NCBI GenBank assembly: GCA_903877135.1
Contig: CAIRCN010000006.1
Location: 124,001 to 188,000 of the forward strand
Source of the DNA: an uncultured Opitutia bacterium
GTDB lineage: Bacteria; Verrucomicrobiota; Verrucomicrobiia; Opitutales; Opitutaceae
Direction: 5' to 3'
Length of the DNA: 64,000 bases
Shown in pieces: positions 1 through 64,000 of the stretch. Below the pieces are notes generated by a model. That model saw nothing but the letters and a program-made list of their open reading frames with translations, was not told the DNA's origin and made no database searches. The position numbers and the translations under genes are program-made. The stretch's first letter is position 1. Every line of letters begins with the position of its first letter.

Positions 1-2
1 GC

Positions 3-674
3 CAGGGCGCGGACGCGACGGTGCTGCTACCGGGCACCGTGCGCACGGCGGCCTACACGCTCGGGGCGCTGGGCCGCGCAGCGGCACAACGGTGGTTGCG
101 GCGTGCTGTGCCGCGCTCGCCAGGGGCGGCGGCAGACACGCCGGTTTACACCGGTGGTCGCCATGACTTTCGCGCGACGTTCCGGAGTGCGGACATCGAC
201 TGCAGCACCGCCTGGCCATGGCAGCGCGCGATCGCGCGGGGAGACCCGGCTGACGTCGAGCTGACCCGCGACACACGCATCGGCTGCGGCGACCGGTATT
301 CGTTGCGGATTCGGCATCGCGCCGTGGCGCAATCCGCGTGGCAGGCGACAACGCTCGGGCCGGCGTTTGGCGAGCCGGCGTTACGGCGCGGCGGCAAACT
401 GCGGCTGCGCGCCGTGGTGCGCACGCGCGGCGTGCGTGGCAAAGTGCGGATCGCCTTGCGCGTGCATCGGGCGGGACGGGGCAGCGTGTTCGACGTGGCG
501 GGCTACGAGGTTTATGCGAGCGCGTGGCTCCGCGCGCTCGATGGCGATTGGCGCGAACTCACGGTCGAGACGCCATCGCTCGCCCCCACGCCGGACCGAG
601 TGCATCTACGGCTCGAATTCGATGGTGCCGGCAGCGTGTGGTTCGATGACGTCGCACTGGAGCGATTGGCCTGA
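3..674 (+). CDS. C-terminal part of a carbohydrate-binding protein (5' end outside window)
   Basis: The frame is open from the first bases of the window, so the gene begins upstream; a GTG at 21 is the first in-window start but is probably internal. The last ~165 residues look like a beta-sandwich carbohydrate-binding module of the CBM4/9 kind: alternating short hydrophobic strands, a paired WRELTVETP strand, and a closing VWFDDVALERL strand typical of such modules. No catalytic residues are visible. It ends 2 bp before the lyase-like gene, so the two are probably co-transcribed and act on the same polysaccharide or glycan. The catalytic family of the missing N-terminus cannot be judged. Confidence 0.6.
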   Translation, partial: QGADATVLLPGTVRTAAYTLGALGRAAAQRWLRRAVPRSPGAAADTPVYTGGRHDFRATFRSADIDCSTAWPWQRAIARGDPADVELTRDTRIGCGDRYSLRIRHRAVAQSAWQATTLGPAFGEPALRRGGKLRLRAVVRTRGVRGKVRIALRVHRAGRGSVFDVAGYEVYASAWLRALDGDWRELTVETPSLAPTPDRVHLRLEFDGAGSVWFDDVALERLA

Positions 675-676
675 CC

Positions 677-2878
677 ATGGCGCTCATCCTGACCTTCAAG
701 GAAATTTCTCCCGGCGAATATCGCGCCGAGTTGAAACAGGCTGGTCGCGGGGCGGTGCTGGTCGAGGTGGCGCTGTTGTTGCCCGTGAGGTTCCTGGAGC
801 GTTTTTTTCGGTTTGCACGCGTTAAGACACCGTGGGCCGCGCCGACGTTCCTCAACACGATCTACGCGGAAACGCCGCCCGGGACTCGCGTGGGTCCGTG
901 GCCGGGCTGGCGCAGCATTCCCGAGATGCCCGTGCTGCGCCTGCACACAGGCGCGGAAGAGGTGCGCGGGAAATTTTATTTTTTGGGTGACGAGAAAATC
1001 ACCGGCGAGCTGCGCATGACGTTCGCCTGCGAGGGCGGGCTGGGCCGCACGGTGAAACTGCTGTCGACCGAGGTGGGACTGCGGCCCTTGCACGCGCAGG
1101 TGTTGGCCAATCTGCCGGCGCGGGCGACGCCACAGCCGTTGACACTGCGGTCGGCGTTGCGCGGCGCGCATCCGCGGCTCGTGGTGGACGCGCGAGAGGT
1201 GGCGGCGTTGCGCGGTCAGTTGCGCGGGCCGCTGGCGCGGCACTGGCAACGGCTGCAGGAACTCGTGAAGACTTCATGGCGCCTGCCCTATGAAACTACG
1301 CCCGAGGGCAAGGTGCTGCCGGGCCCGGAGCGTCTGACGGGAGCGGACCGCGCGCTGATCGCTGCCGCAAGTGCGCTGCTGCGGCCGGAGCGGAAAACGG
1401 TGGCGTGGGCACAGCGCGCCTTTTTTGCCTACCTGCGCGAGACGGCGCGGCCGGAATTCGGACCGCTGGGCATCGACACGCAGAGCGGCGAGGTGCTCTA
1501 CGTGCTCTGCGTCGCTTACGACTGGCTGCAGCCGACGCTCACGCCGGCGCAGCGAGCGCAGGCGAAAAAACGGCTTTGGGAAATCGCGGCCATCTGCCGG
1601 CGTCACCTCGATCCGGCGCGGCGTGACTACGCGCAGGCGCACTACCTCGGGTGCGGGCTCGGGCTGCTGGCGTTCGCCTTTCTCTTTTGGGAGGAGCATC
1701 CCGAGTCGGCGGCTTGGGCGGCGGAGCTGCGCGGGGCGTTGACGCGCGTGCTGGCGATGCTGCCGGCCGACGGCTTTTTCCCGCACGGACTCAACCTGTG
1801 GATTTACGAGCACGGTTTTCTGCTGCGCTGGCTGGAGCTTTTCCGGCAATGCACAGGCGAAGACCTGTGGCGGGCGAATCCGTATTTCGCGGCGTCGTCG
1901 CGGTTCCGCGCCGCGGCGACCGCGCCCGACGGGCGGCACGGCGTGACGTTTGGCGACCCGCAATACCGCGTGACGGGCGACAGCTGGTGCCACCTGCTGA
2001 TCGCGCGGCGCACCGGCTCGGCGGCGGCGCAGGCGCTGGGCGAGACGTTGCTCGACCAGTCGCCGGTCGGCACCGACCACCGGCACGCGCCGCCGCGGAG
2101 GCGGGTTTACGAGCTGCTCTGGCATCGGCCGGCGCTGACAGCGCGCCCGGCCGGTGAGGGCGTGGCGGCGTTTGCCGATGGTGGGCAGGTTTTCGTGCGG
2201 CGGGGTGCGACGCTCGTGACGCTGCGTGCCGGCGCGCCGCTCGGGCGGCAGCATCGGGCGGCGGGCGAGGTTGGCGGCTACGGCCACTCCGATCCGTGCA
2301 ACGGCGCAGTGCTGGTGTGGCGCGGCGGCACTTTTGTCGGCAGCGGACCGGGGCCGCTCTACCGGCGCGACACGGCGCTGCACAATGCCGTCACGATCAA
2401 CGGGCGCGGCCAGGTCGGCGACAGTTGCGTGTGGTTTCCGGATTTTCTGGACGAGAAATACATCCCCGCGGAACCCCGGGTCGCTGTGCGCGGAAAAATG
2501 GTGCGCCTCAGTGTCGAGCTGGCGGCGGCGTATCTGCCGCACCTCGGCGTGCGGCGGCACACGCGCACGCTGGAAATCGCCGCCGACGGTTCGCTACGTG
2601 GCGAGGATGAAATCGAGTTGGCGGAACCGGCGGAGATCGCGTGGCATTGGCACACTTGGGCGCACGTGAGCGGCCACGGTGCGGACTTCGAACTGCGGGG
2701 CGAAGGCTGTGTGGCGCGGCTGAGCGTCGGCCCAAAGACCGGGCTGACTGTGCGCATGCAGCCGGAGCGGTTTGTCGCCGCCTATCCGCACGAGGGCACA
2801 GTCGGCATGGCGATCTCAGTCTCGCGCCACGCGGCCCGGGCGATGTTTCACTGGTGGCTGGAGTGGGGCGAAGGCTGA
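677..2878 (+). CDS. Heparinase II/III / alginate lyase-like protein
   Basis: 733 aa. The layout matches polysaccharide lyases with an (alpha/alpha) toroid followed by a beta-sheet domain: roughly residues 150-450 are helical with many aromatic residues (LYVLCVAYDWLQPTLT, GFFPHGLNLWIYEHGF), then about 480-730 is beta-rich with the GYGHSDPCNG stretch where heparinase II/III enzymes carry a metal- or substrate-contacting His. There is no obvious signal peptide, so the enzyme may be cytoplasmic or the start may lie elsewhere; the ATG used sits 2 bp after the previous stop. Function by family: eliminative cleavage of uronic-acid polysaccharides. The exact substrate is not readable. A role in glycan remodelling rather than nutrition is possible. 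Confidence 0.6.
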   Translation: MALILTFKEISPGEYRAELKQAGRGAVLVEVALLLPVRFLERFFRFARVKTPWAAPTFLNTIYAETPPGTRVGPWPGWRSIPEMPVLRLHTGAEEVRGKFYFLGDEKITGELRMTFACEGGLGRTVKLLSTEVGLRPLHAQVLANLPARATPQPLTLRSALRGAHPRLVVDAREVAALRGQLRGPLARHWQRLQELVKTSWRLPYETTPEGKVLPGPERLTGADRALIAAASALLRPERKTVAWAQRAFFAYLRETARPEFGPLGIDTQSGEVLYVLCVAYDWLQPTLTPAQRAQAKKRLWEIAAICRRHLDPARRDYAQAHYLGCGLGLLAFAFLFWEEHPESAAWAAELRGALTRVLAMLPADGFFPHGLNLWIYEHGFLLRWLELFRQCTGEDLWRANPYFAASSRFRAAATAPDGRHGVTFGDPQYRVTGDSWCHLLIARRTGSAAAQALGETLLDQSPVGTDHRHAPPRRRVYELLWHRPALTARPAGEGVAAFADGGQVFVRRGATLVTLRAGAPLGRQHRAAGEVGGYGHSDPCNGAVLVWRGGTFVGSGPGPLYRRDTALHNAVTINGRGQVGDSCVWFPDFLDEKYIPAEPRVAVRGKMVRLSVELAAAYLPHLGVRRHTRTLEIAADGSLRGEDEIELAEPAEIAWHWHTWAHVSGHGADFELRGEGCVARLSVGPKTGLTVRMQPERFVAAYPHEGTVGMAISVSRHAARAMFHWWLEWGEG

Positions 2879-2927
2879 ATGCGCCTGCGCTTGCGTCCGG
2901 CGCCGCTGACCGCCAAGCTCCGCGCCC

Positions 2928-3866
2928 ATGAAAAGCCGCCGTGATTTCATCAAGACCGGCCTCGCGTTCGGGGCCGCGCTTTCCTGCCCGGGCGTGACCG
3001 GACTTTTTGCCGAAGAAAAATCCGCCGCCGCTCCGCCGGTTGCGGCGACGGTGACACGGCCCGTGCTGGTCGCCGTGCGCGAGGGCGGGCGGGCTGCCAT
3101 GCTCGACCGGGCGCTCGCCGAGTTCGGCGGCATCGGGGCGTTCGTGAAGCCCGGCCAGACCGTGCTCATCAAGCCGAACATCGGCTGGGACGTGCCGCCC
3201 GAGCGCGGCGGCAATACGCATCCGGAGCTCGTCAGCCGGCTCGTCACGCTCTGCCTCGGCGCGGGCGCGAAGTCGGTGAGTATTTTCGACAACACTTGCG
3301 ACCAGTGGCAGCGCACCTATGCCAACAGCGGCATCGGTCCCGCAGCGGAGGCGGCCGGCGCCCGCGTAGTCAACGGCAAGGACGAGAGCCTCTACCGTGA
3401 GGTCGAGATTCCCAGCGGCGTGAAGCTGCGCCGGACCAAGGTGCACTCACTCGTGCTCGACAGCGACGTGTTCCTCAATGTGCCGGTGCTGAAGCACCAC
3501 AGCGGCGCGCTGATGACCGCGGCGATGAAGAACCTCATGGGCGTGGTGTGGGACCGCCGGTTCTACCACAACAACGACATGCCCCAGTGCATCGCGGATT
3601 TCCTGACCGTAGTGCGGCCCACGCTCAACATCATCGACGCCTACCACCCGATGGTGCGCAACGGGCCGCGCGGCCGCAGTGCCGAGGATGTCGTCCTCAT
3701 GCGCACGCTGCTCGCCTCGACCGACATCGTCGCGGTGGATGCCGCCGCGGCGAAACTACTGGGCCACGCGCCGACCGACGTCCGCCATGTGCAACTCGCC
3801 GCGCAGTTGGGGCTCGGCACGATCGACCTCGGCGCGGTGGACATCCGCCGCCTGAAACTCGCCTGA
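2928..3866 (+). CDS. DUF362 domain protein with Tat signal
   Basis: 312 aa. The N-terminus starts MKSRRDFIKTGLAFGAAL, a classical twin-arginine signal (RRDFIK) followed by a hydrophobic stretch, so the protein is exported folded. The body is DUF362: the VLIKPNIGWD motif near residue 80, SIFDNTCDQW, a long Asn/His-rich core around NVPVLKHHSG and MKNLMGVVWDRRFYHNND, and a C-terminal VAVDAAAAKLLG segment. DUF362 proteins usually accompany iron-sulfur proteins, and here the stop is 4 bp before a membrane polyferredoxin gene, so a periplasmic redox partner role is likely. No cysteine cluster is seen in this protein itself. Confidence 0.85.
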   Translation: MKSRRDFIKTGLAFGAALSCPGVTGLFAEEKSAAAPPVAATVTRPVLVAVREGGRAAMLDRALAEFGGIGAFVKPGQTVLIKPNIGWDVPPERGGNTHPELVSRLVTLCLGAGAKSVSIFDNTCDQWQRTYANSGIGPAAEAAGARVVNGKDESLYREVEIPSGVKLRRTKVHSLVLDSDVFLNVPVLKHHSGALMTAAMKNLMGVVWDRRFYHNNDMPQCIADFLTVVRPTLNIIDAYHPMVRNGPRGRSAEDVVLMRTLLASTDIVAVDAAAAKLLGHAPTDVRHVQLAAQLGLGTIDLGAVDIRRLKLA

Positions 3867-3870
3867 AACG

Positions 3871-5445
3871 ATGTGGCGGCCCCGCCTCAAGCCGATCCGC
3901 GTGGCCGGGGCGCTGGCGGTGGGCGGCGGTCTCACGCTCGCGTTGCTGGATTTTCGCAGCGCAGCGCCGGCGCCCCTCGGGCACTGGCTGGCCTCGGTGC
4001 AGTTGGTGCCGGCCGCCGTCGCTCTGGCGACGGGTGTGGGGCTGGTGGCGGCGGTCATCGCGGGAATGATCCTCGTGGGGACGCTCCTCGTCGGCCGCGT
4101 TTATTGTTCGGTGGTTTGCCCGCTCGGCGTGTTGCAGGACGTGATTCCGCGGCTCGCGCTGCGGCGTCGCCAGCCGCGGCTGCCGCACGCCCAGCCGAAA
4201 AACGCCCTGCGCTACGGTTTTCTCGGTCTCTGCGTCGCCGGTGTGGCGGCGGGGTGGGGCGGCCTCACGCTCGCGCTGCTCGACCCCTACAGCCACTTCG
4301 GGCGGATCGCGACAGGACTGTTCCAGCCGCTGCTCGTGCTGGCCAACAACGCCATCGTCGGGCTCGGTGAGCGGCTCGGCGTCCCGCTGCTCTACCGGGT
4401 GGAAGCGCCGTGGTTGGGTTGGGGCGCGTTGGCGCTGCCACTATTCATGCTGACGTTGGTCGGCATGCTGGCGGTGTGGCGCGGCCGGTTGTTCTGCAAC
4501 ACCGTTTGCCCCGTGGGCACGCTGCTCGGTTTGATGGCGCGGCGCGGCGCGTGGCGGCTCACGTTGGACCGGGCCGCCTGCCACAAGTGCGGCAATTGCC
4601 TGCAGGCGTGTAAGGCCCAGTGCATCGACCTGCGCGCCGGGGCTATCGACGTCTCGCGCTGCGTGGCGTGCTACAATTGCGTGGACGTCTGCGCCGAACG
4701 CGCCATCGCCTACCGGTTCGCGTGGATCGCGCCCGCGCGGAAATTGGGAACGGCTGCCGCGACACCGGCCGACCTGGGCCGCCGGACCTTCATTGCCGAC
4801 GCGACGGTGCTGGCCGTCGCCACGATGAGCATGACGCCCCCGCCGCCGGCCGCCGCCAAGCCTGTGCCGGTGGTGGACGACAACCGCAGCGGGGCCGTGT
4901 GCCCACCGGGCGCAGGCAGCGTGGAGCGTTATCTCAGTCGTTGCACGGCCTGCCACCTGTGCGTCAGCGCCTGCCCAACTCATGTGCTCCGGCCCGCCCT
5001 GTTCGAATATGGCGTGGCCGGCATGCTGCGCCCGCGGCTGGATTTCAACCGGGCCTTCTGCAATTACGACTGTCGGCGCTGCGGCGAAGTGTGTCCGGAC
5101 GGCGCCATCGCGCTGCTCGACCTGCCGGAGAAACATGTGACCCGGATCGGTCGGTCGGTTTTCACCGAGGATCTCTGCGTCGTGAAAAAGAAGGGCACCG
5201 ACTGCTCGGCGTGTTCCGAACACTGTCCGACCAAGGCCGTGGATCCTGTGCCCTACCGCGGCAACCTCAGGCTGCCCGCGCTAAAGGCCGAGCTTTGCAT
5301 CGGTTGCGGCGCCTGCGAATTCGCCTGCCCGGTGGTCCCGGAAAAGGCGATCACGGTGAACGGCCGCCGCCGCCACGAACGTGCCCAGAAACCGGTCGAG
5401 AAACCGCTCGCGCCAGCGCCGGCGGCGAAGGATTTTCCGTTCTGA
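3871..5445 (+). CDS. Membrane polyferredoxin, NapH-NapG-like fusion
   Basis: 524 aa. The N-terminal half has about four membrane segments and two CxxxCP motifs (CSVVCPLG, CNTVCPVG), as in NapH/NosR/CcoG-type proteins. Cysteine motifs for [4Fe-4S] clusters follow: CHKCGNCLQAC, CVACYNCVDVC, then after residue ~303 CTACHLCVSAC, CNYDCRRCGEVC, CVVKKKGTDCSACSEHC and CIGCGACEFAC. Between the two halves lies GRRTFIADATVLAVATMSM, which resembles a Tat signal and would mark the junction of a NapH-like and a NapG-like protein. It probably moves electrons between the quinone pool and a periplasmic acceptor such as the adjoining DUF362 protein. No terminal reductase is next to it. Confidence 0.85.
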   Translation: MWRPRLKPIRVAGALAVGGGLTLALLDFRSAAPAPLGHWLASVQLVPAAVALATGVGLVAAVIAGMILVGTLLVGRVYCSVVCPLGVLQDVIPRLALRRRQPRLPHAQPKNALRYGFLGLCVAGVAAGWGGLTLALLDPYSHFGRIATGLFQPLLVLANNAIVGLGERLGVPLLYRVEAPWLGWGALALPLFMLTLVGMLAVWRGRLFCNTVCPVGTLLGLMARRGAWRLTLDRAACHKCGNCLQACKAQCIDLRAGAIDVSRCVACYNCVDVCAERAIAYRFAWIAPARKLGTAAATPADLGRRTFIADATVLAVATMSMTPPPPAAAKPVPVVDDNRSGAVCPPGAGSVERYLSRCTACHLCVSACPTHVLRPALFEYGVAGMLRPRLDFNRAFCNYDCRRCGEVCPDGAIALLDLPEKHVTRIGRSVFTEDLCVVKKKGTDCSACSEHCPTKAVDPVPYRGNLRLPALKAELCIGCGACEFACPVVPEKAITVNGRRRHERAQKPVEKPLAPAPAAKDFPF

Positions 5446-5486
5446 GCGGACCGGACTCCGCTGCAGCGCGGCCAGGGCTGCGCCGG

Positions 5487-6404
5487 CTACGTTCCGTCGT
5501 TTCCCGCGGGCGGCACCAGACGCTCGGCGTTGCGCCAGTAGATTTTCTCGACGACATCGGCCGCGAGCGGGAGCGTTTGCAGGAACTCGTGCAACTCGCG
5601 TCCGTAGTAGTCGCGGCCAAAGAGCAGCCGGTCGGCGTAGCGCGTGAGAAATGCCGCGGCGTGCGCCGGGTCGCGCGCGAGTGCGTTGCAGCCCGAGCCC
5701 GCGGAGAGGTCGGCGCAAAGATTCGGGTAGGTGTCGAAGAGCCGGTAGAGCCGGCCGCCGGGCGTGACCGGGCCGGTCGGATACTGGTCGGGGCTCGCAT
5801 CGGCATCACCGCTGCTCTCGCGCCAGAAACCGGGCGCGTGGCCGATGAAGGTTGTCTCGGGGCACGCCTGCAGTGCGCTTTCGAGGCGCGCCACCGTGCC
5901 GCCATACCACGCCGGTTGAAAGATGGGCTCGCCGCCATGCGGGTCGGCCAGTTGCGGCACGTCGAGGTGCAACACGACGGGCAGGCCGAGTTTGCCCGCG
6001 GTGTGGAAGAGCGCGAGGCAGCGCGGATCGTCGAACTCGAGACGGAACTTCCACTCGCCGCAGACTTGCACGTTATGCATGCGGTGCGCCGCCTCGAGCA
6101 TCGCCGGCGCGCCGGGCCAGGCGGGATGCGGACAATAGCCGACAACGAAGCGGCCGGGAAATTTATTGCGCGTCGCGAGCAGGTCGGAGAGCGGGATGCC
6201 AGGGTGCGTGCCGTCGGGCAGCGTGTGGGCAGGATTGAGATAAGAGGCGTGGTCGCCGGACTGCTCGGCGGGCCCGAGACACCACGAGAGCAGCCACGCG
6301 CTGGCGATGCCGTGGGCGTCGAGATCGTTGACGAGGCTGTAGTCGTCGCGCTGGTGCCAGAGGACGTGCTGGTGGGAATCGACGAGGCGGGTGGGGGCCG
6401 GCAT
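5487..6404 (-). CDS. Amidohydrolase family protein (amidohydrolase_2)
   Basis: 305 aa, a TIM-barrel metal-dependent hydrolase. Metal-binding landmarks in order are DSHQH near residue 10, a strand-end histidine in VVLHLDVP, FIGHAPGFW and the catalytic aspartate in LLFGRDYY near the C-terminus. Related enzymes hydrolyse or decarboxylate small aromatic or lactone substrates. The substrate is not readable here. The gene is convergent with the polyferredoxin and 143 bp from the tmRNA. No neighbour gives a pathway. The start ATG leads directly into the first metal motif, as usual for the family. Confidence 0.8.
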   Translation of the reverse strand: MPAPTRLVDSHQHVLWHQRDDYSLVNDLDAHGIASAWLLSWCLGPAEQSGDHASYLNPAHTLPDGTHPGIPLSDLLATRNKFPGRFVVGYCPHPAWPGAPAMLEAAHRMHNVQVCGEWKFRLEFDDPRCLALFHTAGKLGLPVVLHLDVPQLADPHGGEPIFQPAWYGGTVARLESALQACPETTFIGHAPGFWRESSGDADASPDQYPTGPVTPGGRLYRLFDTYPNLCADLSAGSGCNALARDPAHAAAFLTRYADRLLFGRDYYGRELHEFLQTLPLAADVVEKIYWRNAERLVPPAGNDGT

Positions 6405-6547
6405 TGGCCTTTACGGTGCGCTGGGCGGGTGGCGGGGCGAGTCGGAAATTCACGGGGCTTGTGTTTCCGGCGGGGCGGCGCATGGTGCTCCTCCCGTTCT
6501 TTGATTGGTCGCGCTCAATCGGTCTTGCTGGACCCAAAATCACTTTT

Positions 6548-6904
6548 GGGGGTGTTCCGGATTCGACCCTTGGTTGGAGTGCGCCGCTGCCTGTCGAGAG
6601 TCGGGGGTCTCTCGCAAATCACCCCTCGAAACAAATAAATGGCACATACGAAGAAATGCCCATGGCGGCCTAATTAGGCAGCCTCGTTGGTCCGGCGACA
6701 CCTGCTAGCTGAAACCGACGTCGACAGCAGGCATAGCGCGCGGAGCCGTCCGCGGTGTGCGCGCCGTATCTTCATCCGGGGACTGGTTGGAATCTTAGCG
6801 CGTGTGACGGCTTGGTTCTGGCGAGATTAAAGTCACGCTATACATGGTAGACGCGGTGCGCGAAGGTCAGGGGCACGCGGGTTCAACTCCCGCCACCTCC
6901 ACCA
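6548..6904 (+). ncRNA. ssrA: tmRNA (transfer-messenger RNA)
   Basis: The 5' end GGGGGTG pairs with CACCTCC just before the terminal ACCA, giving the seven-bp acceptor stem (one G-U). The T-arm GCGGGTTCAACTCCCGC precedes it, with the GTTCAA loop typical of tmRNA. The 5' side reads GGGGGTGTTCCGGATTCGAC, as in other one-piece tmRNAs. The message region ends ATGCCCATGGCGGCC TAA, giving a predicted tag ending in NGTYEEMPMAA. The resume codon is AAT at 6638 or GGC at 6641; the TAAAT just before GGC fits the usual A at -4. The length of 357 nt is normal. It rescues stalled ribosomes together with SmpB, which is not in the window. Mobile-element remnants start right after the CCA. Confidence 0.93.
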
Positions 6905-6924
6905 TTTCTCACATTGAGCCCAGT

Positions 6925-7002
6925 ACAACACTTGTCGCGGTTGCCCGCCATAGTCACTAAATGACAGCTGATGCTTCCTTCCTACTTAATGACCACTCAT
7001 GC
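6925..7002. repeat. Left repeat block of a Tn7/CAST-like element remnant
   Basis: Three motifs occur in order 20 bp after the tmRNA end: A, ACAACACTTGTCGCGGT (6925-6941); B, a 23-bp unit containing TGACAGCTGATGCTTCC (6956-6978); and C, TTAATGACCACTCATGC (6986-7002). All recur with one or two mismatches 1.1-1.3 kb to the right, in the same orientation. TGAC...TGTC-like units repeated at element ends are what TnsB/TniA-type transposases bind. The identification is by pattern only. Confidence 0.6.
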
Positions 7003-7135
7003 TTGTGGCATTGCGCGCAAGCCGAGACGTTTGTGCGCAAAAAATATCTATTTAGCTATTGTTCAGTCTATTACAAATCAGTCGCGCCAATGGCTTAGAG
7101 CCCAATTGTTCTTACCTAACAGACGGTCCATTGGA

Positions 7136-7993
7136 CTACGGTATTGGACCCTGCCTACGGTCTTCCAGGACCGTCCTCCAACAGCTTCGCCCTCGCCTGT
7201 CAATTTCGGCCCGGGCATAATTCCGACACTTAGGTGAACGTAGGAGGCCCGGCTCGCTGAGACTGGAGGCGATATCCCGCAGAGAGGGCGCCTTGCCCTG
7301 TTTAGCTTTGGCGTTAACGCATTGCTTAACTTTGTTTTGAAACCGCAAGAACCTGACTGCGCCGATAAGATTCCGTTGGGCACGTGAACGTTTGCTCATG
7401 ATCTCACATTGCTCTGGCGCGAGCGTTTTCAGAATGCCGGCCGCCACGCCCAATTCAGTGGCGGCATGCTCCACACACGGAGGATATTCCCGCTCAGCGA
7501 TCGTCGCCAATCGCGCCCGTATGTCTTTTTTCTGCTTCTCACTGAGAGTTCTAAACCGCCATGCCCGGCGAGTTTCATGCGGTGCGGGGGTGGCTTGAGT
7601 AACCGTGAGGTTCCCGCGACAAATTTCCAAAGCGGGCAGCCCGTTCTGGAAGCATAACTCTAAAATTCGCTGCAGAGACGGCTCGCGATCGGTATATCGC
7701 CAGTAGCACACCAGCGACTGTGGCATGCCGAGCAGCTGAGCCTTCGCCTTGACTGACTTCGCCCCCTGCTGCTCTGCCCAGGAGAAAAGTGCTCGCTTCA
7801 CTTGTTCGCCTGAGACGGCGAGTCTTTCGCTTGTGGCCTCAGCGATGAGCTCGCCGGCAATCGTAATCTCTAGTGATGAGGCACTCTCCACCTGGGTAGC
7901 ATCCAAGGGATGTTCACATCGCTGGCAATGCGTTGAACTACTAGCGCACCTGTATCGCCGCTGCATGTGTCCGCATTGTGCGCATGACCACAT
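7136..7993 (-). CDS. TniQ/TnsD-like zinc-finger and helix-turn-helix protein, probably truncated
   Basis: 285 aa. The N-terminus has two close cysteine pairs (CAQC at residue 4 and CQRC near 24) like the zinc ribbon of TniQ/TnsD transposon targeting proteins. The remainder contains repeated HTH-like units: HAATELGVAAGILKTLAPEQC, and APSLRDIASSLSEPGLL, which resembles the PSLREVARRLG...FPELCRAI repeats of TniQ C-termini. The conserved TniQ N-terminal domain is absent; the frame stays open upstream to about 8053 but contains no further domain, so this is likely a 5'-truncated remnant. No TnsA, B or C or Cas gene is nearby. The gene sits between two blocks of transposon-end-like repeats. Its base composition is clearly lower in GC than that of its neighbours, indicating transfer. 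Confidence 0.55.
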   Translation of the reverse strand: MWSCAQCGHMQRRYRCASSSTHCQRCEHPLDATQVESASSLEITIAGELIAEATSERLAVSGEQVKRALFSWAEQQGAKSVKAKAQLLGMPQSLVCYWRYTDREPSLQRILELCFQNGLPALEICRGNLTVTQATPAPHETRRAWRFRTLSEKQKKDIRARLATIAEREYPPCVEHAATELGVAAGILKTLAPEQCEIMSKRSRAQRNLIGAVRFLRFQNKVKQCVNAKAKQGKAPSLRDIASSLSEPGLLRSPKCRNYARAEIDRRGRSCWRTVLEDRRQGPIP

Positions 7994-8111
7994 TGCGATG
8001 CCTTCGTCTATGAAGCTGATCTCGGCTGATCGTGTGGAGGCCAGAGCAGATGGTCACGAGCTGTCAGACCATGATGCCTATGTGGTTCGAGTGCTTCCAT
8101 ATCTGAGAAAA

Positions 8112-8263
8112 TGACAGCTGTTTGTCTCAAACCCTGACTAACTGACAGCAGATGCTTCCAAGGGTCGTGCCCCGAAATTTCCCGCTTCCTCTGAGTTAGT
8201 GACAACTCATGCCTACCAATCACTGACATTTGCTGGTCACCGCGACAACATTTGTCGCGGTGA
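8112..8263. repeat. Right repeat block of the Tn7/CAST-like remnant
   Basis: Contains TGACAGCTGTTTGTC (8112-8126), copy B' (8137-8159, 2 mismatches of 23 to the left copy), copy C' (8196-8212), TGACATTTGCTGGTC (8224-8238) and copy A' (8245-8261). A' sits inside a perfect 11-bp inverted repeat with a 3-nt centre, CACCGCGACAA/TTGTCGCGGTG (8239-8263). B' and C' are direct rather than inverted repeats relative to the left block. That suggests two copies of one end, for example tandem insertions, rather than a simple left/right pair. Confidence 0.6.
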
Positions 8264-8270
8264 GGGTTGA

Positions 8271-8568
8271 TTTGGCCAAAAGGACTGCTCGTCCTTCATT
8301 CTACTTTTGGCCGACTTGACCTTCACCGGTGAAAGACAGTCGCAGGCTAGATAGCCGCGACGCCGCTAAACATGAGCTAAGGTAGTCCATGTCATGGCTA
8401 TTACCTTCCTGTCGCGTACGTATTCCTGACGGTCGTCTTTTGGCCACCTGTTCCTGCAAAAGTCGATTTTTGGCCAACTTCATCCTTCAACGTCTTGATC
8501 GAGTTTTTGTCAGCACGAGGGAGATCTGGCCAACTTGTCCTTCAAGACGCGGCCAAATCATCCTTTCC
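8271..8568. repeat. Second repeat array, consensus TTTTGGCCAACTTGTCCTTC
   Basis: Five direct copies begin at about 8305, 8438, 8468, 8525 and 8549, sharing GGCCaACTTgtCCTTca with variations, and one inverted half-copy lies at 8271 (TTTGGCCAAAAGGAC). Iterated 20-bp units of this kind are found at the ends of IS21-family and related elements, where the transposase binds several sites. No transposase gene remains between or beside them. The 300 bp carrying the array has no other coding potential. Confidence 0.5.
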
Positions 8569-8589
8569 ACGACACACTCATCAATCCGC

Positions 8590-9003
8590 TTAGCACCGGT
8601 GCAGCGCATCCTCGGTCGTGAAGAGATTTCGTTCCCGGAAAGCCGCGGGCGAATCGCGAAGCAGCGTGGCGCGGGCCCAGGCATCGGGCAACGCGAACCA
8701 GGGGTGTTCGAGCCGGCGGGATTTCTTGTCGGCCCAGGCGGGCACCCGCAGCCGCAGCCGGTGTGCCAGATGCGCAGCCACGGCCGCCAGATAGGCGTCC
8801 TGCACGGCGTCGCCCGTCCGGGGCGGTTCTGTGCGCAGGCTCGCGGCCATGCGAACGGCCGCCCCCGGTTGCTTCGCGAGCAGGTTCATATGATCGAGGA
8901 AGTCCGCGAGATTGCAGCCGATGTCCTCGGTGGTCTCCGCATCGCGCACGACTTCAAACAGGCTCCGCGGCCGCCGCCAGGGTCGGCCTGCCGACTTAAC
9001 CAT
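8590..9003 (-). CDS. Hypothetical partner of nucleotidyltransferase-like gene
   Basis: 137 aa from the ATG at 9003; this start is preferred because the upstream gene's stop lies 5 bp inside it (8-bp overlap, translational coupling) and the longer frame reads through coding sequence of that gene. The protein is mostly helical with several Arg/Ala-rich segments (AAHLAHRLRLRVPAW, LEHPWFALPDAWARATLL). I do not recognise a family. Its place directly behind a nucleotidyltransferase-fold gene inside a mobile region resembles two-gene toxin-antitoxin or abortive-infection modules. That role is inference. Confidence 0.6.
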   Translation of the reverse strand: MVKSAGRPWRRPRSLFEVVRDAETTEDIGCNLADFLDHMNLLAKQPGAAVRMAASLRTEPPRTGDAVQDAYLAAVAAHLAHRLRLRVPAWADKKSRRLEHPWFALPDAWARATLLRDSPAAFRERNLFTTEDALHRC

Positions 9004-9553
9004 GGCGCACCTCCCGCAATAGTTTTTCGACCAGCCACCGCTTTCCCGGATCGAGTGCCGGGGCGCCGTAAAACTCGACGGCGATCGCGTCAACCTCCGC
9101 CATGGAACGGATCGTGAGTTCGCGGAGCAAAAACTTGATGTCCGCCATGTCGCCGGCGCGGAACGGCGTCGGCAGTCGCCCCGCCCGGCACTTCATCGCC
9201 AGCAGGTATTTGGCGGAGGGGCGGGTGATGGCGAGGCCGGGAATCTGGAGCTGTTTGAACTGAATACGCTCTTCGCGCCCGGAGACAAACGACCCCACGC
9301 CACTGTTCATCCAATCTTCGGGCAGTTTCTGTTCGCGGGCGACCTGCCTGATGAGCGGCTCAACCACTTCCGGCGGGTGGAAGATCGCGTCGATGTCCTT
9401 GGTGGTTTCCCGGCAGTCGTATGCGAGCATCATGACTGTACCGCCGTAAATCGCTATTTCTACACGACTGTGCTTTTCCGTGCAAAGCTCGCCGAGGCGC
9501 GAAAGCGCACGGACGATAACGGTCCGCGAGAGGCGTCGGGAAGGCTTGGGCAT
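8996..9553 (-). CDS. Nucleotidyltransferase-fold protein (DUF6036 / AbiEii-like)
   Basis: 185 aa from the ATG at 9553; longer in-frame extensions lack family features. The AIYGGTVMMLAYDCRETTKDIDAIF segment near residues 30-55 matches the GG-x-(n)-R-x-T-x-D-[ILV]-D motif of minimal nucleotidyltransferases, including AbiEii-type toxins and DUF6036 proteins. The two aspartates of the DxD-like metal site are present (DIDAIF). PSAKYLLAMKCRAGR and DMADIKFLL follow, as in DUF6036. It overlaps the next gene by 8 bp. Such pairs commonly sit on defence islands, and here the pair lies beside transposon remnants. Confidence 0.75.
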   Translation of the reverse strand: MPKPSRRLSRTVIVRALSRLGELCTEKHSRVEIAIYGGTVMMLAYDCRETTKDIDAIFHPPEVVEPLIRQVAREQKLPEDWMNSGVGSFVSGREERIQFKQLQIPGLAITRPSAKYLLAMKCRAGRLPTPFRAGDMADIKFLLRELTIRSMAEVDAIAVEFYGAPALDPGKRWLVEKLLREVRHG

Positions 9554-10279
9554 CTCGGCAGATTGCGAAGCGTCCGCGTCCGACGCAAGCGGCAGGTGCT
9601 CGGCAACGGAAAACGAACGTCCGACCCCGATGATGCGTCGTCCGATCCTCACGACCGAGGGTCTACGCGGGAGATGGGGCGATACCACTGCGCTTAGGAC
9701 CCGGCGCGGACTCGTCCTAGAGAACCTCACCCTGCGACACCAACCGATGGTGTTGAAGCGCACGGTCAAGACACCTCCTCTCCGCAATTCTGATCGGCTG
9801 CCCGAGACACGTTGCGAGTGCGGCCACCAACAGCGGTCGATTCGTGTTGCGGAAGGCGGTCACCCCAATCGATCGCACCGGTCGAAAGGCCCATCGACAG
9901 CAGGCAAATGCGACGCGACGTCATTCCCAACTGGAGCCAGCCAATTGGGCACCCAAAATCCGGCCACGGTTTCAAATTACTGGCGGCAGCGCCGGTTGCT
10001 GGAGACAGATATTTCGGGAATGTCGGTGTACGCTCCTCTCACCTTCGGCTGGAGCGTGTTTATTCGGGAGAAATACGGGGTGGAGATAGGTAATTCGGGA
10101 TTCGAAAAAAAGCGCGGTCGCAACTGGGTCCCGTGCCGTAAAAGCGAATTTCGCCCAGTTCGAAAAATATTTATGGCCTGCCCGGAAAATTATTCGGAAA
10201 AGCGCACGTGTGTCGTGGTAAACCGGACAGCAGATCGGCAGGGTTGTGTAGGGCGAGCGATTCCGCTATACAACCTTGC
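9554..10279. other. 726-bp region without a convincing gene; third repeat family
   Basis: Several overlapping open frames exist but none has homology-like structure, a plausible start or codon usage like the neighbours. The left part may hold the promoter of the leftward nucleotidyltransferase pair. The right part is AT-richer and carries a recurring ATTCGGGA motif at 10009-10020, 10061-10069, 10091-10100 and, degenerate, 10190-10202. An imperfect inverted repeat GCAGGGTTGTGTAG/CTATACAACCTTGC (about 10240-10279) lies just downstream of the leftward ABC ATPase gene and could act as its terminator, though there is no T run. Confidence 0.4.
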
Positions 10280-11275
10280 CTACCTCGACTGAAACAGCTC
10301 GGCGATGACGTCCTCGAGCGGGACGTCCTCAATCGTGATGTCGGCGACGGGACCGGTGCTGAGGATTTCCTGCGAGACGGCGACCACGTTTTCGCCGGGA
10401 ACGCAGAGCGTGAACTTGCCGTCGTCGGCGCGCGTGGTGGTGCCGTGGCGCGACTGCCAGGTGTCGGGGAACGCGGCGGCCTGCGCGGCGCCGTCGGCCA
10501 GCGCGGGGAGGAAGGTGATGATTTTCTTCTTCGCGCCGCCGGCGTTTTCCAGCCGGTCGAGCGCGCCGTCGTAGATTTTCACGCCCTTGTGGATGACGAT
10601 GACGCGCTCGCAGAGCTCCGCTATGTCGGCCATGTAGTGGCTCGTGAGCAGAATCGTGACGCGGTGGCGGCGGTTGTAGTCGCGCAGGAACTGGCGCAGC
10701 GCCCGCTGCGAGACGACATCGAGGCCGATGGTTGGTTCGTCGAGAAACAGCACACGCGGGCGGTGGAGCAGAGCGGCGATCAACTCCATCTTCATGCGTT
10801 CGCCGAGCGAGAGCTCGCGCACCATAACGTTGAGCTTTTTTCCGACGTCGAGGAGGGTGACGAGTTCGTTGAGGGTAGCCTGGTAGCCTTCGGCGGGGAG
10901 GCCGTAGATCGCGCGGATCAGGTTGAAGGACTCGGCTGCGGGCAGGTCCCACCAAAGTTGGTTTTTCTGGCCCATCACGAGGGCGAAGAGCCTGCGGTAG
11001 GCGTTTTCGCGCTTGGTCGGGTCGAAGCCCGCCACGCGCGCGGTGCCGCTCGTCGGGTAGATGAGGCCCGAGAGCATTTTCAGGGTGGTGGTCTTGCCGG
11101 CGCCGTTAGGTCCGAGGAAGCCGACGAACTCGCCTTCGGCGATGTCGAAGCTGATGTCCTTCGCCGCGGCGGTTTCCTCGAACTGGCGGTGAAACAGCCC
11201 CTTCACGCCGCCCCAGAAGCCGGGCTGCTTCTTGTAGGTGCGGAAGACACGCGTGAGGTTGCGGACGGCGATCAT
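10280..11275 (-). CDS. ABC-2 type transporter ATP-binding protein
   Basis: 331 aa. Walker A GPNGAGKTTT near residue 57, Q-loop VMGQKNQLWW, signature LSLGERMKME, Walker B VLFLDEPTIGLD and switch His in LLTSHYMAD are all intact. A ~90-residue C-terminal extension follows the ATPase. The FHRQFEETAAAKDISFDI start is typical of ATPases that work with a pair of DUF990-type ABC-2 permeases. Those permease genes normally follow, but downstream lies only the repeat-rich island border, so the ATPase appears orphaned. It is in the same orientation as surE and the HAD gene, with a 46-bp gap upstream. Confidence 0.88.
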   Translation of the reverse strand: MIAVRNLTRVFRTYKKQPGFWGGVKGLFHRQFEETAAAKDISFDIAEGEFVGFLGPNGAGKTTTLKMLSGLIYPTSGTARVAGFDPTKRENAYRRLFALVMGQKNQLWWDLPAAESFNLIRAIYGLPAEGYQATLNELVTLLDVGKKLNVMVRELSLGERMKMELIAALLHRPRVLFLDEPTIGLDVVSQRALRQFLRDYNRRHRVTILLTSHYMADIAELCERVIVIHKGVKIYDGALDRLENAGGAKKKIITFLPALADGAAQAAAFPDTWQSRHGTTTRADDGKFTLCVPGENVVAVSQEILSTGPVADITIEDVPLEDVIAELFQSR

Positions 11276-11321
11276 GGGAAAAAGTAGCGAGCAGGGAGCA
11301 GCGGGTAGCGAGGAGATTTTT

Positions 11322-12026
11322 TCAACCGGCGGGCGCTGGTGGCGTGGCGCGGGCGAGGGCGGCGAGAAATTCGTCGAACTGCCGGTAGTCGGCGATCACT
11401 TCGGTGGCGCCGAACGATTTCAGGCGCGCGGCGTGTGCGCCCTGGGCGACGCCGACGAGCGGCCAGCCGAGTTCACGGCAGGCGCGCACATCCCACCTCG
11501 CGTCGCCGACGTAAACGACCCGTTCGAAGCTCTCGCAGCCGTAGTGCGCAGCTGCGCTGCGCAGGGCGCAGCCCATGATTTCGGTGCGGGCGTGCGCCAC
11601 TTCGCAAAACGCCGCGGGCAGATTGTGAAATGGGATGCCGGCCGTAGTCAGCTTGTAGTGGGCGGTGGCTTCCCAGTCGCCCGAGGCGATGGCGACCGCG
11701 AAGTCGCGCTGAAGGAGTTCGCGCACACAGGCCGCTGCGCCGGGAATCTCAGAGGTGCCTCGGCCCCGGCGCTGCGAAATTTCATCCATCAGGCCGATCA
11801 TGCGGCGTTGGACGGCATGCGACTCCTCGGCAGTCGGGGGCCGGCCTCGGGTTGCGCGCACGATTTCCTTGAGGCAGTAGGACGCGCTGGTGTGCGGATA
11901 GGATTCCCAGTCGGTGACGACGTCGGAGAGGTTGAGCGCCTGCTGGATCGCGAGCACGTAGCAGTTCTCGTCGAGCGAGAAGCTGTCGGTTAGCGTTCCG
12001 TCCATGTCGAACATCACGAGTTTCAT
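11322..12026 (-). CDS. HAD-superfamily hydrolase (phosphoglycolate phosphatase-like)
   Basis: 234 aa. The nucleophile motif FDMDGTLTDS is at residues 6-15, motif II serine in VAIASGDWEA, and motif III/IV in VVYVGDARWDVRA. A helical cap domain lies between residues ~20 and 90. Members dephosphorylate phosphoglycolate or other small phosphate esters; the substrate is not predictable. Its ATG overlaps the surE stop by 4 bp, so it is co-translated with surE, which is itself a phosphatase. Confidence 0.85.
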   Translation of the reverse strand: MKLVMFDMDGTLTDSFSLDENCYVLAIQQALNLSDVVTDWESYPHTSASYCLKEIVRATRGRPPTAEESHAVQRRMIGLMDEISQRRGRGTSEIPGAAACVRELLQRDFAVAIASGDWEATAHYKLTTAGIPFHNLPAAFCEVAHARTEIMGCALRSAAAHYGCESFERVVYVGDARWDVRACRELGWPLVGVAQGAHAARLKSFGATEVIADYRQFDEFLAALARATPPAPAG

Positions 12027-12805
12027 GTCTGGCCGAGTTTGGCGTAATCGAGGACGCTGTGGCTGATGTGGCCCTGTTTGACGCAGGTGATGTCCGTGAG
12101 CGGCTCGGCGGGCGACACGTCACGGATCTCGCCCCAGTGCAGGCGGTGCAAGCCGTCCTCGGCCGAACGGGTGAACAGGCCGGGAACGTGAACCTGGGCC
12201 GGGACAGTGCGGCGCACGGCGGTGTCAGCCCGGCAGGGGTAGGGGAAATTGAGGTTGTGCACGATGAAGCTGCCGGGCGGCGTGGTGGCGAACAGCGCCG
12301 GAGCGAGGCGGGCTACATGCGCCGCGGAGACGCGGACCGTGGCGAGAAGGGCGCTGTCGGGCGCGCCGCCGCGCTCCTTGAGCTGATCGTAGGTTCCCGC
12401 AGATACTTCCTGTGAAACTGCCATCGCGGGCAGGCCGTGCAACACGCCCTCCCACGCGCCAGCCACGGTGCCGCTCGCCAGAATGAAGCCGAGGGAGCAG
12501 TTGCCGCCGACGTTGATGCCGCTGATGACGGCTTCCGGGCGTGCGTTAGCCGGGAGCAGGTGATCGAGGGCGATATTGACGGCGTCGCTGGGTGTGCCGT
12601 CGACAATCCAAGTGAGGCAGCCGAGGCCGCGCTCGGCGCGCTCGGCGTGAACAGGGCGGTTGCGGGACTTGGCGGCGCCGATCCAGCTCTGCTCGGTTTT
12701 CGGCGCGACGACGGAGAGTTCATGGCCCATCGCGAGAAGCGCGCGGACGAGGTCGTGGAGGAAGGGGCTGTCGATGCCGTCGTCGTTGGTGACGAGTAAT
12801 TTCAT
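12023..12805 (-). CDS. surE: 5'/3'-nucleotidase SurE
   Basis: 260 aa starting MKLLVTNDDGID, the diagnostic SurE N-terminus with the DD metal-binding pair (residues 8-9). Further landmarks are VVAPKTEQSWIG, GTPSDAVNIA and the SGINVGGN loop that completes the divalent-metal site, then SGTVAGAWEG. SurE hydrolyses nucleoside monophosphates in the cytoplasm and is linked to stationary-phase survival. The start at 12805 is preferred because the motif begins there; the longer upstream frame crosses an intergenic region and the opposite methyltransferase gene. The HAD gene follows with a 4-bp overlap. Confidence 0.93.
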   Translation of the reverse strand: MKLLVTNDDGIDSPFLHDLVRALLAMGHELSVVAPKTEQSWIGAAKSRNRPVHAERAERGLGCLTWIVDGTPSDAVNIALDHLLPANARPEAVISGINVGGNCSLGFILASGTVAGAWEGVLHGLPAMAVSQEVSAGTYDQLKERGGAPDSALLATVRVSAAHVARLAPALFATTPPGSFIVHNLNFPYPCRADTAVRRTVPAQVHVPGLFTRSAEDGLHRLHWGEIRDVSPAEPLTDITCVKQGHISHSVLDYAKLGQT

Positions 12806-12955
12806 GCGACCAGAGAGACATAGCGCGAGGGAAGAGAAAAGCCGGGAAAACAAAAAACCGGCGATGGCCAATTGGTACCTGCGCGGGTGAATCGCGACCC
12901 TTGACCGGCGGAGGGAACCGGTTACCGAAACGCGACATGACCCCGGCTTCCACCC

Positions 12956-13762
12956 ATGACGTCTAGCGACGATACGGGCGCAACGCTGAGGGCGCTTTAC
13001 GCGGTGGAGGGCGGCGTGCGATCTGTCTTTAGCGCGAAGGTTGCCGACTACGTGGCGTCGCGTCCGGACTACCCGGCAGCGCTCTTCGAAGTGCTGAAGC
13101 ATTGTTGTGCACCCGAAGGTGTGACCGTGGCCGATATTGGCGCGGGCACCGGCCTCCTGACGCAGGGCTTGTTGCGGAACGGATACCGGGTGATGGCGGT
13201 GGAGCCGAATCCGGATATGCGGAGGGCGGCGGATTGCCTGCTCGGGGCGATCGACGGCTACGGTAGCGTCGAAGGCTGTGCCGAGTCGATACCGTTGGCC
13301 GCGGCTTCGGTTCATCTGATCACGGCGGCTCAGGCATTTCATTGGTTTGAGGTCGAGCGGGCGCGGGCCGAGTTTCTCCGGATTCTTACGACACGAGGCC
13401 AGGTCGCGCTTATTTGGAACGACCGTATGACCGAGAACCCGCTACATCTGGCGCTGGACGAAATCTTCGGTGGATTTGGCGGGGCCAAGCGGGCGGCGCT
13501 GGTCGCTCATGAGAACCGCTCGGGCGTGCCGCGATTTTTTGGCTCCACCCGGCCGGAACAGTTTTCCTGGCCGCACGCGCATCGCCTAGACGAGAAAGGG
13601 CTCCTGAGTCTGGTATTTTCCCGATCGTATATTCCGGGGAGAAACACCCGTAAAGGGCACGCGATCGTGAATCAAGTGCGCGAAGTGTTCAACCGCTTTG
13701 TGGCCAACGGAACGGTCGAAGTTCGCTACCGGACCGTCGCCATCCTTGGTCGGCCGTCATGA
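12956..13762 (+). CDS. Class I SAM-dependent methyltransferase
   Basis: 268 aa. Motif I TVADIGAGTGLLTQGLL (about residue 58), acidic motif II VMAVEPNPDMR, and ITAAQAFHWFEVERARAEFLRIL with the His-Trp-Phe characteristic of UbiE/Methyltransf_11 proteins. The N-terminal FSAKVADYVASRPDYP is the common beginning of this subgroup. The substrate is unknown. It is divergent from surE with a 150-bp spacer that must hold both promoters; the spacer shows nothing else. Confidence 0.85.
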   Translation: MTSSDDTGATLRALYAVEGGVRSVFSAKVADYVASRPDYPAALFEVLKHCCAPEGVTVADIGAGTGLLTQGLLRNGYRVMAVEPNPDMRRAADCLLGAIDGYGSVEGCAESIPLAAASVHLITAAQAFHWFEVERARAEFLRILTTRGQVALIWNDRMTENPLHLALDEIFGGFGGAKRAALVAHENRSGVPRFFGSTRPEQFSWPHAHRLDEKGLLSLVFSRSYIPGRNTRKGHAIVNQVREVFNRFVANGTVEVRYRTVAILGRPS

Positions 13763-13885
13763 GCCACTAACCGGGTAAGTTCGCGGTGAACCTACGGCGT
13801 TGGCGACGAGAAATTTCATGGAGTGGAGCGTGGCTTTGTCCACGAAAGAGGAAGAAGTGGTGGTTTTGCGCGGTGGTCGAGGCAG

Positions 13886-13955
13886 ATTCCTGGTGGGAAG
13901 GTGCGTCAAAACGTGCGCAGCCCTCGCCAAAATGCGGCAAGCCTGAACCGGGCCT
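13886..13955 (+). promoter_or_regulatory. Possible cobalamin-riboswitch-like leader of the mutase gene
   Basis: Read 5' to 3', the leader contains GGGAA followed at once by GGTGCG, then GCAGCCCTCGCC and finally AAGCCTGAACCGGGCC. The same order GGGAA-GGTG-CAGCCCCCGC-AGCCnGAAnACCnGCC defines class I/II cobalamin riboswitches, and the gene downstream encodes an adenosylcobalamin-enzyme homologue. Against it, the spacer between GGGAA and GGTG is missing, the predicted P5 stem is only about 3 bp, and the B12 box is one base short. A covariance-model search against RF00174/RF01482 would decide. Confidence 0.28.
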
Positions 13956-14006
13956 TGGGCGTATGGTCTGCGGTGTCGGTCGCTAGTGGGCGAAACTGAA
14001 TCTGCC

Positions 14007-15533
14007 ATGAATATCATCAATCAACCAACCCAGCTCGGTGATCTGCGCAGCGTGAGTGGAGACAAAGGGTGCGAATCCACGCAGCCTTCGGCGCAACTGA
14101 GTGGGGGCGATGATCCCGGACCGGGCTCGATGCCGGGCGAGGCGGGTTGCGCACCGCGAGCGGACCTTTGGCAGATTTACCACGAAGTGGCTTGCGAGCA
14201 TCCCGCGGAGTTCAATCGGGCGCTGCAGCACGATCTGGCACGCGGCCAGCAGGTCGTCGCCCTGCGGCTCGACACTGCCACGCGGCTGGGCCTCGACCCG
14301 GATCACGCCCGCTCCGATGAGGTGGGCGACCGGGCGTTGTCGCTAGTCACGCTTCAGGATGTGGACTGCGTCTTGCGCGGGGTGGATCTGGCCGCGTGGC
14401 CGGTGCATGTGCATGCAGGCAGCGCCGTGTTACCCTTCTTTGCCATGCTGGATGCCTGGCTGATGGAACACGGCCAGTCGGCGAAGGTGCTGCGCGGGGC
14501 CGTGCTGGGTGATCCCATCACCGAATGGCTGCGGCGGGGCACGCTGCCGGGCGGGCTATCACGGGCCTACGAGGGGATGGCGACGCTAACGAAGTGGTCA
14601 GAGAAGACGGGCTCGCCGTTGCGCACCGTCGGCGTGCAAGCCGCCCTGTGGGCCGAAGTCGGGCGCAGCGCGGAGCAGGAGCTGGCCTTTGGCCTCGCGA
14701 CGGGCGTGGATTATCTGCGGGCCCTCGGCAAACGGGGAGTCGCGGTCGACCGTGGGGCGCCGCGCTTCGTTTTCACTTTTGCGCTCGGCTCATGGTGCTA
14801 CGCCGAGGTCGCGAAACTGCGCGCAGCGCGACGGCTGTGGGCGCGGGCCGTGGCGGAGATGGGCGGCGCGGCGGACGCACAACGGCTGCTTTGCCATGGG
14901 CGCATCGCCGGCGGAGGCGCGGCCAACGCCGATCCGCAAGCCAACCTGTTGCGGGTCACGAGCGCAACGTTTGCTGGCGCCGTGGGCGGGTGTGCAGGCC
15001 TTCACGTGGAGGCTAACGGCGAGATGCCCGACGATTTACTCCAGCGACTTAAGGAAAACGTGGGCTCCGGCGCGGGCGAAGCGGGCCAGCCTGACTGCGC
15101 CGCCGGACCGGCGGAAGAGACCTGCCGGGTCGAAGCGCTCAGCCGGCAACTAGAGGAACGGGCGTGGGCGCTGTTTCAAGAAGTGGAGCAGCGCGGCGGC
15201 ATGGCGGCCGCGGTCAGCATCGGATTTCCGCAGGAGTTGGTGGAACATGGCCCGCTGGAACGACTGACCCCGGCCGAATTGACGACGGGCATGCCCTTCG
15301 CCCTGCACCGGGCGCGGGAAATCGCCCTGCTCCGCCGGAGCACGGCCCGTGCCCGCGGGCGGGAAATTCTGGCGCGTTTGGGCGAGAATCAGCGCGCCAA
15401 CGCCCGCACGAAGATGGCGGCGCTGCTGGACGCTTTCGCCTGCGGCGCGACGCTCGGCGAGGCGGCCCGTGTGCTCTACCAGGGCGGCACGGGCGTGCCA
15501 GCGATCAAGCCGCTGCGGGTGGGACGGCACTGA
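14007..15533 (+). CDS. Methylmalonyl-CoA mutase small-subunit-like protein (divergent)
   Basis: 508 aa from the ATG at 14007; a GTG at 13986 is possible. The TIM-barrel layout of MutA/Sbm proteins is visible: WQIYHEVACEHPAEFNRALQHDL where YTTPFWT-type sequence normally sits, HVHAGSAVLPFF, FTFALGSWCYAEVAKLRAARRLW and LLRVTSATFAGAVGGCAGLHV. The usual DPAGGSYYVE loop is replaced by a longer, degenerate GPAEETCRVEALS. No B12-binding domain follows, as in small subunits, but no large-subunit gene is adjacent. It may be a structural subunit working with a distant MutB, or a gene drifting in function. Confidence 0.75.
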   Translation: MNIINQPTQLGDLRSVSGDKGCESTQPSAQLSGGDDPGPGSMPGEAGCAPRADLWQIYHEVACEHPAEFNRALQHDLARGQQVVALRLDTATRLGLDPDHARSDEVGDRALSLVTLQDVDCVLRGVDLAAWPVHVHAGSAVLPFFAMLDAWLMEHGQSAKVLRGAVLGDPITEWLRRGTLPGGLSRAYEGMATLTKWSEKTGSPLRTVGVQAALWAEVGRSAEQELAFGLATGVDYLRALGKRGVAVDRGAPRFVFTFALGSWCYAEVAKLRAARRLWARAVAEMGGAADAQRLLCHGRIAGGGAANADPQANLLRVTSATFAGAVGGCAGLHVEANGEMPDDLLQRLKENVGSGAGEAGQPDCAAGPAEETCRVEALSRQLEERAWALFQEVEQRGGMAAAVSIGFPQELVEHGPLERLTPAELTTGMPFALHRAREIALLRRSTARARGREILARLGENQRANARTKMAALLDAFACGATLGEAARVLYQGGTGVPAIKPLRVGRH

Positions 15534-15575
15534 GGAGTTAGACTCGGAAGAAGATTAGAGGCGCACTGGAAAACA

Positions 15576-15598
15576 CGTTGGGGACAACGCGCGCCACC
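15576..15598. repeat. Interspersed palindromic repeat, copy 1
   Basis: Contains CGTTGGGGACAACGCGCGCC plus ACC, identical over 23 bp to a second copy 594 bp away. The core CGTTG-GGGA-CAACG forms a hairpin. The two copies flank the DUF2127 gene in the same orientation, like a REP-type element. Confidence 0.75.
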
Positions 15599-16075
15599 TC
15601 AGGGCGCGGCAGCCTTGGTGCGTCGGGCCTCGCTGAGCAACCTGGCCAGGTAGGCGAGGACTGCGAGATTAAGCACCAGCGTGGCGACTTTCAGCCATGT
15701 AACGCCTTCGGCGAGCTTGTAAATTTCCACCGGCACGTAGATCCCGCCGCTGAGCACGGCGAACCACTCGGCCCAGCGCCGCTCGTGCCAGAGTCCGTAG
15801 GCCTCGGTGAAGCGCACCGCAGTGTAAAGCGCGGCGAAGCCCGCCATGAGCCAGAGTTTGGTGTTAGTCACGTCGGCCATGGCGTGGATGAAGATCTGCG
15901 GGTAGTGCCGCGCTGGGTTGAGGTGCAGGCGGTGCACGAGCTGTTCGGCGAAGTCCTGTGCGTCGCGACCGAGGAAGGTGAGCACACCGAAGCCAGCGAT
16001 GAGCACGATGGCGCCCTTGAAGGCCTCGAAGACGGCGACGCTGCGCAAGCCGGTGCGATGCGAATGGAAAATCAC
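15599..16075 (-). CDS. DUF2127 membrane protein
   Basis: 158 aa with four predicted membrane helices: VFEAFKGAIVLIAGFGVLTF, a segment around KLWLMAGFAALYTAVRF, WFAVLSGGIYVPVEIYKLA and VATLVLNLAVLAYLARLL. The RSVAVFEAFKG start and EAYGLWHERRWAEWFAVLSG core are typical of DUF2127. The function is unknown. The stop abuts one palindromic repeat and a second copy lies about 95 bp beyond its start. Confidence 0.85.
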   Translation of the reverse strand: MIFHSHRTGLRSVAVFEAFKGAIVLIAGFGVLTFLGRDAQDFAEQLVHRLHLNPARHYPQIFIHAMADVTNTKLWLMAGFAALYTAVRFTEAYGLWHERRWAEWFAVLSGGIYVPVEIYKLAEGVTWLKVATLVLNLAVLAYLARLLSEARRTKAAAP

Positions 16076-16124
16076 GCGGATACCCTAACCGTGGCCTGGC
16101 GCGGCGCAATATTTCAGCGGGCAC

Positions 16125-16152
16125 AAAAAAGCCGCGACCGGAGTCGCGGCTT
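16125..16152 (-). terminator. Rho-independent terminator of pnp
   Basis: On the minus strand a 10-bp perfect stem AAGCCGCGAC/GTCGCGGCTT with a 4-nt loop is followed by six T residues. It lies 44 bp after the pnp stop codon. Confidence 0.85.
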
Positions 16153-16169
16153 GAAGGGAAGGCGAAGCG

Positions 16170-16192
16170 CGTTGGGGACAACGCGCGCCACC
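16170..16192. repeat. Interspersed palindromic repeat, copy 2
   Basis: Identical over 23 bp to the copy at 15576-15598, same orientation, lying between the pnp stop and its terminator. Confidence 0.75.
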
Positions 16193-16195
16193 CGT

Positions 16196-18412
16196 TTACT
16201 GCGCGGCGGGCTCAGCGGGGGCGGCGGGTTCGCCGCCGGCCTGCTTCTGCGCCTCGAGGTCCTTCATCGCGGCCTTGCGTGAGAGACGGACCTTGCCGGA
16301 GCGCTCGTCGATGCCGATGCATTTCACCGTGATCGACTCACCCATCTTGACGACGTCCTCGGTGCGGCGCACGCGGAAGTCGGCGAGCTCGCTGATGTGG
16401 CAGAGGCCTTCCTTGCCGGGCAGGCACTCGACGAAGCAGCCGAAGTCCTTCACGCCAGTCACGCGACCGGTGTAGACCTTGCCCATCTCGATCTGGGCGC
16501 CGCCGCCACCGCCGCCGGGGCCGGAGCCGCCGCCGCAGAGGCCGTCGATTTCCTGAATCGCGCGGGCCATCGCCTCGGCGTTGTTCGAGTAAACGAAGAC
16601 CTTGCCGGAATCGTCCTCGGCGATATCGATCTGCGCACCGGTCGTTTCCGTGATGCGGCGGATCGTCTTGCCACCGGGCCCGATGAGCAGGCCGATCTTT
16701 TCGGGATCGATCTGGATCGTCTGGATGCGGGGGGCGTATTTGCTGAGGTCGGCGCGGGGCGCGGGGAGCGAGGCGAGCATCGTGCGGAGGATCTCGATGC
16801 GGGCGTCGCGGGCTTGGAAGATCGCGGCCGTGGCGATCTCGAAGGGCAGGCCATGGATCTTGAGGTCGAGCTGGAAGCCCGTGATGCCCTTGGTCGTGCC
16901 GGCGAGCTTGAAGTCCATGTCGCCGAAGTGGTCTTCCTCACCGAGAATGTCGGTGATGGTGGTCCACTTGGTGATGGAGCCGTCGGGACCGTTTTCGGTC
17001 ATGAGGCCGCAGGAGATGCCGGCGACGGGGGCGATGATCGGCACGCCGGCGTCCATGAGCGAGAGGCAGCCGCCGCAGACCGAGGCCATTGAGGTCGAGC
17101 CGTTGGAGGCCATGATCTCGGAGACAACGCGGATCGAGTAGGGGAACACATCCTCCGGCGGGAGCACCGGGACGAGCGAGCGCTCGGCGAGCGCGCCGTG
17201 GCCGATTTCGCGGCGGCCGGGGCCGGTAGTGCGGCCAGTTTCACCGACGGAGAACGGCGGGAAGTTGTAGTGGAGGATGAAGCTCTTCGAGGTGGCGCCG
17301 CCGGTGAGGCCGTCCATGTCCTGGGCTTCCTTGGTAGGCCCGAGGGTGGTGATGGCGATGTTCTGGGTGTCGCCGCGCTGGAACATGGCGGAGCCATGGA
17401 CGCGCGGGAGGACGCCGACCTGCGCGGTCAGCGGGCGGATCGTCTTGGCATCGCGGCCGTCGGCGCGAACGCCGCGCTCGAGGACGGTCCGACGGTAGGC
17501 CTTGTACTGGAGGTCTTCGAAGACGACGTTGAGGTCGACATCGGTGAACTTGTCGGCGCCGAGTTCTGCGGTGAGGGCGGTCTTGGCCTCGTCCTTGAGG
17601 ACCTTAACGGCCGTGGCGCGGGCGGCCTTTTCCTTGCCGAAGATGGCCGCGGCGAGGCGGACGTCGGGGACGACGCGCTCGATGATGGCGCGGGCGGCTG
17701 GCGTGGCGCCGGAGAGGGCGAAAACGGACTTGGGTTTGCCGGCGAGGACGACGAGTTCCTTGATCGCGGCGATGATGGGCTGGATGGCCTGGTGGCCGAA
17801 CGCGAGCGCCTCGACGAAGCGTTCTTCCGTGATCTGGTCGGCGGAGCCCTCGATCATCAGCATGTCTTTTTCGTTGCCGACATAGATGAGGTCGAGCGTT
17901 GAGGAATACATCTGCTCGATGGTCGGGTTGGCGACGAACTGGCCTTCGATCTGGGCGACGCGGATGGCGCCGATGGGCCCGTTCCACGGAATGTCGGAGA
18001 TGGCGAGCGCGGCGCTGGCGCCGTTGACCATCGGGATGTCGGAGTCGTTGAGCTGGTCGGCCGACATGAGCGAGCCGATGATCTGGACCTCATTAAGGAA
18101 GCCCTCGGGGAAGAGCGGGCGACAGGGGCGGTCGCAGAGGCGAGAGGTGAGGATCTCCTTCTCGGAGGGACGGCCCTCGCGCTTGAAGTAGCCGCCGGGG
18201 AAGCGGCCGGCCGCGGCGTATTTGTCGCGGTAGTCGACGGTGAGGGGGAACCAATCTTGGCCGGGCTTCATGGTCTGCGAGACGCAGGCGGTGACGAAGA
18301 CGTTGGTCTCGCCGACGCAGACGTTGACCGCGCCGTTGGCGAGGGCAGCGATCGAGCCGGTGGAGAAGGTGATCCCGAGGCCGGGAACGGTGACGTTATG
18401 TTTCTGATTCAT
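16196..18412 (-). CDS. pnp: Polyribonucleotide nucleotidyltransferase (PNPase)
   Basis: 738 aa, full length. Two RNase PH domains (first with [21 protein letters not shown], second with [20 protein letters not shown]), then the KH domain with [17 protein letters not shown] (about residue 577) and the S1 domain beginning [19 protein letters not shown] short Ala/Pro-rich tail ends the protein. It performs phosphorolytic 3'-5' RNA decay, normally in the degradosome. It lies behind rpsO, as in many bacteria, and its leader carries a long hairpin (18587-18636) that may be an RNase III target for autoregulation. Confidence 0.97.
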
Positions 18413-18586
18413 TTGCTGACGGATTTTCGGATTACGGACGATTTGTGTCGGCGGATGAGGCGGGCAGTGTCAGCGACACAGGACTGGTGGGCTGCCCGGG
18501 GCTTCCTTGGTCGGAAGCAGCGCGGCCGGGTGGCTGCGCGGGGGATGTGACGAACCCGATTGGTCTCCCCGTTCGAGACGCGAGAG

Positions 18587-18636
18587 ATTTCCGTTTGCCG
18601 CCGGTGGCGGAGTTTGCCCTGGCGGCAAACGGAAAT
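18587..18636 (-). promoter_or_regulatory. Perfect 16-bp stem-loop in the rpsO-pnp interval (pnp leader)
   Basis: Arms ATTTCCGTTTGCCGCC (18587-18602) and GGCGGCAAACGGAAAT (18621-18636) are perfectly complementary around an 18-nt loop. The hairpin lies 175 bp upstream of the pnp start on the transcribed strand. In enterobacteria a long double-stranded stem in this position is cut by RNase III and allows PNPase autoregulation. The position and size are seen here; the function is inferred by analogy. Confidence 0.55.
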
Positions 18637-18669
18637 GTCCCGGTCTGGATGCGAGTGTCGGTAAAGACA

Positions 18670-18698
18670 ACGGGCGACCCGCGGATCGGGTCGCCCGT
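18670..18698 (-). terminator. Terminator or attenuator hairpin after rpsO
   Basis: Stem ACGGGCGACCC/GGGTCGCCCGT with a 7-nt loop begins 14 bp after the rpsO stop. On the minus strand it is followed by TGTCTTTAC, a weak U-rich tail, so partial read-through into pnp is plausible. Confidence 0.65.
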
Positions 18699-18711
18699 GT
18701 GACAAAGGGGG

Positions 18712-18978
18712 TTACTTGCGGAGATTCAGTTTCTGGAGGAGTTCGGTATACTTCGGCAGGTCGTGCTTCTTGAGGTAATCGAGAAGCTTGCGACGGCGGC
18801 TGGCCATTTGCAGAAGGCCGCGGCGGGAGTGGAAATCCTTGCGGTGCGTGCGCAGGTGCTCGGTCAGGTGATTGATTCGGGCGGTGAGCAGCGCGACTTG
18901 GACTTCGGACGAGCCGGTATCCTTTTCGTGGGTCTTGTATTCTGCGATGATGGTGGGTTTAACGACTATGGTGGACAT
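18712..18978 (-). CDS. rpsO: 30S ribosomal protein S15
   Basis: 88 aa, the normal size. Diagnostic S15 segments are present: [48 protein letters not shown] and the basic C-terminus. The start at 18978 gives [15 protein letters not shown]; longer frames run into the upstream intergenic region. It binds 16S rRNA helices 20-22 in the small subunit. It precedes pnp with the hairpins described between them. The upstream 235 bp hold its promoter and no other gene. Confidence 0.97.
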
Positions 18979-19213
18979 GGTTTTATGGGAGGTTTCACGA
19001 CTGTAGGGACCCCTTGCGGGCTCCGTGTCGCCCGCCCCGCCCCCGACCGAAATCGGGGTTGAGCCGGCGTCACCGTTCCAATCCGGCGGGATGCCGGACC
19101 AGTCATGGCGGGAACCCGCAACCGACGGATTTCCACTAACGCAAGGGGGCAGACTCCGAAACCAGCCGCTCCGGCGCAAGCGCAAACTTGAGAGAGGAAA
19201 GCCGGGAAGTTCC

Positions 19214-19597
19214 TCAGCCAGCGCGGAGGTTGATCGACTTGACGGCTTCGCAGCCGGGCAGGGCGCGGATGCGGCGGGCGATCTCCTCGCGATGGTGGAA
19301 GAGCTCGTTGCGGACGACGGAGTGGGCGGCGAGGACGAGGAGGCGGTTGCGCTCGATGCGGGCGGCGTGCGAATGGGCGGCGTTGGCGGCGCCGACGATC
19401 TCGACCCATTGGTCGCGGATCGACTGCTCGGCGGAGGGGCGGCCGATCTGATGCTGCACCATCAACTGCTCGACAACCGTGGCGAGCGGCTGGGTCGGGC
19501 GCTTTTTCGCACGGCGGGGTTCGTCGTAGGGCACGCCGCGGAGTTCGCCGACGAGTTCCTCGGCAAGTTTGCTGAACTGGTGGGGCGTGTTGTTCAC
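19214..19597 (-). CDS. DUF721 / DciA-like protein
   Basis: 127 aa. A C-terminal KH-like fold typical of DUF721: [60 protein letters not shown]. DciA proteins of this family load the replicative helicase DnaB in bacteria lacking DnaC. The short charged N-terminus is also typical. It begins a leftward-transcribed set after the glycan genes. The function is inferred from family; the distinction between true DciA and other DUF721 proteins cannot be made here. Confidence 0.75.
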
Positions 19598-19610
19598 GGT
19601 GGCGTCAGGT

Positions 19611-20372
19611 TTAGCGGGCGGTGAACACGAAGTTGTTGCAGTAACCGGGCTGCTTGGGCACGGCCTGATGCACGGCGGGAGCGAACTCGCTGAGGGGGGT
19701 GAGCCGGTTGTTTAGGAAGAAGCGGCCGGCGTAGCCGCGACTTTCGAGGTAGCCGAAGACCTCGGCGATCGGGCGGTCGCCGTGGTGGCGTTGCTCGCAC
19801 TCGAACATCAGCACGGGCCGGTGGCGGCGGAGGAGTTGCTCGGCGCCGCGGAAGACGGACAGCTCGTGGCCCTCGACGTCGCATTTCACGAAGGAGATGG
19901 GTTGGCCGGGGTCGGTGATTTTTTCGAAATAGCGGTCGAGGGCGAGCACGCGGACCTCGAGGGAATGGCCGGTGGCCGTGGCGGTGCCGGTGGCCTCGAG
20001 CGAGGCGCCGGGCGAGGGGCGGCCGTCAGTCGGGATGTGCAAGCGCATGGTGCCCTCACGGTCCGAGACGCCGGCGTTTTCCACGACTACGCGGGCGGGG
20101 TCGAAGCTGAGGGCGAGGCGGCGGGCGAGCCGGGGCTGGGGCTCGAAGGCATAGACGCGCCCTTCCGGGCCGACGCCGCGGGCGAGCCAGAACGTGTAGC
20201 CGCCTTTGTGCGCGCCGATGTCGAGCGCGATGGAGCCGGGGCGCACCTGGCTGCGCAGAAAGGCGATCTCCGCGGGGTCGTTTTTCCAGCGGTAACGGCA
20301 GGCGCGGTAGAGCAGGCGGAGTTTCAGGCGCCACGGCGCCGGGTCAGCGGTCGGCGCGGTGGAGGCGTTCAT
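19611..20372 (-). CDS. FkbM family methyltransferase
   Basis: 253 aa from the ATG at 20372, which overlaps the upstream glycosyltransferase stop by 29 bp; longer frames run through that gene. Motif I SIALDIGAHKGGYTF, VYAFEPQPRLARRL, VVENAGVSDREG and SFVKCDVEGHELSVF are the FkbM/Methyltransf_21 signatures. Members O-methylate sugars or polyketides. Beside four glycosyltransferases, sugar O-methylation of a surface glycan is the likely job. Confidence 0.87.
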   Translation of the reverse strand: MNASTAPTADPAPWRLKLRLLYRACRYRWKNDPAEIAFLRSQVRPGSIALDIGAHKGGYTFWLARGVGPEGRVYAFEPQPRLARRLALSFDPARVVVENAGVSDREGTMRLHIPTDGRPSPGASLEATGTATATGHSLEVRVLALDRYFEKITDPGQPISFVKCDVEGHELSVFRGAEQLLRRHRPVLMFECEQRHHGDRPIAEVFGYLESRGYAGRFFLNNRLTPLSEFAPAVHQAVPKQPGYCNNFVFTAR

Positions 20373-21120
20373 AGTAGCAGGCGTAGCGGAGGAAGGTGTA
20401 GTAGGCGGTGGCGGTGGCGGCCACGAAACCGGGGAAGCCGTCGAGAAAGCCGCGGCGCAGGAAGTAGCAACGGAAGAAGCGCCAGGCGGGGCGGAACATG
20501 GCGGCGCCGGTGGACCAGGGGCGGTGCTCGGCCACCTGCTTTTCGGCGAAGAGGCGCGCGTATTCGAGGACCTTGACGTGGTGCGCGGCAAGGGTCGGGT
20601 AGGGATAATGGAGCAGGTCGCCGGCGAGCGTGGCGACGGGGTCGTCGGTCTCCACTTTCTCGTGCACAAACTCGTCGCCGCCCCAGCGCGCGTGGTCGCG
20701 GTGCAGGAGGCGCAGGCTCAGGTCGGGATACCAGTCGCCGTGTGTGATCCAGCGGTTGATGAACCAGACTTTGCGCGGGAAACGCGCCCCGGCAAACCGG
20801 TCGTGGTCGGGACTGGCGAAAAAGTCGGCGAGCGCGTGTTGGAGTTCGGGCGAGACGGCTTCGTCGGCGTCGAGCGAGAGCACCCAAAGGTGCGCGGCGA
20901 GGGCGAGGGCGGCGTTCTTGGTGTCGCGGTAGCCTTGCCAAGCGAGGTGGTGCACGGTCGCGCCGAATTTCTCCGCCACGGCCTCGCTGCCGTCGGTGGT
21001 GGTGTTGAGCGCGACGACGATTTCCGCGACCCAGCCCTGCACGCTGGCGAGGCAGCGCGGGAGGTTGTGCGCCTCGTTCTTGGCGATGATGACGACGGAA
21101 AGTGGCAGCGGGGCGGTCAC
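20344..21120 (-). CDS. Glycosyltransferase family 2 (WaaE/KdtX-like)
   Basis: 258 aa. PLSVVIIAKNEAHNLPRCLASVQGW is the GT2 nucleotide-binding start, followed by LSLDADEAVSPEL, the DxD metal site, and WITHGDWYPDLSLRLLHRDHARW near residue 130, typical of the WaaE (lipopolysaccharide core beta-1,4-glucosyltransferase) subgroup. The hydrophobic C-terminus suggests membrane association. It is in a row of leftward glycan genes with very short gaps. Confidence 0.87.
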   Translation of the reverse strand: MTAPLPLSVVIIAKNEAHNLPRCLASVQGWVAEIVVALNTTTDGSEAVAEKFGATVHHLAWQGYRDTKNAALALAAHLWVLSLDADEAVSPELQHALADFFASPDHDRFAGARFPRKVWFINRWITHGDWYPDLSLRLLHRDHARWGGDEFVHEKVETDDPVATLAGDLLHYPYPTLAAHHVKVLEYARLFAEKQVAEHRPWSTGAAMFRPAWRFFRCYFLRRGFLDGFPGFVAATATAYYTFLRYACYYERLHRADR

Positions 21121-21135
21121 GGCGACAGATGAAGA

Positions 21136-22071
21136 CTAAATCTTTCCGGCGAGCGAGCGCGGGATTTGGTAGAGGTAGCCGCAGGAGCGCCAGGCGCGGA
21201 CGAGGGCCCGCTTGGCGGGTCCGGGGCGGGCGACGAGGGCGTTGACCAGCGCGAGGAGCGCGAAGCCGAGGGCCTTGACGATGTTGGCGAGAAATCGTCC
21301 GGCGAGATATCCGGTAGCGCCCGGCTGGCCAGCGCGGTCGATCACGCGTGAGCGGGCGGAGTCGAAGGCGTGTCGGGTGGCGTAGCGAAACGTGGTGCGG
21401 CTGGCGGGCATCTGGTGTTGCACGGCGGCCCCGGGCGAGAACCACACTTCGTAACCGGCAGCGCGCACGCGGCGGATCATCTCGGTGTCGCCGCCGGAGA
21501 AATAGTTACCGGCGGCGCGGTCGAGTGCCGTGTGAAACCGGCCGAGGCGCTCGAAGATCCATTTGGGAAAGGCCATGTTGGCGCCCATCGGGGACTGCGA
21601 CGCGGGCAGGCGGCCGATGTCGGAGCGAAAGGCCAGCGGCGAATGCCACTCGCGAATCCAGTCGGGCAGGCCGTCGGGGAACACCGGGATCACTTCGCCG
21701 CCGACGGCGCCGACGCAGCCGCTGGCGTCGGCCAGCAGCGGCATCGCCATCTGCGCGATCCAGTCGGGTTCCACGAGGATGTCGTCGTCGCCGAAGAGGA
21801 TGATGTCGCCGCGGGCCTCGGCGATGGCGCGGTTGCGGGCGTGGTCGAGGCCCTGGCGCGTTTCGAGAATGTAGCGCGGCGCCGGCTGGCTGCCGGCAAA
21901 CGACTCGACGACGTCGCGGGTGTCGGCGCGGGAGTTGTTGTCGATCACGAGCACCTCGAAGTGGTCGCGGGGAAACTGCTGCCGCGCGATGCCGGCGAGG
22001 GTCTGGCGCAGAAAGGTGGCCCGGTTGTAAGTCGGGATGGCGACGGTGACCTTGATGGCGAAATCGGGCAT
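21136..22071 (-). CDS. Glycosyltransferase family 2
   Basis: 311 aa. VTVAIPTYNRATFLRQTLAGI opens a GT-A fold; the ILFGDDDILVEPDW stretch near residue 95 holds the DxD metal-binding triad, and GGDTEMIRRVRAAGYEV the acceptor-side ED/DxE region. The C-terminus is hydrophobic (IVKALGFALLALVNALV), indicating a membrane-attached enzyme. Donor and acceptor sugars cannot be read. It is 15 bp upstream of the WaaE-like gene. Confidence 0.87.
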   Translation of the reverse strand: MPDFAIKVTVAIPTYNRATFLRQTLAGIARQQFPRDHFEVLVIDNNSRADTRDVVESFAGSQPAPRYILETRQGLDHARNRAIAEARGDIILFGDDDILVEPDWIAQMAMPLLADASGCVGAVGGEVIPVFPDGLPDWIREWHSPLAFRSDIGRLPASQSPMGANMAFPKWIFERLGRFHTALDRAAGNYFSGGDTEMIRRVRAAGYEVWFSPGAAVQHQMPASRTTFRYATRHAFDSARSRVIDRAGQPGATGYLAGRFLANIVKALGFALLALVNALVARPGPAKRALVRAWRSCGYLYQIPRSLAGKI

Positions 22072-22143
22072 GCGGTCGGGCGAGGATGGGAGCGGGGGCG
22101 GGCGGCCCGCAAACCGTTTCGGCGCGGCGGGCGGCGCGCGGGT

Positions 22144-23055
22144 TCAGCCGCGGCGGGTGAGTTTGAGGAATTGCCAGACCCAGCCGCTGGGCAGGCGGCC
22201 GAACGGGATGCGGCCGAGGCGTTGCGCGCGGAGGAGAATGGCGGGTTTTTTCGCGAAGCGGCGGGCGTAGGCGCGCGCCATGCGGCTGGTGAAGAAACGG
22301 GCGAGCCAGCGGCCGAGGCGCGGGGAGCGCGGGTATTGTTCGCGGGCGATGCGCAGGCGCAGCAGGTGCGCGCGGCGGAGCATCACGGGCCATTCGCGCT
22401 CGGTCCACTGGCCCTCGGCGACGCGGTAGAACGCGGCGACCTGCGGCACGGTTTCGACGCGGCCGGCGCAGGCGAGCGCATACCAGAACGCGTAGTCGGC
22501 AAGGCTCCCCTGGAGCGGGTCGAAGCCGCCGACCTTGAGCGCTAACTTGCGGTTGATGAGGACGCCGGGGAAGGGCGTCATGCTGCTCTTGAGGAACCAC
22601 GCCGGGGCGTAGGCGCGGGGCGTGGCGAACGTGCGCGGGCGCTCAACCGCGGGCGGCGCCGGTGCCTGCACGCAGCGGACGGCGATGGCGGCGAGGCCGG
22701 GCCGCAGGTGCGGTTCCACGGCGGCGAGGAACCACGGGTAAAGCGTGTCGTCCTCGTGCAGCACCATGACCCAGCGGCCGGTGGCGAGCGCGAGGCAGCG
22801 GTTCCAGTTGCCCACGCCGCCGAGGGCGGGTTGGTTCAGGAAAAAGCGCACGCGCGGCAGGCCGCACTCCTTGACGACGCGGCGCGTCTCGGCGAGGCCG
22901 CCGTCGTCGCAGACTACGACCTCGAAGTCGCGGCACTGCTCCTGCGCGGCGAGGCTGGCGAGGGTTTCGCGGAGGAGCGCGGGCCGATTGTAGGCGGGGA
23001 TCGCGAATGTGACAAGCGGCGGCGCGCCGGTGGGCGTGGAGGTTTCCGCGCTCAT
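22144..23055 (-). CDS. Glycosyltransferase family 2
   Basis: 303 aa from the ATG at 23055, which overlaps the upstream GT9 stop by 4 bp. PPLVTFAIPAYNRPALLRETL, CDDGGLAETRRVV and VMVLHEDDTLYPWF (metal-binding HEDD) mark a GT-A GT2 enzyme; TPFPGVLINRKLALKVGGFDPLQGSLADYAFW is the usual acceptor-loop region. The basic C-terminal tail suggests peripheral membrane binding. It belongs to the surface-glycan set. Confidence 0.86.
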   Translation of the reverse strand: MSAETSTPTGAPPLVTFAIPAYNRPALLRETLASLAAQEQCRDFEVVVCDDGGLAETRRVVKECGLPRVRFFLNQPALGGVGNWNRCLALATGRWVMVLHEDDTLYPWFLAAVEPHLRPGLAAIAVRCVQAPAPPAVERPRTFATPRAYAPAWFLKSSMTPFPGVLINRKLALKVGGFDPLQGSLADYAFWYALACAGRVETVPQVAAFYRVAEGQWTEREWPVMLRRAHLLRLRIAREQYPRSPRLGRWLARFFTSRMARAYARRFAKKPAILLRAQRLGRIPFGRLPSGWVWQFLKLTRRG

Positions 23056-24086
23056 CGGGGCTGGGCGAGCGCGGCGCGGATGGCGGAGAACACGCGGTCC
23101 ACCGTGACGTTGCGCACGCAGAAATTGCGGTAGGAGTCGGCGGGCACGCAGCGGCCGGGCGCGACACACGCGGTGCAGGGCAGCGGCGGCTGGAGGAGGG
23201 TGTGGCCGTCGCCGAGGGGGCGGAAGAGCGCGGCGTTTTGCGAGCCGTAGATCGCGACGACGCGCGTGCCGGTGGCGGCGGCAACGTGCATGGGGCCGCT
23301 GTCGTGGCACAGCAGCACGGTGCTGAGGCTGGCCAGCGCGGCGAAGCGAGGGAGCGAAAGTGGCTCGTCGAACGTGAGTAGGTGCATGCGGGCGTGGCCG
23401 CGGATGGCGTCGAGCAGCGGGCGCTCGGCGGGGCCGCCCGCGAGGACGACTTGGACGCCGAGTTCATCCTGCGCGCGGTCGCAGACGAGGGCGAAGTTTT
23501 CTGCGGGCCAGAGGCGAAACGCGCTGCGGCTGCCGGGGTGCACGAGCAGCACGCGGCCCGTGGCGCCAACGCGATGACGCAGGGCGGCGACGTCCTCCGA
23601 GCGCGGCACGAGGCGCACCTCGCGCGTCACCACCGGCACGCCGGCCGGCCCGAGGGCGCGCAGGTAATATTCGGTGATGGGCTGCGTCTCATGGGTCTCG
23701 TCGGGGTTGTGGACGGCGTGGGTGTAGAGCGCGCGCCATTTCAGCGGATAGCCGCCGTGGTGCAGGGCGAGGCGGAAGGGCGCGCCGCTGAGGCGCGCGA
23801 GGGCGGCGGTCTTGTCGGTGTTGTCGAAATCGAAGACGTGGGTGTAGCGCGCGCCTCGCAGCCGGTGCAGGAAACCGAGCCAGTCCCGCCAGCGGCTGGG
23901 CAGGACGAGCGCGGTATCCACGTCGGGATTGAGCGCGAGCACGGGGGCGTAGGCGGACTCGACGAGGACGCTAAGGTGGGCGTCGGGCCAGTGGAGGCGG
24001 AGGTTGCGCAGCACCGAACCGAGCAGGACGATGTCGCCGAGATAGCGGCGGCGGATTACGAGGAGATGCGGGCGGGGCGGCGACAT
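23052..24086 (-). CDS. Glycosyltransferase family 9 (heptosyltransferase-like)
   Basis: 344 aa from the ATG at 24086. HLLVIRRRYLGDIVLLGSVLRNL is the GT9 N-terminus; LLVHPGSRSAFRLWPAENFALVCD and TVLLCHDSGPMHVAAATGTRVVAIYGSQNAALFRPLG are the conserved ADP-heptose-binding regions of WaaC/WaaF/WaaQ proteins. A C-terminal PCTACVAPGRC cysteine cluster is common in the RfaF-like subgroup. Inner-core LPS heptose transfer is the family function. It is divergent from the methyltransferase gene with 55 bp between starts. Confidence 0.87.
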   Translation of the reverse strand: MSPPRPHLLVIRRRYLGDIVLLGSVLRNLRLHWPDAHLSVLVESAYAPVLALNPDVDTALVLPSRWRDWLGFLHRLRGARYTHVFDFDNTDKTAALARLSGAPFRLALHHGGYPLKWRALYTHAVHNPDETHETQPITEYYLRALGPAGVPVVTREVRLVPRSEDVAALRHRVGATGRVLLVHPGSRSAFRLWPAENFALVCDRAQDELGVQVVLAGGPAERPLLDAIRGHARMHLLTFDEPLSLPRFAALASLSTVLLCHDSGPMHVAAATGTRVVAIYGSQNAALFRPLGDGHTLLQPPLPCTACVAPGRCVPADSYRNFCVRNVTVDRVFSAIRAALAQPR

Positions 24087-24141
24087 GCGGGATTTCTGTT
24101 GGCGCGAGGCGCGAAGAAGCGGTAAGCCCTTGGCCACCGCA

Positions 24142-24840
24142 ATGCAATATCACCCTCCCGCCTGGCTGCCCGCGTCGGAAAAGGAAGTGCGCAAGGACTA
24201 CTATGGTCACTTGCGCGCGGAGGTCATCGAGGCCATCCCCGACGGCTGCGCGACCATCCTCGATGTAGGTTGCGGTCGGGGCACGCTCGGCCGCTGGCTG
24301 AAGGAAAACGGCGTGCGCACGGTCTATGGCGTCGAGCTGTTTGCGGCGGCCGGCGAGGAGGCGCAGCGCTGGCTCGACCAGGCGGTGGTAGGGAACATCG
24401 AGCAGGTGACGCTGCCGTTTGCCGAGGGCACGGTGGATTGCATCGTGTGCGCCGACGTGCTGGAGCACACGGCGGACCCGTGGGCGGTGGTGGCGAAATT
24501 GAAACGGCTGCTCGCGCCCGGCGGCTGCATCGTTGCCAGCATTCCTAACGTTGGTTTCCACCGCAACATCCGCAAACTGATCCGCGGGCACTGGCGCTAT
24601 GCCAACGAGGGGCTGCTCGACCGCACGCACCTGCGGTTTTTCACGCTGGAAACGATCGAGGAGTTGTTCGCGAGCAACGGAATGAAGATCGAGCGGGTGT
24701 TCAAGAAAGTGGACGGAGGCTGGAACATCCGCGTGCTGAACGCGCTGCTGCTTGGCGTGCTGCGGAACACACTCTATCTGCACTACATCGTCCGTGTGCG
24801 GGTGGGCTGCCGCGACCGTCACGCGCCGGCGTGCTGCTGA
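24142..24840 (+). CDS. Class I SAM-dependent methyltransferase
   Basis: 232 aa from the ATG at 24142; earlier starts overlap the divergent GT9 gene. TILDVGCGRGTLGRWLKE is motif I, VYGVELFAAAGEEAQ motif II, and DCIVCADVLEHTADPWAVVAKLKRLLAPGG the Methyltransf_11/23 core, with HLRFFTLETIEELF near the C-terminus. Proteins of this type often act on glycan or lipid-linked sugars. It overlaps the MsbA-like gene by 22 bp in convergent orientation. Confidence 0.85.
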   Translation: MQYHPPAWLPASEKEVRKDYYGHLRAEVIEAIPDGCATILDVGCGRGTLGRWLKENGVRTVYGVELFAAAGEEAQRWLDQAVVGNIEQVTLPFAEGTVDCIVCADVLEHTADPWAVVAKLKRLLAPGGCIVASIPNVGFHRNIRKLIRGHWRYANEGLLDRTHLRFFTLETIEELFASNGMKIERVFKKVDGGWNIRVLNALLLGVLRNTLYLHYIVRVRVGCRDRHAPACC

Positions 24841-26564
24841 TCGTAGAGGGATTTGTAGAGGGCGTTGGTCGCGTAGAGTTCGGCGTGGTTGCCGGTGGCG
24901 ACGATTTCGCCCTGATCGAAGACTAGGATCTTAGTGGCGTCACGAATGGTGGAGAAGCGGTGCGCGATGATAAGGACGGTCTTGCCGACGACGAGGTGTT
25001 TGAGGGCGAGCTGGATGGCGGATTCGCTGTCGCTGTCGAGGGCACTGGTGGCCTCGTCGAGGATGAGCACGGGGGCGTTGCGGAGGAAGGCGCGGGCGAG
25101 GGCGAGGCGTTGTTTCTGTCCGCCGGAGAGGCGGGCGCCGCGTTCGCCGACGATGGTTTCGTAGCCGGAGGGGAAGCCGAGGATGAAGTCGTGTGCGTAG
25201 GCGGCGCGGGCGGCGGCCTCGATCGCGGGGCGCGTGGCCTCGGGGTGCGCGAAGAGGAGGTTGTTGAAAATGGTGTCGTTGAAGAGGACGGGGTCCTGGG
25301 AGACGATGGCGATGTTGCGGCGCAGGTCGGCGAGGCGGAGCGAGCGCAGGTCGTGGCCGTCGAGGGTCACGCGACCGGCGACGGGGTCGAAGAAGCGCGG
25401 GACTAGATTGGCTAAGGTGGACTTGCCGGCGCCGCTGGGGCCGACGAGGGCGCAGACGGTGCCGGCGGGGAGCAGCGCGGAGACGTTGCGGAGGACGGGC
25501 TCGCCGGACTCGTAGGCGAAGCTGACGCGTTCGAAGGCGAGGGTGCCGGTGGCGCGGGCGAGCGGGCGGGCGTCGGGGGCGTCGATGATCTCGACCGGGG
25601 CGCGGAGGACGGCTTCGAGGCGGTCGAGGGCGCCGAGGCCGCGCTTCATCTCGTTGTTCAGGCTGCCGAGTTTCTTGATCGGCTCGTAGCTCGCGTAAAG
25701 CGCGGTGATGAGGACGATGAAGGTCTTCTGGTCGAGGTGAACCTTATAGGCGTAGAGCAGGGTGAACGAGATGCCGACGGCGGAGATGATCTCGATGAGT
25801 GGCGTGAGCGCCTTCTCATATTTCATGAACTTCATCTGCGCGCTGATGAGCGTCTGCGAGGCGCGGGTGAAGCGCGCGACCTCGCGCGCCTCAAGATTGA
25901 AGGCGCGCACTTCCTTGGTGGCGCTGAGGTTCTCGCTGAAGATGTTGGTCACGCCGCCGAGTTCGGCCTGGATCTGGCCGGCGCGCTTGATGAGTTTTTT
26001 GCCGATGTAGCGGATCGGCAGCACGGAGAGCGGCACCACGGCTAGGACGACGAGCACGAGGGTAAGACCCTGGACGTGGTAGGCCTTCCATCCGATGTAG
26101 GCGATGCTACCGACGAGGCTGGCGGGGCTGCGCACAACCTCGTTGGCCACGGTCGTGAGCGTGACCTGGAGCTGGTTGGCGTCGGCGAGGCCGCGCGAGA
26201 GCAGGTCGCCTGTGGAGTTTCTTTGGAAGAACGAGAGCGGCAGCACCTGGAGCTTGCGGAAAAAATCGAGGCGCAGCGCCTCAAGCACGCGGGTGCCGAC
26301 GAGCTGGACGAAGTAGGTGTTGAGATAGCCGGCGACGCCGCGGACCGTGAAGACGAAGGGAATCCAGAGGGTGACGGCGACGAGTTGCCAGGCGGCGAGC
26401 GCGGCGGCGTCCTTGGCGAAAATCACGGGGAATACGCGGTCTATCATTAGCGGCAGGCCCGCGCCCGAGGCCGCGCCGGCGATCACGCCGCACAGGATCG
26501 CCAGCGCGAGCAGCCCGCGGTGCGGCCGCAGGTAGCTGAAATAGGGGCGAAAACGGCGGATCAT
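24819..26564 (-). CDS. ABC exporter with fused permease and ATPase (MsbA-like)
   Basis: 581 aa. An N-terminal six-helix ABC transmembrane domain (about residues 15-310) is followed by the ATPase: Walker A ALVGPSGAGKSTLANLV, LSGGQKQRLALARAFL, Walker B PVLILDEATSALDSDSE and the switch His in IIAHRFSTI. Homodimeric exporters of this type flip lipid A or lipid-linked glycans. The position next to the glycan genes supports that. oppC lies 39 bp upstream in the same orientation but belongs to a different transporter class. Confidence 0.88.
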   Translation of the reverse strand: MIRRFRPYFSYLRPHRGLLALAILCGVIAGAASGAGLPLMIDRVFPVIFAKDAAALAAWQLVAVTLWIPFVFTVRGVAGYLNTYFVQLVGTRVLEALRLDFFRKLQVLPLSFFQRNSTGDLLSRGLADANQLQVTLTTVANEVVRSPASLVGSIAYIGWKAYHVQGLTLVLVVLAVVPLSVLPIRYIGKKLIKRAGQIQAELGGVTNIFSENLSATKEVRAFNLEAREVARFTRASQTLISAQMKFMKYEKALTPLIEIISAVGISFTLLYAYKVHLDQKTFIVLITALYASYEPIKKLGSLNNEMKRGLGALDRLEAVLRAPVEIIDAPDARPLARATGTLAFERVSFAYESGEPVLRNVSALLPAGTVCALVGPSGAGKSTLANLVPRFFDPVAGRVTLDGHDLRSLRLADLRRNIAIVSQDPVLFNDTIFNNLLFAHPEATRPAIEAAARAAYAHDFILGFPSGYETIVGERGARLSGGQKQRLALARAFLRNAPVLILDEATSALDSDSESAIQLALKHLVVGKTVLIIAHRFSTIRDATKILVFDQGEIVATGNHAELYATNALYKSLYDQQHAGA

Positions 26565-26603
26565 GCAACGCGATAGAAACGTGCGGCGGCGAAGCGTTCC
26601 ACC

Positions 26604-27509
26604 TCAATCTTTCGCGGCGCGGACGTCGAGCGCGTCGCGCAGGCCGTCGCCGAGGAAATTCAGGGAGAAGAGCGTGAGCGAAAACACGCCGCCGGGGAAG
26701 ACGAGGAGCCACCAGTATTCCTCCATTTTTTCGGCGCCGTCCTTGATGAGCACGCCCCACGAGCTCATCGGCGCCTGCACGCCGAGGCCAAGGAAGCTCA
26801 GGAACGCCTCCAGCAGCATCACCGCGGGGATGGTGAGCGTGGCGTAAACGATGATCGGGCCGAGGATGTTGGGAATCATGTGGCGGAAAATGATCCGCCC
26901 CCTGCCGAAGCCGAGGGAGCGGGCGGCCTCGATGTATTCCATTTTCTTGATCGCCATGATCTGGCTGCGGACGATGCGTGCCATCGTCAACCACTCGACG
27001 GCGCCGATGGCGAAGAAGAGCAAAAAGATGTTCCGTCCGAAAAACACCATCAGCAAAATGACGAAGATCGTGAATGGCAGCGCATACATGATGTCCACGA
27101 GGCGCATCATCACGGTGTCGGTCTTGCCGCCGAAGAAACCGGCGACGGCGCCCCAGGTGACGCCGATGACGAGGGCGACGAAGGTGGCGATCATGCCGAC
27201 CATGATGGAAATGCGCCCGCCGACGAGCATGCGCACGAGCAGGTCGCGGCCGAACTGGTCGGTGCCGCACCAGTGAGCTGAGTTGGGCGCCTGAAAGGTG
27301 ATGGTGAGGTCTTGTTCCTCGTAGCTGTAACGACCGAACAACGGTCCGAGGGCGCACGCGAGTCCGAGGAAGAGCAGCACCGCGCCACCGGCGACGGCGA
27401 GGCGGTTTTTCTGCAACCGGTGCCAGGCGTCGCGCCAAGGCGAGGAGCCGCGCTCGATCGCGTCCGATGCTGCAGGCGCAGGCCGGGAGGTGGTGGCCTT
27501 CGGGCTCAT
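26604..27509 (-). CDS. Peptide/oligosaccharide ABC transporter permease, OppC type
   Basis: 301 aa. One N-terminal helix (LAVAGGAVLLFLGLACALG), a periplasmic loop with HWCGTDQFGRDLLVRML, then five helices with the EAA motif EAARSLGFGRGRIIFRHMIPNILGPI. This is the DppC/OppC layout. Its ATG overlaps the oppB stop by 4 bp. No binding protein or OppD/F ATPase gene is beside it, so those parts must be elsewhere. Confidence 0.88.
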   Translation of the reverse strand: MSPKATTSRPAPAASDAIERGSSPWRDAWHRLQKNRLAVAGGAVLLFLGLACALGPLFGRYSYEEQDLTITFQAPNSAHWCGTDQFGRDLLVRMLVGGRISIMVGMIATFVALVIGVTWGAVAGFFGGKTDTVMMRLVDIMYALPFTIFVILLMVFFGRNIFLLFFAIGAVEWLTMARIVRSQIMAIKKMEYIEAARSLGFGRGRIIFRHMIPNILGPIIVYATLTIPAVMLLEAFLSFLGLGVQAPMSSWGVLIKDGAEKMEEYWWLLVFPGGVFSLTLFSLNFLGDGLRDALDVRAAKD

Positions 27510-28423
27510 TCGAATTTCAGCTTCGGGTTGAGCCAGACCTGGACGACATCGACGACGAGGTTGAGGGCGATGATGAGCGTCGCGTAGAGGATGACGGTGC
27601 CGAGCACGAGGGTGTAGTCGCGGCTGAAGGCGGAGTTCACGAACTCGCGGCCGAGCCCGGGGATATGGAAGATCGTCTCGATCACGAACGAGCCGGTGAG
27701 GATGCCGGCGGTCGCGGGGCCGAGGAACGCCACCACGGGCAGCAGTCCGCCGCGGAGGGTGTGGCAGGTGACAACGCGGAACTCGGAGGCGCCTTTCGCT
27801 CGTGCGGTGCGGATGTAGTCTTGGTTGAGCTCGTCGAGGAGGCCGCCACGCGTGAGGCGGGCGATATAGGCAGAGTAGAAAAACCCAAGCACGAGCGCCG
27901 GCAGCACGCGATCTTGCCAGACATACCAGCCCGAGGCGCTGAACCAGTTGAAGTGAATCGCGAACGCCAGCACGAGCAGTGGGCCGAGCACGAAGGTCGG
28001 CACACAGATGCCGATCATCGCCACGGAGGAGCATAAATAATCGACCCAGGAGTTGCGACGCACAGCGGCGAAGATGCCCAGCGGCAGGCCCACGCAGAGC
28101 GCGACGAGGAGCGACCAGCCGCCGAGTTCGAGCGAGGTAGGGAGCTTGTCGGCAATGAGCTCGTTGACGGTGCGATTGGGGTATTTGAAGGACGGCCCGA
28201 GGTTGCCGTGAAGCAGGCGGCCGAGATAATTAAAATACTGGCGATGGAGCGGCAGATTCAGGCCGTAGTGAGCCTCAAGGTTTTTCAGGATTTCGGGTGG
28301 GATGGCTCTCTCCGCCGTGAACGGCCCGCCGGGCACGAAGCGGACCATGAAGAACGTCGCCGTGACGATGACGAGCAGGACCGGAATGGTCTCGAGCAGG
28401 CGGCGGACGATGAAGCGGAGCAT
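27506..28423 (-). CDS. Peptide/oligosaccharide ABC transporter permease, OppB type
   Basis: 305 aa from the ATG at 28423, where MLRFIVRRLLETIPVLLVIV begins the first helix; this is the standard OppB/DppB start. FVPGGPFTAERAIPPEIL and GNLGPSFKYPNRTVNELI form the periplasmic loop, and the EAA motif is RTARAKGASEFRVVTCHTLRGGLLP. Together with oppC it forms the channel of a type I importer. The 234 bp upstream show no gene. Confidence 0.88.
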   Translation of the reverse strand: MLRFIVRRLLETIPVLLVIVTATFFMVRFVPGGPFTAERAIPPEILKNLEAHYGLNLPLHRQYFNYLGRLLHGNLGPSFKYPNRTVNELIADKLPTSLELGGWSLLVALCVGLPLGIFAAVRRNSWVDYLCSSVAMIGICVPTFVLGPLLVLAFAIHFNWFSASGWYVWQDRVLPALVLGFFYSAYIARLTRGGLLDELNQDYIRTARAKGASEFRVVTCHTLRGGLLPVVAFLGPATAGILTGSFVIETIFHIPGLGREFVNSAFSRDYTLVLGTVILYATLIIALNLVVDVVQVWLNPKLKFE

Positions 28424-28657
28424 GGCGCGAACAGGGTGAGCGAAAGGCGCATTGGGGCGGAGACAGCGGATGGTGGCAAGTCGTGAGAGCGGGACGGCTC
28501 GGCCCATGACCAGCAAACTTTATCCGGCGAGAACACTATTCCGACGTCCACATTTCGGCACAACGGCTGTGGCGCGCGGCTCCCGTTTTATGGGGTCGTA
28601 ACCACTGCTTGTTTCAGGCGTATATTAGCTCAATTCGTCTGCACTTAGTGAATGGTA

Positions 28658-29659
28658 TCAGACGAGGGTGGGCCAGTCACGGATGGGCGCGAATCCTGTC
28701 TTGATGCGGTCGTAGGTTTCACGCCGCCGCACAAACTCCGCGTAGTTCGTGACGGCATCCGGGTTGGCGCGGCTATGGACGAGAAAATCCGCCTCGGGCG
28801 GAAAACAGGCGATGTTCCCCTGCTCGTAAAATGCTGTGTCAGCCCGGCCGTCAGCATTGATCGCCGCAGGCCAGGCTGCGACGTTGCTCGGTGCCGCCGC
28901 CGATTGGTAGCGCAGATCGATGCTCCAGCGGACGTGGTCTGAATGATTGGGCGTCGAGCAGTGCGGCGTGCGGTTGGTCATGAACACCGCACCACCCCGT
29001 GGGCAGGCCGCCGGGATCGCACGGCCGGGATCGTCAGGCAAATCCTCGTCCTTGATGACGAGAAAGCCGGCATTGCCGCCGCGGTGGTGCACCACGACGC
29101 GACCGCGGTGCGTGCGCGGGAGAATCTCCATGCAGCCGTTTTCGACGGTGGCGTCGACTAGCGGCACCCAACAGGTGATGATAAGGTGCTCGTCGCACGA
29201 CGGGGCGAAGTAGCCGCTGTCCTGATGCCACGGTACCACACCGCGGCCAATGTTCGGCAGTTTGGGCCGTAGGCGATAGACCGAAGAAGCCACGATTTCC
29301 CCGGTACCGAGGAGCGATTCCACCTTGGCGAGGAGCTTGGGGTGCGCGATGACGTCAAACATTTCCGGCGCGCGGAACCCGCCGCTGTTGCGCCCCTCCA
29401 AGTGCCGCAAGACGGCCTCGCCGTTGTCCTTCGAGTCTCGGTAGATCGCCGCGAGCCGGTGGTTGAAATCGAGCTCAGCGTGGGGGTGGGCAAGTTTCCC
29501 GTCCGCCTTCAGCGCGCACACCTTTTCTTCAATCGCCGCGGCCAGCTCCCGGCGGAGCGGCTCGAGGTCGGCGGGATCGAAGACATCCGGTGCGATCAGA
29601 TAACCTTCCTCGTTGAAGAACTGGATTTGCTGGGGGGTGAGCGGTTTTGTGGTGGTCAT
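28658..29659 (-). CDS. Phytanoyl-CoA dioxygenase (PhyH) family protein
   Basis: 333 aa from the ATG at 29659. PHQIQFFNEEGYLIAP-like start, then the iron-binding HxD in VPWHQDSGYF and the distal histidine in FMTNRTPHCSTPNHSDHVRWSIDLRYQ, with the Arg that binds 2-oxoglutarate. These are non-haem Fe(II)/2-oxoglutarate hydroxylases. The substrate is unknown; bacterial relatives act on small amines, sugars or lipids. It is divergent from the epimerase gene with ~140 bp between, which suggests a shared pathway and regulation. Confidence 0.87.
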   Translation of the reverse strand: MTTTKPLTPQQIQFFNEEGYLIAPDVFDPADLEPLRRELAAAIEEKVCALKADGKLAHPHAELDFNHRLAAIYRDSKDNGEAVLRHLEGRNSGGFRAPEMFDVIAHPKLLAKVESLLGTGEIVASSVYRLRPKLPNIGRGVVPWHQDSGYFAPSCDEHLIITCWVPLVDATVENGCMEILPRTHRGRVVVHHRGGNAGFLVIKDEDLPDDPGRAIPAACPRGGAVFMTNRTPHCSTPNHSDHVRWSIDLRYQSAAAPSNVAAWPAAINADGRADTAFYEQGNIACFPPEADFLVHSRANPDAVTNYAEFVRRRETYDRIKTGFAPIRDWPTLV

Positions 29660-29800
29660 GGGGAAACTCGCAATGTCGGCAGACTGAAAGACCAATCCTG
29701 TAGTTAGCAAATCTTGGCGCGAAATCCCTTCCTGCTCGGCTCGCCGGCGGGCGTTATCCCCTTGCCTGCGTCCGTTGCCGTCGGGTATTCCGGCCTCATC

Positions 29801-30811
29801 GTGAAGGCGCTCATCATCGGCGGCACTGGCCTGATCTCCACCGGCATCGTCAAAGCCCTCAAGGCACGTGGGGCCGAGATCACCGTCTTCAACCGCGGCA
29901 CGACCGATGACCGGCTCGGCGGCGATGTCCGTCGCTTGCACGGCGATCGCAACGACTTCCCAGCCTTCGAAAACGCCATCGCCGGCAGCGGCGCCTGGGA
30001 CGTGGTGATCGACATGATCTGCTTCACGCCCGGGCAGACCGAAAGCGACCTGCGGGCTTTCGCAGGACGCTGCGGGCATTTCATCTTCTGCAGCACGGTC
30101 TGCAGCTACGGCAACACCCAGACCGTGATCCCGACCGACGAGCACTGCGCCCAACGGCCGCACTCGGACTACGGCCGCAACAAACTCGCCTGCGAGCAAA
30201 TCTTCCTGCGTGCGGGCGAAAACGGAAAGATGCCCGTCACCGTTTTCCGCCCGTCGCACACCTATGGTCCCGGCGGAGTCATCATCAACAATCTGGGCTG
30301 GGCGCCATCCTTCGTCGACCGCCTGCGCCGCGGCCGGCCGATCATCGTGAGCGGCGACGGACACGGCTTGTGGCAGAGCGCGTATTCCGAGGATGTCGGC
30401 GTGGGGTTTGCCAGCGCGGCAGGGCGTTCCCAGTGCTTCGGCCAAGCCTACAACATCGTGGGCGACGACGTGTTCACTTGGGACCAATACACACAGCGTA
30501 CGGCGGCGGCCATCGGTGCGCCCCCGCCCCGCATCGTGCATATCACCACCGATCTGCTGCTAACCATCGACCGCAACCGCTTCGCCGCTCTGGAGGAAAT
30601 CTTCCGTTACCACGGCGTGTATTCGTCCGCCAAATTGAAGCGCGACGTGCCGGAATATCGTTCCGCCACGCCCTTCGAGGAAGGCGTCCGGCGCACCGTT
30701 GCCTGGATGGACGCGCACGGCACCATCGCCCCAGTGGAGGGAAACTCCCTGGAGGACCGCCTCGTGGTGGCGTGGGAACGTTTCTGCACCGACGCTCGCA
30801 AGTGCGTCTGA
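29801..30811 (+). CDS. NAD-dependent epimerase/dehydratase family protein
   Basis: 336 aa from a GTG at 29801, chosen because the Rossmann strand VKALIIGGTGLISTGIV begins there; an upstream start at 29714 would add 29 non-conserved residues. The active-site tyrosine/lysine pair is in SDYGRNKLACEQ with the Ser in FCSTVCSYG. It resembles extended SDR isomerases/dehydratases acting on nucleotide sugars. It is convergent with the TPR protein gene. Confidence 0.85.
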   Translation: MKALIIGGTGLISTGIVKALKARGAEITVFNRGTTDDRLGGDVRRLHGDRNDFPAFENAIAGSGAWDVVIDMICFTPGQTESDLRAFAGRCGHFIFCSTVCSYGNTQTVIPTDEHCAQRPHSDYGRNKLACEQIFLRAGENGKMPVTVFRPSHTYGPGGVIINNLGWAPSFVDRLRRGRPIIVSGDGHGLWQSAYSEDVGVGFASAAGRSQCFGQAYNIVGDDVFTWDQYTQRTAAAIGAPPPRIVHITTDLLLTIDRNRFAALEEIFRYHGVYSSAKLKRDVPEYRSATPFEEGVRRTVAWMDAHGTIAPVEGNSLEDRLVVAWERFCTDARKCV

Positions 30812-30847
30812 CAACCGCGGGCCTCTGTCCCTTTTCAGGTCCTCCGA

Positions 30848-32020
30848 CTACTTGGCAAAGGCGAACCAGTTGATACCGCCGTTGGGGTTGGTCCAGTAAA
30901 ACTCCAGGCTGCCGTTCTTGAGTGTCGCATGGCCGCTGCCCCAGGCCGCGAGGCTGCCCTCGAAATCAACGCCGGCCGCGGTGGCATGGCACTTGCCGCC
31001 CGGGTTGCCGTTGAAGACGTAGGTGCCATCGGGCTTGATCTCGATTGTCCCCACCGTGCTCGCCACGCTATGCCAGGTTCCCACCAGAATGGCCGCATGG
31101 TCGGACAAGGGATCCGGGGCGGCCGTGGGCGCGGCGGAACTGCGGGTGCCAGTGAATCCCGACGCCGCATAGACCGGAGACTCGGCCCATTTCCACTGGC
31201 CCGTGAACGAATTCCCATCCGGCGCCATTCTTAGCAGAACATGGCCGTCAATATGCGTCCGGCCTTCGCGCTGGAATTGACCGCGGAACTCCTCGCCGCT
31301 GGCTACACCGCTGATAGCACCATGCGCCCAGCCGCCGATGATCTTGCCCGTGATCTTGCCGCCCTGCTGCACGAGATTGAACGTGCCCCAATCGTTGGTG
31401 ACCTTCCAAGGGCCGGTCCATGAAGCCGCCACTGCAGTTGGTGGGTTTGCGGAGCTGGGTGGCGGCGGAGTAGCAACCACGGCGGGAACCTTGGAGTTCC
31501 CCGCCAAAGTTGAGAGCAAGGCTTGCGCCCGGGGCATACCGATGGCGGCGGCGACCCGGAGATCCGCTTCGCAAGCCTTCTGATCGCCCATGTCCCGGAA
31601 CAGCAGGGCGCGATTGTAATATGCCACGCCATTCTTTGGATTCAGCCGCAGGGCTTGGTCATAGTCGCTGCGCGCGGCGGGAAAATCTTTCAACTGCCGG
31701 AAGGCGCTGCCGCGGTCGTCATACGTCGCCGAGGAATTTGGCGTGAGCTCGATTGCCCGGGTGTAGGCGGCCACGGCCTCCTTGAGACGGTTTTCTTTCC
31801 GGAGTTCGGCTCCGCGGGCCAGCCACTGTTTGGTTTCCTGTTTCTGGTCAATCTTGGCGGGGTCAGGTTGGGTGGAAGAAGGTTCGGGCACACCCGCCAG
31901 AAAAAATTGCCCCCGCGCCGGTAATGTGCCCAATAATACCAGCCCCGCCATCGATAGAAAAAGTGCGGACAATAAATGCGGCCTACACGCGGACCGGAAG
32001 AAGGTTGGAACGATGTTCAT
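30848..32020 (-). CDS. Secreted TPR-repeat protein
   Basis: 390 aa from the ATG at 32020. A signal peptide (HLLSALFLSMAGLVLLGTLPARG) is followed by about two to three tetratricopeptide repeats: AYTRAIELTPNSSATYDDRG and ARSDYDQALRLNPKNGVAYYNRA. Then come a Pro/Ala linker and two related beta-sheet segments (WTGPWKVTNDWGTFNLVQQ; VGTWHSVASTVGTIEIKPDGTYVF) that look like small barrel repeats. The function is unknown; it probably scaffolds proteins in the periplasm. The 214 bp upstream hold only its promoter region. Confidence 0.7.
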   Translation of the reverse strand: MNIVPTFFRSACRPHLLSALFLSMAGLVLLGTLPARGQFFLAGVPEPSSTQPDPAKIDQKQETKQWLARGAELRKENRLKEAVAAYTRAIELTPNSSATYDDRGSAFRQLKDFPAARSDYDQALRLNPKNGVAYYNRALLFRDMGDQKACEADLRVAAAIGMPRAQALLSTLAGNSKVPAVVATPPPPSSANPPTAVAASWTGPWKVTNDWGTFNLVQQGGKITGKIIGGWAHGAISGVASGEEFRGQFQREGRTHIDGHVLLRMAPDGNSFTGQWKWAESPVYAASGFTGTRSSAAPTAAPDPLSDHAAILVGTWHSVASTVGTIEIKPDGTYVFNGNPGGKCHATAAGVDFEGSLAAWGSGHATLKNGSLEFYWTNPNGGINWFAFAK

Positions 32021-32234
32021 GATGTCAGGTTGGCCAGAGGGACAAAAGCCTTCTGAAAGACAAGGCTTCAACCATACTATTTCCCATGGGCTCCTCCTTT
32101 GGGCTGCAACCAAAAATTTTGGACGCTATGCGAATCAGATAAGTCGTCTGCACCCAGCGAGGCCCGTGACCATTTCGCAGTCGTGGTCGAAGCCTAAGAC
32201 CACAACGCCAGTATAATCCGGAGCAGGTTGCGGC

Positions 32235-33917
32235 TCACTTTTTCCGACCCAGCAGGTGGAAGACGGGCATCGGATCGGCGTGCTTGATCTGCACGATGCC
32301 CCGCTCTTCGAGCACAAACTTGGCCTTGAGCAAATGGTGGGTGGCTGCGGAAACTTGGATGCGGTCGGACTGGCCGTGCGATTCCATGCGGCTGGCGATG
32401 TTGACTGTGTCGCCCCAGAGGTCGTAGGCGAACTTCTTGGTGCCGATAATGCCGGCGACGACCGGGCCGCTGTTCATGCCGATGCGGATGTGCCAGTCAA
32501 CCTGGTTGCGGCGGTTGAACGTTTGGAGCATCTCGAGCATTTCGAGTGCCGCGTCGGCGCACGCCTCGGCGTGGTTGGACATTGGTGTGGGCACGCCACC
32601 GACGACCATGTAGGAATCGCCGATCGTCTTGATTTTCTCCAGGCGGCGCGTCTCGGCAATGCGGTCAAAACTAGAAAAGATATCGTTGAGTAACTGCACC
32701 GTGCGGCTGGGCGCGCTTTGCGACGAGATGCGGCTGAAGTCGACAATGTCGGTAAACAGGACGGTGGACTCGGGGAAACTGTCGACAATGGTGCGCTCGC
32801 CCTGCTTTAGCCGGGTGGCGATGGCCTGCGGCAGGATGTTGAGGAGCAGTCGCTCCGACTTGGCGCGCTCGACTTGGAGTTCCGCGAGGTAAGCCTGCTC
32901 CTGGTCGCGGAGGTGTTTTTTTTCTAGCGAGGCGTTGATGCGTGCGTGGAGAATGACGGGGTTGAAGGGCTTCGGGACGTAATCCTCGGCACCCGCCTCG
33001 ATGCAGCGCACGGTGCTGTCGACCTCGTCGAGCGCCGTAAGCATGATGACAGGGACGTGGCGCAACTTGGGGTCGGCGCGCATGAACTCGATCGTGTGAA
33101 AGCCGTCGAGTTCGGGCATGATAATGTCCAGCAGCACCAGATCGTAGGGTAGTTGCTTGAGCATCTCGAGGGCCACGCGTCCGTCTGACGCCTCGTTTAC
33201 CTCGTATCCCATGCGGCGCAGGCGGCGGATCAGCATCTCTCGGTTCATGGCGTCGTCATCAACGACAAGGATGCGGCCGGTTGTGCGCGCGGGTTCACCG
33301 GTAAGCAAATCGATGGGGGTATCGCCCGGGGCGGCTGAGATCATGCCCGGCCCGAGCAGTGCGTCAGCCGCCAGGCCGTCATCGCTGCCGAACTCGATGT
33401 GGGTCGGGAATTCTTTGCTCTCAACGTGGCCATGGAGGTTGCGGGCGGCGAGGCTGATCTTGGCCAAGTCAGCCACGAGGACGTGCTGGCCCGCGGCCTT
33501 AGCCTCATCGCATCCGAGTTCGCAAAAACCGATGATGGAGTTGAGCGGGGTGCGCATGTCGCGCCGCAGCGCCAGCAGGTCGATTGTGCCGGTTTCAACT
33601 TTCCACGGGGCCAGAGCGTCGTTGATTAGCGCGAGCAACTGGCCTCCGGACGTGTGGATTTTTTTCAAATCGCGCACCAGGTTGAGCGAGTGCAGCTCCT
33701 CCTCAGACTCGAGCAGCATTTCAGTGTAGCCGATGATTTGGTTGAGCGGCGTGCGCAACGTGTGGCGCAGCTTGGAGAGTGTTTCGGCATCGGTGGACTT
33801 GATGACGCGCCGAAACGGTGCGCTGGTCATCAGAAAACCCGGCCGCGTAGCGGACGATAGAAAACTTGGCCGCGTAACGGACGACGGTGGGGAAGGAGTG
33901 TCGGGGCCTTCGGTCAT
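32235..33917 (-). CDS. REC-adenylate cyclase with two HisKA-like segments and no ATPase domain
   Basis: 560 aa. The N-terminus has two histidine-kinase H-box-like segments: LRHTLRTPLNQIIGYTEML with His52, and LRRDMRTPLNSIIGF where the His is replaced by Arg119. No HATPase domain follows. A receiver domain starts RILVVDDDAMNREML with phospho-acceptor Asp264 in LLDIIMPELDG. After a coiled linker the class III cyclase domain shows both metal aspartates (FTDIVDFS, TIGDSYM), the adenine-selecting Lys (EKIKTIGD) and Asp (YDLWGDTVNIASR). It is expected to make cAMP under phosphorylation control. It overlaps the CheY-like gene by 4 bp. Confidence 0.88.
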   Translation of the reverse strand: MTEGPDTPSPPSSVTRPSFLSSATRPGFLMTSAPFRRVIKSTDAETLSKLRHTLRTPLNQIIGYTEMLLESEEELHSLNLVRDLKKIHTSGGQLLALINDALAPWKVETGTIDLLALRRDMRTPLNSIIGFCELGCDEAKAAGQHVLVADLAKISLAARNLHGHVESKEFPTHIEFGSDDGLAADALLGPGMISAAPGDTPIDLLTGEPARTTGRILVVDDDAMNREMLIRRLRRMGYEVNEASDGRVALEMLKQLPYDLVLLDIIMPELDGFHTIEFMRADPKLRHVPVIMLTALDEVDSTVRCIEAGAEDYVPKPFNPVILHARINASLEKKHLRDQEQAYLAELQVERAKSERLLLNILPQAIATRLKQGERTIVDSFPESTVLFTDIVDFSRISSQSAPSRTVQLLNDIFSSFDRIAETRRLEKIKTIGDSYMVVGGVPTPMSNHAEACADAALEMLEMLQTFNRRNQVDWHIRIGMNSGPVVAGIIGTKKFAYDLWGDTVNIASRMESHGQSDRIQVSAATHHLLKAKFVLEERGIVQIKHADPMPVFHLLGRKK

Positions 33918-34297
33918 GGGGAGGGCGGGATGCGCCGCTTGAGCAACACCTCGATCTTGCCGAGCAGGCGGGTAAGTTCAACGGGCTTGGTGTCGAAGTC
34001 GTCGCAGCCGGCGCCCAGCGCTTTATCGCGGTCAGCGGCCATCGCGTGAGCGGTCAGGGCAATGACCGGGATGCCGGCGGTGGCAGGATCAGCTTTCAGG
34101 CGGCTGGTGGCGGTCCAGCCGTCGATGATGGGCAGGCTCATGTCCATGAGGATCAGGTCGGGCGTTTCAGCGCTGGCTTGGGCGATGCCGGCGGCACCGT
34201 CCACGGCGAGCACTACGGTATAACCCTTGCGCTCCAAGCGGCGGGAAAGCATGTCCCGGTTCATTTCGTTGTCTTCGACGAGCAGAATCTTGGCCAT
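33914..34297 (-). CDS. CheY-like single-domain response regulator
   Basis: 127 aa. ILLVEDNEMNRDML has the acidic pocket, LILMDMSLPIIDGW holds the phospho-acceptor Asp, and VIALTAHAM and DDFDTKPVELTRL carry the conserved Thr and Lys. No output domain is present, so it should shuttle phosphate. It is encoded between the hybrid kinase (15 bp upstream) and the cyclase (4-bp overlap), which points to a kinase-to-cyclase relay. Confidence 0.93.
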   Translation of the reverse strand: MAKILLVEDNEMNRDMLSRRLERKGYTVVLAVDGAAGIAQASAETPDLILMDMSLPIIDGWTATSRLKADPATAGIPVIALTAHAMAADRDKALGAGCDDFDTKPVELTRLLGKIEVLLKRRIPPSP

Positions 34298-34311
34298 GGT
34301 GACAATCGGGT

Positions 34312-36702
34312 TTACCGATGAGGAAAGGGAGCGCGGGAGGCGCGAGTGGTGACGTAGGTGCGCACACTTTCGCGGATCTGCCGGAACAGGTCTTCGCGGG
34401 CGTAGCGGCCTTTTTGGAAAATATGGTCAACCTTGCCTTGGAGGCGAGTCCGAACATCGATCCCGAGGTCCAAGGACGTGAGGACGACGACAGGGATATC
34501 GCTCCACTCTGGTTTCGCGCGCAGATGAGTTAAGAATTCGAAGCCGTCCATCTCGGCCATGAGCAAGTCGAGCAGGATGATCGCTGGCTGGCTGGCGGCG
34601 ACACTCTCCAAGGCCTTCTGGCCGTTGACGGCGATCTCGGTGGCCCAGCCCTCTTTGTTGAGCATGCGGACGATGATGGCGCGCTGATTGGGATCATCCT
34701 CGACGACGAGGGCGTGGCGCAGCCCGTCACTTTTCTGGCCCCCATGCTTTTGGAGCACTTGAAGGAGGGAATCCTGCTGGATCGGTTTGGAGATAAACCC
34801 CGCTGCGCCCAGCGCAAATCCGAGTTCCTTGTCGTCGGTCATCGTCAGAAGGATAACCGGCACGGCGGCCAATGCGGGTGTCTGCTTGATTTCGCTCAGC
34901 ACAGTCCAGCCATCGACGCCGGGCATGAGTATATCGAGCACGATGACATCCGGCAAGATCTCGGAGGCAATGCGCAAACCGTCGCGACCATTGAGTGCGC
35001 TGATAACCTTGAAGCCTTCCCGTTCGAGGAGCGGGGCGAGATCCTTGTGGACGCTTTCGTCGTCGTCGATGATCAAAAGGCGCCGGAGCGTCTTGGCCGT
35101 CGCGGCAGTGCCAGCGGCAGCCGACAACTGCGGAGGTGGCGGGGCGGTCTCGCCGGCGTTGCGCAGTATGCCTGATGGATGGCCTTTCACCCGGGCCGGC
35201 AGCCGGGTGATAAACGTCGAACCTATGCCGGATTCGCTGGTGACGGTGATGTCGCCGCCGATCATTTCGGCGAATTGCTTGGAGATAACGAGCCCGAGGC
35301 CGGTGCCGCCAAACTTGCTGGCGGTAGAGGAGTCGGCTTGGCTGAACGCCTTGAACAGGCGGCCCAGTTGCTCCGGGGTTATGCCGATGCCGCTGTCAGC
35401 CACCGAAATGATCACCCAATCGTCTTTGTCGTCCTTCTCACGCGTGACGGTCAGCGTGATGCGTCCTTTCTCCGTGAACTTGCTGGCATTGCTTAGCAGG
35501 TTGAGCAGCATCTGTTTCACCTTGGTGGCATCGGAATTCATCATGCCGATGTCCTCCGGACATTGCACGACCAAGGTATTGTGCTTCTTCTCGATGAGCG
35601 GAGCAATCGTGTGGGATACCTCAAGGATCAAGTCGACGAGGTCGAAGGTCTCAAGATAAAGATCCATACGACCGGCTTCGATCTTTGAGAGATCGAGGAT
35701 GTCGTTGATGAGACCCAGCAGGTGACGGGCGGCGCCAAGGATCTTGCTGAGGTCGTCAACTGCGCTGGTGTTGCCGGCATCGGTGGCGTCTTCGGTGAGT
35801 ATCTCACTGTAGCCGATGATGGCGTTGAGCGGAGTGCGCAGCTCGTGGCTCATTTTCGCCAGGAAGACACTCTTGGACTTGTTGGCCTCCTGGGCCACGA
35901 CAGCGGCTTGGGCCAGTTCGGCGGTGCGTGCTTGGACTTTATCCTCAAGGGTCAGATTGGCCTTTTCCAGCGAAGCTTTGGTGATCTGCAACTGGGCGGT
36001 GCGGTCCTGGATCGTCGTTAGCATCGCGTTGAACGCTTCGATCAGCGCTGCAATCTCGGCGGAGCTCTGCTCCGTCACCCGCACGCTGTAATTCTGGTCG
36101 CGGGTGACGGTCGTAGCCGCCCGGGCCAGCGCTGTAATCGGACCGGAAATGCCGCGTTGCATGCGATAGGCGACGGCAAAGGCGAAGAGCGTCGACATCA
36201 GCAGAATGAACGCACCGCCGCGCAGCAAGTCGTTCACGCGCTCCCGATTCTCCAAGCCAAGATCGGCCTTCAGATAAAGCGTCCCGTAAGTGCGCGAACC
36301 AACACGGATGGGGGCCTGGACCACGGCATCACCCAGCAAACCAAGAAAGCGCTGCGGCCGCGGGATAAACTCCTCCGAGCCCATCTTGCTGTATCGCGCC
36401 ACAAGCAGATTTTTGTCGGATATAACCCCCGCGGCGAGAATCCACGGTTCCTGTTCGAGCGTCTGAAACGAGACAACGGGCGCCTCAGGATTCCGCTCAA
36501 AGGCGGCCACTACGCTGTCGACCAGGTGCCGCTTGACAGACTCGAGTCGTTCCTTCTCCACGCTGCGCAGGCGCACTGAATCATAGACAAAAAAACCGGC
36601 AAATGACGCGGCCAGCGAGACGGCGCAAATCAACAGGATGAGCAGCGTTAGTTTCCAACGGAGTGGGAGTTTGTTCACGGGACGAGGAAACAAAGTAGCC
36701 AT
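34312..36702 (-). CDS. Membrane hybrid histidine kinase with two receiver domains
   Basis: 796 aa from the ATG at 36702; a TTG six codons upstream is less likely. TM1 lies at about residues 18-40, a periplasmic sensor domain to ~160, TM2 at ~163-182, then HAMP, a coiled coil and HisKA with His286 in KMSHELRTPLNAIIGYSE. The HATPase domain contains the N-box LLNLLSNASKFTEKG and GTGLGL. Receiver 1 has LLIIDDDESV and LDILMPGVDGW, receiver 2 has VVEDDPNQR and LDLLMAEMDGF. It heads the operon with the CheY-like and cyclase genes. The stimulus is unknown. Confidence 0.93.
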   Translation of the reverse strand: MATLFPRPVNKLPLRWKLTLLILLICAVSLAASFAGFFVYDSVRLRSVEKERLESVKRHLVDSVVAAFERNPEAPVVSFQTLEQEPWILAAGVISDKNLLVARYSKMGSEEFIPRPQRFLGLLGDAVVQAPIRVGSRTYGTLYLKADLGLENRERVNDLLRGGAFILLMSTLFAFAVAYRMQRGISGPITALARAATTVTRDQNYSVRVTEQSSAEIAALIEAFNAMLTTIQDRTAQLQITKASLEKANLTLEDKVQARTAELAQAAVVAQEANKSKSVFLAKMSHELRTPLNAIIGYSEILTEDATDAGNTSAVDDLSKILGAARHLLGLINDILDLSKIEAGRMDLYLETFDLVDLILEVSHTIAPLIEKKHNTLVVQCPEDIGMMNSDATKVKQMLLNLLSNASKFTEKGRITLTVTREKDDKDDWVIISVADSGIGITPEQLGRLFKAFSQADSSTASKFGGTGLGLVISKQFAEMIGGDITVTSESGIGSTFITRLPARVKGHPSGILRNAGETAPPPPQLSAAAGTAATAKTLRRLLIIDDDESVHKDLAPLLEREGFKVISALNGRDGLRIASEILPDVIVLDILMPGVDGWTVLSEIKQTPALAAVPVILLTMTDDKELGFALGAAGFISKPIQQDSLLQVLQKHGGQKSDGLRHALVVEDDPNQRAIIVRMLNKEGWATEIAVNGQKALESVAASQPAIILLDLLMAEMDGFEFLTHLRAKPEWSDIPVVVLTSLDLGIDVRTRLQGKVDHIFQKGRYAREDLFRQIRESVRTYVTTRASRAPFPHR

Positions 36703-36940
36703 CGCACAGGGCCAAAGCAAACGTTGAGGATAAGCAATAATCCTTTGCGGTTCAGCTGTTCATTAATGGTGCGGAGGCCATGGAGTTCTGTCAATCAGTT
36801 CTCTGACAAATGCCCAGGGTGTCCAGAGAACGCAGAACAGTCCCGTGGTGCTAAAGCCGGGTGTGGAGACAAAGCGTTCTACCTGAATTTGTTGAAGCCT
36901 TGTTGACAAACTGGCTGCGCGATCAGCTTCGCGTCCGCCG

Positions 36941-38059
36941 TCAGAACGCCATGCGATTCCAGCCGCGGCGCTCTTTGCTCAACGGCGGGAGGCCGAGGAT
37001 TTCGCGACCGAGATCGACGTAGTAGCGGTAGTTTTCGATCGGCGTGCCATTGGGGATGCGGTGGTCGAGACTGAAGACGCATCCGCCGGAGCTGAGCGCG
37101 GGGACCAGCTTGTATTCGAGCTCGGCGCGGATCGAGGCCTTGTCGCGGCGGATGACGTGCTTGTCGATGCCGCCAAGCATCGAGAGGCGTGTGCCGTAGG
37201 TCTGGCGCACGGCGACGATGTCCATGCCGGCGGCCGGTTCCATCGGGTAGATGCAGTTGAGCCCGCAGTCGAGGAGCGCGGGGATGACAGGGTTGATGTT
37301 GCCGTCGGTGTCCTGCTGGAAAATCCGCGCACCGCGCGCCGACACAAGATCCCAGATGCGGCGGTAGTAGGGCTGGAAGCATTCCGCGATCTGCGCGGGG
37401 CCGACCATCGGGCCGGATTTGCCGGCGAAATCCTCGTGCACGGAGAGCTGGTCGATGCAGAGCTTGGCGCTGATCGGCTCGAGCACGCGGAAGGTCGTGT
37501 CGGAAACCGTGGCGAGGATGTCGGCCATGAGCTCGGGCTGATCGTAGTAGGCGAGGCACGCGCCCTCCTCGCCCATGAGCTCGCGCGGGATGTCGAACGC
37601 GCCGGGCATGTAGGCGACGACGAGCGCGCCGTCGGCCTGCGCGCGGCGCGCGGCCTCGACCTCGTCCCACTTGATACGGTCGGGCGTGAAGGTGAAGAAG
37701 TGTTTCACGCTCAGCCAGTCGTCCATCGTCTGCACCGGAAAATCCATCGGCAGCGGGATGGTGGCGGTTTTCTTGAGCAACTTCATCGTGCGCCCGAGAT
37801 AATCGCGCTGCACGAGCTCCTCGTCGTTCTCGCTGAGCGTGACGGACGGCGGACCGAGGCCGTTGGTGTAGCCGCCGCAGAAGACGTTGGGCACGTAGTC
37901 CCAGTCGAAGGCGTTCATGCCGATCTCGTCCTCGGTCGCGCCCTGCGCGCGCCACTCGTCGGCAAGGCCCACGAGCGGGCCGAAGAGTTCGGTAAACATC
38001 GGCCGCGGGGCTTGGCCGAAGGTCATGAGGTCGAGGTATTGTTCGCGATGGAAGCGCAT
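36941..38059 (-). CDS. URO-D superfamily methyltransferase-like protein 1
   Basis: 372 aa. The uroporphyrinogen-decarboxylase/MtaA TIM-barrel fold is recognised by DWDYVPNVFCGGY, LAYYDQPELMADIL, FQPYYRRIWDLVSARGARIF and, at the active site, QQDTDGN (residues 248-254) with the closing VFSLDHRIPNGTPIENYRYY. The HxC zinc site of MtaA/CmuA is replaced by DTDG. It is last in the leftward operon, 6 bp after the next gene. The family transfers methyl groups to or from corrinoid proteins; its substrate is unknown. Confidence 0.8.
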   Translation of the reverse strand: MRFHREQYLDLMTFGQAPRPMFTELFGPLVGLADEWRAQGATEDEIGMNAFDWDYVPNVFCGGYTNGLGPPSVTLSENDEELVQRDYLGRTMKLLKKTATIPLPMDFPVQTMDDWLSVKHFFTFTPDRIKWDEVEAARRAQADGALVVAYMPGAFDIPRELMGEEGACLAYYDQPELMADILATVSDTTFRVLEPISAKLCIDQLSVHEDFAGKSGPMVGPAQIAECFQPYYRRIWDLVSARGARIFQQDTDGNINPVIPALLDCGLNCIYPMEPAAGMDIVAVRQTYGTRLSMLGGIDKHVIRRDKASIRAELEYKLVPALSSGGCVFSLDHRIPNGTPIENYRYYVDLGREILGLPPLSKERRGWNRMAF

Positions 38060-38065
38060 AGGATT

Positions 38066-39112
38066 TCAGCGGTGCCAGTGGGCCTTCACATAGGCGCGAT
38101 ACTGGTCGAGCATGGGAGCGGGGATGTTGGCGGGAAGATGGTTGCCGACGGCGAGCATGACGCCGCGGCAGGTGCGAGCGAGGTCCAGTGTGCGGTCGAG
38201 GCCAGCGCGGACGGTTTCCCAACTGCCGAACGTGAGGTCGCGGCAGTCAACGGCGCTGCCGGCGAGCATGGTTGTCTGGCCGAAGCGCGCGACCATCTCC
38301 GCAAAATCCATCACCGGCTCGAAGATCAGCCCGTCGGCGCCGGCCGCCACGATGTCGCCGGCGAATTCGCGGAAGTCTCCGTCGGAGCAGAAGAGCACTT
38401 TCTTGCCGGCGGCGTGCAGCGATTTCCACAGCTCGGCGTACCGCGGGATGATGTGGGCGCGGTAGATGTCGGGCCGCATGAATGCGCCCGCGGTCCACAC
38501 AAAATCGTCGTGCTGGATGATCGCCTCGGTGCTCGTCTGCGCCCACGCGTCCATGTGAAACTTCGTGCGGCGAAAAAAACTGTCCCAGACGGGCTCCATG
38601 CGATCGGGCTCGGCGGCGGCCTCGAGCAGCATGTCCCAGCCAAAGGCCTGGATCGCGCCCGAGACGATGGTCTTGTAGTAGCCGCCGGGGCAGAGCTGGT
38701 CGGGGAAATCGCCGCGTTTCTGCGTCAACCACGCCTCGTATGCGGCGACCTGCTCGGCCATGGTGGGCAGCCCGTATTCCTTCACCGCGTCGAACGCCCA
38801 AACCTCCTCGGGCACCTCGAACAGACAGTGGTTCGGTTTGCGCAGGTCGCTGCCGTCGGAGGCGTATTCCGCGTGGCCCATGTCGGTATTGCGGCCGAAT
38901 TTTCCCCAGTCGCCGCGCAAGCCGTCTTCCACGGTCCAGAGAAAGTCGATGCCCCAGTGTGCGTAGAGATCGCGCAGGCTCGCCTGTGTGTCGGGGTTGG
39001 GACCGGTTGGGCCGCGGACGCCAAACGGGTGGTATTCCAAACTGTATTCCGTGTGCGCGAAGCGCTCCACCGGTTTCAACGCGATGGTGTCGAGGGCGAG
39101 CTGGCGGCTCAT
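38066..39112 (-). CDS. URO-D superfamily methyltransferase-like protein 2
   Basis: 348 aa. LEYHPFGVRGPT near the N-terminus and IIPRYAELWKSLHAAGKKVLFCSDGD (C242, D244, D246) show the URO-D barrel; a further Cys lies in SAVDCRDLTFG and the closing loop is AVGNHLPANIPAPML. The HxC motif is replaced by FCSDGD. The N-terminal ~90 residues carry a long insertion absent from several neighbours. It lies 19 bp downstream of the next paralogue in the same operon. Confidence 0.78.
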   Translation of the reverse strand: MSRQLALDTIALKPVERFAHTEYSLEYHPFGVRGPTGPNPDTQASLRDLYAHWGIDFLWTVEDGLRGDWGKFGRNTDMGHAEYASDGSDLRKPNHCLFEVPEEVWAFDAVKEYGLPTMAEQVAAYEAWLTQKRGDFPDQLCPGGYYKTIVSGAIQAFGWDMLLEAAAEPDRMEPVWDSFFRRTKFHMDAWAQTSTEAIIQHDDFVWTAGAFMRPDIYRAHIIPRYAELWKSLHAAGKKVLFCSDGDFREFAGDIVAAGADGLIFEPVMDFAEMVARFGQTTMLAGSAVDCRDLTFGSWETVRAGLDRTLDLARTCRGVMLAVGNHLPANIPAPMLDQYRAYVKAHWHR

Positions 39113-39131
39113 GTGGAAATGTTAGCAAAAA

Positions 39132-40259
39132 TCAAAAAGCCTCACCGCGCAGCAGTTGGTGTTTGCGGCGCATGTAGTGCTCAAAGTTGGCGAGCGACAC
39201 GTCGGGCGGCACGAGGTGGTCCACAGAGGGAATGAAACCACCTTCGGCGATCAGCGGCCGGAACGTGCGCAGGTGCGTGTCGATGGCGGCAAAATCCTTC
39301 GCCAGCTCGCGCTTGTCCACACAGCCCCAGAGGCGCAGGTCGCGGCCGAACTTTTTGCGGATCGCGATCGGATCCATGTCGGAGGCGCGCTCGAACGGAT
39401 AGACAGCGTCAACCCCCGCCTCCATGAAGTGAGGGAGGACGAGTTCGCAGTTGCCGTCGGTGTCAATGATCACCCAGCGCACACCGTGGGACTTGAAGAA
39501 AGCGACCAGGCGCTTCAGCTCCGGCAGAATGAACTCACGGTAGGTGTTGGGGCTGAGCAACGGACCGTTTTTCATGCTCAGGTCCTCGTTGATGAAGACG
39601 TAGTCGGGCTTGACGCCGCTCTCGAGCAGCGGGCGCGTGGTCTCGATGGTGAAGTCGGTGATGAACTCCATCATCTCGTGCATCATCGCGGGCTCGTCAT
39701 ACCAGGCGTAGCTGAGGTTTTCGGTGCCCATCCACTCGCGGGCGCGCCAGTAGTAGCCGAGGATGGCGCAGTTGCGGCCGAGGATGAGCGGGTGTTGGCG
39801 CAGGCCCCAGCCGGGCAGGAGAAACTGCTCCCAATACGCCGGGTAACGGCAGGGCGAGGACGGACGGAAGCGTTTTTTCAGCTCCTGGAAATCCGCCGGC
39901 GTGGAGACGGGGAAACTGATGTATTCGTTCATGCTGGCGCGCATGCCCCCGGCCATGCCGGTGATGAGTGCCTTAGAGACCACGCCGTTGGTGCCGAGGA
40001 TGATCTCGGTGTCCCCGTCGCGGCTGAGCACTTTCTCCACGTAGGCCGGGACCATGTCGGTGCGCACGTCGATATATTCGCGTGGATCCATGTCCCAGCG
40101 GGGGTCGCCCACAAACCAGTCCCAATGCATGTCGTCGACCGGCAGACCCTCGTCACGCCAGCGATCCTTAGTCTGGACCCAGACGCCGACCTCGTGGTTG
40201 GGCACGCGATCAACGGACTGGTAATTCATGCAGGCATGGAAGCGTTCAAGAGGGGTCAT
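39132..40259 (-). CDS. URO-D superfamily methyltransferase-like protein 3
   Basis: 375 aa from the ATG at 40259 (MTPLERFHACMNYQSVDRVP, the standard family start). DLSMKNGPLLSPNTYREFILPELKRL is the central barrel; the active-site strand is VIIDTDGN (266-270), followed by LWGCVDKREL and SVDHLVPPDVSLANFEHYM. It shares the DTDG/VDH pattern with protein 1, so the two probably form a subfamily. It lies 23 bp from the next gene in the operon. Confidence 0.82.
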   Translation of the reverse strand: MTPLERFHACMNYQSVDRVPNHEVGVWVQTKDRWRDEGLPVDDMHWDWFVGDPRWDMDPREYIDVRTDMVPAYVEKVLSRDGDTEIILGTNGVVSKALITGMAGGMRASMNEYISFPVSTPADFQELKKRFRPSSPCRYPAYWEQFLLPGWGLRQHPLILGRNCAILGYYWRAREWMGTENLSYAWYDEPAMMHEMMEFITDFTIETTRPLLESGVKPDYVFINEDLSMKNGPLLSPNTYREFILPELKRLVAFFKSHGVRWVIIDTDGNCELVLPHFMEAGVDAVYPFERASDMDPIAIRKKFGRDLRLWGCVDKRELAKDFAAIDTHLRTFRPLIAEGGFIPSVDHLVPPDVSLANFEHYMRRKHQLLRGEAF

Positions 40260-40282
40260 GGAAAATGGAAGTGAGATGAGTT

Positions 40283-41446
40283 TCAGTAGGTGCAACGCTT
40301 CGCCTCGTCGGCGAACGCCTCGAGCAGGTCGGGGCGCGCGTCAAAGAAGTGGTCGGACGGGCAGAGGATGTAGCCGCCGCCCGCGCCGGCTTCGCGGAAA
40401 CAGCGGCGCACCTCGGCGCGCGTCTCCTCTGGCGTGCTGGTGGTGAAAAAGCGATTCTGGTCGAAGCCGCCGATGAAACAGACCTTGTCGCCGATGCGGC
40501 GCTTGGCTTCGGCCAGGTTCACGTCGCCGCCCATCGCGGCGGGCGTGAAGGTTTCCAGAGCGTGCGAGCCGAGCGTGACGAGCCGCTCGAGAATCGGCAT
40601 CATGCCGCCGCAAGTGTGGTAGACGACGCATTGGCCGGCGGCTCGTGCATGCGCGATCACGTCGCGGTCGTAGGGCGCGACGAACTCGTCGAACACTTTT
40701 GGGGAGATCACAGTGGAAGACGCGTCGCCGCCGCCGTGTTCGATGAGGTCGAAGCGCGCACCTTTCATCGAGTCGACGAAGCGGACTTTGCGGTCGCGCA
40801 GGATGCCGAGGAATTTGTGCACCCACGCCGGGTCGTCGAAGGTCTCCAAAATCATCTCCTCGACGCCGAAGAGCACGCAGGCATCCTGCCAGCAGCCGGG
40901 CTGGCCGTAGAGGTCGAAGCAGTTCACGCAGCTGCGGATGAACGTGCCTTCGCCGTAGTGGTTGACCCAGTGGTTGACCTTGGCGACGTCGCAGAGCGGC
41001 TGCACGGCGAATTCGGCGATGAGGTCGATGTCGGATTTTTCCTTGATGAGGCGCTCGGAAACCCAGCCGGTGTAGTCGTTGCTCTGCAGGACCATCGTCA
41101 GGGTCTTGTGCGGCGTGGCGATGTAGTAGCGCGTGGTCTGGTATTCCTGGCCGGGAATTTCCTCCTGAGCGATGCGCCACGTCGGCGAGCAGATGCGGTC
41201 CACGCCGAGGAAGCCAGGCGTATAGGCCGGATCGACGTAGGCGCCCTGCGAAGGATCGGGCCGGTGCGCCTGCAGCCAGAAAACCGGATCGAGCCCGAAG
41301 CGGGCGAAAAATTCGTCATTGGACGCGCCCGCCAGATATTTCTTCAGGTAGTAGGGCATGACGTGGTGCGTCGTCACTGGGAGCCGGTCCGTAGGCCGGT
41401 GCTCGACGGCGGCAATCATGCGTTGCTTGGGGGTCATGGTATTCAT
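40283..41446 (-). CDS. URO-D superfamily protein 4 with HxC...C zinc motif
   Basis: 387 aa from the ATG at 41446. The start MTPKQRMIAAVEHRPTDRLPV is typical. H277-T-C279-G in VVYHTCGGMMPILE and C362 in GGYILCPSDHF reproduce the H-x-C-Xn-C zinc site of MtaA/MtbA/CmuA methyltransferases, which activates a thiol methyl acceptor. Hence this is one of the few paralogues here expected to bind zinc. It is first of four leftward genes and diverges from protein 5 across ~90 bp. Confidence 0.85.
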   Translation of the reverse strand: MNTMTPKQRMIAAVEHRPTDRLPVTTHHVMPYYLKKYLAGASNDEFFARFGLDPVFWLQAHRPDPSQGAYVDPAYTPGFLGVDRICSPTWRIAQEEIPGQEYQTTRYYIATPHKTLTMVLQSNDYTGWVSERLIKEKSDIDLIAEFAVQPLCDVAKVNHWVNHYGEGTFIRSCVNCFDLYGQPGCWQDACVLFGVEEMILETFDDPAWVHKFLGILRDRKVRFVDSMKGARFDLIEHGGGDASSTVISPKVFDEFVAPYDRDVIAHARAAGQCVVYHTCGGMMPILERLVTLGSHALETFTPAAMGGDVNLAEAKRRIGDKVCFIGGFDQNRFFTTSTPEETRAEVRRCFREAGAGGGYILCPSDHFFDARPDLLEAFADEAKRCTY

Positions 41447-41538
41447 GGGCAATAAATGCGCAGGGGGCGCGGCGAATTTTCAGAGGCACGCCGCGATGCG
41501 GAGTTGATTCCGTGGGACGTGCCACACATAGGTGCGTG

Positions 41539-42564
41539 ATGACTTCGATCGAACGCGTGCGCCGCACCATCCGCGGCGAAACAGTGGACCACCTGCCGGC
41601 GCAGCCGATGGGGATGATGTTTTCCGCGAAGCACGCGGGCATCCCCTTCATCGACTACACGAAGGATGGCCGGAAGATGGCCGAGGCGCAGCTGAAGTTT
41701 GCCGAGGACTTTGGCATCGACTGTCTGCTTACCTGCTCCGACCCCGCGCGTGAGGTGATGGATATCGCCGGCGAGGGCAGCGTGGACTGGTTCACCGACC
41801 AAGGGCCGGCAATCAACGAGGAGCGCGCGGCGCTCGCCGACAAGACGCGCCTGAAAACCTTCAAGCTCCCCGACCCGCTCGGCGGCGGCCGCATGCACGA
41901 CCGCGTGAAGTCCATCGAAATCATGCGCCGCGAGGCCGGCCCCGACCTGTCGATCGTCGGCTGGATCGAGGGGCCGCTCGCGCTCGCCGCGGAGCTGCGC
42001 GGTGTGAACACCATCATGCTCGATTTCGGCGACGACCCGGAGTTCGCGCGCGACCTGCTGCGGTTCTGCGCCGACGTGGCGATTGCCTACGCCCCCGCGC
42101 AAATCGCCGCCGGCGCCGACACGATGGGCATGAGCGACGCCGCCGCCAGCCTGATCGGACCGGCGCTCTACGAGGAATTTCTCTGGCCCGAGCAAATGCG
42201 CGTGCTGCAGACGCTGCAGCGGCAGTTTCCCGACGTGCTGCGCCGGCTGCACATGTGCGGCCGCACCGACTCGCTCGCGGTGAAGATGGGCGAGCTTCCG
42301 GTGGATATTTACGAGATCGATTTCCCCGCGGACTTGCAGACTGTGCGCAACCGCCTCGGGCCCGACAAGGTGATAGCGGGCAACGTCTCGACGATCACTG
42401 ACCTGATGCAGGGCACGCCCGAGCAGGTTTACGAGGCCTGCCGGCGCTGCCACCAGATTTGCGGGCGCTACCATGTCGTGAGCGCGGGCTGCGAGATGTC
42501 GCCACGAACGCCGCCGGAAAACCTGCGCGCGATGATGGCCTACGCCCGCGATCACAAGCCGTAA
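41539..42564 (+). CDS. URO-D superfamily protein 5, canonical MtaA/CmuA-type
   Basis: 341 aa from the ATG at 41539. This is the paralogue closest to classical corrinoid methyltransferases: LSIVGWIEGPLALAAELRG, GADTMGMSDAAASLIGPALYEEFLWPEQ, H238-M-C240-G and C318 in VVSAGCEMSPRTPPENL. These supply the complete zinc site and the family's C-terminal SPxTPPENL tail. Likely role: methyl transfer between the cluster's corrinoid protein and a thiol or other acceptor. It is transcribed rightward, opposite to its two neighbours. Confidence 0.88.
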   Translation: MTSIERVRRTIRGETVDHLPAQPMGMMFSAKHAGIPFIDYTKDGRKMAEAQLKFAEDFGIDCLLTCSDPAREVMDIAGEGSVDWFTDQGPAINEERAALADKTRLKTFKLPDPLGGGRMHDRVKSIEIMRREAGPDLSIVGWIEGPLALAAELRGVNTIMLDFGDDPEFARDLLRFCADVAIAYAPAQIAAGADTMGMSDAAASLIGPALYEEFLWPEQMRVLQTLQRQFPDVLRRLHMCGRTDSLAVKMGELPVDIYEIDFPADLQTVRNRLGPDKVIAGNVSTITDLMQGTPEQVYEACRRCHQICGRYHVVSAGCEMSPRTPPENLRAMMAYARDHKP

Positions 42565-42597
42565 GACTGCGGTTGAGCGGGAGGCAGGCATCGGGGA

Positions 42598-43872
42598 TCA
42601 GGCGCGGCCCTCCACGAGTTCCATCGCCATCGCGGCCCATTCTGTGACGCGCTGCGGCTGGCCGGCGATGGTGGAGATGTCCTTCATCACGATCTCGACG
42701 TGCCCGCCCTTGGTGCAGTCGAGCATGTGGCGGAGTTCGTCGCGGGCTTTGGCGAGGTTCCACCCGTCGGTGGCGAAGCAGGCGGGGTTGGGTTTGTAGC
42801 TGAAAACGTAGTCCGAGCCGACCGCCGCCGCGCCGCGCTCCATGTGGATGCGGTAGTTCATCGAGACCTTGCGCAGGTTCGGGACGCGCCGTAGGATGTC
42901 CATCTTGGTGTCGAGCACCTCACAGCAGCCGTAGTAAACGAGGCCCCAGCGGGCGAGCCACGGGAAGTCGTGCCGCAGGGCGAATTCCCAGTGCATCTCC
43001 TGCGAGACCTCGGTGAAAATCTGGGCGTTGGAGCAGCCCCAGAGGTGCTCGGGCGTCGGGTGCGCGGGGTTGAAGCCGGCGCGCGGTAGCTCGCTCGTGT
43101 AGCAGTAGGCGCCGGAGCCGACGCGACAGTTGAGGTTGTTCCGCGCGAGGAGATTCAGCGCGACGAACTGGTCGAGCTCATTCAGGTAGCACTCGACGAG
43201 GCGGGCGACGCAGGCGTTGATCACGTCGGGTTGCTCAATGAGGTCGGTCAGCGCCTCCTGCACGCCATACCACATCACGAGGTTGTCCCACGGAGTGAAC
43301 CAGAAATTGTCGCGACCCTGTTCGAGGACCGGGATGATGTCGCCGATCGCCGCCGTCATCGCGGAAAAACGCGCCGCCGTGTCCTCGCGGTCGACGGTCA
43401 CGATGGGGTCCTTGATCTTGTGGAGGTCCGCCATCGAAGAAATCTGAGGCTCGTAGTGCTGCGACGAGATGCCGGCGCCGCCGGTGATGTCGAGCCGCTC
43501 GCCCTGCCGGAGGATGCCGAAGCCCGTGCTCTGCCAGGCGATCGGGCAGGGAATGTAGTCGTTGAAAATCATGTCCACTGGCATGTGGCGCCACTGGTAA
43601 AGCTGGCGGCGCATCTCCAACTCCACGCCGCGCGCCCAGGGCGCCCGGCAATGCAGCTTAAGCTCGTCTCTCGTCTCGCTGAACTCGTGCCACGGCAGTT
43701 CCGTGATCCACACCATCGGGCGCTCGGTGCGCAGTTCGTTCATCTTTCCCCAGAGGCGCGCCTTCTCGCGGTGCACGGGCAGCGCGGCGATGGCGGCGAA
43801 CTGTTCCGCCAACGGGCGCAGGACCTCTCGGTCCTGCGGTAACAACTGGATGGCAGAAGGGGTAGTGTTCAT
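42598..43872 (-). CDS. URO-D-like protein 6 with GCCE motif
   Basis: 424 aa, longer than the other paralogues. Recognisable URO-D-like features are LYQWRHMPVDMIFNDYIPCP, a barrel around FWFTPWDNLVMWYGVQEALTDLI and FALRHDFPWLARWGLVYYGCCEVLD, where adjacent C316-C317-E318 occupy the place of HxC. KPNPACFATDGWNLAKAR lies near the C-terminus. The cysteine pair suggests a different metal ligand set. It is 4 bp from the upstream gene in the leftward operon behind RACE. The substrate is unknown. Confidence 0.72.
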   Translation of the reverse strand: MNTTPSAIQLLPQDREVLRPLAEQFAAIAALPVHREKARLWGKMNELRTERPMVWITELPWHEFSETRDELKLHCRAPWARGVELEMRRQLYQWRHMPVDMIFNDYIPCPIAWQSTGFGILRQGERLDITGGAGISSQHYEPQISSMADLHKIKDPIVTVDREDTAARFSAMTAAIGDIIPVLEQGRDNFWFTPWDNLVMWYGVQEALTDLIEQPDVINACVARLVECYLNELDQFVALNLLARNNLNCRVGSGAYCYTSELPRAGFNPAHPTPEHLWGCSNAQIFTEVSQEMHWEFALRHDFPWLARWGLVYYGCCEVLDTKMDILRRVPNLRKVSMNYRIHMERGAAAVGSDYVFSYKPNPACFATDGWNLAKARDELRHMLDCTKGGHVEIVMKDISTIAGQPQRVTEWAAMAMELVEGRA

Positions 43873-43876
43873 GGCT

Positions 43877-44890
43877 TCAGGGTGTCACTGCGTTCCAAGA
43901 GGCGAAGACTTGGCGGACGTTTTCCGGACGGGCGGCGGGGCCAAACTCGCACTGGGCGATGCAGCCGCCGCCGCGCCAGAGGTTCGCGTGCACGTTGCGG
44001 ACGGCGCGATCGATGTCGGCCGTCGTGCCTTCGGGCAGCAGGTGCTGGCGGTCGATCTCGCCCCAGAAGGTGATCTTGCCGGCGAACGGCGCGAGATTCT
44101 CGACGCCCATGCAAAACAACTGGGAGTTGACCGCATCGATGCCGATTTCGACGAGATCGGGATAGACGGAGGTGATGTGCCCGTCGGAATGCATGAAGAG
44201 TTTCTTGCCGTGGCTGTGGGCGATCTGGGCATAGTCGCGGTAGAACGGCTTGAAGATCTCGCGCCACAGCGCCGGCGCGATCAGGAGCGCGCGCTGCGAG
44301 CCCCAGTCGTCCATGAAACGCAGCGAATCGACGTCGGTTTTCGCCCAGCAGGTGAACAGCTCGCAGTAGAACGCGTGCATCTCGGCGAGGAAGGCGCGCA
44401 GCTCTGCCGACGGGTCGGCGAGATCGAGGTAGGTGTTTTCGGAGCCGCGGAGAAACTGGAGCTGCTCGAACGGCCGCGGGCACGAGCCGCAAAACGTGAA
44501 CCGCTCGGTGGCGGCGCAATCGCGGTTCACGGCGTCGCGGTCGATCGTGAGCCATTCGCGCGGCACATGGACGCGGGCGCGGTCGGTCGCCCAATCCTGA
44601 ATGAGCGGCTCCTTCACCTCGCCGATGACGCCGCGCTGGATGTTGATGAACGTGCAGCCCCACTCGTCGGTGAACTCGCCAATCTCGTGCGGTTTGCCGC
44701 GTGTCGGCGCCACCTCGAGTTCGTGGCCGGAGATGGCGGTGAAGTCCGGCGGGAAATCGCGCAGGATCGCCGTGAACTCCTCCGGGTAGCGTTCCGTCGC
44801 GATGGGCAGAGCCCAAAGTTCGCGCGGCACCCTCGGAGGGTGCGCGAATTCCAACGTGCGTTTGACGATTTCGCGGGATGAAGCGCTCAT
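43877..44890 (-). CDS. URO-D superfamily methyltransferase-like protein 7
   Basis: 337 aa. MSASSREIVKRTLEFAHPPRVPRELW is a family start; the active-site strand reads KKLFMHSDGHITSVYPDL (H234, D236), followed by KITFWGEIDRQHLLPEGTTADIDRAV and IAQCEFGPAARPENVRQVF with one Cys. HxD replaces HxC but the later Cys is kept. It is the first URO-D gene behind RACE (65-bp gap) and overlaps no neighbour. Confidence 0.83.
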   Translation of the reverse strand: MSASSREIVKRTLEFAHPPRVPRELWALPIATERYPEEFTAILRDFPPDFTAISGHELEVAPTRGKPHEIGEFTDEWGCTFINIQRGVIGEVKEPLIQDWATDRARVHVPREWLTIDRDAVNRDCAATERFTFCGSCPRPFEQLQFLRGSENTYLDLADPSAELRAFLAEMHAFYCELFTCWAKTDVDSLRFMDDWGSQRALLIAPALWREIFKPFYRDYAQIAHSHGKKLFMHSDGHITSVYPDLVEIGIDAVNSQLFCMGVENLAPFAGKITFWGEIDRQHLLPEGTTADIDRAVRNVHANLWRGGGCIAQCEFGPAARPENVRQVFASWNAVTP

Positions 44891-44955
44891 GGTGAAAAAG
44901 GAGGTTGATCAGGTTCGTCGGCTCGGGGGAGTGGCCTACAAGCGTTCGCGCTAAG

Positions 44956-46590
44956 TCACGGGAGCATGAGTTGGTCGATATAGGCGTCCTCGAAGCCGGG
45001 TTGCAGGTTGAGTTCGATGGACTCCATGTGCGCGCAGGCCCGTTGCATCTCGGTGAGGAGGCTGCGGTCGTTGAGGGCGAGAAACGCACCGCCGAGCGAG
45101 GTGTTGCCCACGACCTTGATCTGCGCGGGCGTGAAGCCCGGTAGCAGCCCGCAGCCGATCGCGTGCTCGAGCGACAGGTGCAGGCCGAAGCCGCCGGCGA
45201 GATAGAGCGTCTTCACGTCGGCGGGCGCCGTGCCCAGGAGTTCGAGCAGGGTGTTGATGCCTGCGGCGATGGCGGCCTTGGCCTGGAGGAGCCGCGCCAC
45301 GTCCACCTCGGAAACCCAGATCGGACCCGAGGCGCCGCCGCTGTGGAGCCGGAGACGTCGGCCGTATTCGTCGGCCTCGACCACGTTGCCGGCACGAGCG
45401 ATGAAGTCGTCTGCCAACCGGCCGTTGGTCTGTAGGATGCCGGTGCGGCGCGCTTCCCAGAGAAAATCGACATAGGCCGAGCCGCACAAGCCGATCGGGT
45501 GCGGCACGTCGCCAATCACGCCGAGTTCAGCGGCAAACGGGTCGGACTGCAGTTGCACGCGCTCGATGGCGCCGCGCACGCCGCGCGAGCCACTCGTGAG
45601 CCCTGCGCCCTCGAAGGCCGGGCCGGCGGCCGTGGCGCAGCCGATGAGCCGATCGCCGACCTTGGCGATGATTTCGCCGTTGGTGCCGACATCGACGAGG
45701 AGCACCGGGCCCTCGTCGTAGAGCATGCCGGTGGCGACCAGCCCTGCGGCGAGGTCGGCTCCCACGTAGGCGGCGGGACCGGGCAGCAGGTGCACTTCCG
45801 CCGCCGGTCCACCAAAGCTCAATCCAAGAGCACCCGGCGCATAGACGCGATGCTGCAGAAACGTGGGCGTGAACGGGTGCACACCGAGTGGCGTGGGGTC
45901 CACGCCGGCCAGCAGGTGCTGCATGGTAGTGTTACCGGCGACGGTCATCGCGCCGACTTCCGCCAGATCAAGCCGGGCCTCCGCGCAAGCCTCGGCGAGG
46001 AGGACTTGGATTGTCTCGACCGCCACCGCGCGCTGGAGCTGAGCCACGGCCTCCGGACCTTTCACGCAAAACTGGATGCGCGTCAGCACGTCCTCGCCGA
46101 AGCGGATCTGGGCATTGAAAGCCGAGGCCTCGGCGATCACCTTGCCGGTCGCCATCTCGCACAGCAGCAGCGCCACCGTGGTCGTCCCGACATCCACCGC
46201 GGCGCCATAGCGGGCGGCCGGCACGAGCGGATCTTGCGCCCAAGGCACGTTGATGCGGAACTCGGACACTACCGCCGGCTCGTGCTTGAGCAACGAGCGC
46301 GCCGGCACCACAATCGCCACATCAGACCCGGCAGCCAGCCGCACCTGACAGGATTTTATTTTGGAATCATTTCCGCAAATAATTGCTGATCCATCGCTTA
46401 TCCGCTCAAGTGAGCCGGCGCGCGTGGTGATTTCGCAACCGCCGCATAGTCCGCGCCCACCGCAACGAGTATTGAGCGGGAAGCCGCGCCGGGCCAGCAG
46501 TTCGGAGATCGGCAAAGTCGTGTCGGCCGGGTTGACGGCGATTTCCCGCCGGCCGTCCGGAAGTTCGAGTTCGAGGCGGGTCGGGTTCAT
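44956..46590 (-). CDS. RACE protein: ATP-dependent reductive activator of corrinoid proteins
   Basis: 544 aa. The N-terminal [2Fe-2S] domain has C43GGRGLCGGC52 (C43, C49, C52) plus C81 in KIKSCQVRL. A middle linker leads into the ASKHA ATPase: AAVDVGTTTVALLLCEMATGK near residue 130, MTVAGNTTMQHLLAGVDP, LLVDVGTNGEIIAK near 300, and GGFGLHLSLEHAIGCGLLP. This is the DUF4445/RACE family. Members use ATP and a low-potential electron to bring inactive Co(II) corrinoid back to Co(I). It is the only reactivator in the window and is divergent from the corrinoid-protein gene. Confidence 0.93.
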   Translation of the reverse strand: MNPTRLELELPDGRREIAVNPADTTLPISELLARRGFPLNTRCGGRGLCGGCEITTRAGSLERISDGSAIICGNDSKIKSCQVRLAAGSDVAIVVPARSLLKHEPAVVSEFRINVPWAQDPLVPAARYGAAVDVGTTTVALLLCEMATGKVIAEASAFNAQIRFGEDVLTRIQFCVKGPEAVAQLQRAVAVETIQVLLAEACAEARLDLAEVGAMTVAGNTTMQHLLAGVDPTPLGVHPFTPTFLQHRVYAPGALGLSFGGPAAEVHLLPGPAAYVGADLAAGLVATGMLYDEGPVLLVDVGTNGEIIAKVGDRLIGCATAAGPAFEGAGLTSGSRGVRGAIERVQLQSDPFAAELGVIGDVPHPIGLCGSAYVDFLWEARRTGILQTNGRLADDFIARAGNVVEADEYGRRLRLHSGGASGPIWVSEVDVARLLQAKAAIAAGINTLLELLGTAPADVKTLYLAGGFGLHLSLEHAIGCGLLPGFTPAQIKVVGNTSLGGAFLALNDRSLLTEMQRACAHMESIELNLQPGFEDAYIDQLMLP

Positions 46591-46858
46591 GAGACGGAAG
46601 CTTCCGCCGCGGCGCGGAGGGTGCGCGACGGCATTTTTTCTGTCGCATGGCAGGCAGTGGCTGATGGCATGAATAATATGGACTAATATGGCGCGGAGCG
46701 GCCCGGAGGCACCGGACGCTGGTCCACTCCTGTAAAACGGCGGCGGCGAGCGATGACAATTTATCCACCATGTATTAAATGGGAAAAACTATGTCTCGCG
46801 CGGGATAATGCACGGGTTCCGATTTACTTTGCCACGGCGATAGGGCTAAACGTCCGCC
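46591..46858. promoter_or_regulatory. Shared divergent promoter region of RACE and corrinoid-protein operons
   Basis: 268 bp without an open frame of note separate the two ATGs. It is clearly AT-richer than its flanks in the middle (GAATAATATGGACTAATATG, about 46677-46690, and CAATTTATCCACCATGTATT, about 46757-46780). Candidate -10-like boxes (TAATAT, TATTAA) occur on both strands, but no pair can be fixed. No cobalamin-riboswitch core was recognised. No direct repeat long enough to call an operator was found. Confidence 0.5.
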
Positions 46859-47497
46859 ATGCCCCTCCTTAACGATCTCACTGCCGCGGTTGCTGCCGGG
46901 AAACGGGTAGACACCGTGCGGCTCACCCAAGAATTGCTTGCAGCCGGCACTTCGCCGCAAGCCGTGGTCGAACAGGGCCTCGTGCCCGGCATGGCCATCG
47001 TCGGCGAACGCTTCAAGAAAAACGAAATCTTCGTCCCGGAGATGCTCGTTGCTGCCCGCGCCATGAAAGAGGCGCTCAAGCTCCTTGAGCCGCTGCTCCT
47101 CAAGGCCGGCATCAAGCCGAAATACACCGCCATCATCGGCACCGTGCAGGGCGACCTCCACGACATCGGCAAGAACCTCATTTCCATGATGTGGCGCGGC
47201 GCGAACTTCGCCGTCGTCGACCTCGGCACCAACGTCAGCCCCGAGAAATACCTAGCCGCCGCACAGGAGCACAAGGCCCACATCGTCGGCCTCTCTGCCC
47301 TGCTCACCACCACCATGCCCGCCATGAAGGAAACCGTGCGCATCATCAAGGCCGCCGGCCTCACCGAGACCAAGATCATGATCGGCGGCGCACCCATCAC
47401 CCAGGAATTTGCCAATGACATTGGCGCCGACGGCTATGCCGCCGACGCCGGCAGCGCAGTCGATGTAGCCAAGCAGCTCGTAGGCGACGCAGCTTAA
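46859..47497 (+). CDS. Corrinoid (B12-binding) protein, MtbC/MtmC/MtaC-like
   Basis: 212 aa, the family's normal length. A four-helix N-terminal cap with PGMAIVGERFKKNEIFVPEMLVAARAM is followed by the Rossmann-like B12 domain: GTVQGDLHDIGKN with the lower-ligand His101 in DxHxxG, GLSALLTTTMP at residues 144-155 and the nucleotide-tail loop MIGGAPIT at 174-181. It carries the methyl group on cobalt between methyltransferases. It is the only corrinoid protein in the window and starts the rightward operon with proteins 8-12. Confidence 0.95.
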   Translation: MPLLNDLTAAVAAGKRVDTVRLTQELLAAGTSPQAVVEQGLVPGMAIVGERFKKNEIFVPEMLVAARAMKEALKLLEPLLLKAGIKPKYTAIIGTVQGDLHDIGKNLISMMWRGANFAVVDLGTNVSPEKYLAAAQEHKAHIVGLSALLTTTMPAMKETVRIIKAAGLTETKIMIGGAPITQEFANDIGADGYAADAGSAVDVAKQLVGDAA

Positions 47498-47523
47498 ACG
47501 CCGCCTCAACCGGCGGTGTGGCC

Positions 47524-48609
47524 ATGAAAACCTGCACCATGACCGGATGCGAACGTGTGGAACGCATGTTCGCACGCCGGGATCAGGACCGCGTGCCGCG
47601 GTGCGACACCTATTGGCCCGAGACCATCACCCGGTGGCAGCGCGAGGGTCTGCAATGGGACCATAACGACGCGCTGCGGCTGCTCGAGACCGATTTTCAG
47701 GGTCTCTGCTGGTCCTGGCCATCGGCTTTCCCCAATCAGCGCGAGGTGCTGGCCCAGGATGCCGAGACCGAAACCATCCGCGACGCCTGGGGCGGCGTGG
47801 CGCGCTTCTGGAAAGGCCGTTCGGGCACGCCGGAGCACATCAGCTTCGGTTGTGACACCCGCGAGGCATGGGACAAAATCTACCGGCCGGCGATGCTCGC
47901 CGCGCCCAACCAGATCGACACGCATGCCGCTGTGCTGCGCTTTCACGAAGGCCGCCAACTCGGCCGCTGGACGCATCTCAGCGGCGTCGAGGGCTTCGAG
48001 GCGCTGCGCCGGCTCATCGGCGACGAGGCCTGCCTCATGGCGATGATCGAGGATCCGGAGTGGATTCGCGATATCGTCAGCGTGCACACCGACATCGTGC
48101 TCCGCTCCTTTGAAGGGGTGCTCGCCGAGGGCGCGAAGCCTGATGGCCTGTGGATTTACGGCGACATGGCCTACAACCACGCGACGATGTGCTCGCCCGC
48201 CATGTATCGCGACCTCGTGTGGCCGGCGCACAAACGCATGGCCGACTGGGCCCACGCCCACGGCATGCACGTCATTTACCACACCGACGGCCGCGTCAGC
48301 GGTGTGCTCGACCTCTATATCGAGGCCGGTTTCGAGTGCCTCCAGCCCATCGAGGCCAAGGCCGGCATGGACATCCGCCAATTCGCCCCGACCCACGGCT
48401 CGCGCCTCGCGATGTTCGGCAACATCGACGTCATGAAGATGGCGACGAACAACCTCGATCTCATCGAGGAGGAGATCCGCACCAAGTTCGCCGCCGGCAT
48501 GGCTACTCGCGGCTACGCCTATCACTCAGACCACTCAGTGCCGCCGCAGGTCAGCTGGGACACCTACAAGGCCATCATCGGCTTCATCGACCGCTACGGC
48601 TACTACTGA
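47524..48609 (+). CDS. URO-D superfamily methyltransferase-like protein 8
   Basis: 361 aa from the ATG at 47524; GTG 47518 and ATG 47539 are alternatives, the latter giving MTGCERVERMFARRDQDRVP, a normal family start. HVIYHTDGRVSGVLDLYIEAG (H253, D255), GMDIRQFAPTHGSRLAMFGNIDV and the closing AYHSDHSVPPQVSWDTYK are seen. HTDG replaces HTCG. It is 26 bp after the corrinoid gene, so it is the best candidate for the cluster's principal corrinoid partner. Confidence 0.85.
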   Translation: MKTCTMTGCERVERMFARRDQDRVPRCDTYWPETITRWQREGLQWDHNDALRLLETDFQGLCWSWPSAFPNQREVLAQDAETETIRDAWGGVARFWKGRSGTPEHISFGCDTREAWDKIYRPAMLAAPNQIDTHAAVLRFHEGRQLGRWTHLSGVEGFEALRRLIGDEACLMAMIEDPEWIRDIVSVHTDIVLRSFEGVLAEGAKPDGLWIYGDMAYNHATMCSPAMYRDLVWPAHKRMADWAHAHGMHVIYHTDGRVSGVLDLYIEAGFECLQPIEAKAGMDIRQFAPTHGSRLAMFGNIDVMKMATNNLDLIEEEIRTKFAAGMATRGYAYHSDHSVPPQVSWDTYKAIIGFIDRYGYY

Positions 48610-48623
48610 CCTCCTTCTCCCGC

Positions 48624-49754
48624 ATGTCCTCCGCCCCCATCAAACCCTTCCGCCCCAAATGGCGCGGCACTCTCACCGACCGCGAGCGGTTCAACCGGCA
48701 ACTGCACCATCAGCCCGTGGACCGCTGCTTCAACATGGAGTTCGGCTACTGGGACGACAACTTCAAGGTCTGGCCGATGTTTCGTGACCACGGCATCACG
48801 AACAACAACGACGCCGACATTTTCCTCAACTTCGACCGCACCGGCACCGTCTGGTCGCATTGGATGTTTCCGACCTTTCCCTACGAGGAAATCTCCCGCA
48901 CCGCCAACACCCGCATCCTGCGCAACGGCGACGGCCTGATCGCCGAGGTGCCGCTCGACGGCCACGATACCATCCCGCATTACCTCGAGGCCACGGTCAA
49001 AACCCCTGACGACTGGAAACGCGTCAAGGAGGAGCGCTTCAACCGCGACCACCTCGACCGTAAGCCCGACATCGCCGCCATCCTCCGCGACCATCCCAAC
49101 GACCGCGACTATCCGCTCGGTGCCTGGTGCGGCTCGATGATCGGCAAGGCCCGCGACATGCTCACCGTCGAGGGTCTCGCCTACGCCTGCTACGACTATC
49201 CCGAGATGGTCGAGGACATCGTCGAGACCTCCTGTGTGCTCGTGGAAGACTTCCTCGACGCCGTCCTCCCGCACGTGAAATTCGACTACGGCGCCGGCTG
49301 GGAAGACATCTGTTACAAGAGCGGCCCGCTCGTCTCAGTCGGATTTTTCCGCGACGTCGTCGTGCCGCGCTACCAGCGCATCAGCAAAAAGCTGCGCGCC
49401 CACGGCATCGACATCTGGTGGATCGACTGCGACGGCGATGTGCGCCCGCTCATTCCCCATTTCCTCGCGGGTGGCGTGAACACGATGTTCCCCTGGGAAG
49501 TCAACGGTTCCGGCCACCCCGGCGAGTCGCTCGAGAAATGGGGCCCCGAACTGCGCATCATGGGCGGCGTGGACAAGATGATCCTCGGCAAGGGCCGCAC
49601 CGAAATCCGCGAATTCGTCCACTCGCTCGTACCCTACGTGGCGCGCGGCGGCTTCATTCCGTTCTGCGACCACCGCTGCCCGCCCAACGTCGATCCCGAC
49701 GACTACCTGTATTATCTCAATCTCAAGGAGGAGCTCCTCGGCCTGCGCGGCTGA
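48624..49754 (+). CDS. URO-D superfamily methyltransferase-like protein 9
   Basis: 376 aa from the ATG at 48624. DRERFNRQLHHQPVDRCFNMEFGYWDD opens the protein; DICYKSGPLVSVGFFRDVVVPRYQRI is the central barrel, and the active-site strand is IWWIDCDGDVRPLIPHFL (D268, C269, D270). The end GGFIPFCDHRCPPNVDPDDYLYYL has two cysteines around the DHxxPP loop. It belongs to the DxDG subgroup with proteins 1 and 3 but with Cys in place of Thr. It lies 14 bp after protein 8. Confidence 0.84.
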   Translation: MSSAPIKPFRPKWRGTLTDRERFNRQLHHQPVDRCFNMEFGYWDDNFKVWPMFRDHGITNNNDADIFLNFDRTGTVWSHWMFPTFPYEEISRTANTRILRNGDGLIAEVPLDGHDTIPHYLEATVKTPDDWKRVKEERFNRDHLDRKPDIAAILRDHPNDRDYPLGAWCGSMIGKARDMLTVEGLAYACYDYPEMVEDIVETSCVLVEDFLDAVLPHVKFDYGAGWEDICYKSGPLVSVGFFRDVVVPRYQRISKKLRAHGIDIWWIDCDGDVRPLIPHFLAGGVNTMFPWEVNGSGHPGESLEKWGPELRIMGGVDKMILGKGRTEIREFVHSLVPYVARGGFIPFCDHRCPPNVDPDDYLYYLNLKEELLGLRG

Positions 49755-49804
49755 ACGCGCACGGCCCCTCGACCCAGCGTCATGCTCCCTAAAGTTTTCC
49801 CCGC

Positions 49805-51064
49805 ATGACCTCCCGCGAAAAAGTCCGCCGCGCGCTCGCGCACCAACCCGGCCCCGTGGCCGTCGATTTCGGCAGCACCATGCTCACGGGCATGCATGTG
49901 AGCTGCGTCGCCGCCCTGCGCGCCCACTACGGCCTGCCCCGGCACCCGGTTAAGGTGTGTGAACCCTACCAGATGCTCGGTGAGATCGAGGACGACCTCG
50001 CGCGCCTCCTCGGCTCCGACTGCGTCGCGGCCAACGGCCGCGGCACGATGTTCGGTTTTCCCAACGAGGGCTGGCACGAGTGGCGCGCGCCCTGGGGACA
50101 GGTCATGCTCGTGCCGGCCGGTTTCAACCCGCGTGCAGAATCCTCCGGCGACGTCTATCTTTTCCCTGAGGGCGACAAAACCGTCGCGCCCAGCGGCCAC
50201 ATGCCGGCCAGCGGATATTTCTTCGACGCCATCGTGCGCCAGGAACCGTTCGAGGAGGACCAGCTCGACGTCGCCGACAACTGCGAGGAGTTTAAACTTC
50301 TCAGCCCCGCCGACCTCGACCACTGGCGGTGCGAGTTCGCCCGCGTGCGCGGCGAGGATCGCGCCATCGTCAGCGCGATGGGCGGCACGGGCTTTGGCGA
50401 CATCGCCCTCGTGCCCGCGGCCTTCCTCAAGCACCCGAAAGGCATCCGCGACGTTGGCGAATGGTATATCTCCCTCGTCGAGCGCCGCGATTTCGTCCAC
50501 CGGATCTTCGACTACCAGTGCGAGGTCGCGCTGAAAAACCTAGCCGCCTACGCCGCCCTCGCCGGCGACACCATCGACGTGTTCATCGTCTGCGGCACCG
50601 ATTTCGGCACGCAAAGCTCGCAGTTCTGCTCGCCCGAGACGTTCGACGAACTCTTCGCGCCTTACTACCGTCGGATCAACGACTGGGTCCACCACCACAC
50701 CACCTGGAAGACCTTCAAGCACTCCTGTGGCGCCGTCCGCCCTCTGATCGACCGTTTCATCGACGTCGGCTTCGACATCCTCAACCCCGTGCAGTGCTCC
50801 GCGACCGGCATGGATCCAGTGCAGCTCAAGGCCGATTTCGGCGACCGTATCGTCTTCTGGGGCGGCGGCGTGGACACGCAGCACACCCTGCCCTTCGGCA
50901 CGCCCGCCGAGGTGCGCACGCAGGTCACCGAGCGCCTGCGGGCCTTTTCGCCCAACGGCGGATTCGTGTTCAACACCATCCACAACATCCAGGCCCGCAC
51001 GCCCCCAGCCAACATCGTGGCCATGATCGACGCCATCGCCGATTTCAACCGCACCGGCAACTGA
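49805..51064 (+). CDS. URO-D superfamily protein 10 with HxC motif but no second cysteine
   Basis: 419 aa. MTSREKVRRALAHQPGPVAVDFGST is a family start. H306-S-C308-G in WKTFKHSCGAVRPLIDRF matches the first half of the zinc motif, but the later ligand position reads VFNTIHNIQARTPPANIVAM, with His instead of Cys. GTDFGTQSSQFCSPETFDELFAPYYRRI is the conserved barrel segment. An insertion of ~60 residues (about 100-180) makes it longer than its neighbours. It lies 50 bp after protein 9. Confidence 0.85.
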   Translation: MTSREKVRRALAHQPGPVAVDFGSTMLTGMHVSCVAALRAHYGLPRHPVKVCEPYQMLGEIEDDLARLLGSDCVAANGRGTMFGFPNEGWHEWRAPWGQVMLVPAGFNPRAESSGDVYLFPEGDKTVAPSGHMPASGYFFDAIVRQEPFEEDQLDVADNCEEFKLLSPADLDHWRCEFARVRGEDRAIVSAMGGTGFGDIALVPAAFLKHPKGIRDVGEWYISLVERRDFVHRIFDYQCEVALKNLAAYAALAGDTIDVFIVCGTDFGTQSSQFCSPETFDELFAPYYRRINDWVHHHTTWKTFKHSCGAVRPLIDRFIDVGFDILNPVQCSATGMDPVQLKADFGDRIVFWGGGVDTQHTLPFGTPAEVRTQVTERLRAFSPNGGFVFNTIHNIQARTPPANIVAMIDAIADFNRTGN

Positions 51065-51070
51065 CCCCTC

Positions 51071-52156
51071 ATGTCTCCTCGCAACTATTATTTTTCCCGC
51101 GACACCGCCAGCGCGCGCTACGAAGCCTGGTGGAACGCCGGCCGTCTGGACCGTTCTCCGGTGACACTCTATGTCGAGTCCAAGAACTCGCCACCCATGC
51201 CGCGCTCCACGCACGCCACCCTGCGCGAGCGTTGGCTCGACGTTGAATTTCAGGTCGAGTCAGCCCTTGTCGGCCTGGAGAACAACCCCTGCCTCGGCGA
51301 CAGTGTGCCGACGTGGATGCCTAACGTCGGCCCCGATCTCACTTCGACGCTCTTTGGTGCCGAACTCATCTTCGGCGAGAACACAAGCTGGTGCCAGCAT
51401 ACCATTCCCGAGATAACTGACTGGGAACGCTTCATCGATACCCCGCCCAATTTCACCAACATCTACTGGAAGGCAATCGAGGAGATGATCGATCTCGCCG
51501 CTGAGCGTTTTGCCGGGCGCTTCTACGTTTCTATGCCCGACTTGCACGGCACCTTCGACATACTCGCCGGCCTGCGCGGCCCCGAAAATCTCTGTCTCGA
51601 CATCATGGATGATCCTGAGCTTGTGCGGCGCGCGGCGCAGCACGCGACTCGGGCCTATATCGAGGGCTACCGGCGGCTTTACCAGCGTCTGACTGCGTTC
51701 GGCCAGCCCAGCACCACGTGGTGTTCCTACTTGCACGACGGCACGGCCTATGTGCCGAGTTGCGATTTCTGGTGCCTCGTCTCCAAGGAAATTGGGGAGG
51801 ACCTCATCCGTCCCACCATCGAGCTGGAAATGGTGCCGTTGGAACGAACCATCTTTCACCTCGATGGCCCGCAAGCTCTGCATCACCTCGACGTCACGCT
51901 GCGCTTGCCACGCCTAAACGCCCTCCAGTGGGTTTATGGCGCCGGCCATGGCCGTGCGATGGACTGGCTGCATGTCTATCGCCGCAGTCTCGAAGCCGGG
52001 AAAGCCGTGCAGATTCTCGCGGAGGATGCCAACGACGCCCTCGGCGTCCTGCGCGAACTCGGCCCCGCCGGCCTGTGGCTCACGGTCTGTTCGCCGTTTT
52101 CCAACATCGACCGCGCCACCGAGTTTCTCGACTCCGTCCATTCTCTCTCGTCGTGA
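51071..52156 (+). CDS. Divergent URO-D superfamily protein 11
   Basis: 361 aa. YVPSCDFWCLVSKEIGEDLIRPTIELEMVPLERTIFHLDGPQALHHLD (H263, D265) shows a degenerate active-site strand; the end LWLTVCSPFSNIDRATEFL keeps one Cys. The N-terminus (NYYFSRDTASARYEAWWNAG) resembles other small-subgroup URO-D-like proteins that replace the usual RERV start. Among the twelve it departs most from the family. It is 6 bp after protein 10 and its stop overlaps the next GTG start. Confidence 0.72.
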   Translation: MSPRNYYFSRDTASARYEAWWNAGRLDRSPVTLYVESKNSPPMPRSTHATLRERWLDVEFQVESALVGLENNPCLGDSVPTWMPNVGPDLTSTLFGAELIFGENTSWCQHTIPEITDWERFIDTPPNFTNIYWKAIEEMIDLAAERFAGRFYVSMPDLHGTFDILAGLRGPENLCLDIMDDPELVRRAAQHATRAYIEGYRRLYQRLTAFGQPSTTWCSYLHDGTAYVPSCDFWCLVSKEIGEDLIRPTIELEMVPLERTIFHLDGPQALHHLDVTLRLPRLNALQWVYGAGHGRAMDWLHVYRRSLEAGKAVQILAEDANDALGVLRELGPAGLWLTVCSPFSNIDRATEFLDSVHSLSS

Positions 52157-53049
52157 ACCCACGCACCACCGCCCTCCGTCAGGAACTCGCCCGCCGGCCG
52201 CTCGTCTGCGACGGCGCCACCGGCACGCAGCTGCAGCTCCAGGGCCTCGCGCCCGGCGCCTGCGGCGAACTCTGGTGCGTCGAGCAACCCGACCGCGTGC
52301 AACAGGTGCACCGAAACTACCTCGCCGCCGGCGCCGATCTGCTCACGACCAATTCCTTTGGCGGCACGTCCTACGTGCTCGCCGGCCACGGCGCCGGAGC
52401 ACGCGTCCGCGAAATCAACGTCGCCGCCGCCCGCCTCGCCCGTGCCATCGCCGGCGACCGTGCATGGGTGCTCGGCGACGTCGGCCCGTTCGGCGGCATG
52501 CTCGAGCCATTCGGCGACGCGCAGCACGACGAGGTCATCATGGCGTTTTGCGAGCAGGCCGCCGCGCTCCTTGAAGGCGGCGCCGACGCCATCTTGATCG
52601 AGACCATGTCCGATCCCGTCGAGGCCGCGCTGGCCGTGGCAGCGGCCAAGTCCGTCGGGGCGGAATTTATTTTCGCCACCTACGCTTTCCAGCAATCGGC
52701 CAGCGGCTATCGCACGATGATGGGCACCACCGCCGCCGAAGCCGTCGCCGCCGCGATCGACGCCGGCGCGGATGCCGTCGGCGCCAATTGCGGCACCGAA
52801 CTCTCCCTCGCCGATTACGAAAAACTCACCACCGAACTCGTCACCGCCGCGGGGGCCATGCCGGTCATCGTGCAGCCCAACGCCGGCTCGCCCAAGCTCA
52901 TCGACGGCAAAATCCATTACGCCACCACTCCCGCCGACTTCGCCGCGACCGCCGCGCGTTTCAGTGCCGCCGGCGCCCGCATCGTCGGTGGCTGCTGCGG
53001 CAGCACGCCCGCGCACATCGCCGCGATGGCTGCGCTCCTCAAGCGATGA
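52153..53049 (+). CDS. Homocysteine S-methyltransferase family protein
   Basis: 298 aa from the GTG at 52153, which overlaps the preceding stop (GTGA). RPLVCDGATGTQLQLQGL, AGADLLTTNSFGGTSYVL, the zinc Cys213 in VGANCGTEL and Cys281-Cys282 in RIVGGCCGSTPAHIAAM are the BHMT/MetH N-domain signatures. It transfers a methyl group to homocysteine from a methyl donor that could be the methylated corrinoid protein. The next gene overlaps it by 4 bp (ATGA). Being embedded in the corrinoid operon argues against a purely biosynthetic role. Confidence 0.9.
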   Translation: MNPRTTALRQELARRPLVCDGATGTQLQLQGLAPGACGELWCVEQPDRVQQVHRNYLAAGADLLTTNSFGGTSYVLAGHGAGARVREINVAAARLARAIAGDRAWVLGDVGPFGGMLEPFGDAQHDEVIMAFCEQAAALLEGGADAILIETMSDPVEAALAVAAAKSVGAEFIFATYAFQQSASGYRTMMGTTAAEAVAAAIDAGADAVGANCGTELSLADYEKLTTELVTAAGAMPVIVQPNAGSPKLIDGKIHYATTPADFAATAARFSAAGARIVGGCCGSTPAHIAAMAALLKR

Positions 53050-54140
53050 ACGCCCGCGAGAATTTCCACGCGATGATGGCGGGCACCGGGGCCGAGTGGC
53101 TGCCACTCAACGTGCCTGTCACGCCCCCGGTCGCCGACCTCATCGAGGAGCGCACCGGTGTGCGCAACTCGGAATTGGCCTTCGAAACCGACTTCGGCTT
53201 CGAGTGGGTCGGCTACAATGAGGATCCGCAGCGCTGGCACGCCGCGCTTACCGACCTCGGCTACAAGTTTCCCGCCGACGTCGAGCTTGGGCCGTTCTGC
53301 ATCGCGCATGTCGCGCCGCCGGCCGGCACAACAGGCAAAGCCTACCACTTCCGCGTCATGCTGCACCCGCTCGAGGTGATCTCCGACGTCGCGCAGCTCG
53401 AAAAACTTCCCTGGCCCGACACCGCCGACTCCAGACACTACGCCGCCCTCCAACGTAAGATGCAGCAGGTCCACACGCGCGGCAAAGTCGCCTTCGCCGG
53501 CATGGAGTGCACAACCTTCGAGCTCTCCTGGTATGCCCGCGGCATGGATAACCTGTTCCAGGACCTCGCCGAGGGCAACGACATCGCCGACTGGCTGCTC
53601 GACTATTTCACCGAGCGCTCCTGCAACGTCGGCCGCGAATTCGCCCGCGCCGGCATCGACATCATCGGCCTCGGCGACGACGTCGGCATGCAGACCGGCA
53701 TGCTCCTTTCCGTCCCGATGTGGCGGCAGCACCTCAAGCCCCGCCTCGCCAAAGTCATCGCCGCCATCCGCGAAGCCTCCGGCGGTCGCAAGGTCTGGGT
53801 GCACTATCACTCCGACGGCGACATCATGCCGATCGTCGAGGATCTCATCGAGGTCGGCGTGGACATCCTCAACCCCGTGCAGCCCGAGTGCATGGACGCC
53901 GCCGAACTCACCCGCCGCCACGCCCGCCAACTCGGCCTCAGCGGCATGGTCGGCACGCAGACGACGATGCCCTTCGGCACGACCGACGACGTCCGCCGGC
54001 GCGTCCGCGAGATCGCCGCGCTACACCGCGACCACGGCGCCCGCGTGATGATCGCGCCCACCCACGTCCTCGAGCCCGATGTGCCATTCGAAAACATCCT
54101 CGCCCTCGTCGAGGAGACGAAGTCGATCCGCTTCCGCTGA
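53046..54140 (+). CDS. URO-D superfamily methyltransferase-like protein 12
   Basis: 364 aa. MNARENFHAMMAGTGAEWLPLNVPV start; GIDIIGLGDDVGMQTGMLLSVPMWRQHLKPRLAKVI is the barrel core; the active-site strand is VWVHYHSDGDIMPIVEDL (H255, D257) and the end IAPTHVLEPDVPFENIL. HSDG replaces HxCG, and the cysteine of the later loop is replaced by His. It is translationally coupled to the homocysteine methyltransferase by a 4-bp overlap and closes the rightward operon. Confidence 0.85.
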   Translation: MNARENFHAMMAGTGAEWLPLNVPVTPPVADLIEERTGVRNSELAFETDFGFEWVGYNEDPQRWHAALTDLGYKFPADVELGPFCIAHVAPPAGTTGKAYHFRVMLHPLEVISDVAQLEKLPWPDTADSRHYAALQRKMQQVHTRGKVAFAGMECTTFELSWYARGMDNLFQDLAEGNDIADWLLDYFTERSCNVGREFARAGIDIIGLGDDVGMQTGMLLSVPMWRQHLKPRLAKVIAAIREASGGRKVWVHYHSDGDIMPIVEDLIEVGVDILNPVQPECMDAAELTRRHARQLGLSGMVGTQTTMPFGTTDDVRRRVREIAALHRDHGARVMIAPTHVLEPDVPFENILALVEETKSIRFR

Positions 54141-54148
54141 GTGAAGCG

Positions 54149-56068
54149 CTATTTACCCAGTCCCGCGCGCAGCACCTCGACCGTTCCTGCGCCGAGCGCG
54201 GTGGACATCAAATAAACTCCCGCCCAGCCTTCTCGCATGAGACCGCGGATCTGCTCAGCAGCGAGTTCCTGTCCTAATTTCGTCTGATCGGCGACCTGCG
54301 GCAGCGCGGCAAATTTCGCCAGCGTCGCATCCGGCACCACTACGCCGGGCACCTGCGCCATGCGCTGTGCGTGCTCGAAACTTGTCAGCACCATCACACC
54401 GATCAGACAGCGCACCTTGCTGCGAAACGGCTCCAGTGCAGCGAGCGGCTCGGGGCGAAACGCCGGCTGCGTCATGATGTAGTCCGCGCCCGCGTCGATC
54501 TTCTGCCGCAGGCGGGCGAGCTCGCGTTGCAGGTCGTGCGCCTCCAGCTCCACGCCGCTGCCGATCGTGAAATGTGTGCGCGGGTCGGCCTGCTTGCCGA
54601 GCGGCACGCCGCCGAAATCCACGCCGGCGTTGAGGCACGAGTGCGTCAGACGGATCATCGCCACCGAGTCGAGGTCGAACACCGCCGTCGAGTTCGGGTA
54701 GGTCGGAGACATTTTCGGCGGGTCGCCGGTGACGAAGAGCACGTTGTGGATGCGGTTGGCGTGGTGGCCGACGAGCCGGCCCTGGATGCCCATCACGTTG
54801 AGGTCGCGGCCGGTGAAATGCGGGATCAGCTCCATCGCATCACCTGTTGCGGCGGTCCAACCAAGGCGCTCGCGCACCAAGTGAATGAAATCGCCCGGCG
54901 GAATCAGCGGGATACCACGCGAGCCGTCTGTGAAATCCACCGCATCGACGAGTCCGCTCGCCGCGAGCTCGCTGATGAAGTCGATCTTGCGCTGGATGAC
55001 CTTGGCGTCGGTGCCGCGCGGCGGCAGCGCCTCGATGCTGACGACGAACTCACCGTCCTTGAGCTTGCGCGAGAGCGGGCCGTTGCGGCGTTTCTCCGCG
55101 TCGCCGATGGGCGGGCGCGCGCTGGCCGGCACCGGCGCGGTAGTGACGAGCCGGGCGCCGCCGCGCGATTGCAGGTAATTGTGCATCTCCCCGATGTGCG
55201 GCGGGTGCATCTCGCAGCAGCCGCCGAGCAACCGCACGCCGCGGTCGGCGAGGCTGCGCGCGAGCTTGCCCGCGGCCTCGGGGTTGACGGTCGTCATCAG
55301 CCGGCTGCCGATGCGCTGGAAACCGCCGGCGTTGGGCATCACGGAGAGGAGCAGCGCGCCGGAGCAGACTGGCGCGGTGTCGCGCACGGCATCGACAAAC
55401 GCGCTGGCGTCCCACGGCGCGCAGCAATTCACGCCGGCCACCGGCACGCCGAGCGCGGCCATGCGACCGACGAACGCCACCGGGTCGGGCTCGAGGCTCT
55501 GGCCATCGCCGCCGGCGCGCAACGTCACCTCCGCAATCACGGGCGGCAGCCCGGGAATCGTCCGGATGAGGCCGATGAGTAGCTCAAGCTGCGTCAGCGA
55601 GTGAAACGTTTCCAACAGCAACGCGTCCGCGCCGCCCGCCGCGATCGCCTCGAGCTGGGCGTGGTAGCAGTCCGCCACCTCATCCGCAGTCGTGAGCGTC
55701 GCCGCGGTGGGGCCGACCGAGGCCAGCACGAAGAACGGCCCGGACTCGCGCTGCTGCGCCTGGAATTTCGCGATGGCCTCGCGCGCGAGCTTCACGCCCT
55801 CGCGGTTCAGTGCAGAGGCGAGGTTTTCCAAACCAAACTGCCGCAACTGCGCGCGGTTGGCGCCAAAGGTGTTGGTTTTGAGGCAGCGCGCGCCGGCTGC
55901 GAGATAGGCGAGGTGGACGTTGCGGATCGCGTCGGGCTGCCCGACGTTGAACTCCTCGTAAACGTGATTGGTCTCCGAAAGCCGCCCCGTGAGTTTGAAC
56001 AAATACGAGCCCATCGCGCCATCGGTGAGGAGCGGCTGCGCTTCGAGCGTGGTCAGAAAGTCGGCCAT
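54149..56068 (-). CDS. Bifunctional homocysteine S-methyltransferase / methylenetetrahydrofolate reductase
   Basis: 639 aa from the ATG at 56068. Residues ~1-300 are a homocysteine S-methyltransferase domain (QPLLTDGAMGSYLF, TNTFGANRAQL, zinc cysteines in GVNCCAPWD and LLGGCCEMHPPHI). Residues ~340-630 are MetF: FVVSIEALPPRG, DFTDGSRGIPLIPP, HFTGRDLNVMGIQG, NVLFVTGDPPKMSP and ADYIMTQPAF. The fusion is known from other bacteria (YitJ-type). In the cluster it could oxidise methyl-THF to methylene-THF or make methionine. It faces the rightward operon, with stops 8 bp apart. Confidence 0.93.
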   Translation of the reverse strand: MADFLTTLEAQPLLTDGAMGSYLFKLTGRLSETNHVYEEFNVGQPDAIRNVHLAYLAAGARCLKTNTFGANRAQLRQFGLENLASALNREGVKLAREAIAKFQAQQRESGPFFVLASVGPTAATLTTADEVADCYHAQLEAIAAGGADALLLETFHSLTQLELLIGLIRTIPGLPPVIAEVTLRAGGDGQSLEPDPVAFVGRMAALGVPVAGVNCCAPWDASAFVDAVRDTAPVCSGALLLSVMPNAGGFQRIGSRLMTTVNPEAAGKLARSLADRGVRLLGGCCEMHPPHIGEMHNYLQSRGGARLVTTAPVPASARPPIGDAEKRRNGPLSRKLKDGEFVVSIEALPPRGTDAKVIQRKIDFISELAASGLVDAVDFTDGSRGIPLIPPGDFIHLVRERLGWTAATGDAMELIPHFTGRDLNVMGIQGRLVGHHANRIHNVLFVTGDPPKMSPTYPNSTAVFDLDSVAMIRLTHSCLNAGVDFGGVPLGKQADPRTHFTIGSGVELEAHDLQRELARLRQKIDAGADYIMTQPAFRPEPLAALEPFRSKVRCLIGVMVLTSFEHAQRMAQVPGVVVPDATLAKFAALPQVADQTKLGQELAAEQIRGLMREGWAGVYLMSTALGAGTVEVLRAGLGK

Positions 56069-56176
56069 GGAATGCCCCCTTGTGACGGACCCCTGCCGCG
56101 AAGTCAAAGGCGCGGCGTGTTAGCTATTCGTAGCCACACTTGTGCAGCAGGCAAGAGCGTGGCCACGCACTCAGGC

Positions 56177-56392
56177 CTAGCGCAATCCTACGATGTGGCT
56201 GGCAGCGTCGAGGTCGATGACTTCGGCGGCTGGGACTTTCTGGAGGCCGGGCATGGTCATGATCTCGCCGGACAGGCGAACGATGAAGCCCGCGCCCGTC
56301 GACACGTTGACCTTACGGATATCTACTTCGAAGTGGGATTCGTCAGATACCACCAGTTGACTGTCGCCCCCAACCGCATTCTGTGTGGCCCA
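56177..56392 (-). pseudogene. 3' remnant of formate-tetrahydrofolate ligase
   Basis: The minus-strand frame ends ...[44 protein letters not shown], split here into its landmarks: [20 protein letters not shown] and [17 protein letters not shown], the conserved C-terminus of FTHFS (SAGAGFIV-LTGDIMTMPGLPKxPAA-ID). Homology can be followed back about 70 residues to ATQNAV. Beyond that the frame runs antisense through the next gene, so the N-terminal ~480 residues are missing. It is a deletion remnant of fhs, a C1 enzyme that would fit the cluster's pathway. Confidence 0.8.
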
Positions 56393-56428
56393 CCCAACGC
56401 CCTGCCTTTTCCGCCACACCGATTCCGC

Positions 56429-57247
56429 ATGAGCACTCCGGCTTCCGTCCCCTACAACGCCACCCTGATCAACCGCGAGGACATCAACCCCCAGTTGATC
56501 GTCTTTCGCGTCCAGCCTGATGGCGAACTGTTCGCCTTCAAGCCGGGCCAGTTCGCCGTGCTCGGTCTGCTCGGTGGCGAGCCACGCCTGCCCGAGGCTG
56601 AGTCCGAAGAAGCCACGCCTGACCCGGCCAAACTGATCCGCCGCGCCTATAGCATCGCCTCGTCCAGCGTCGAGCGCCGCCACCTCGAATTTTTCGTCAC
56701 GCTCGTCAACAGCGGCGAATTCACGCCGCGCCTCTTCGCACTGCGCCATGGCAGCCGTCTCTTCCTCCAGCCCAAGGCTAGCGGCGTGTTCACCCTCGAC
56801 AAAGCCCCGCCTGGCAAGGCGGTGCTCCTCATCGCCACCGGCACCGGGCTGGCCCCCTATATCTCGATGCTCCGCACCATGCTCATCCACGACACTGAGC
56901 GAAAATTCGTTGTGCTGCACGGCGCTCGTTGCAGTTGGGATCTTGGTTACCGCGCCGAGTTGGAAAGCCTTGCCCGCATCCGCCCGAATTTCACCTACCT
57001 CCCGTCGATTACCCGGCCGGCAGAAGATCCTCATTTTCGCGGCCACACCGGTCGCATCCAGAACCTTATCGCCCAATCTGTCATCGAAACCGCCTCTGGC
57101 GTCGCACTCGATCCCGCCCGCACCGACGTGTTCCTCTGTGGCAACCCCGACATGATCACGCAGGTCAAGGACCTGCTCGCCCCGCGTGGCTTCGTGCCTG
57201 ACCACGGCAAGCAGCTCGGTTCGATCCACATCGAGGAATACTGGTGA
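56429..57247 (+). CDS. Ferredoxin-NADP reductase family protein
   Basis: 272 aa from the ATG at 56429. The FAD domain has RAYSIASSS (RxYS motif), followed by the NADP domain: [36 protein letters not shown] and [13 protein letters not shown], ending in the aromatic HIEEYW. These are plant-type/subclass IA FNRs. It may supply low-potential electrons; in the setting of the corrinoid cluster it could feed RACE, though this is inference. It lies directly after the fhs remnant, in the opposite orientation. Confidence 0.9.
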
Positions 57248-57294
57248 CGCGCCTCCGGGCGAGGCCGCCCACTGCGCCCCGACGGCTACCGTTC

Positions 57295-57711
57295 ATGCAC
57301 GAGCTTCCGCAAATCCGGTTCAAGCCCATCCACCCCTACGCGTGGCTCTGGGAGCCTCTCGAGGCGGACCCGGCGTTCGTGCTCCGCCCGATGTTCGGCG
57401 GCAAGGCGGCTTACCTCGACGACAAACTGCAGCTCTACTTCACCGCCAAAGAAGAACCCTGGCGCGGCGTTCTCGCCTGCACCGACCGCGCCCATCATTC
57501 CGCGCTGCTCGCCGAATTTTCCGATCTCGCCCCGCACCCGATCCTGCCGAAATGGCTCTACCTGTCCGAGACCGCCGACAGTTTTGAGAAGACCGCCGAA
57601 CGCCTCGTCGCCCTCGTCTGCCACCGCGATCCCCGCCTCGGCGTCGCTAGTCAGACGCGGAAACGGCGCGGTCGTGCCGGCGCCACTCGCCACCATTCCG
57701 CTCCGAGTTGA
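57295..57711 (+). CDS. Conserved hypothetical protein (TfoX-N-like)
   Basis: 138 aa from the ATG at 57295 (an ATG-less start at 57244 overlapping the FNR stop is possible). FVLRPMFGGKAAYLDDKLQLYFTAKEEPWRGVL resembles the TfoX N-terminal domain (RxMFGGxxxY). LPKWLYLSETADSFEKTAERLVALV follows. The final ~20 residues are basic and look unstructured. The function is unknown. Confidence 0.65.
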   Translation: MHELPQIRFKPIHPYAWLWEPLEADPAFVLRPMFGGKAAYLDDKLQLYFTAKEEPWRGVLACTDRAHHSALLAEFSDLAPHPILPKWLYLSETADSFEKTAERLVALVCHRDPRLGVASQTRKRRGRAGATRHHSAPS

Positions 57712-57720
57712 ACCGACCGC

Positions 57721-58419
57721 CTATTCCCTCAGCTCGTCGAATTTTCTCGCGGTCGCGTCTTCGGCCTTGAGCACGGCGGCTTGAGGGTCAGCCGCGGCCT
57801 CGCGTTCGCGGAAACGGCGCCCCCGGGCGCGCAGGTCTTCTTCCCGCTGTTCCAACTCAATTTCCTTCTCCTGCTGGGCCTGCACTTTTTCGAATAGTTT
57901 TGCCTCGCTCTCGTCGAGAAACTGCTCTCGCTCGCGCTGTGCCTGCTTCGCCTCCTTGAGAGCGGCTTCCTGGCGCTCCAACTCGGCGCGGAGCTGCTCA
58001 AGGGCGGTTTTCTCCTCGGGCGAAAGGGCCACTGGCACGCGGTCCGCGCGACGGGAGGCGGCGATGAGTTTTTCGTGAGCGCGCAGCAGTGCCTCGGTCT
58101 CGGCGAGATCGCGCTGCCGGTCGGCGAGCCGAGCCCCCGTCTCGATGATGACGCGCTCGCGCTCGGCGAGGGTCAGCTCGAGATGGTAGAGCGAACGCTC
58201 AAACTCGGCAGACCGCGAAGCCATCGCCGCACTGTCGGGAAACGGCGCGCGAGTGGCCGAGACGATCGCTCGGATGGATTCCCGTGCGGCCGCCGAGGCC
58301 GCGGTGACCTCGAACGGCGAGCGGGTCGGCGCGTGCCGGCGCGGGAGCGAAAGGGTCGGCGCGGTCCAGCCGGTGTAAGGCCGGGCGGCGGGCGAGCCGG
58401 TCTGGAGCGTCTCAAACAT
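57721..58419 (-). CDS. Coiled-coil hypothetical protein
   Basis: 232 aa. Residues 1-65 are low-complexity and Pro/Ser/Arg-rich; from about 75 to the end is an almost continuous heptad-like coiled coil rich in Glu, Arg and Ala (LELTLAERERVIIETGARLADRQ, EREQFLDESEAKLFEKVQAQQEKEIELEQREEDL). I do not recognise a family. It overlaps the preceding gene by 8 bp and is the third gene behind ParA, so it probably works with it. Confidence 0.7.
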   Translation of the reverse strand: MFETLQTGSPAARPYTGWTAPTLSLPRRHAPTRSPFEVTAASAAARESIRAIVSATRAPFPDSAAMASRSAEFERSLYHLELTLAERERVIIETGARLADRQRDLAETEALLRAHEKLIAASRRADRVPVALSPEEKTALEQLRAELERQEAALKEAKQAQREREQFLDESEAKLFEKVQAQQEKEIELEQREEDLRARGRRFREREAAADPQAAVLKAEDATARKFDELRE

Positions 58420-59287
58420 GGTTGGGCTGGCGCGCCGTCGCGCGGGTTTTTCCGAACAGCCATCCGATGAGGCCCACTTTCTTCACTGCCACCGCGACGC
58501 GGCGGCCGGTCGGCAGATGCAGATACGGTTGCAGCAGTTGCGCGGCGCGTTTTTCCGTCTCGGCCTCACCGATCACGGCAAAATGCCGCGCTAGCGCCCC
58601 GCCGGCGGCCACGTCTTGCTTGATGGCGGCGAATTCCTTCCAAAACCAGTTCGCTGCGGCTTCGGCGCGGGCGTCGGCGTCGGCATAGCGCGTCGCCTGG
58701 GCCAGCGCCTCCGCGAGGTGCAGGTCCTTCGCGCCGCGCCGGAATGGCAGCACCTCGGCGAGGGCCGCTTCGTCTACCTGAGAAAGCGCGTTGAGCAGTT
58801 TTTTGAAATCGCCGCCGACGATCACGCTTTGCGCCATGCCCTGGACGAAAACGGCAAACTCGCCGAGCGTGGAGAGCTTTTCCAGCCGGCAGAATTCCAA
58901 AGTGCCGGCTTCCAGAGCAGTAAGGGTGACGGGAAAGTTTTCCGGGATGCCGAGTCGGGCGAGATTCTTGAGCAGCGGGTTCTCTCGCGCTGCCGTGGCC
59001 TCGGCCTGGGTGACCATCTCGCCGAAGGGGCGGTCGAAGGCGAGTGTCCCCTGGAGTATGCCAACGAGCTGGTCGACGAGCTCCGGTTTCTGGCCGTTGA
59101 GCCGGAACAGTGCGATGACCTCGGCGAAATCGAGGTCGATGTATTTGGCGGGTGTCTCGTTCTGGTGGTCGAGGGGCCAGTCGGGGCCGTCGAGGTTTTG
59201 CGCGAGGCTGCTAAGCGCAGTATCGATCATGATGGACGTCGAGAATGCGGTGCGTAGTTCATTCCAATCTGTGGCGGTGGATTTCAT
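58412..59287 (-). CDS. Hypothetical protein of a ParA-linked operon
   Basis: 291 aa from the ATG at 59287. The protein is soluble, helical and without cysteines of note (one Cys near the middle). Visible segments are YIDLDFAEVIALFRLNGQKPELVDQLVGIL and SVIVGGDFKKLLNALSQVDEAALAEVLPF, then a basic C-terminal RRVAVAVKKVGLIGWLFGKTRA that could bind membrane or nucleic acid. No family is recognised. It sits 36 bp after ParA and overlaps the coiled-coil gene by 8 bp, indicating one operon. Confidence 0.7.
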   Translation of the reverse strand: MKSTATDWNELRTAFSTSIMIDTALSSLAQNLDGPDWPLDHQNETPAKYIDLDFAEVIALFRLNGQKPELVDQLVGILQGTLAFDRPFGEMVTQAEATAARENPLLKNLARLGIPENFPVTLTALEAGTLEFCRLEKLSTLGEFAVFVQGMAQSVIVGGDFKKLLNALSQVDEAALAEVLPFRRGAKDLHLAEALAQATRYADADARAEAAANWFWKEFAAIKQDVAAGGALARHFAVIGEAETEKRAAQLLQPYLHLPTGRRVAVAVKKVGLIGWLFGKTRATARQPNHV

Positions 59288-59323
59288 GGAAATTTGTGGT
59301 GCTAGCGCCGGCATGGAACGGGC

Positions 59324-60223
59324 TCACGGCACCAGGTGCTGGATGATTTCGGCGGCGAGTCTGCGATAGTCGTTGATCACATTGTCGCCGCCCGGTCCGG
59401 CGTCGGTCGCCTCGCTGCCGACAAGTACGACGGGCAGGCCAAGCGCGACTGCGCGGCGCACGACCATAGCGTCGCGCACCTGAGTGCGCAAAATCTTGGC
59501 CGCCGGGGCGGCACGCTTCGCGGCGCGAAACTGGTTGAGCCGGAGTTGGAGCCGCATCTTCGGCACCTCGATGTCGACTCCGGTCTTGACCGCGTTGAAG
59601 ACGAGCCCCTGCACCTGCGCAGGCGCGCCCATCGCAGCCCGGCGGAAACTCGCGGAGAGCTGGTGAAATTTACCGAGTTTTTCGACGAGCAGCGTGAAAC
59701 CGATGAGACTCAGCGCGTCGGGATTGACCGGCACATAGATCTCGTTGGAGGAGAATATCCCGCACTGCGACGCACGCAGAATGTTGGGCGGGCAATCGAA
59801 CAGGATGAAGTCGTAGCCGGCCTCGATGGCGGCGAGCTGTTCCTGGAACACGAGGTAGTGGGGGCGCTTCGGATCGCCGGTGAATTCGTTTTCCAGATCG
59901 ACGAGGTTGAAGGTCGTCGGCACGAGATCCAGGCCGGGCAGGAGTTTTTCGCCGGCCTTGCCCTCGACGACGTCTTTCACGACGAGGTCGCGCAACTGGG
60001 CGCGGCCGGGGTCGAAGAGAGAATAGACGGAACCTTCACCGGTGGCGTTGATCTGGTTCCAGCGTTCGAGCCGCAGGAGCCAGATGCTCGTGTTCGACTG
60101 CGTGTCGAAATCGCAAAGCAGGACGCGGTGGCCGAGTTTGGCGAGGGCCGCCGCGGTGTTGACGATCAGGGAGGTCTTGCCGACGCCGCCCTTGTAATTG
60201 ATGAAGCTGATTTTTCGCGCCAT
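59324..60223 (-). CDS. ParA/MinD family ATPase
   Basis: 299 aa. The deviant Walker A KGGVGKTSLIVNTA lies at residues 11-17, Walker A' VLLCDFDTQSNTSIW follows, and Walker B is FILFDCPPNIL. The remainder is ParA-like with VPVNPDALSLIGF. ParA ATPases position DNA, protein arrays or cell-surface machinery. There is no ParB or parS in the window, and the two following genes are of unknown family, so a chromosome-partition role is not supported. It is divergent from trpB. Confidence 0.9.
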   Translation of the reverse strand: MARKISFINYKGGVGKTSLIVNTAAALAKLGHRVLLCDFDTQSNTSIWLLRLERWNQINATGEGSVYSLFDPGRAQLRDLVVKDVVEGKAGEKLLPGLDLVPTTFNLVDLENEFTGDPKRPHYLVFQEQLAAIEAGYDFILFDCPPNILRASQCGIFSSNEIYVPVNPDALSLIGFTLLVEKLGKFHQLSASFRRAAMGAPAQVQGLVFNAVKTGVDIEVPKMRLQLRLNQFRAAKRAAPAAKILRTQVRDAMVVRRAVALGLPVVLVGSEATDAGPGGDNVINDYRRLAAEIIQHLVP

Positions 60224-60413
60224 GCGGAGAGATTCGTTGCAGGCCAGGCTGCCGATGGGGAAAATGCGCCGCCCTCGCGAATCCGCGAGTTGATAACACT
60301 ACGGCCGACGATTTTACCGAAATTTTTCCAAAACGAACAGGCCGTCTCTCACGACGTCGCTGTGCGTATTCCTTGCCACTGACGTTTGAAATACTAAACC
60401 CGAGCCCCATCGC

Positions 60414-61646
60414 ATGAGCCCCGCCATCACCCCGAAGTCTTTTCGCGCATCCCCCAATTCCGCCGGTTTCTTTGGAAACTACGGAGGCATCTTCGTGCCA
60501 CCCGAGCTGGAGGGACCGCTAGCTGAGGTGCGGCAGGCCTACGAGGTGGTTTCACGCTCGCACGATTTCATCGAAGAGCTGCGCCGCATCCGCCGTCACT
60601 TTCAGGGGCGCCCGACCCCGGTTTATCACGCCGCCCGCCTGTCGAAAAAGCTCGGTCGCACACAGATTTACCTGAAGCGCGAGGACCTCAACCACACCGG
60701 CGCCCACAAGCTCAACCACTGCATGGGCGAGGGCCTGCTGGCCCGTTTCATGGGCAAGAAAAAGCTCATCGCCGAAACCGGCGCCGGCCAGCATGGCGTG
60801 GCGCTCGCCACCGCCGCCGCGTATTTCGGCCTCGAGTGCGACATCTACATGGGGGAGGTCGATATAGCCAAACAGGCGCCGAACGTCTCCCGCATGAAGA
60901 TCCTCGGCGCGCGCGTGATCCCGGCCACGCACGGACTGCGCACCCTCAAGGAGGCGGTCGACGCGGCGCTCGTCGCCTACATGCAGGACCCGGTGACCCA
61001 GATTTACTGCATCGGCTCCGTCGTCGGCCCGCATCCGTTCCCGATGATGGTGCGCGATTTTCAGCAAGTGGTTGGCCTCGAGGCCCGCGAACAGTTCACC
61101 GAGATGACCGGCAACCTGCCCGACATCGTGACCGCCTGCGTCGGCGGCGGCAGCAACGCCATGGGTATTTTCTCCGGTTTTATCGACGATCCGGTTGAGC
61201 TGCACGGCGTCGAACCGCTCGGCAAGGGCACAGGCGTCGGCGAGCACTCGGCGACCATGACCTACGGGCGCGCGGGAGTCATCCACGGTTTCCGCTGCTA
61301 CCTGTTGCAGGATGAAAAAGGCGAACCTTCGCCAGTGCACTCGATCGCGAGCGGACTCGATTATCCCGGCGTCGGCCCCGAGCACTGTCATCTCAAAGAC
61401 ATCGGACGCGTCCGCTACGTCACCGCCACGGACAAGGACGCCGTGGAGGCGTTTTACGTCCTCAGCCGCAACGAGGGCATCATCCCCGCGCTGGAGAGCG
61501 CCCACGCCGTCGCCTACGCGATGCGCCTGGCCCGGGAAAATCCAACGCTGCCCCGCACCGTGCTCGTCAACCTCAGCGGACGCGGCGACAAGGACATGGA
61601 TTACATGATCGAGCACTACGGACACGGTGCGGATTTCGCGATCTGA
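60414..61646 (+). CDS. trpB: Tryptophan synthase beta chain
   Basis: 410 aa, full length. The PLP lysine K99 lies in [18 protein letters not shown], and the phosphate-binding loop in [38 protein letters not shown] and the C-terminal [15 protein letters not shown] complete the signature. It condenses indole with serine. trpA is not adjacent (the next gene is a potassium channel), so the usual trpBA pairing is broken here. A 190-bp divergent spacer separates it from ParA. Confidence 0.96.
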
Positions 61647-61736
61647 GCGACCGCCATTGCCAGCGGCGTGTCCACCCGGCTTGACCGCGCGGGATGCTCT
61701 TGCCGTGTCCCGTCTCGTTTGCCTAAGTCCCAGCGC

Positions 61737-62498
61737 ATGGCCCGTCAGCTTCGTTTTATCGCCCTTTTGCTGTTCGCGACGGGTATTGGCACGACTTGGC
61801 TTTTCTGGGTCAGTGAACACGGCCGCAACCCGCACATCGTCGGCTTTGGCGATGTGCTCTGGTGGTGGTTCGTCAGCTCCACGACCGTCGGTTACGGCGA
61901 CATCGCCCCGATCACCACTGCGGGCCGGCTCGCCGGCGTGGTCACCATCATCGTCGGCATTTACAGCTACACCAACTTCATTGCCATCACGGCTGATTCG
62001 CTGCACGGCATGACCAACCAAAAGCGGCTCGGCACTGCGCAAGTCAACGCCCGCGACCACATCATCATCTGCGAATACACCGCCTTTGCCGACGAGCTCA
62101 TCCAGATCCTGCCGCACTATCCCGAACTGGCGCGGCGCAGCGTGGTAATCGTGACCGACCTCGTGCAGGTGCAGCCCTACCCGGAACATTATTTCGTCCG
62201 CGGCGTGCCCATCAGCCCCACTTTCCTCCGGCAGGCCAGCGTCGCTGACGCCGCTTTGATCTTCGTCTTTGCCAATGTGCGTTTCGTGGACCCGGACCTG
62301 AAAACGCTCCACACGGTCTCCCGCATCCGCCAGCTCAACCCGCGCGCGACCATCTACGCCGAGCTGGCCAACCCCGATCTCGACCTGGCGCGGCACCTCG
62401 GGGCCGGCGTCGTGATACTCCCCAGCCGCGTCCTCCTCGAATCCGTGCTGAAACACCGGCAACTCGACCTGTCGGCCTATTTCGCCCGCTCCGCCTGA
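61737..62498 (+). CDS. Two-TM potassium channel with RCK/TrkA-N domain
   Basis: 253 aa from the ATG at 61737. TM1 is FIALLLFATGIGTTWLFWV, the pore helix and selectivity filter read WFVSSTTVGYGDIAP, and TM2 is LAGVVTIIVGIYSYTNFIAI. The cytoplasmic part (from about residue 95) is a TrkA-N/RCK Rossmann fold (HIIICEYTAFADELIQIL). This is the MthK/KtrAB-like channel arrangement. It gates K+ in response to nucleotides or Ca2+ in relatives. Earlier in-frame starts lack the conserved first helix. Confidence 0.9.
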   Translation: MARQLRFIALLLFATGIGTTWLFWVSEHGRNPHIVGFGDVLWWWFVSSTTVGYGDIAPITTAGRLAGVVTIIVGIYSYTNFIAITADSLHGMTNQKRLGTAQVNARDHIIICEYTAFADELIQILPHYPELARRSVVIVTDLVQVQPYPEHYFVRGVPISPTFLRQASVADAALIFVFANVRFVDPDLKTLHTVSRIRQLNPRATIYAELANPDLDLARHLGAGVVILPSRVLLESVLKHRQLDLSAYFARSA

Positions 62499-63051
62499 CC
62501 GGGGCATTATTGGTGCAATGTTTGCCTGTCGGAAGAGCAGCCTAGCCGCTCTGCGCTAGTTTAGGCAGATAGACGGGCAGGCTGTTTTGAAGATATAGCC
62601 AAAAACTTCGGGTAGAGCGCACCAGCGTCATGCGCGATGGATTTCACCCTGAAGTTTGGGCCGTTGTCGATGTAGGTCATCGCGCCGAAAAATACCGAAC
62701 CGAGGCTTACACTTATGACGTAGAGCGAATGCAGTGCGAGGAGCGATGGCGTGTCGGGCGCGCCACAGGTCGCCTGAGCCAGCTAGAAGAAATTTGCGGA
62801 GGTCGGAGCGTTGTGGGGGACCGACGAAAGCGCAGCGCGCGCGATGTAGCCCTGTGGAGAGGCGGAGATACGGCTTGGCGGAGGTGGATAAGTCGATCGT
62901 GTCGCGGAGATGAAACGCGGACTGGCGACCAGCCATGGTCGCTGAAGATTGCGAGACGCTTACTACCTGTAAGCGCGGATTTCGTGGCGATATGTTTGCC
63001 GGTGGTGCACGTCGAGCTTGTGGCAAGGGAAAAATTTTCCAGCATGCCCGC
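62499..63051. other. 553-bp region without a recognisable gene
   Basis: Open frames exist on both strands (for instance 62630-63121 rightward) but their translations are Arg/Cys-rich and without motif or family resemblance. Base composition is a little lower in GC than the neighbours. No tRNA, long repeat or strong hairpin was seen. It presumably holds the promoter of the following gene and may contain decayed sequence. Confidence 0.4.
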
Positions 63052-63894
63052 GTGTTCGGTGCTTCGACCCCACTCCCGCGATCCGCTTTTCTGCTGCTGG
63101 CCGGCTGGCTGTGGCTGGTGAGGACAGTTTGGGCGCATGAGCCGGATCTGACGCAGGTTTGGAAGAATCTGGCGGACAGCCAGAACACGACCGCGCAGGC
63201 GATGCTCGCCTCATTGCCTCCCGATGGGAGTCGCGCGCGTTTGCTCGCCACGGCGGTGGTGCAAATGGCGCACCAGCCGGTCACCGAGGAGATGTTGCGT
63301 TCGGCCGAGGCCGATCTTGTGGTCGTGGCGCAGGGCGACGACGAGGTGGCGGCGCTGGCGGGTTATCTGCGGGCGCGCCTGTATCAGGTGCATTTCCAAA
63401 AAACGGATTACACGCGCGCAGCCGAACTCTACCGCGAGCTGGCGCGGCGGCAGCCGCAGAACCACTGGGCGCGGCTCGGGCTGATGAAGCTCGGCCTGCT
63501 CACGCTTTTCGCTCTGCCCGAGCCGGCGGAGCCCGTGGCGCGGTTGCGGGCGGTGGAGGCGCTGCTGCCGGCGATCGCCGAGCCGGCCTTGCAGCGCGAC
63601 CTGAACCTGCAGCTTGGGCGTGCGGCGGTGCTTTACGAGCGGCCGGTCGAGGAGACGCTGGTTTACCTGAAGGCGGTGGACCGCGTGGGCGGACTCGTCG
63701 GGTTGGTGGCGGAGGATCTGGTTTCCCAGCTCGGCGAGCTGTCGCTGCGCGCCGGGCGGCCGGCGGATGCGAAGGTGTATTTTCAACGGTTCCTGCGCGA
63801 TTTTCCGACGAACAACCGTAGCTTCAATGTCGAGCAAAAGCTCGCGCGGATCGCCGAGCGGGAGCACGCGGCGGGGCAGGGAGGCGGCCCATGA
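63052..63894 (+). CDS. Exported tetratricopeptide-like hypothetical protein
   Basis: 280 aa from a GTG at 63052, which places a signal peptide (RSAFLLLAGWLWLVRTVWAHEPD) at the N-terminus; the start is uncertain, with upstream in-frame codons possible. The rest is a run of helical pairs, rich in Ala/Leu/Arg with TPR-like spacing (DYTRAAELYRELARRQPQNHWARLGLMKL, GRPADAKVYFQRFLRDFPTNNRSFNVEQKLARI). The function is unknown. The following gene overlaps its stop by 4 bp, so both probably form part of one envelope system. Confidence 0.65.
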   Translation: MFGASTPLPRSAFLLLAGWLWLVRTVWAHEPDLTQVWKNLADSQNTTAQAMLASLPPDGSRARLLATAVVQMAHQPVTEEMLRSAEADLVVVAQGDDEVAALAGYLRARLYQVHFQKTDYTRAAELYRELARRQPQNHWARLGLMKLGLLTLFALPEPAEPVARLRAVEALLPAIAEPALQRDLNLQLGRAAVLYERPVEETLVYLKAVDRVGGLVGLVAEDLVSQLGELSLRAGRPADAKVYFQRFLRDFPTNNRSFNVEQKLARIAEREHAAGQGGGP

Positions 63895-64000
63895 ACCGGC
63901 GCGTGCGTGTGCTGCCGCTCGGGCTGTGGCTGCTCGGGCTGGGCTACGTCGTCTGCGTGGCGTGGGTGCTCACGCATGGCGCGCCGGTGCTGCCGGGCCG
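63891..64000 (+). CDS. N-terminus of a membrane protein (3' end outside window)
   Basis: The first 36 codons start at an ATG that overlaps the previous stop (ATGA). The visible sequence MNRRVRVLPLGLWLLGLGYV continues into a hydrophobic helix (VVCVAWVLTHG), indicating a signal anchor. It is truncated by the window edge; the function cannot be judged. Coupling to the TPR-like protein suggests they act together. Confidence 0.6.
   Translation, partial: MNRRVRVLPLGLWLLGLGYVVCVAWVLTHGAPVLPG

Follow-up and report, generated by a model that had tools for sequence, protein, structure and literature searches.

The locus studied here raises the question of why a bacterium should keep a dozen uroporphyrinogen decarboxylase-like (UroD-like) genes around a single corrinoid protein. 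It lies in a 64,000-nucleotide stretch of DNA (the window) from an uncultured member of the Opitutaceae, whose draft genome of 4.23 Mb in 87 contigs is 97.3% complete. The original prediction described, within 19 kb, twelve methyltransferase genes of the UroD superfamily, one corrinoid protein, one activase of the RACE type and two homocysteine methyltransferase genes, and proposed a hub in which many substrate-specific enzymes load one corrinoid protein. A modular hub of this kind, which collects methyl groups, is probably the best explanation of the data presented below.

Gene content and layout of the block

The gene map, together with Pfam and fold searches, bore out the predicted inventory (Table 1). 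Between 36941 and 56068 the order is M1-M7, RACE, corrinoid protein, M8-M11, homocysteine methyltransferase (HcyMT), M12 and an HcyMT-MTHFR fusion, with the twelve UroD-fold genes spanning 36941-54140 and every gene of the block being an open frame. The clustering is not a matter of chance, since 12 of the genome's UroD-like proteins, which number at least 45, are encoded within 17 kb of 4.23 Mb and an identical order of all twelve, RACE and the corrinoid protein was found in seven of the 80 related loci in which the same layout was sought.

Table 1. Features of the block and its right border, with positions in the window; "site" gives the three residues read as the site triad.
Feature	Position	Strand	Evidence
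M1, UroD-fold methyltransferase-like, site D-D-H	36941..38059	-	PF01208 43.5 bits; triad
M2, UroD-fold methyltransferase-like, site C-D-N	38066..39112	-	PF01208 33.6 bits; triad
M3, UroD-fold methyltransferase-like, site D-D-H	39132..40259	-	PF01208 65.4 bits; triad
M4, UroD-fold methyltransferase-like, site H-C-D	40283..41446	-	PF01208 82.6 bits; triad
M5, site H-C-C, nearest MtaA/MtbA/CmuA	41536..42564	+	PF01208 196 bits; 4ay7; TIGR01463
M6, divergent, UroD fold by prediction	42598..43872	-	without Pfam match; PDB fold matches
M7, UroD-fold methyltransferase-like, site H-D-(C by eye; gap in alignment)	43877..44890	-	PF01208 38.6 bits; triad
RACE, putative ATP-dependent reductive activase of corrinoid protein	44956..46590	-	PF14574, PF17651; RACo 3zyy E 3e-80
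Corrinoid protein, putative methyl carrier	46859..47497	+	PF02310+PF02607; DLHDIG; 1y80 E 7e-54
M8, UroD-fold methyltransferase-like, site H-D-H	47518..48609	+	PF01208 53.3 bits; triad
M9, UroD-fold methyltransferase-like, site D-D-H	48624..49754	+	PF01208 33 bits; triad
M10, UroD-fold methyltransferase-like, site H-C-H	49805..51064	+	PF01208 56.8 bits; triad
M11, divergent, UroD fold by prediction, site H-D-?	51071..52156	+	without Pfam match; fold search
Homocysteine methyltransferase (HcyMT), likely methyl acceptor enzyme	52150..53049	+	PF02574 221 bits; C214, C282, C283
M12, UroD-fold methyltransferase-like, site H-D-H	53046..54140	+	PF01208 74.3 bits; triad
Homocysteine methyltransferase-MTHFR fusion	54149..56068	-	PF02574+PF02219; NF006396 400 bits, cut-off 453
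Probable fhs C-terminus remnant (formate-H4folate ligase)	56183..56449	-	tblastn 49% over 96 alignment columns vs intact C4 copy

A ferredoxin-NADP-reductase-like gene at 56429-57247 had a counterpart in none of the 80 loci and is therefore counted outside the system. No riboswitch was detected between 28000 and 60000 at Rfam gathering scores. The intergenic region between RACE and the corrinoid gene yielded no clear common motif in an alignment of 10 of the 25 stretches from the loci, most of the excluded ones being longer and containing a DUF1638 gene. In the window this gap is free of a DUF1638 gene, and a search of the window and 26 further stretches of the genome returned nothing beyond a chance-level match (E 0.007) inside M2.

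Family, fold and site residues of the UroD-like proteins

The curated PF01208 cut-off was passed by ten of the twelve hub proteins; M6 and M11, for which no Pfam family matched at E<=1, belong to the UroD superfamily by predicted fold only. AlphaFold models of the two (mean pLDDT 70.9 for M6 and 92.2 for M11) had their best PDB matches among uroporphyrinogen decarboxylases and in the methyltransferase of M. mazei (4ay7/4ay8), with E values of 1.3e-9 (UroD) and 2.6e-9 (4ay7) for M11 and of 7.5e-5 (UroD) and 1.1e-3 (4ay8) for M6, whose model is middling and whose match is loose (TM-score 0.34-0.50 among the UroD/methyltransferase-family matches). A PDB search with M8 as the sole query matched nothing, and a profile of the M1/M3/M9 type gave weak UroD matches only, CdmB not being among them.

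Grouping with HemE-like decarboxylases had been named beforehand as a result that would speak against the prediction. A true uroporphyrinogen decarboxylase (HemE) identity was ruled out by the HemE signature MRQAGR, which the genome's own true HemE carries and which occurs in 0/45 UroD-like proteins, and by the scores against the HemE family TIGR01464, the highest of which was 65.6 bits (M5) against a cut-off of 303. The predicted membership in the MtaA/CmuA family failed in the strict sense, as all twelve remained under the family cut-offs. CmuA itself bears a corrinoid domain within the same chain. The nearest protein is M5, which resembles CmuA, MtaA and MtbA in its best scores (TIGR01463 155.4 bits, cut-off 235.4) and in its thiol-type H-C-C site, the sole one in the hub; its HxC and later Cys align with those of 4ay7 (E 7.7e-20).

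The site triads were read with the ligand rule of Kountz and Balskus (PMC10418091, partial text). The thiol-type His-Cys-Cys triad is found in 7/45 UroD-like proteins of the genome, and Asp occupies the second position in 21/45. The expected first two ligands are missing in 4/45 (M6 and one member each on contigs C10, C20 and C74), so that not every member need be a methyltransferase. As far as sequence can tell, the twelve probably remove methyl groups from compounds, and the triads predict many oxygen-bound methyl groups and an H-C-C minority acting on sulfur or selenium; of the O-, N- and S-demethylation originally proposed, the N-linked part received no specific support.

Conservation and descent of the twelve genes

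The adjacent, tightly packed arrangement of the twelve genes, together with a tandem M9 pair in one related locus (L040), would fit a recent tandem duplication that left largely redundant copies. Each hub protein, however, groups with its orthologues from other MAGs (64-92% identity across the seven full loci) and not with its block neighbours, and hub and scattered labels change 11 times on the tree as compared with 10.6 times in shuffles, which renders this origin very improbable. By their sequences, the twelve are separate, old and deep lineages, not a tandem array.

Their depth can also be read in another way, namely that this corrinoid protein serves only part of the twelve, while the rest are UroD-fold proteins recruited to a different chemistry and kept in place by co-regulation. 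The identity to M8 is 14-26% in one alignment, M6 and M11 are without a Pfam match, and site residues are missing from M6 and also from scattered members, for example the one on C10. We nevertheless consider such partial use improbable in view of the strict twelve-gene synteny around RACE and the corrinoid gene, the purifying selection on the block genes (dN/dS <0.4 in 48/48 comparisons) and the expansion of UroD-like proteins, which follows RACE across genomes.

One stand-alone corrinoid protein and one RACE in the genome, and their numbers in relatives

The predicted single DxHxxG corrinoid protein stood up to the search: it combines PF02607 (81 bits) with PF02310 (92 bits), carries DLHDIG at residues 99-104, a motif (D.H..G) kept in 80/80 related carriers, and is the one stand-alone corrinoid protein of the genome. 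Its nearest solved structure, 1y80, is a cobalamin-binding protein from Moorella (PMC3727330, partial text). The adjoining RACE is likewise the single PF14574 match in the genome (219 bits; PF17651 165 bits). Its description as a [2Fe-2S]-ASKHA protein held for the activase domains and for the cysteines C43-x5-C49-x2-C52, less so for the N-terminal Fer2 match, which at 15.1 bits stays under the 21-bit cut-off.

Opposite this pair stand at least 45 UroD-like proteins, 12 in the hub and 33 scattered (39 PF01208 matches, HemE included). Since no other methyltransferase-type corrinoid protein appeared in the genome, the carrier of the hub is most likely also that of the scattered proteins. The draft status means that a second corrinoid protein could be missing from the assembly; the same one-carrier pattern is seen in G016 (100% complete) and G046 (96%, 2 contigs). 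A PF01208 count of at least 20 is reached in 14 genomes; a single strong stand-alone corrinoid protein is present in 12 of these and a pair in the other two. Five genomes with 5-10 UroD matches (G007, G014, G021, G029, G043) contain two or more stand-alone corrinoid matches, so a single carrier is not a family-wide rule. In the 76 genomes compared (our own and 75 relatives), RACE is present in 22/28 with at least two UroD matches as opposed to 1/48 with none or one (Fisher p 1e-12, kinship ignored), and 6/28 of the former are without RACE. No UroD-like gene was found near the carrier in 26/80 loci, in four of them because gene calling failed. An isolate, Geminisphaera colitermitum TAV2 (L063), has relatives of M1 and M9 beside its carrier and 8 PF01208 matches in its genome.

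The ratio of at least 45 proteins to one RACE and one carrier, the synteny and the joint occurrence of UroD-like proteins and RACE thus speak for the proposed hub, as far as genes can, whereas the neighbouring genes provide no substrate theme. In the Pfam tallies (97 proteins of at least 100 aa within two genes of scattered members, and 124 of 149 farther proteins, rows at locus ends left out), no common theme appeared among the 25 commonest neighbour families, and neither did the outer-membrane receptors and sugar enzymes expected beforehand; these were the best 25 of 146 families near and of 177 far, so that single-member families may be hidden. Twenty chosen neighbours belonged to mixed families, including a single GH5 protein in this genome and a single GH20 protein in G046. 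The suggested algal, plant or sugar-derived substrates gain no clear support from them.

Predicted acceptor side

PF02574 was found in both homocysteine methyltransferase genes; no HcyMT was found in L034, L040, L045 and L047. Contig C4 of the same genome encodes a C1 block of MetF-MetV, an AcsE/MtrH-like protein and Fhs. By its PF00809 match (52.7 bits, cut-off 25.5) the AcsE/MtrH-like protein is a homologue of the second methyltransferase, outside the window, and it scores 108 bits with NF005719, under the cut-off of 259. The C1 block and the hub form one continuous stretch in G016, L045 and L047, and in G039 the C1 block is joined to the right end of the hub; the fhs remnant in the window is a probable scar of this block.

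These genes also bear on an alternative in which the block serves primarily in methionine synthesis, its corrinoid protein, HcyMT and RACE forming a split B12-dependent synthase together with a pterin methyltransferase, and the UroD-fold proteins feed this synthase by S- or Se-methyl salvage. Two related loci come close to such a set, L055 being reduced to RACE, DUF1638, corrinoid protein and HcyMT with M3, and L056 to the same four genes with no UroD-like gene found; Phaeobacter makes methionine with a matching set of genes (PMC5764234, partial text), and G039, at 93% completeness, is without a MetH-type PF02607 match. MetH is retained, however, in the source genome, G016 and G046, which means that the methionine route is not essential here; the thiol-type site is confined to the seven members mentioned, and a C1 block with Fhs adjoining the hub in relatives favours use of the methyl carbon. 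A primary role as methionine synthase is therefore unlikely.

Comparison with known systems

The three-component O-demethylases (Mtv, Odm/Vdm, Mto, Cdm) are similar to the hub in their UroD-superfamily donor, small corrinoid protein and activase, and in passing the methyl group to a folate-type carrier, a step that is predicted here from the gene content; they differ in that the H4folate methyltransferase lies outside the block here. In Mto each corrinoid protein is served by two donor methyltransferases (PMC8630106, partial text), whereas 12 adjoin the carrier here and at least 45 occur in the genome. In type 1 mlp clusters (MGC), too, a single corrinoid protein and a single RACE stand beside several UroD-family proteins, and an H4folate methyltransferase gene is not included. 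These clusters, however, typically contain two or three Mlps, whose site is nearly always His-Cys-Cys, and come from obligate anaerobes with little conserved synteny (PMC10418091, partial text). The hub has His-Cys-Cys in 1/12 proteins, which sets it apart from type 1, and a fixed order in seven loci.

In Phaeobacter, mutant fitness supports a split methionine synthase that has RamA-like and DUF1638 proteins as partners (PMC5764234, partial text), and MtgC of Ruegeria is a dual-use carrier (PMC12478193, partial text). In these methionine synthase and glycine betaine demethylase (MtgBCDE) sets, one carrier is common to donor, pterin and homocysteine enzymes, with one pfam06253-type donor as opposed to dozens of UroD-type donors here (PMC12478193, PMC5764234, partial texts). 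Four of the five Mtg-type parts (HcyMT, carrier, pterin, RamA-like and DUF1638 proteins) are present in our genome, and by sequence the hub core appears to match these sets, scaled up. No report of a UroD-type corrinoid hub in Verrucomicrobiota was found among titles and abstract openings of the non-subscription literature, or in the partial text of PMC11264602.

Proposed mechanism and implications

From the observed gene content, fold, genome counts, synteny, selection and site residues we infer a shared carrier, the direction of transfer, the kinds of substrate and the use of two exits. In this modular hub, each UroD-fold protein would bind its own methylated compound, most of them at a metal site, and would transfer the methyl group from it onto the single corrinoid protein at Co(I), a state that RACE would maintain using ATP and a low-potential electron. 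HcyMT would pass the methyl group to homocysteine, yielding methionine, and the AcsE/MtrH-like protein would pass it to H4folate, from which it could reach formate via MTHFR and formate-H4folate ligase. More tentatively, we suggest a genome-wide methyl bus, in which one carrier and one activase may serve at least 45 exchangeable donors whose site chemistry has diversified. The donors would comprise a core of twelve enzymes, kept in fixed order in several Opitutaceae MAGs, and a scattered set that varies; the bus would be built on a split methionine synthase and drained by methionine synthesis and C1 oxidation.

The genome offers a natural set of about 45 sequence-diverse enzymes with one likely common partner and readably varying site residues, which allows substrate specificity and carrier recognition to be studied directly, and Geminisphaera colitermitum TAV2 might be culturable for such tests. 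If the hub operates as proposed, a group of environmental Verrucomicrobiota could demethylate dozens of natural compounds via one B12 protein, which would connect the B12 supply and the C1 metabolism of these bacteria with natural methoxy and methylthio compounds.

Composition of the proposed hub and identity of its UroD-like proteins

The source genome (G000) is a draft of 4.23 Mb in 87 contigs with a completeness of 97.3%. In the window, the genes between 36941 and 56068 follow the order M1 to M7, the reductive activase of corrinoid proteins (RACE), the corrinoid protein (referred to here as the carrier), M8 to M11, a homocysteine methyltransferase (HcyMT), M12 and a homocysteine methyltransferase-MTHFR fusion, and the one corrinoid protein, one RACE and two homocysteine methyltransferase genes that the original prediction placed beside twelve methyltransferases are all present. 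The assignment of all twelve to the URO-D superfamily holds by score for ten, which passed the curated PF01208 cut-off in a Pfam profile search, and by predicted fold only for M6 and M11, which gave no Pfam match at E ≤ 1. The structure models of these two, built from orthologue alignments of 14 and 18 rows, respectively, found UroD structures and a Methanosarcina mazei methyltransferase as best PDB matches in a fold search, M11 with an E-value of 1.3e-9 and a TM-score of about 0.6 (mean pLDDT 92.2), M6 with 7.5e-5, low TM-scores and a middling model (mean pLDDT 70.9).

The genome contains one true HemE (contig C69, 384 bits), whose MRQAGR signature occurs in none of the 45 other UroD-like proteins; the twelve hub proteins are thus not HemE. 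Nor are the twelve strict members of MtaA/CmuA, since M5 reached 155 bits against a cut-off of 235 and the other eleven scored far lower.

The alignment of M5 with the M. mazei methyltransferase 4ay7 covers the HxC and later Cys stretches, which we take to be zinc-binding in that enzyme. His-Cys-Cys occupies the three site columns in 7 of the 45 proteins, the third column being the least certain at such divergence; the first two columns hold His-Cys in 20, Asp in second place in 21 and neither in 4. Within the hub, the sites are H-C-C (M5), H-C-D (M4), H-C-H (M10), D-D-H (M1, M3, M9), H-D-H (M8, M12), C-D-N (M2) and H-D with an uncertain third residue (M7, M11), while that of M6 is ambiguous. 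Kountz and Balskus link a His-Cys-Cys site to S-methyltransferases and carboxylate ligands to O-methyltransferases (PMC10418091), a rule that serves as a guide only, because CdmB is described as functioning without zinc (PMC13222342).

Coordinates of the hub and of related features (window positions unless a locus or contig is named)
Feature	Position	Strand
Hybrid histidine kinase (two receiver domains) and receiver-adenylate cyclase protein, directly left of the hub	32235-36720	-
M1-M12	36941-54140	M1-M4, M6, M7 -; M5, M8-M12 +
RACE	44956-46590	-
Carrier	46859-47497	+
HcyMT	52150-53049	+
Homocysteine methyltransferase-MTHFR fusion	54149-56068	-
Probable remnant of the fhs (formate-H4folate ligase) C-terminus, upstream of the fusion gene	56183-56449	-
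Ferredoxin-NADP-reductase-like gene, right of the hub	56429-57247	+
Four UroD-like genes side by side outside the hub, two with an H-C-C site	C20:227088 to ~231190 (in L111)	
Hub variant without M7, HcyMT and M12	L034:13440-16694	
Tandem duplicate of M9	L040:11771-14039	
Carrier, then nine UroD-like genes	L075:10001-20615	
Locus with LigM/DesA-like gene, contig C10	L115:6265-12059	
DUF1638 gene, example	L036:9071-9829	

Numbers of UroD-like proteins, carriers and activases

PF01208 matches 39 proteins of the genome, HemE included. Adding local profile and protein searches of the window and 25 fetched stretches gives at least 45 methyltransferase-like members, comprising 12 hub proteins and 33 scattered ones, a lower bound because members outside those stretches that lack a Pfam match would escape. 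Opposed to these are one RACE and two PF02607 matches, namely the carrier and a MetH gene on contig C20 with pterin and homocysteine domains beside it. The simplest interpretation of these counts, a putative one, is that all 45 enzymes share a single carrier.

Fourteen genomes have at least 20 PF01208 matches (20 to 55, HemE included): our own, G016, G032, G033, G039, G046, G076, G077, G079-G083 and G087. Exactly one strong stand-alone corrinoid protein was found in 12 of them and two in G032 and G033, with an additional weak match each in G079 (43 bits) and G087 (41 bits). RACE copies were counted for six of the 14: our own, G016, G032, G039 and G046 have one each, and G033, with 7% contamination, has two. 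Some relatives depart from this pattern: G007, G014, G021, G029 and G043 have 5-10 PF01208 matches and at least two stand-alone corrinoid matches each, and G085 has 15 and two. When our genome and 75 relatives (76 in total) were compared, RACE occurred in 22 of the 28 with at least two UroD matches vs 1 of the 48 with at most one (Fisher p 1e-12, ignoring kinship; UroD counts above ~23 are minimum values).

Conservation of the twelve-gene block

Related loci were retrieved with the carrier as query in named genomes, and the best 80 of 174 were compared, the nearest being from Opitutaceae and other Verrucomicrobiota MAGs. The layout sought in other Verrucomicrobiota does recur: seven of these 80 carry all twelve M genes, RACE and the carrier at ≥60% identity in the same order and orientation. 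At least ten UroD-like genes were found in 12/80, at least one in 54/80 and none in 26/80. Many of the loci stop at a contig end, and the gene caller, for which the window served as training set, gave zero genes of any kind in 4 of the 26. Against L031, L042 and L043, 48 gene comparisons gave dN of 0.07-0.29 and dS of 0.37-1.08, with a ratio below 0.4 in all.

In a tree of 71 rows, every hub gene groups with its own orthologues from two other MAGs, and the M1 group also includes one scattered copy; only such shallow joins are reliable, because support is poor at many of the deep forks and several long branches come together. Hub and scattered labels are mixed as in shuffled data (11 label changes, against averages of 10.6 and 10.7 after shuffling). 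The genome of L036 (G078) has 11 PF01208 matches in total and all twelve hub genes; as Pfam overlooks some of the latter, its UroD set is almost the hub alone, with at least one match elsewhere. The twelve-gene core is thus stable and the scattered set variable.

Several variants were observed. A second M1 relative lies at the right end of the L034 hub, together with a CobW and a pterin-binding protein, the M9 copies of L040 share 84 and 76% identity with that of the window, and L075, from a Verrucomicrobiia MAG, differs in gene content and is maybe an independently built hub. The ferredoxin-NADP-reductase-like protein could be an electron source for RACE; its gene was seen in none of the best 80 of 174 loci.

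Probable methyl acceptors and the C10 locus

A block on contig C4 consists of an AraC regulator, a MetF-MetV fusion (PF02219 and PF12225), an AcsE/MtrH-like pterin protein (PF00809; below the NF005719 cut-off, 108 vs 259 bits) and formate-H4folate ligase. In G016, these four genes lie next to M12 and the fusion gene; in G039, together with FolD, they share a contig with the right end of the hub. The hub of L045 and L047 has as neighbours fhs, the pterin protein and a part of MetF-MetV. Another pterin protein (32-35% identity) occurs in L034, L036, L039 and L049, with PF00809 confirmed in all but L039. The C1 block was probably once in the window too, because a stretch resembling the fhs end persists (49% over 96 columns; intact copy on C4). 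HcyMT at ≥60% identity is found in 19 of the best 80 of 174 loci and was not found at L034, L040, L045 and L047. L056 retains RACE, DUF1638, the carrier and a homocysteine methyltransferase, and a UroD-like gene was not found there.

The C10 locus, conserved in G016 (L142) and G039 (L143), encodes a LigM/DesA-like aryl O-demethylase, a MetF-MetV fusion, a UroD-like protein without the site residues, an AraC regulator and an FAA hydrolase. The LigM/DesA-like gene, which scored below the cut-offs of both NF047633 (565 bits vs 800) and NF047885 (513 vs 580), lends indirect support to predicted methoxyaromatic demethylation in this genome.

Relationship to known systems

DUF1638 genes occur in 31 of the best 80 of 174 loci (L036 and 30 others, L031-L094) and, of the 28 copies whose locus also has RACE, 25 lie next to it; neither the window nor 26 fetched stretches of our genome showed one. 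In Phaeobacter inhibens, methionine is made by a homocysteine, a corrinoid and a pterin protein that are separate from each other, and RamA-like and DUF1638 proteins are required, as judged by mutant fitness in aerobic growth (PMC5764234); in Ruegeria pomeroyi the same kind of carrier serves glycine betaine demethylation (PMC12478193). The hub therefore appears similar to these modular sets as well as to O-demethylases; it is set apart by its scale, by the type of its donor enzymes and by its fixed twelve-gene block. With confidence lowered by carrier loci without UroD genes and relatives with several carriers, we still consider it reasonably probable that the genes form a modular methyl-collecting hub, in which many UroD-fold donors would load one predicted carrier that would pass the methyl group on to homocysteine and to H4folate.
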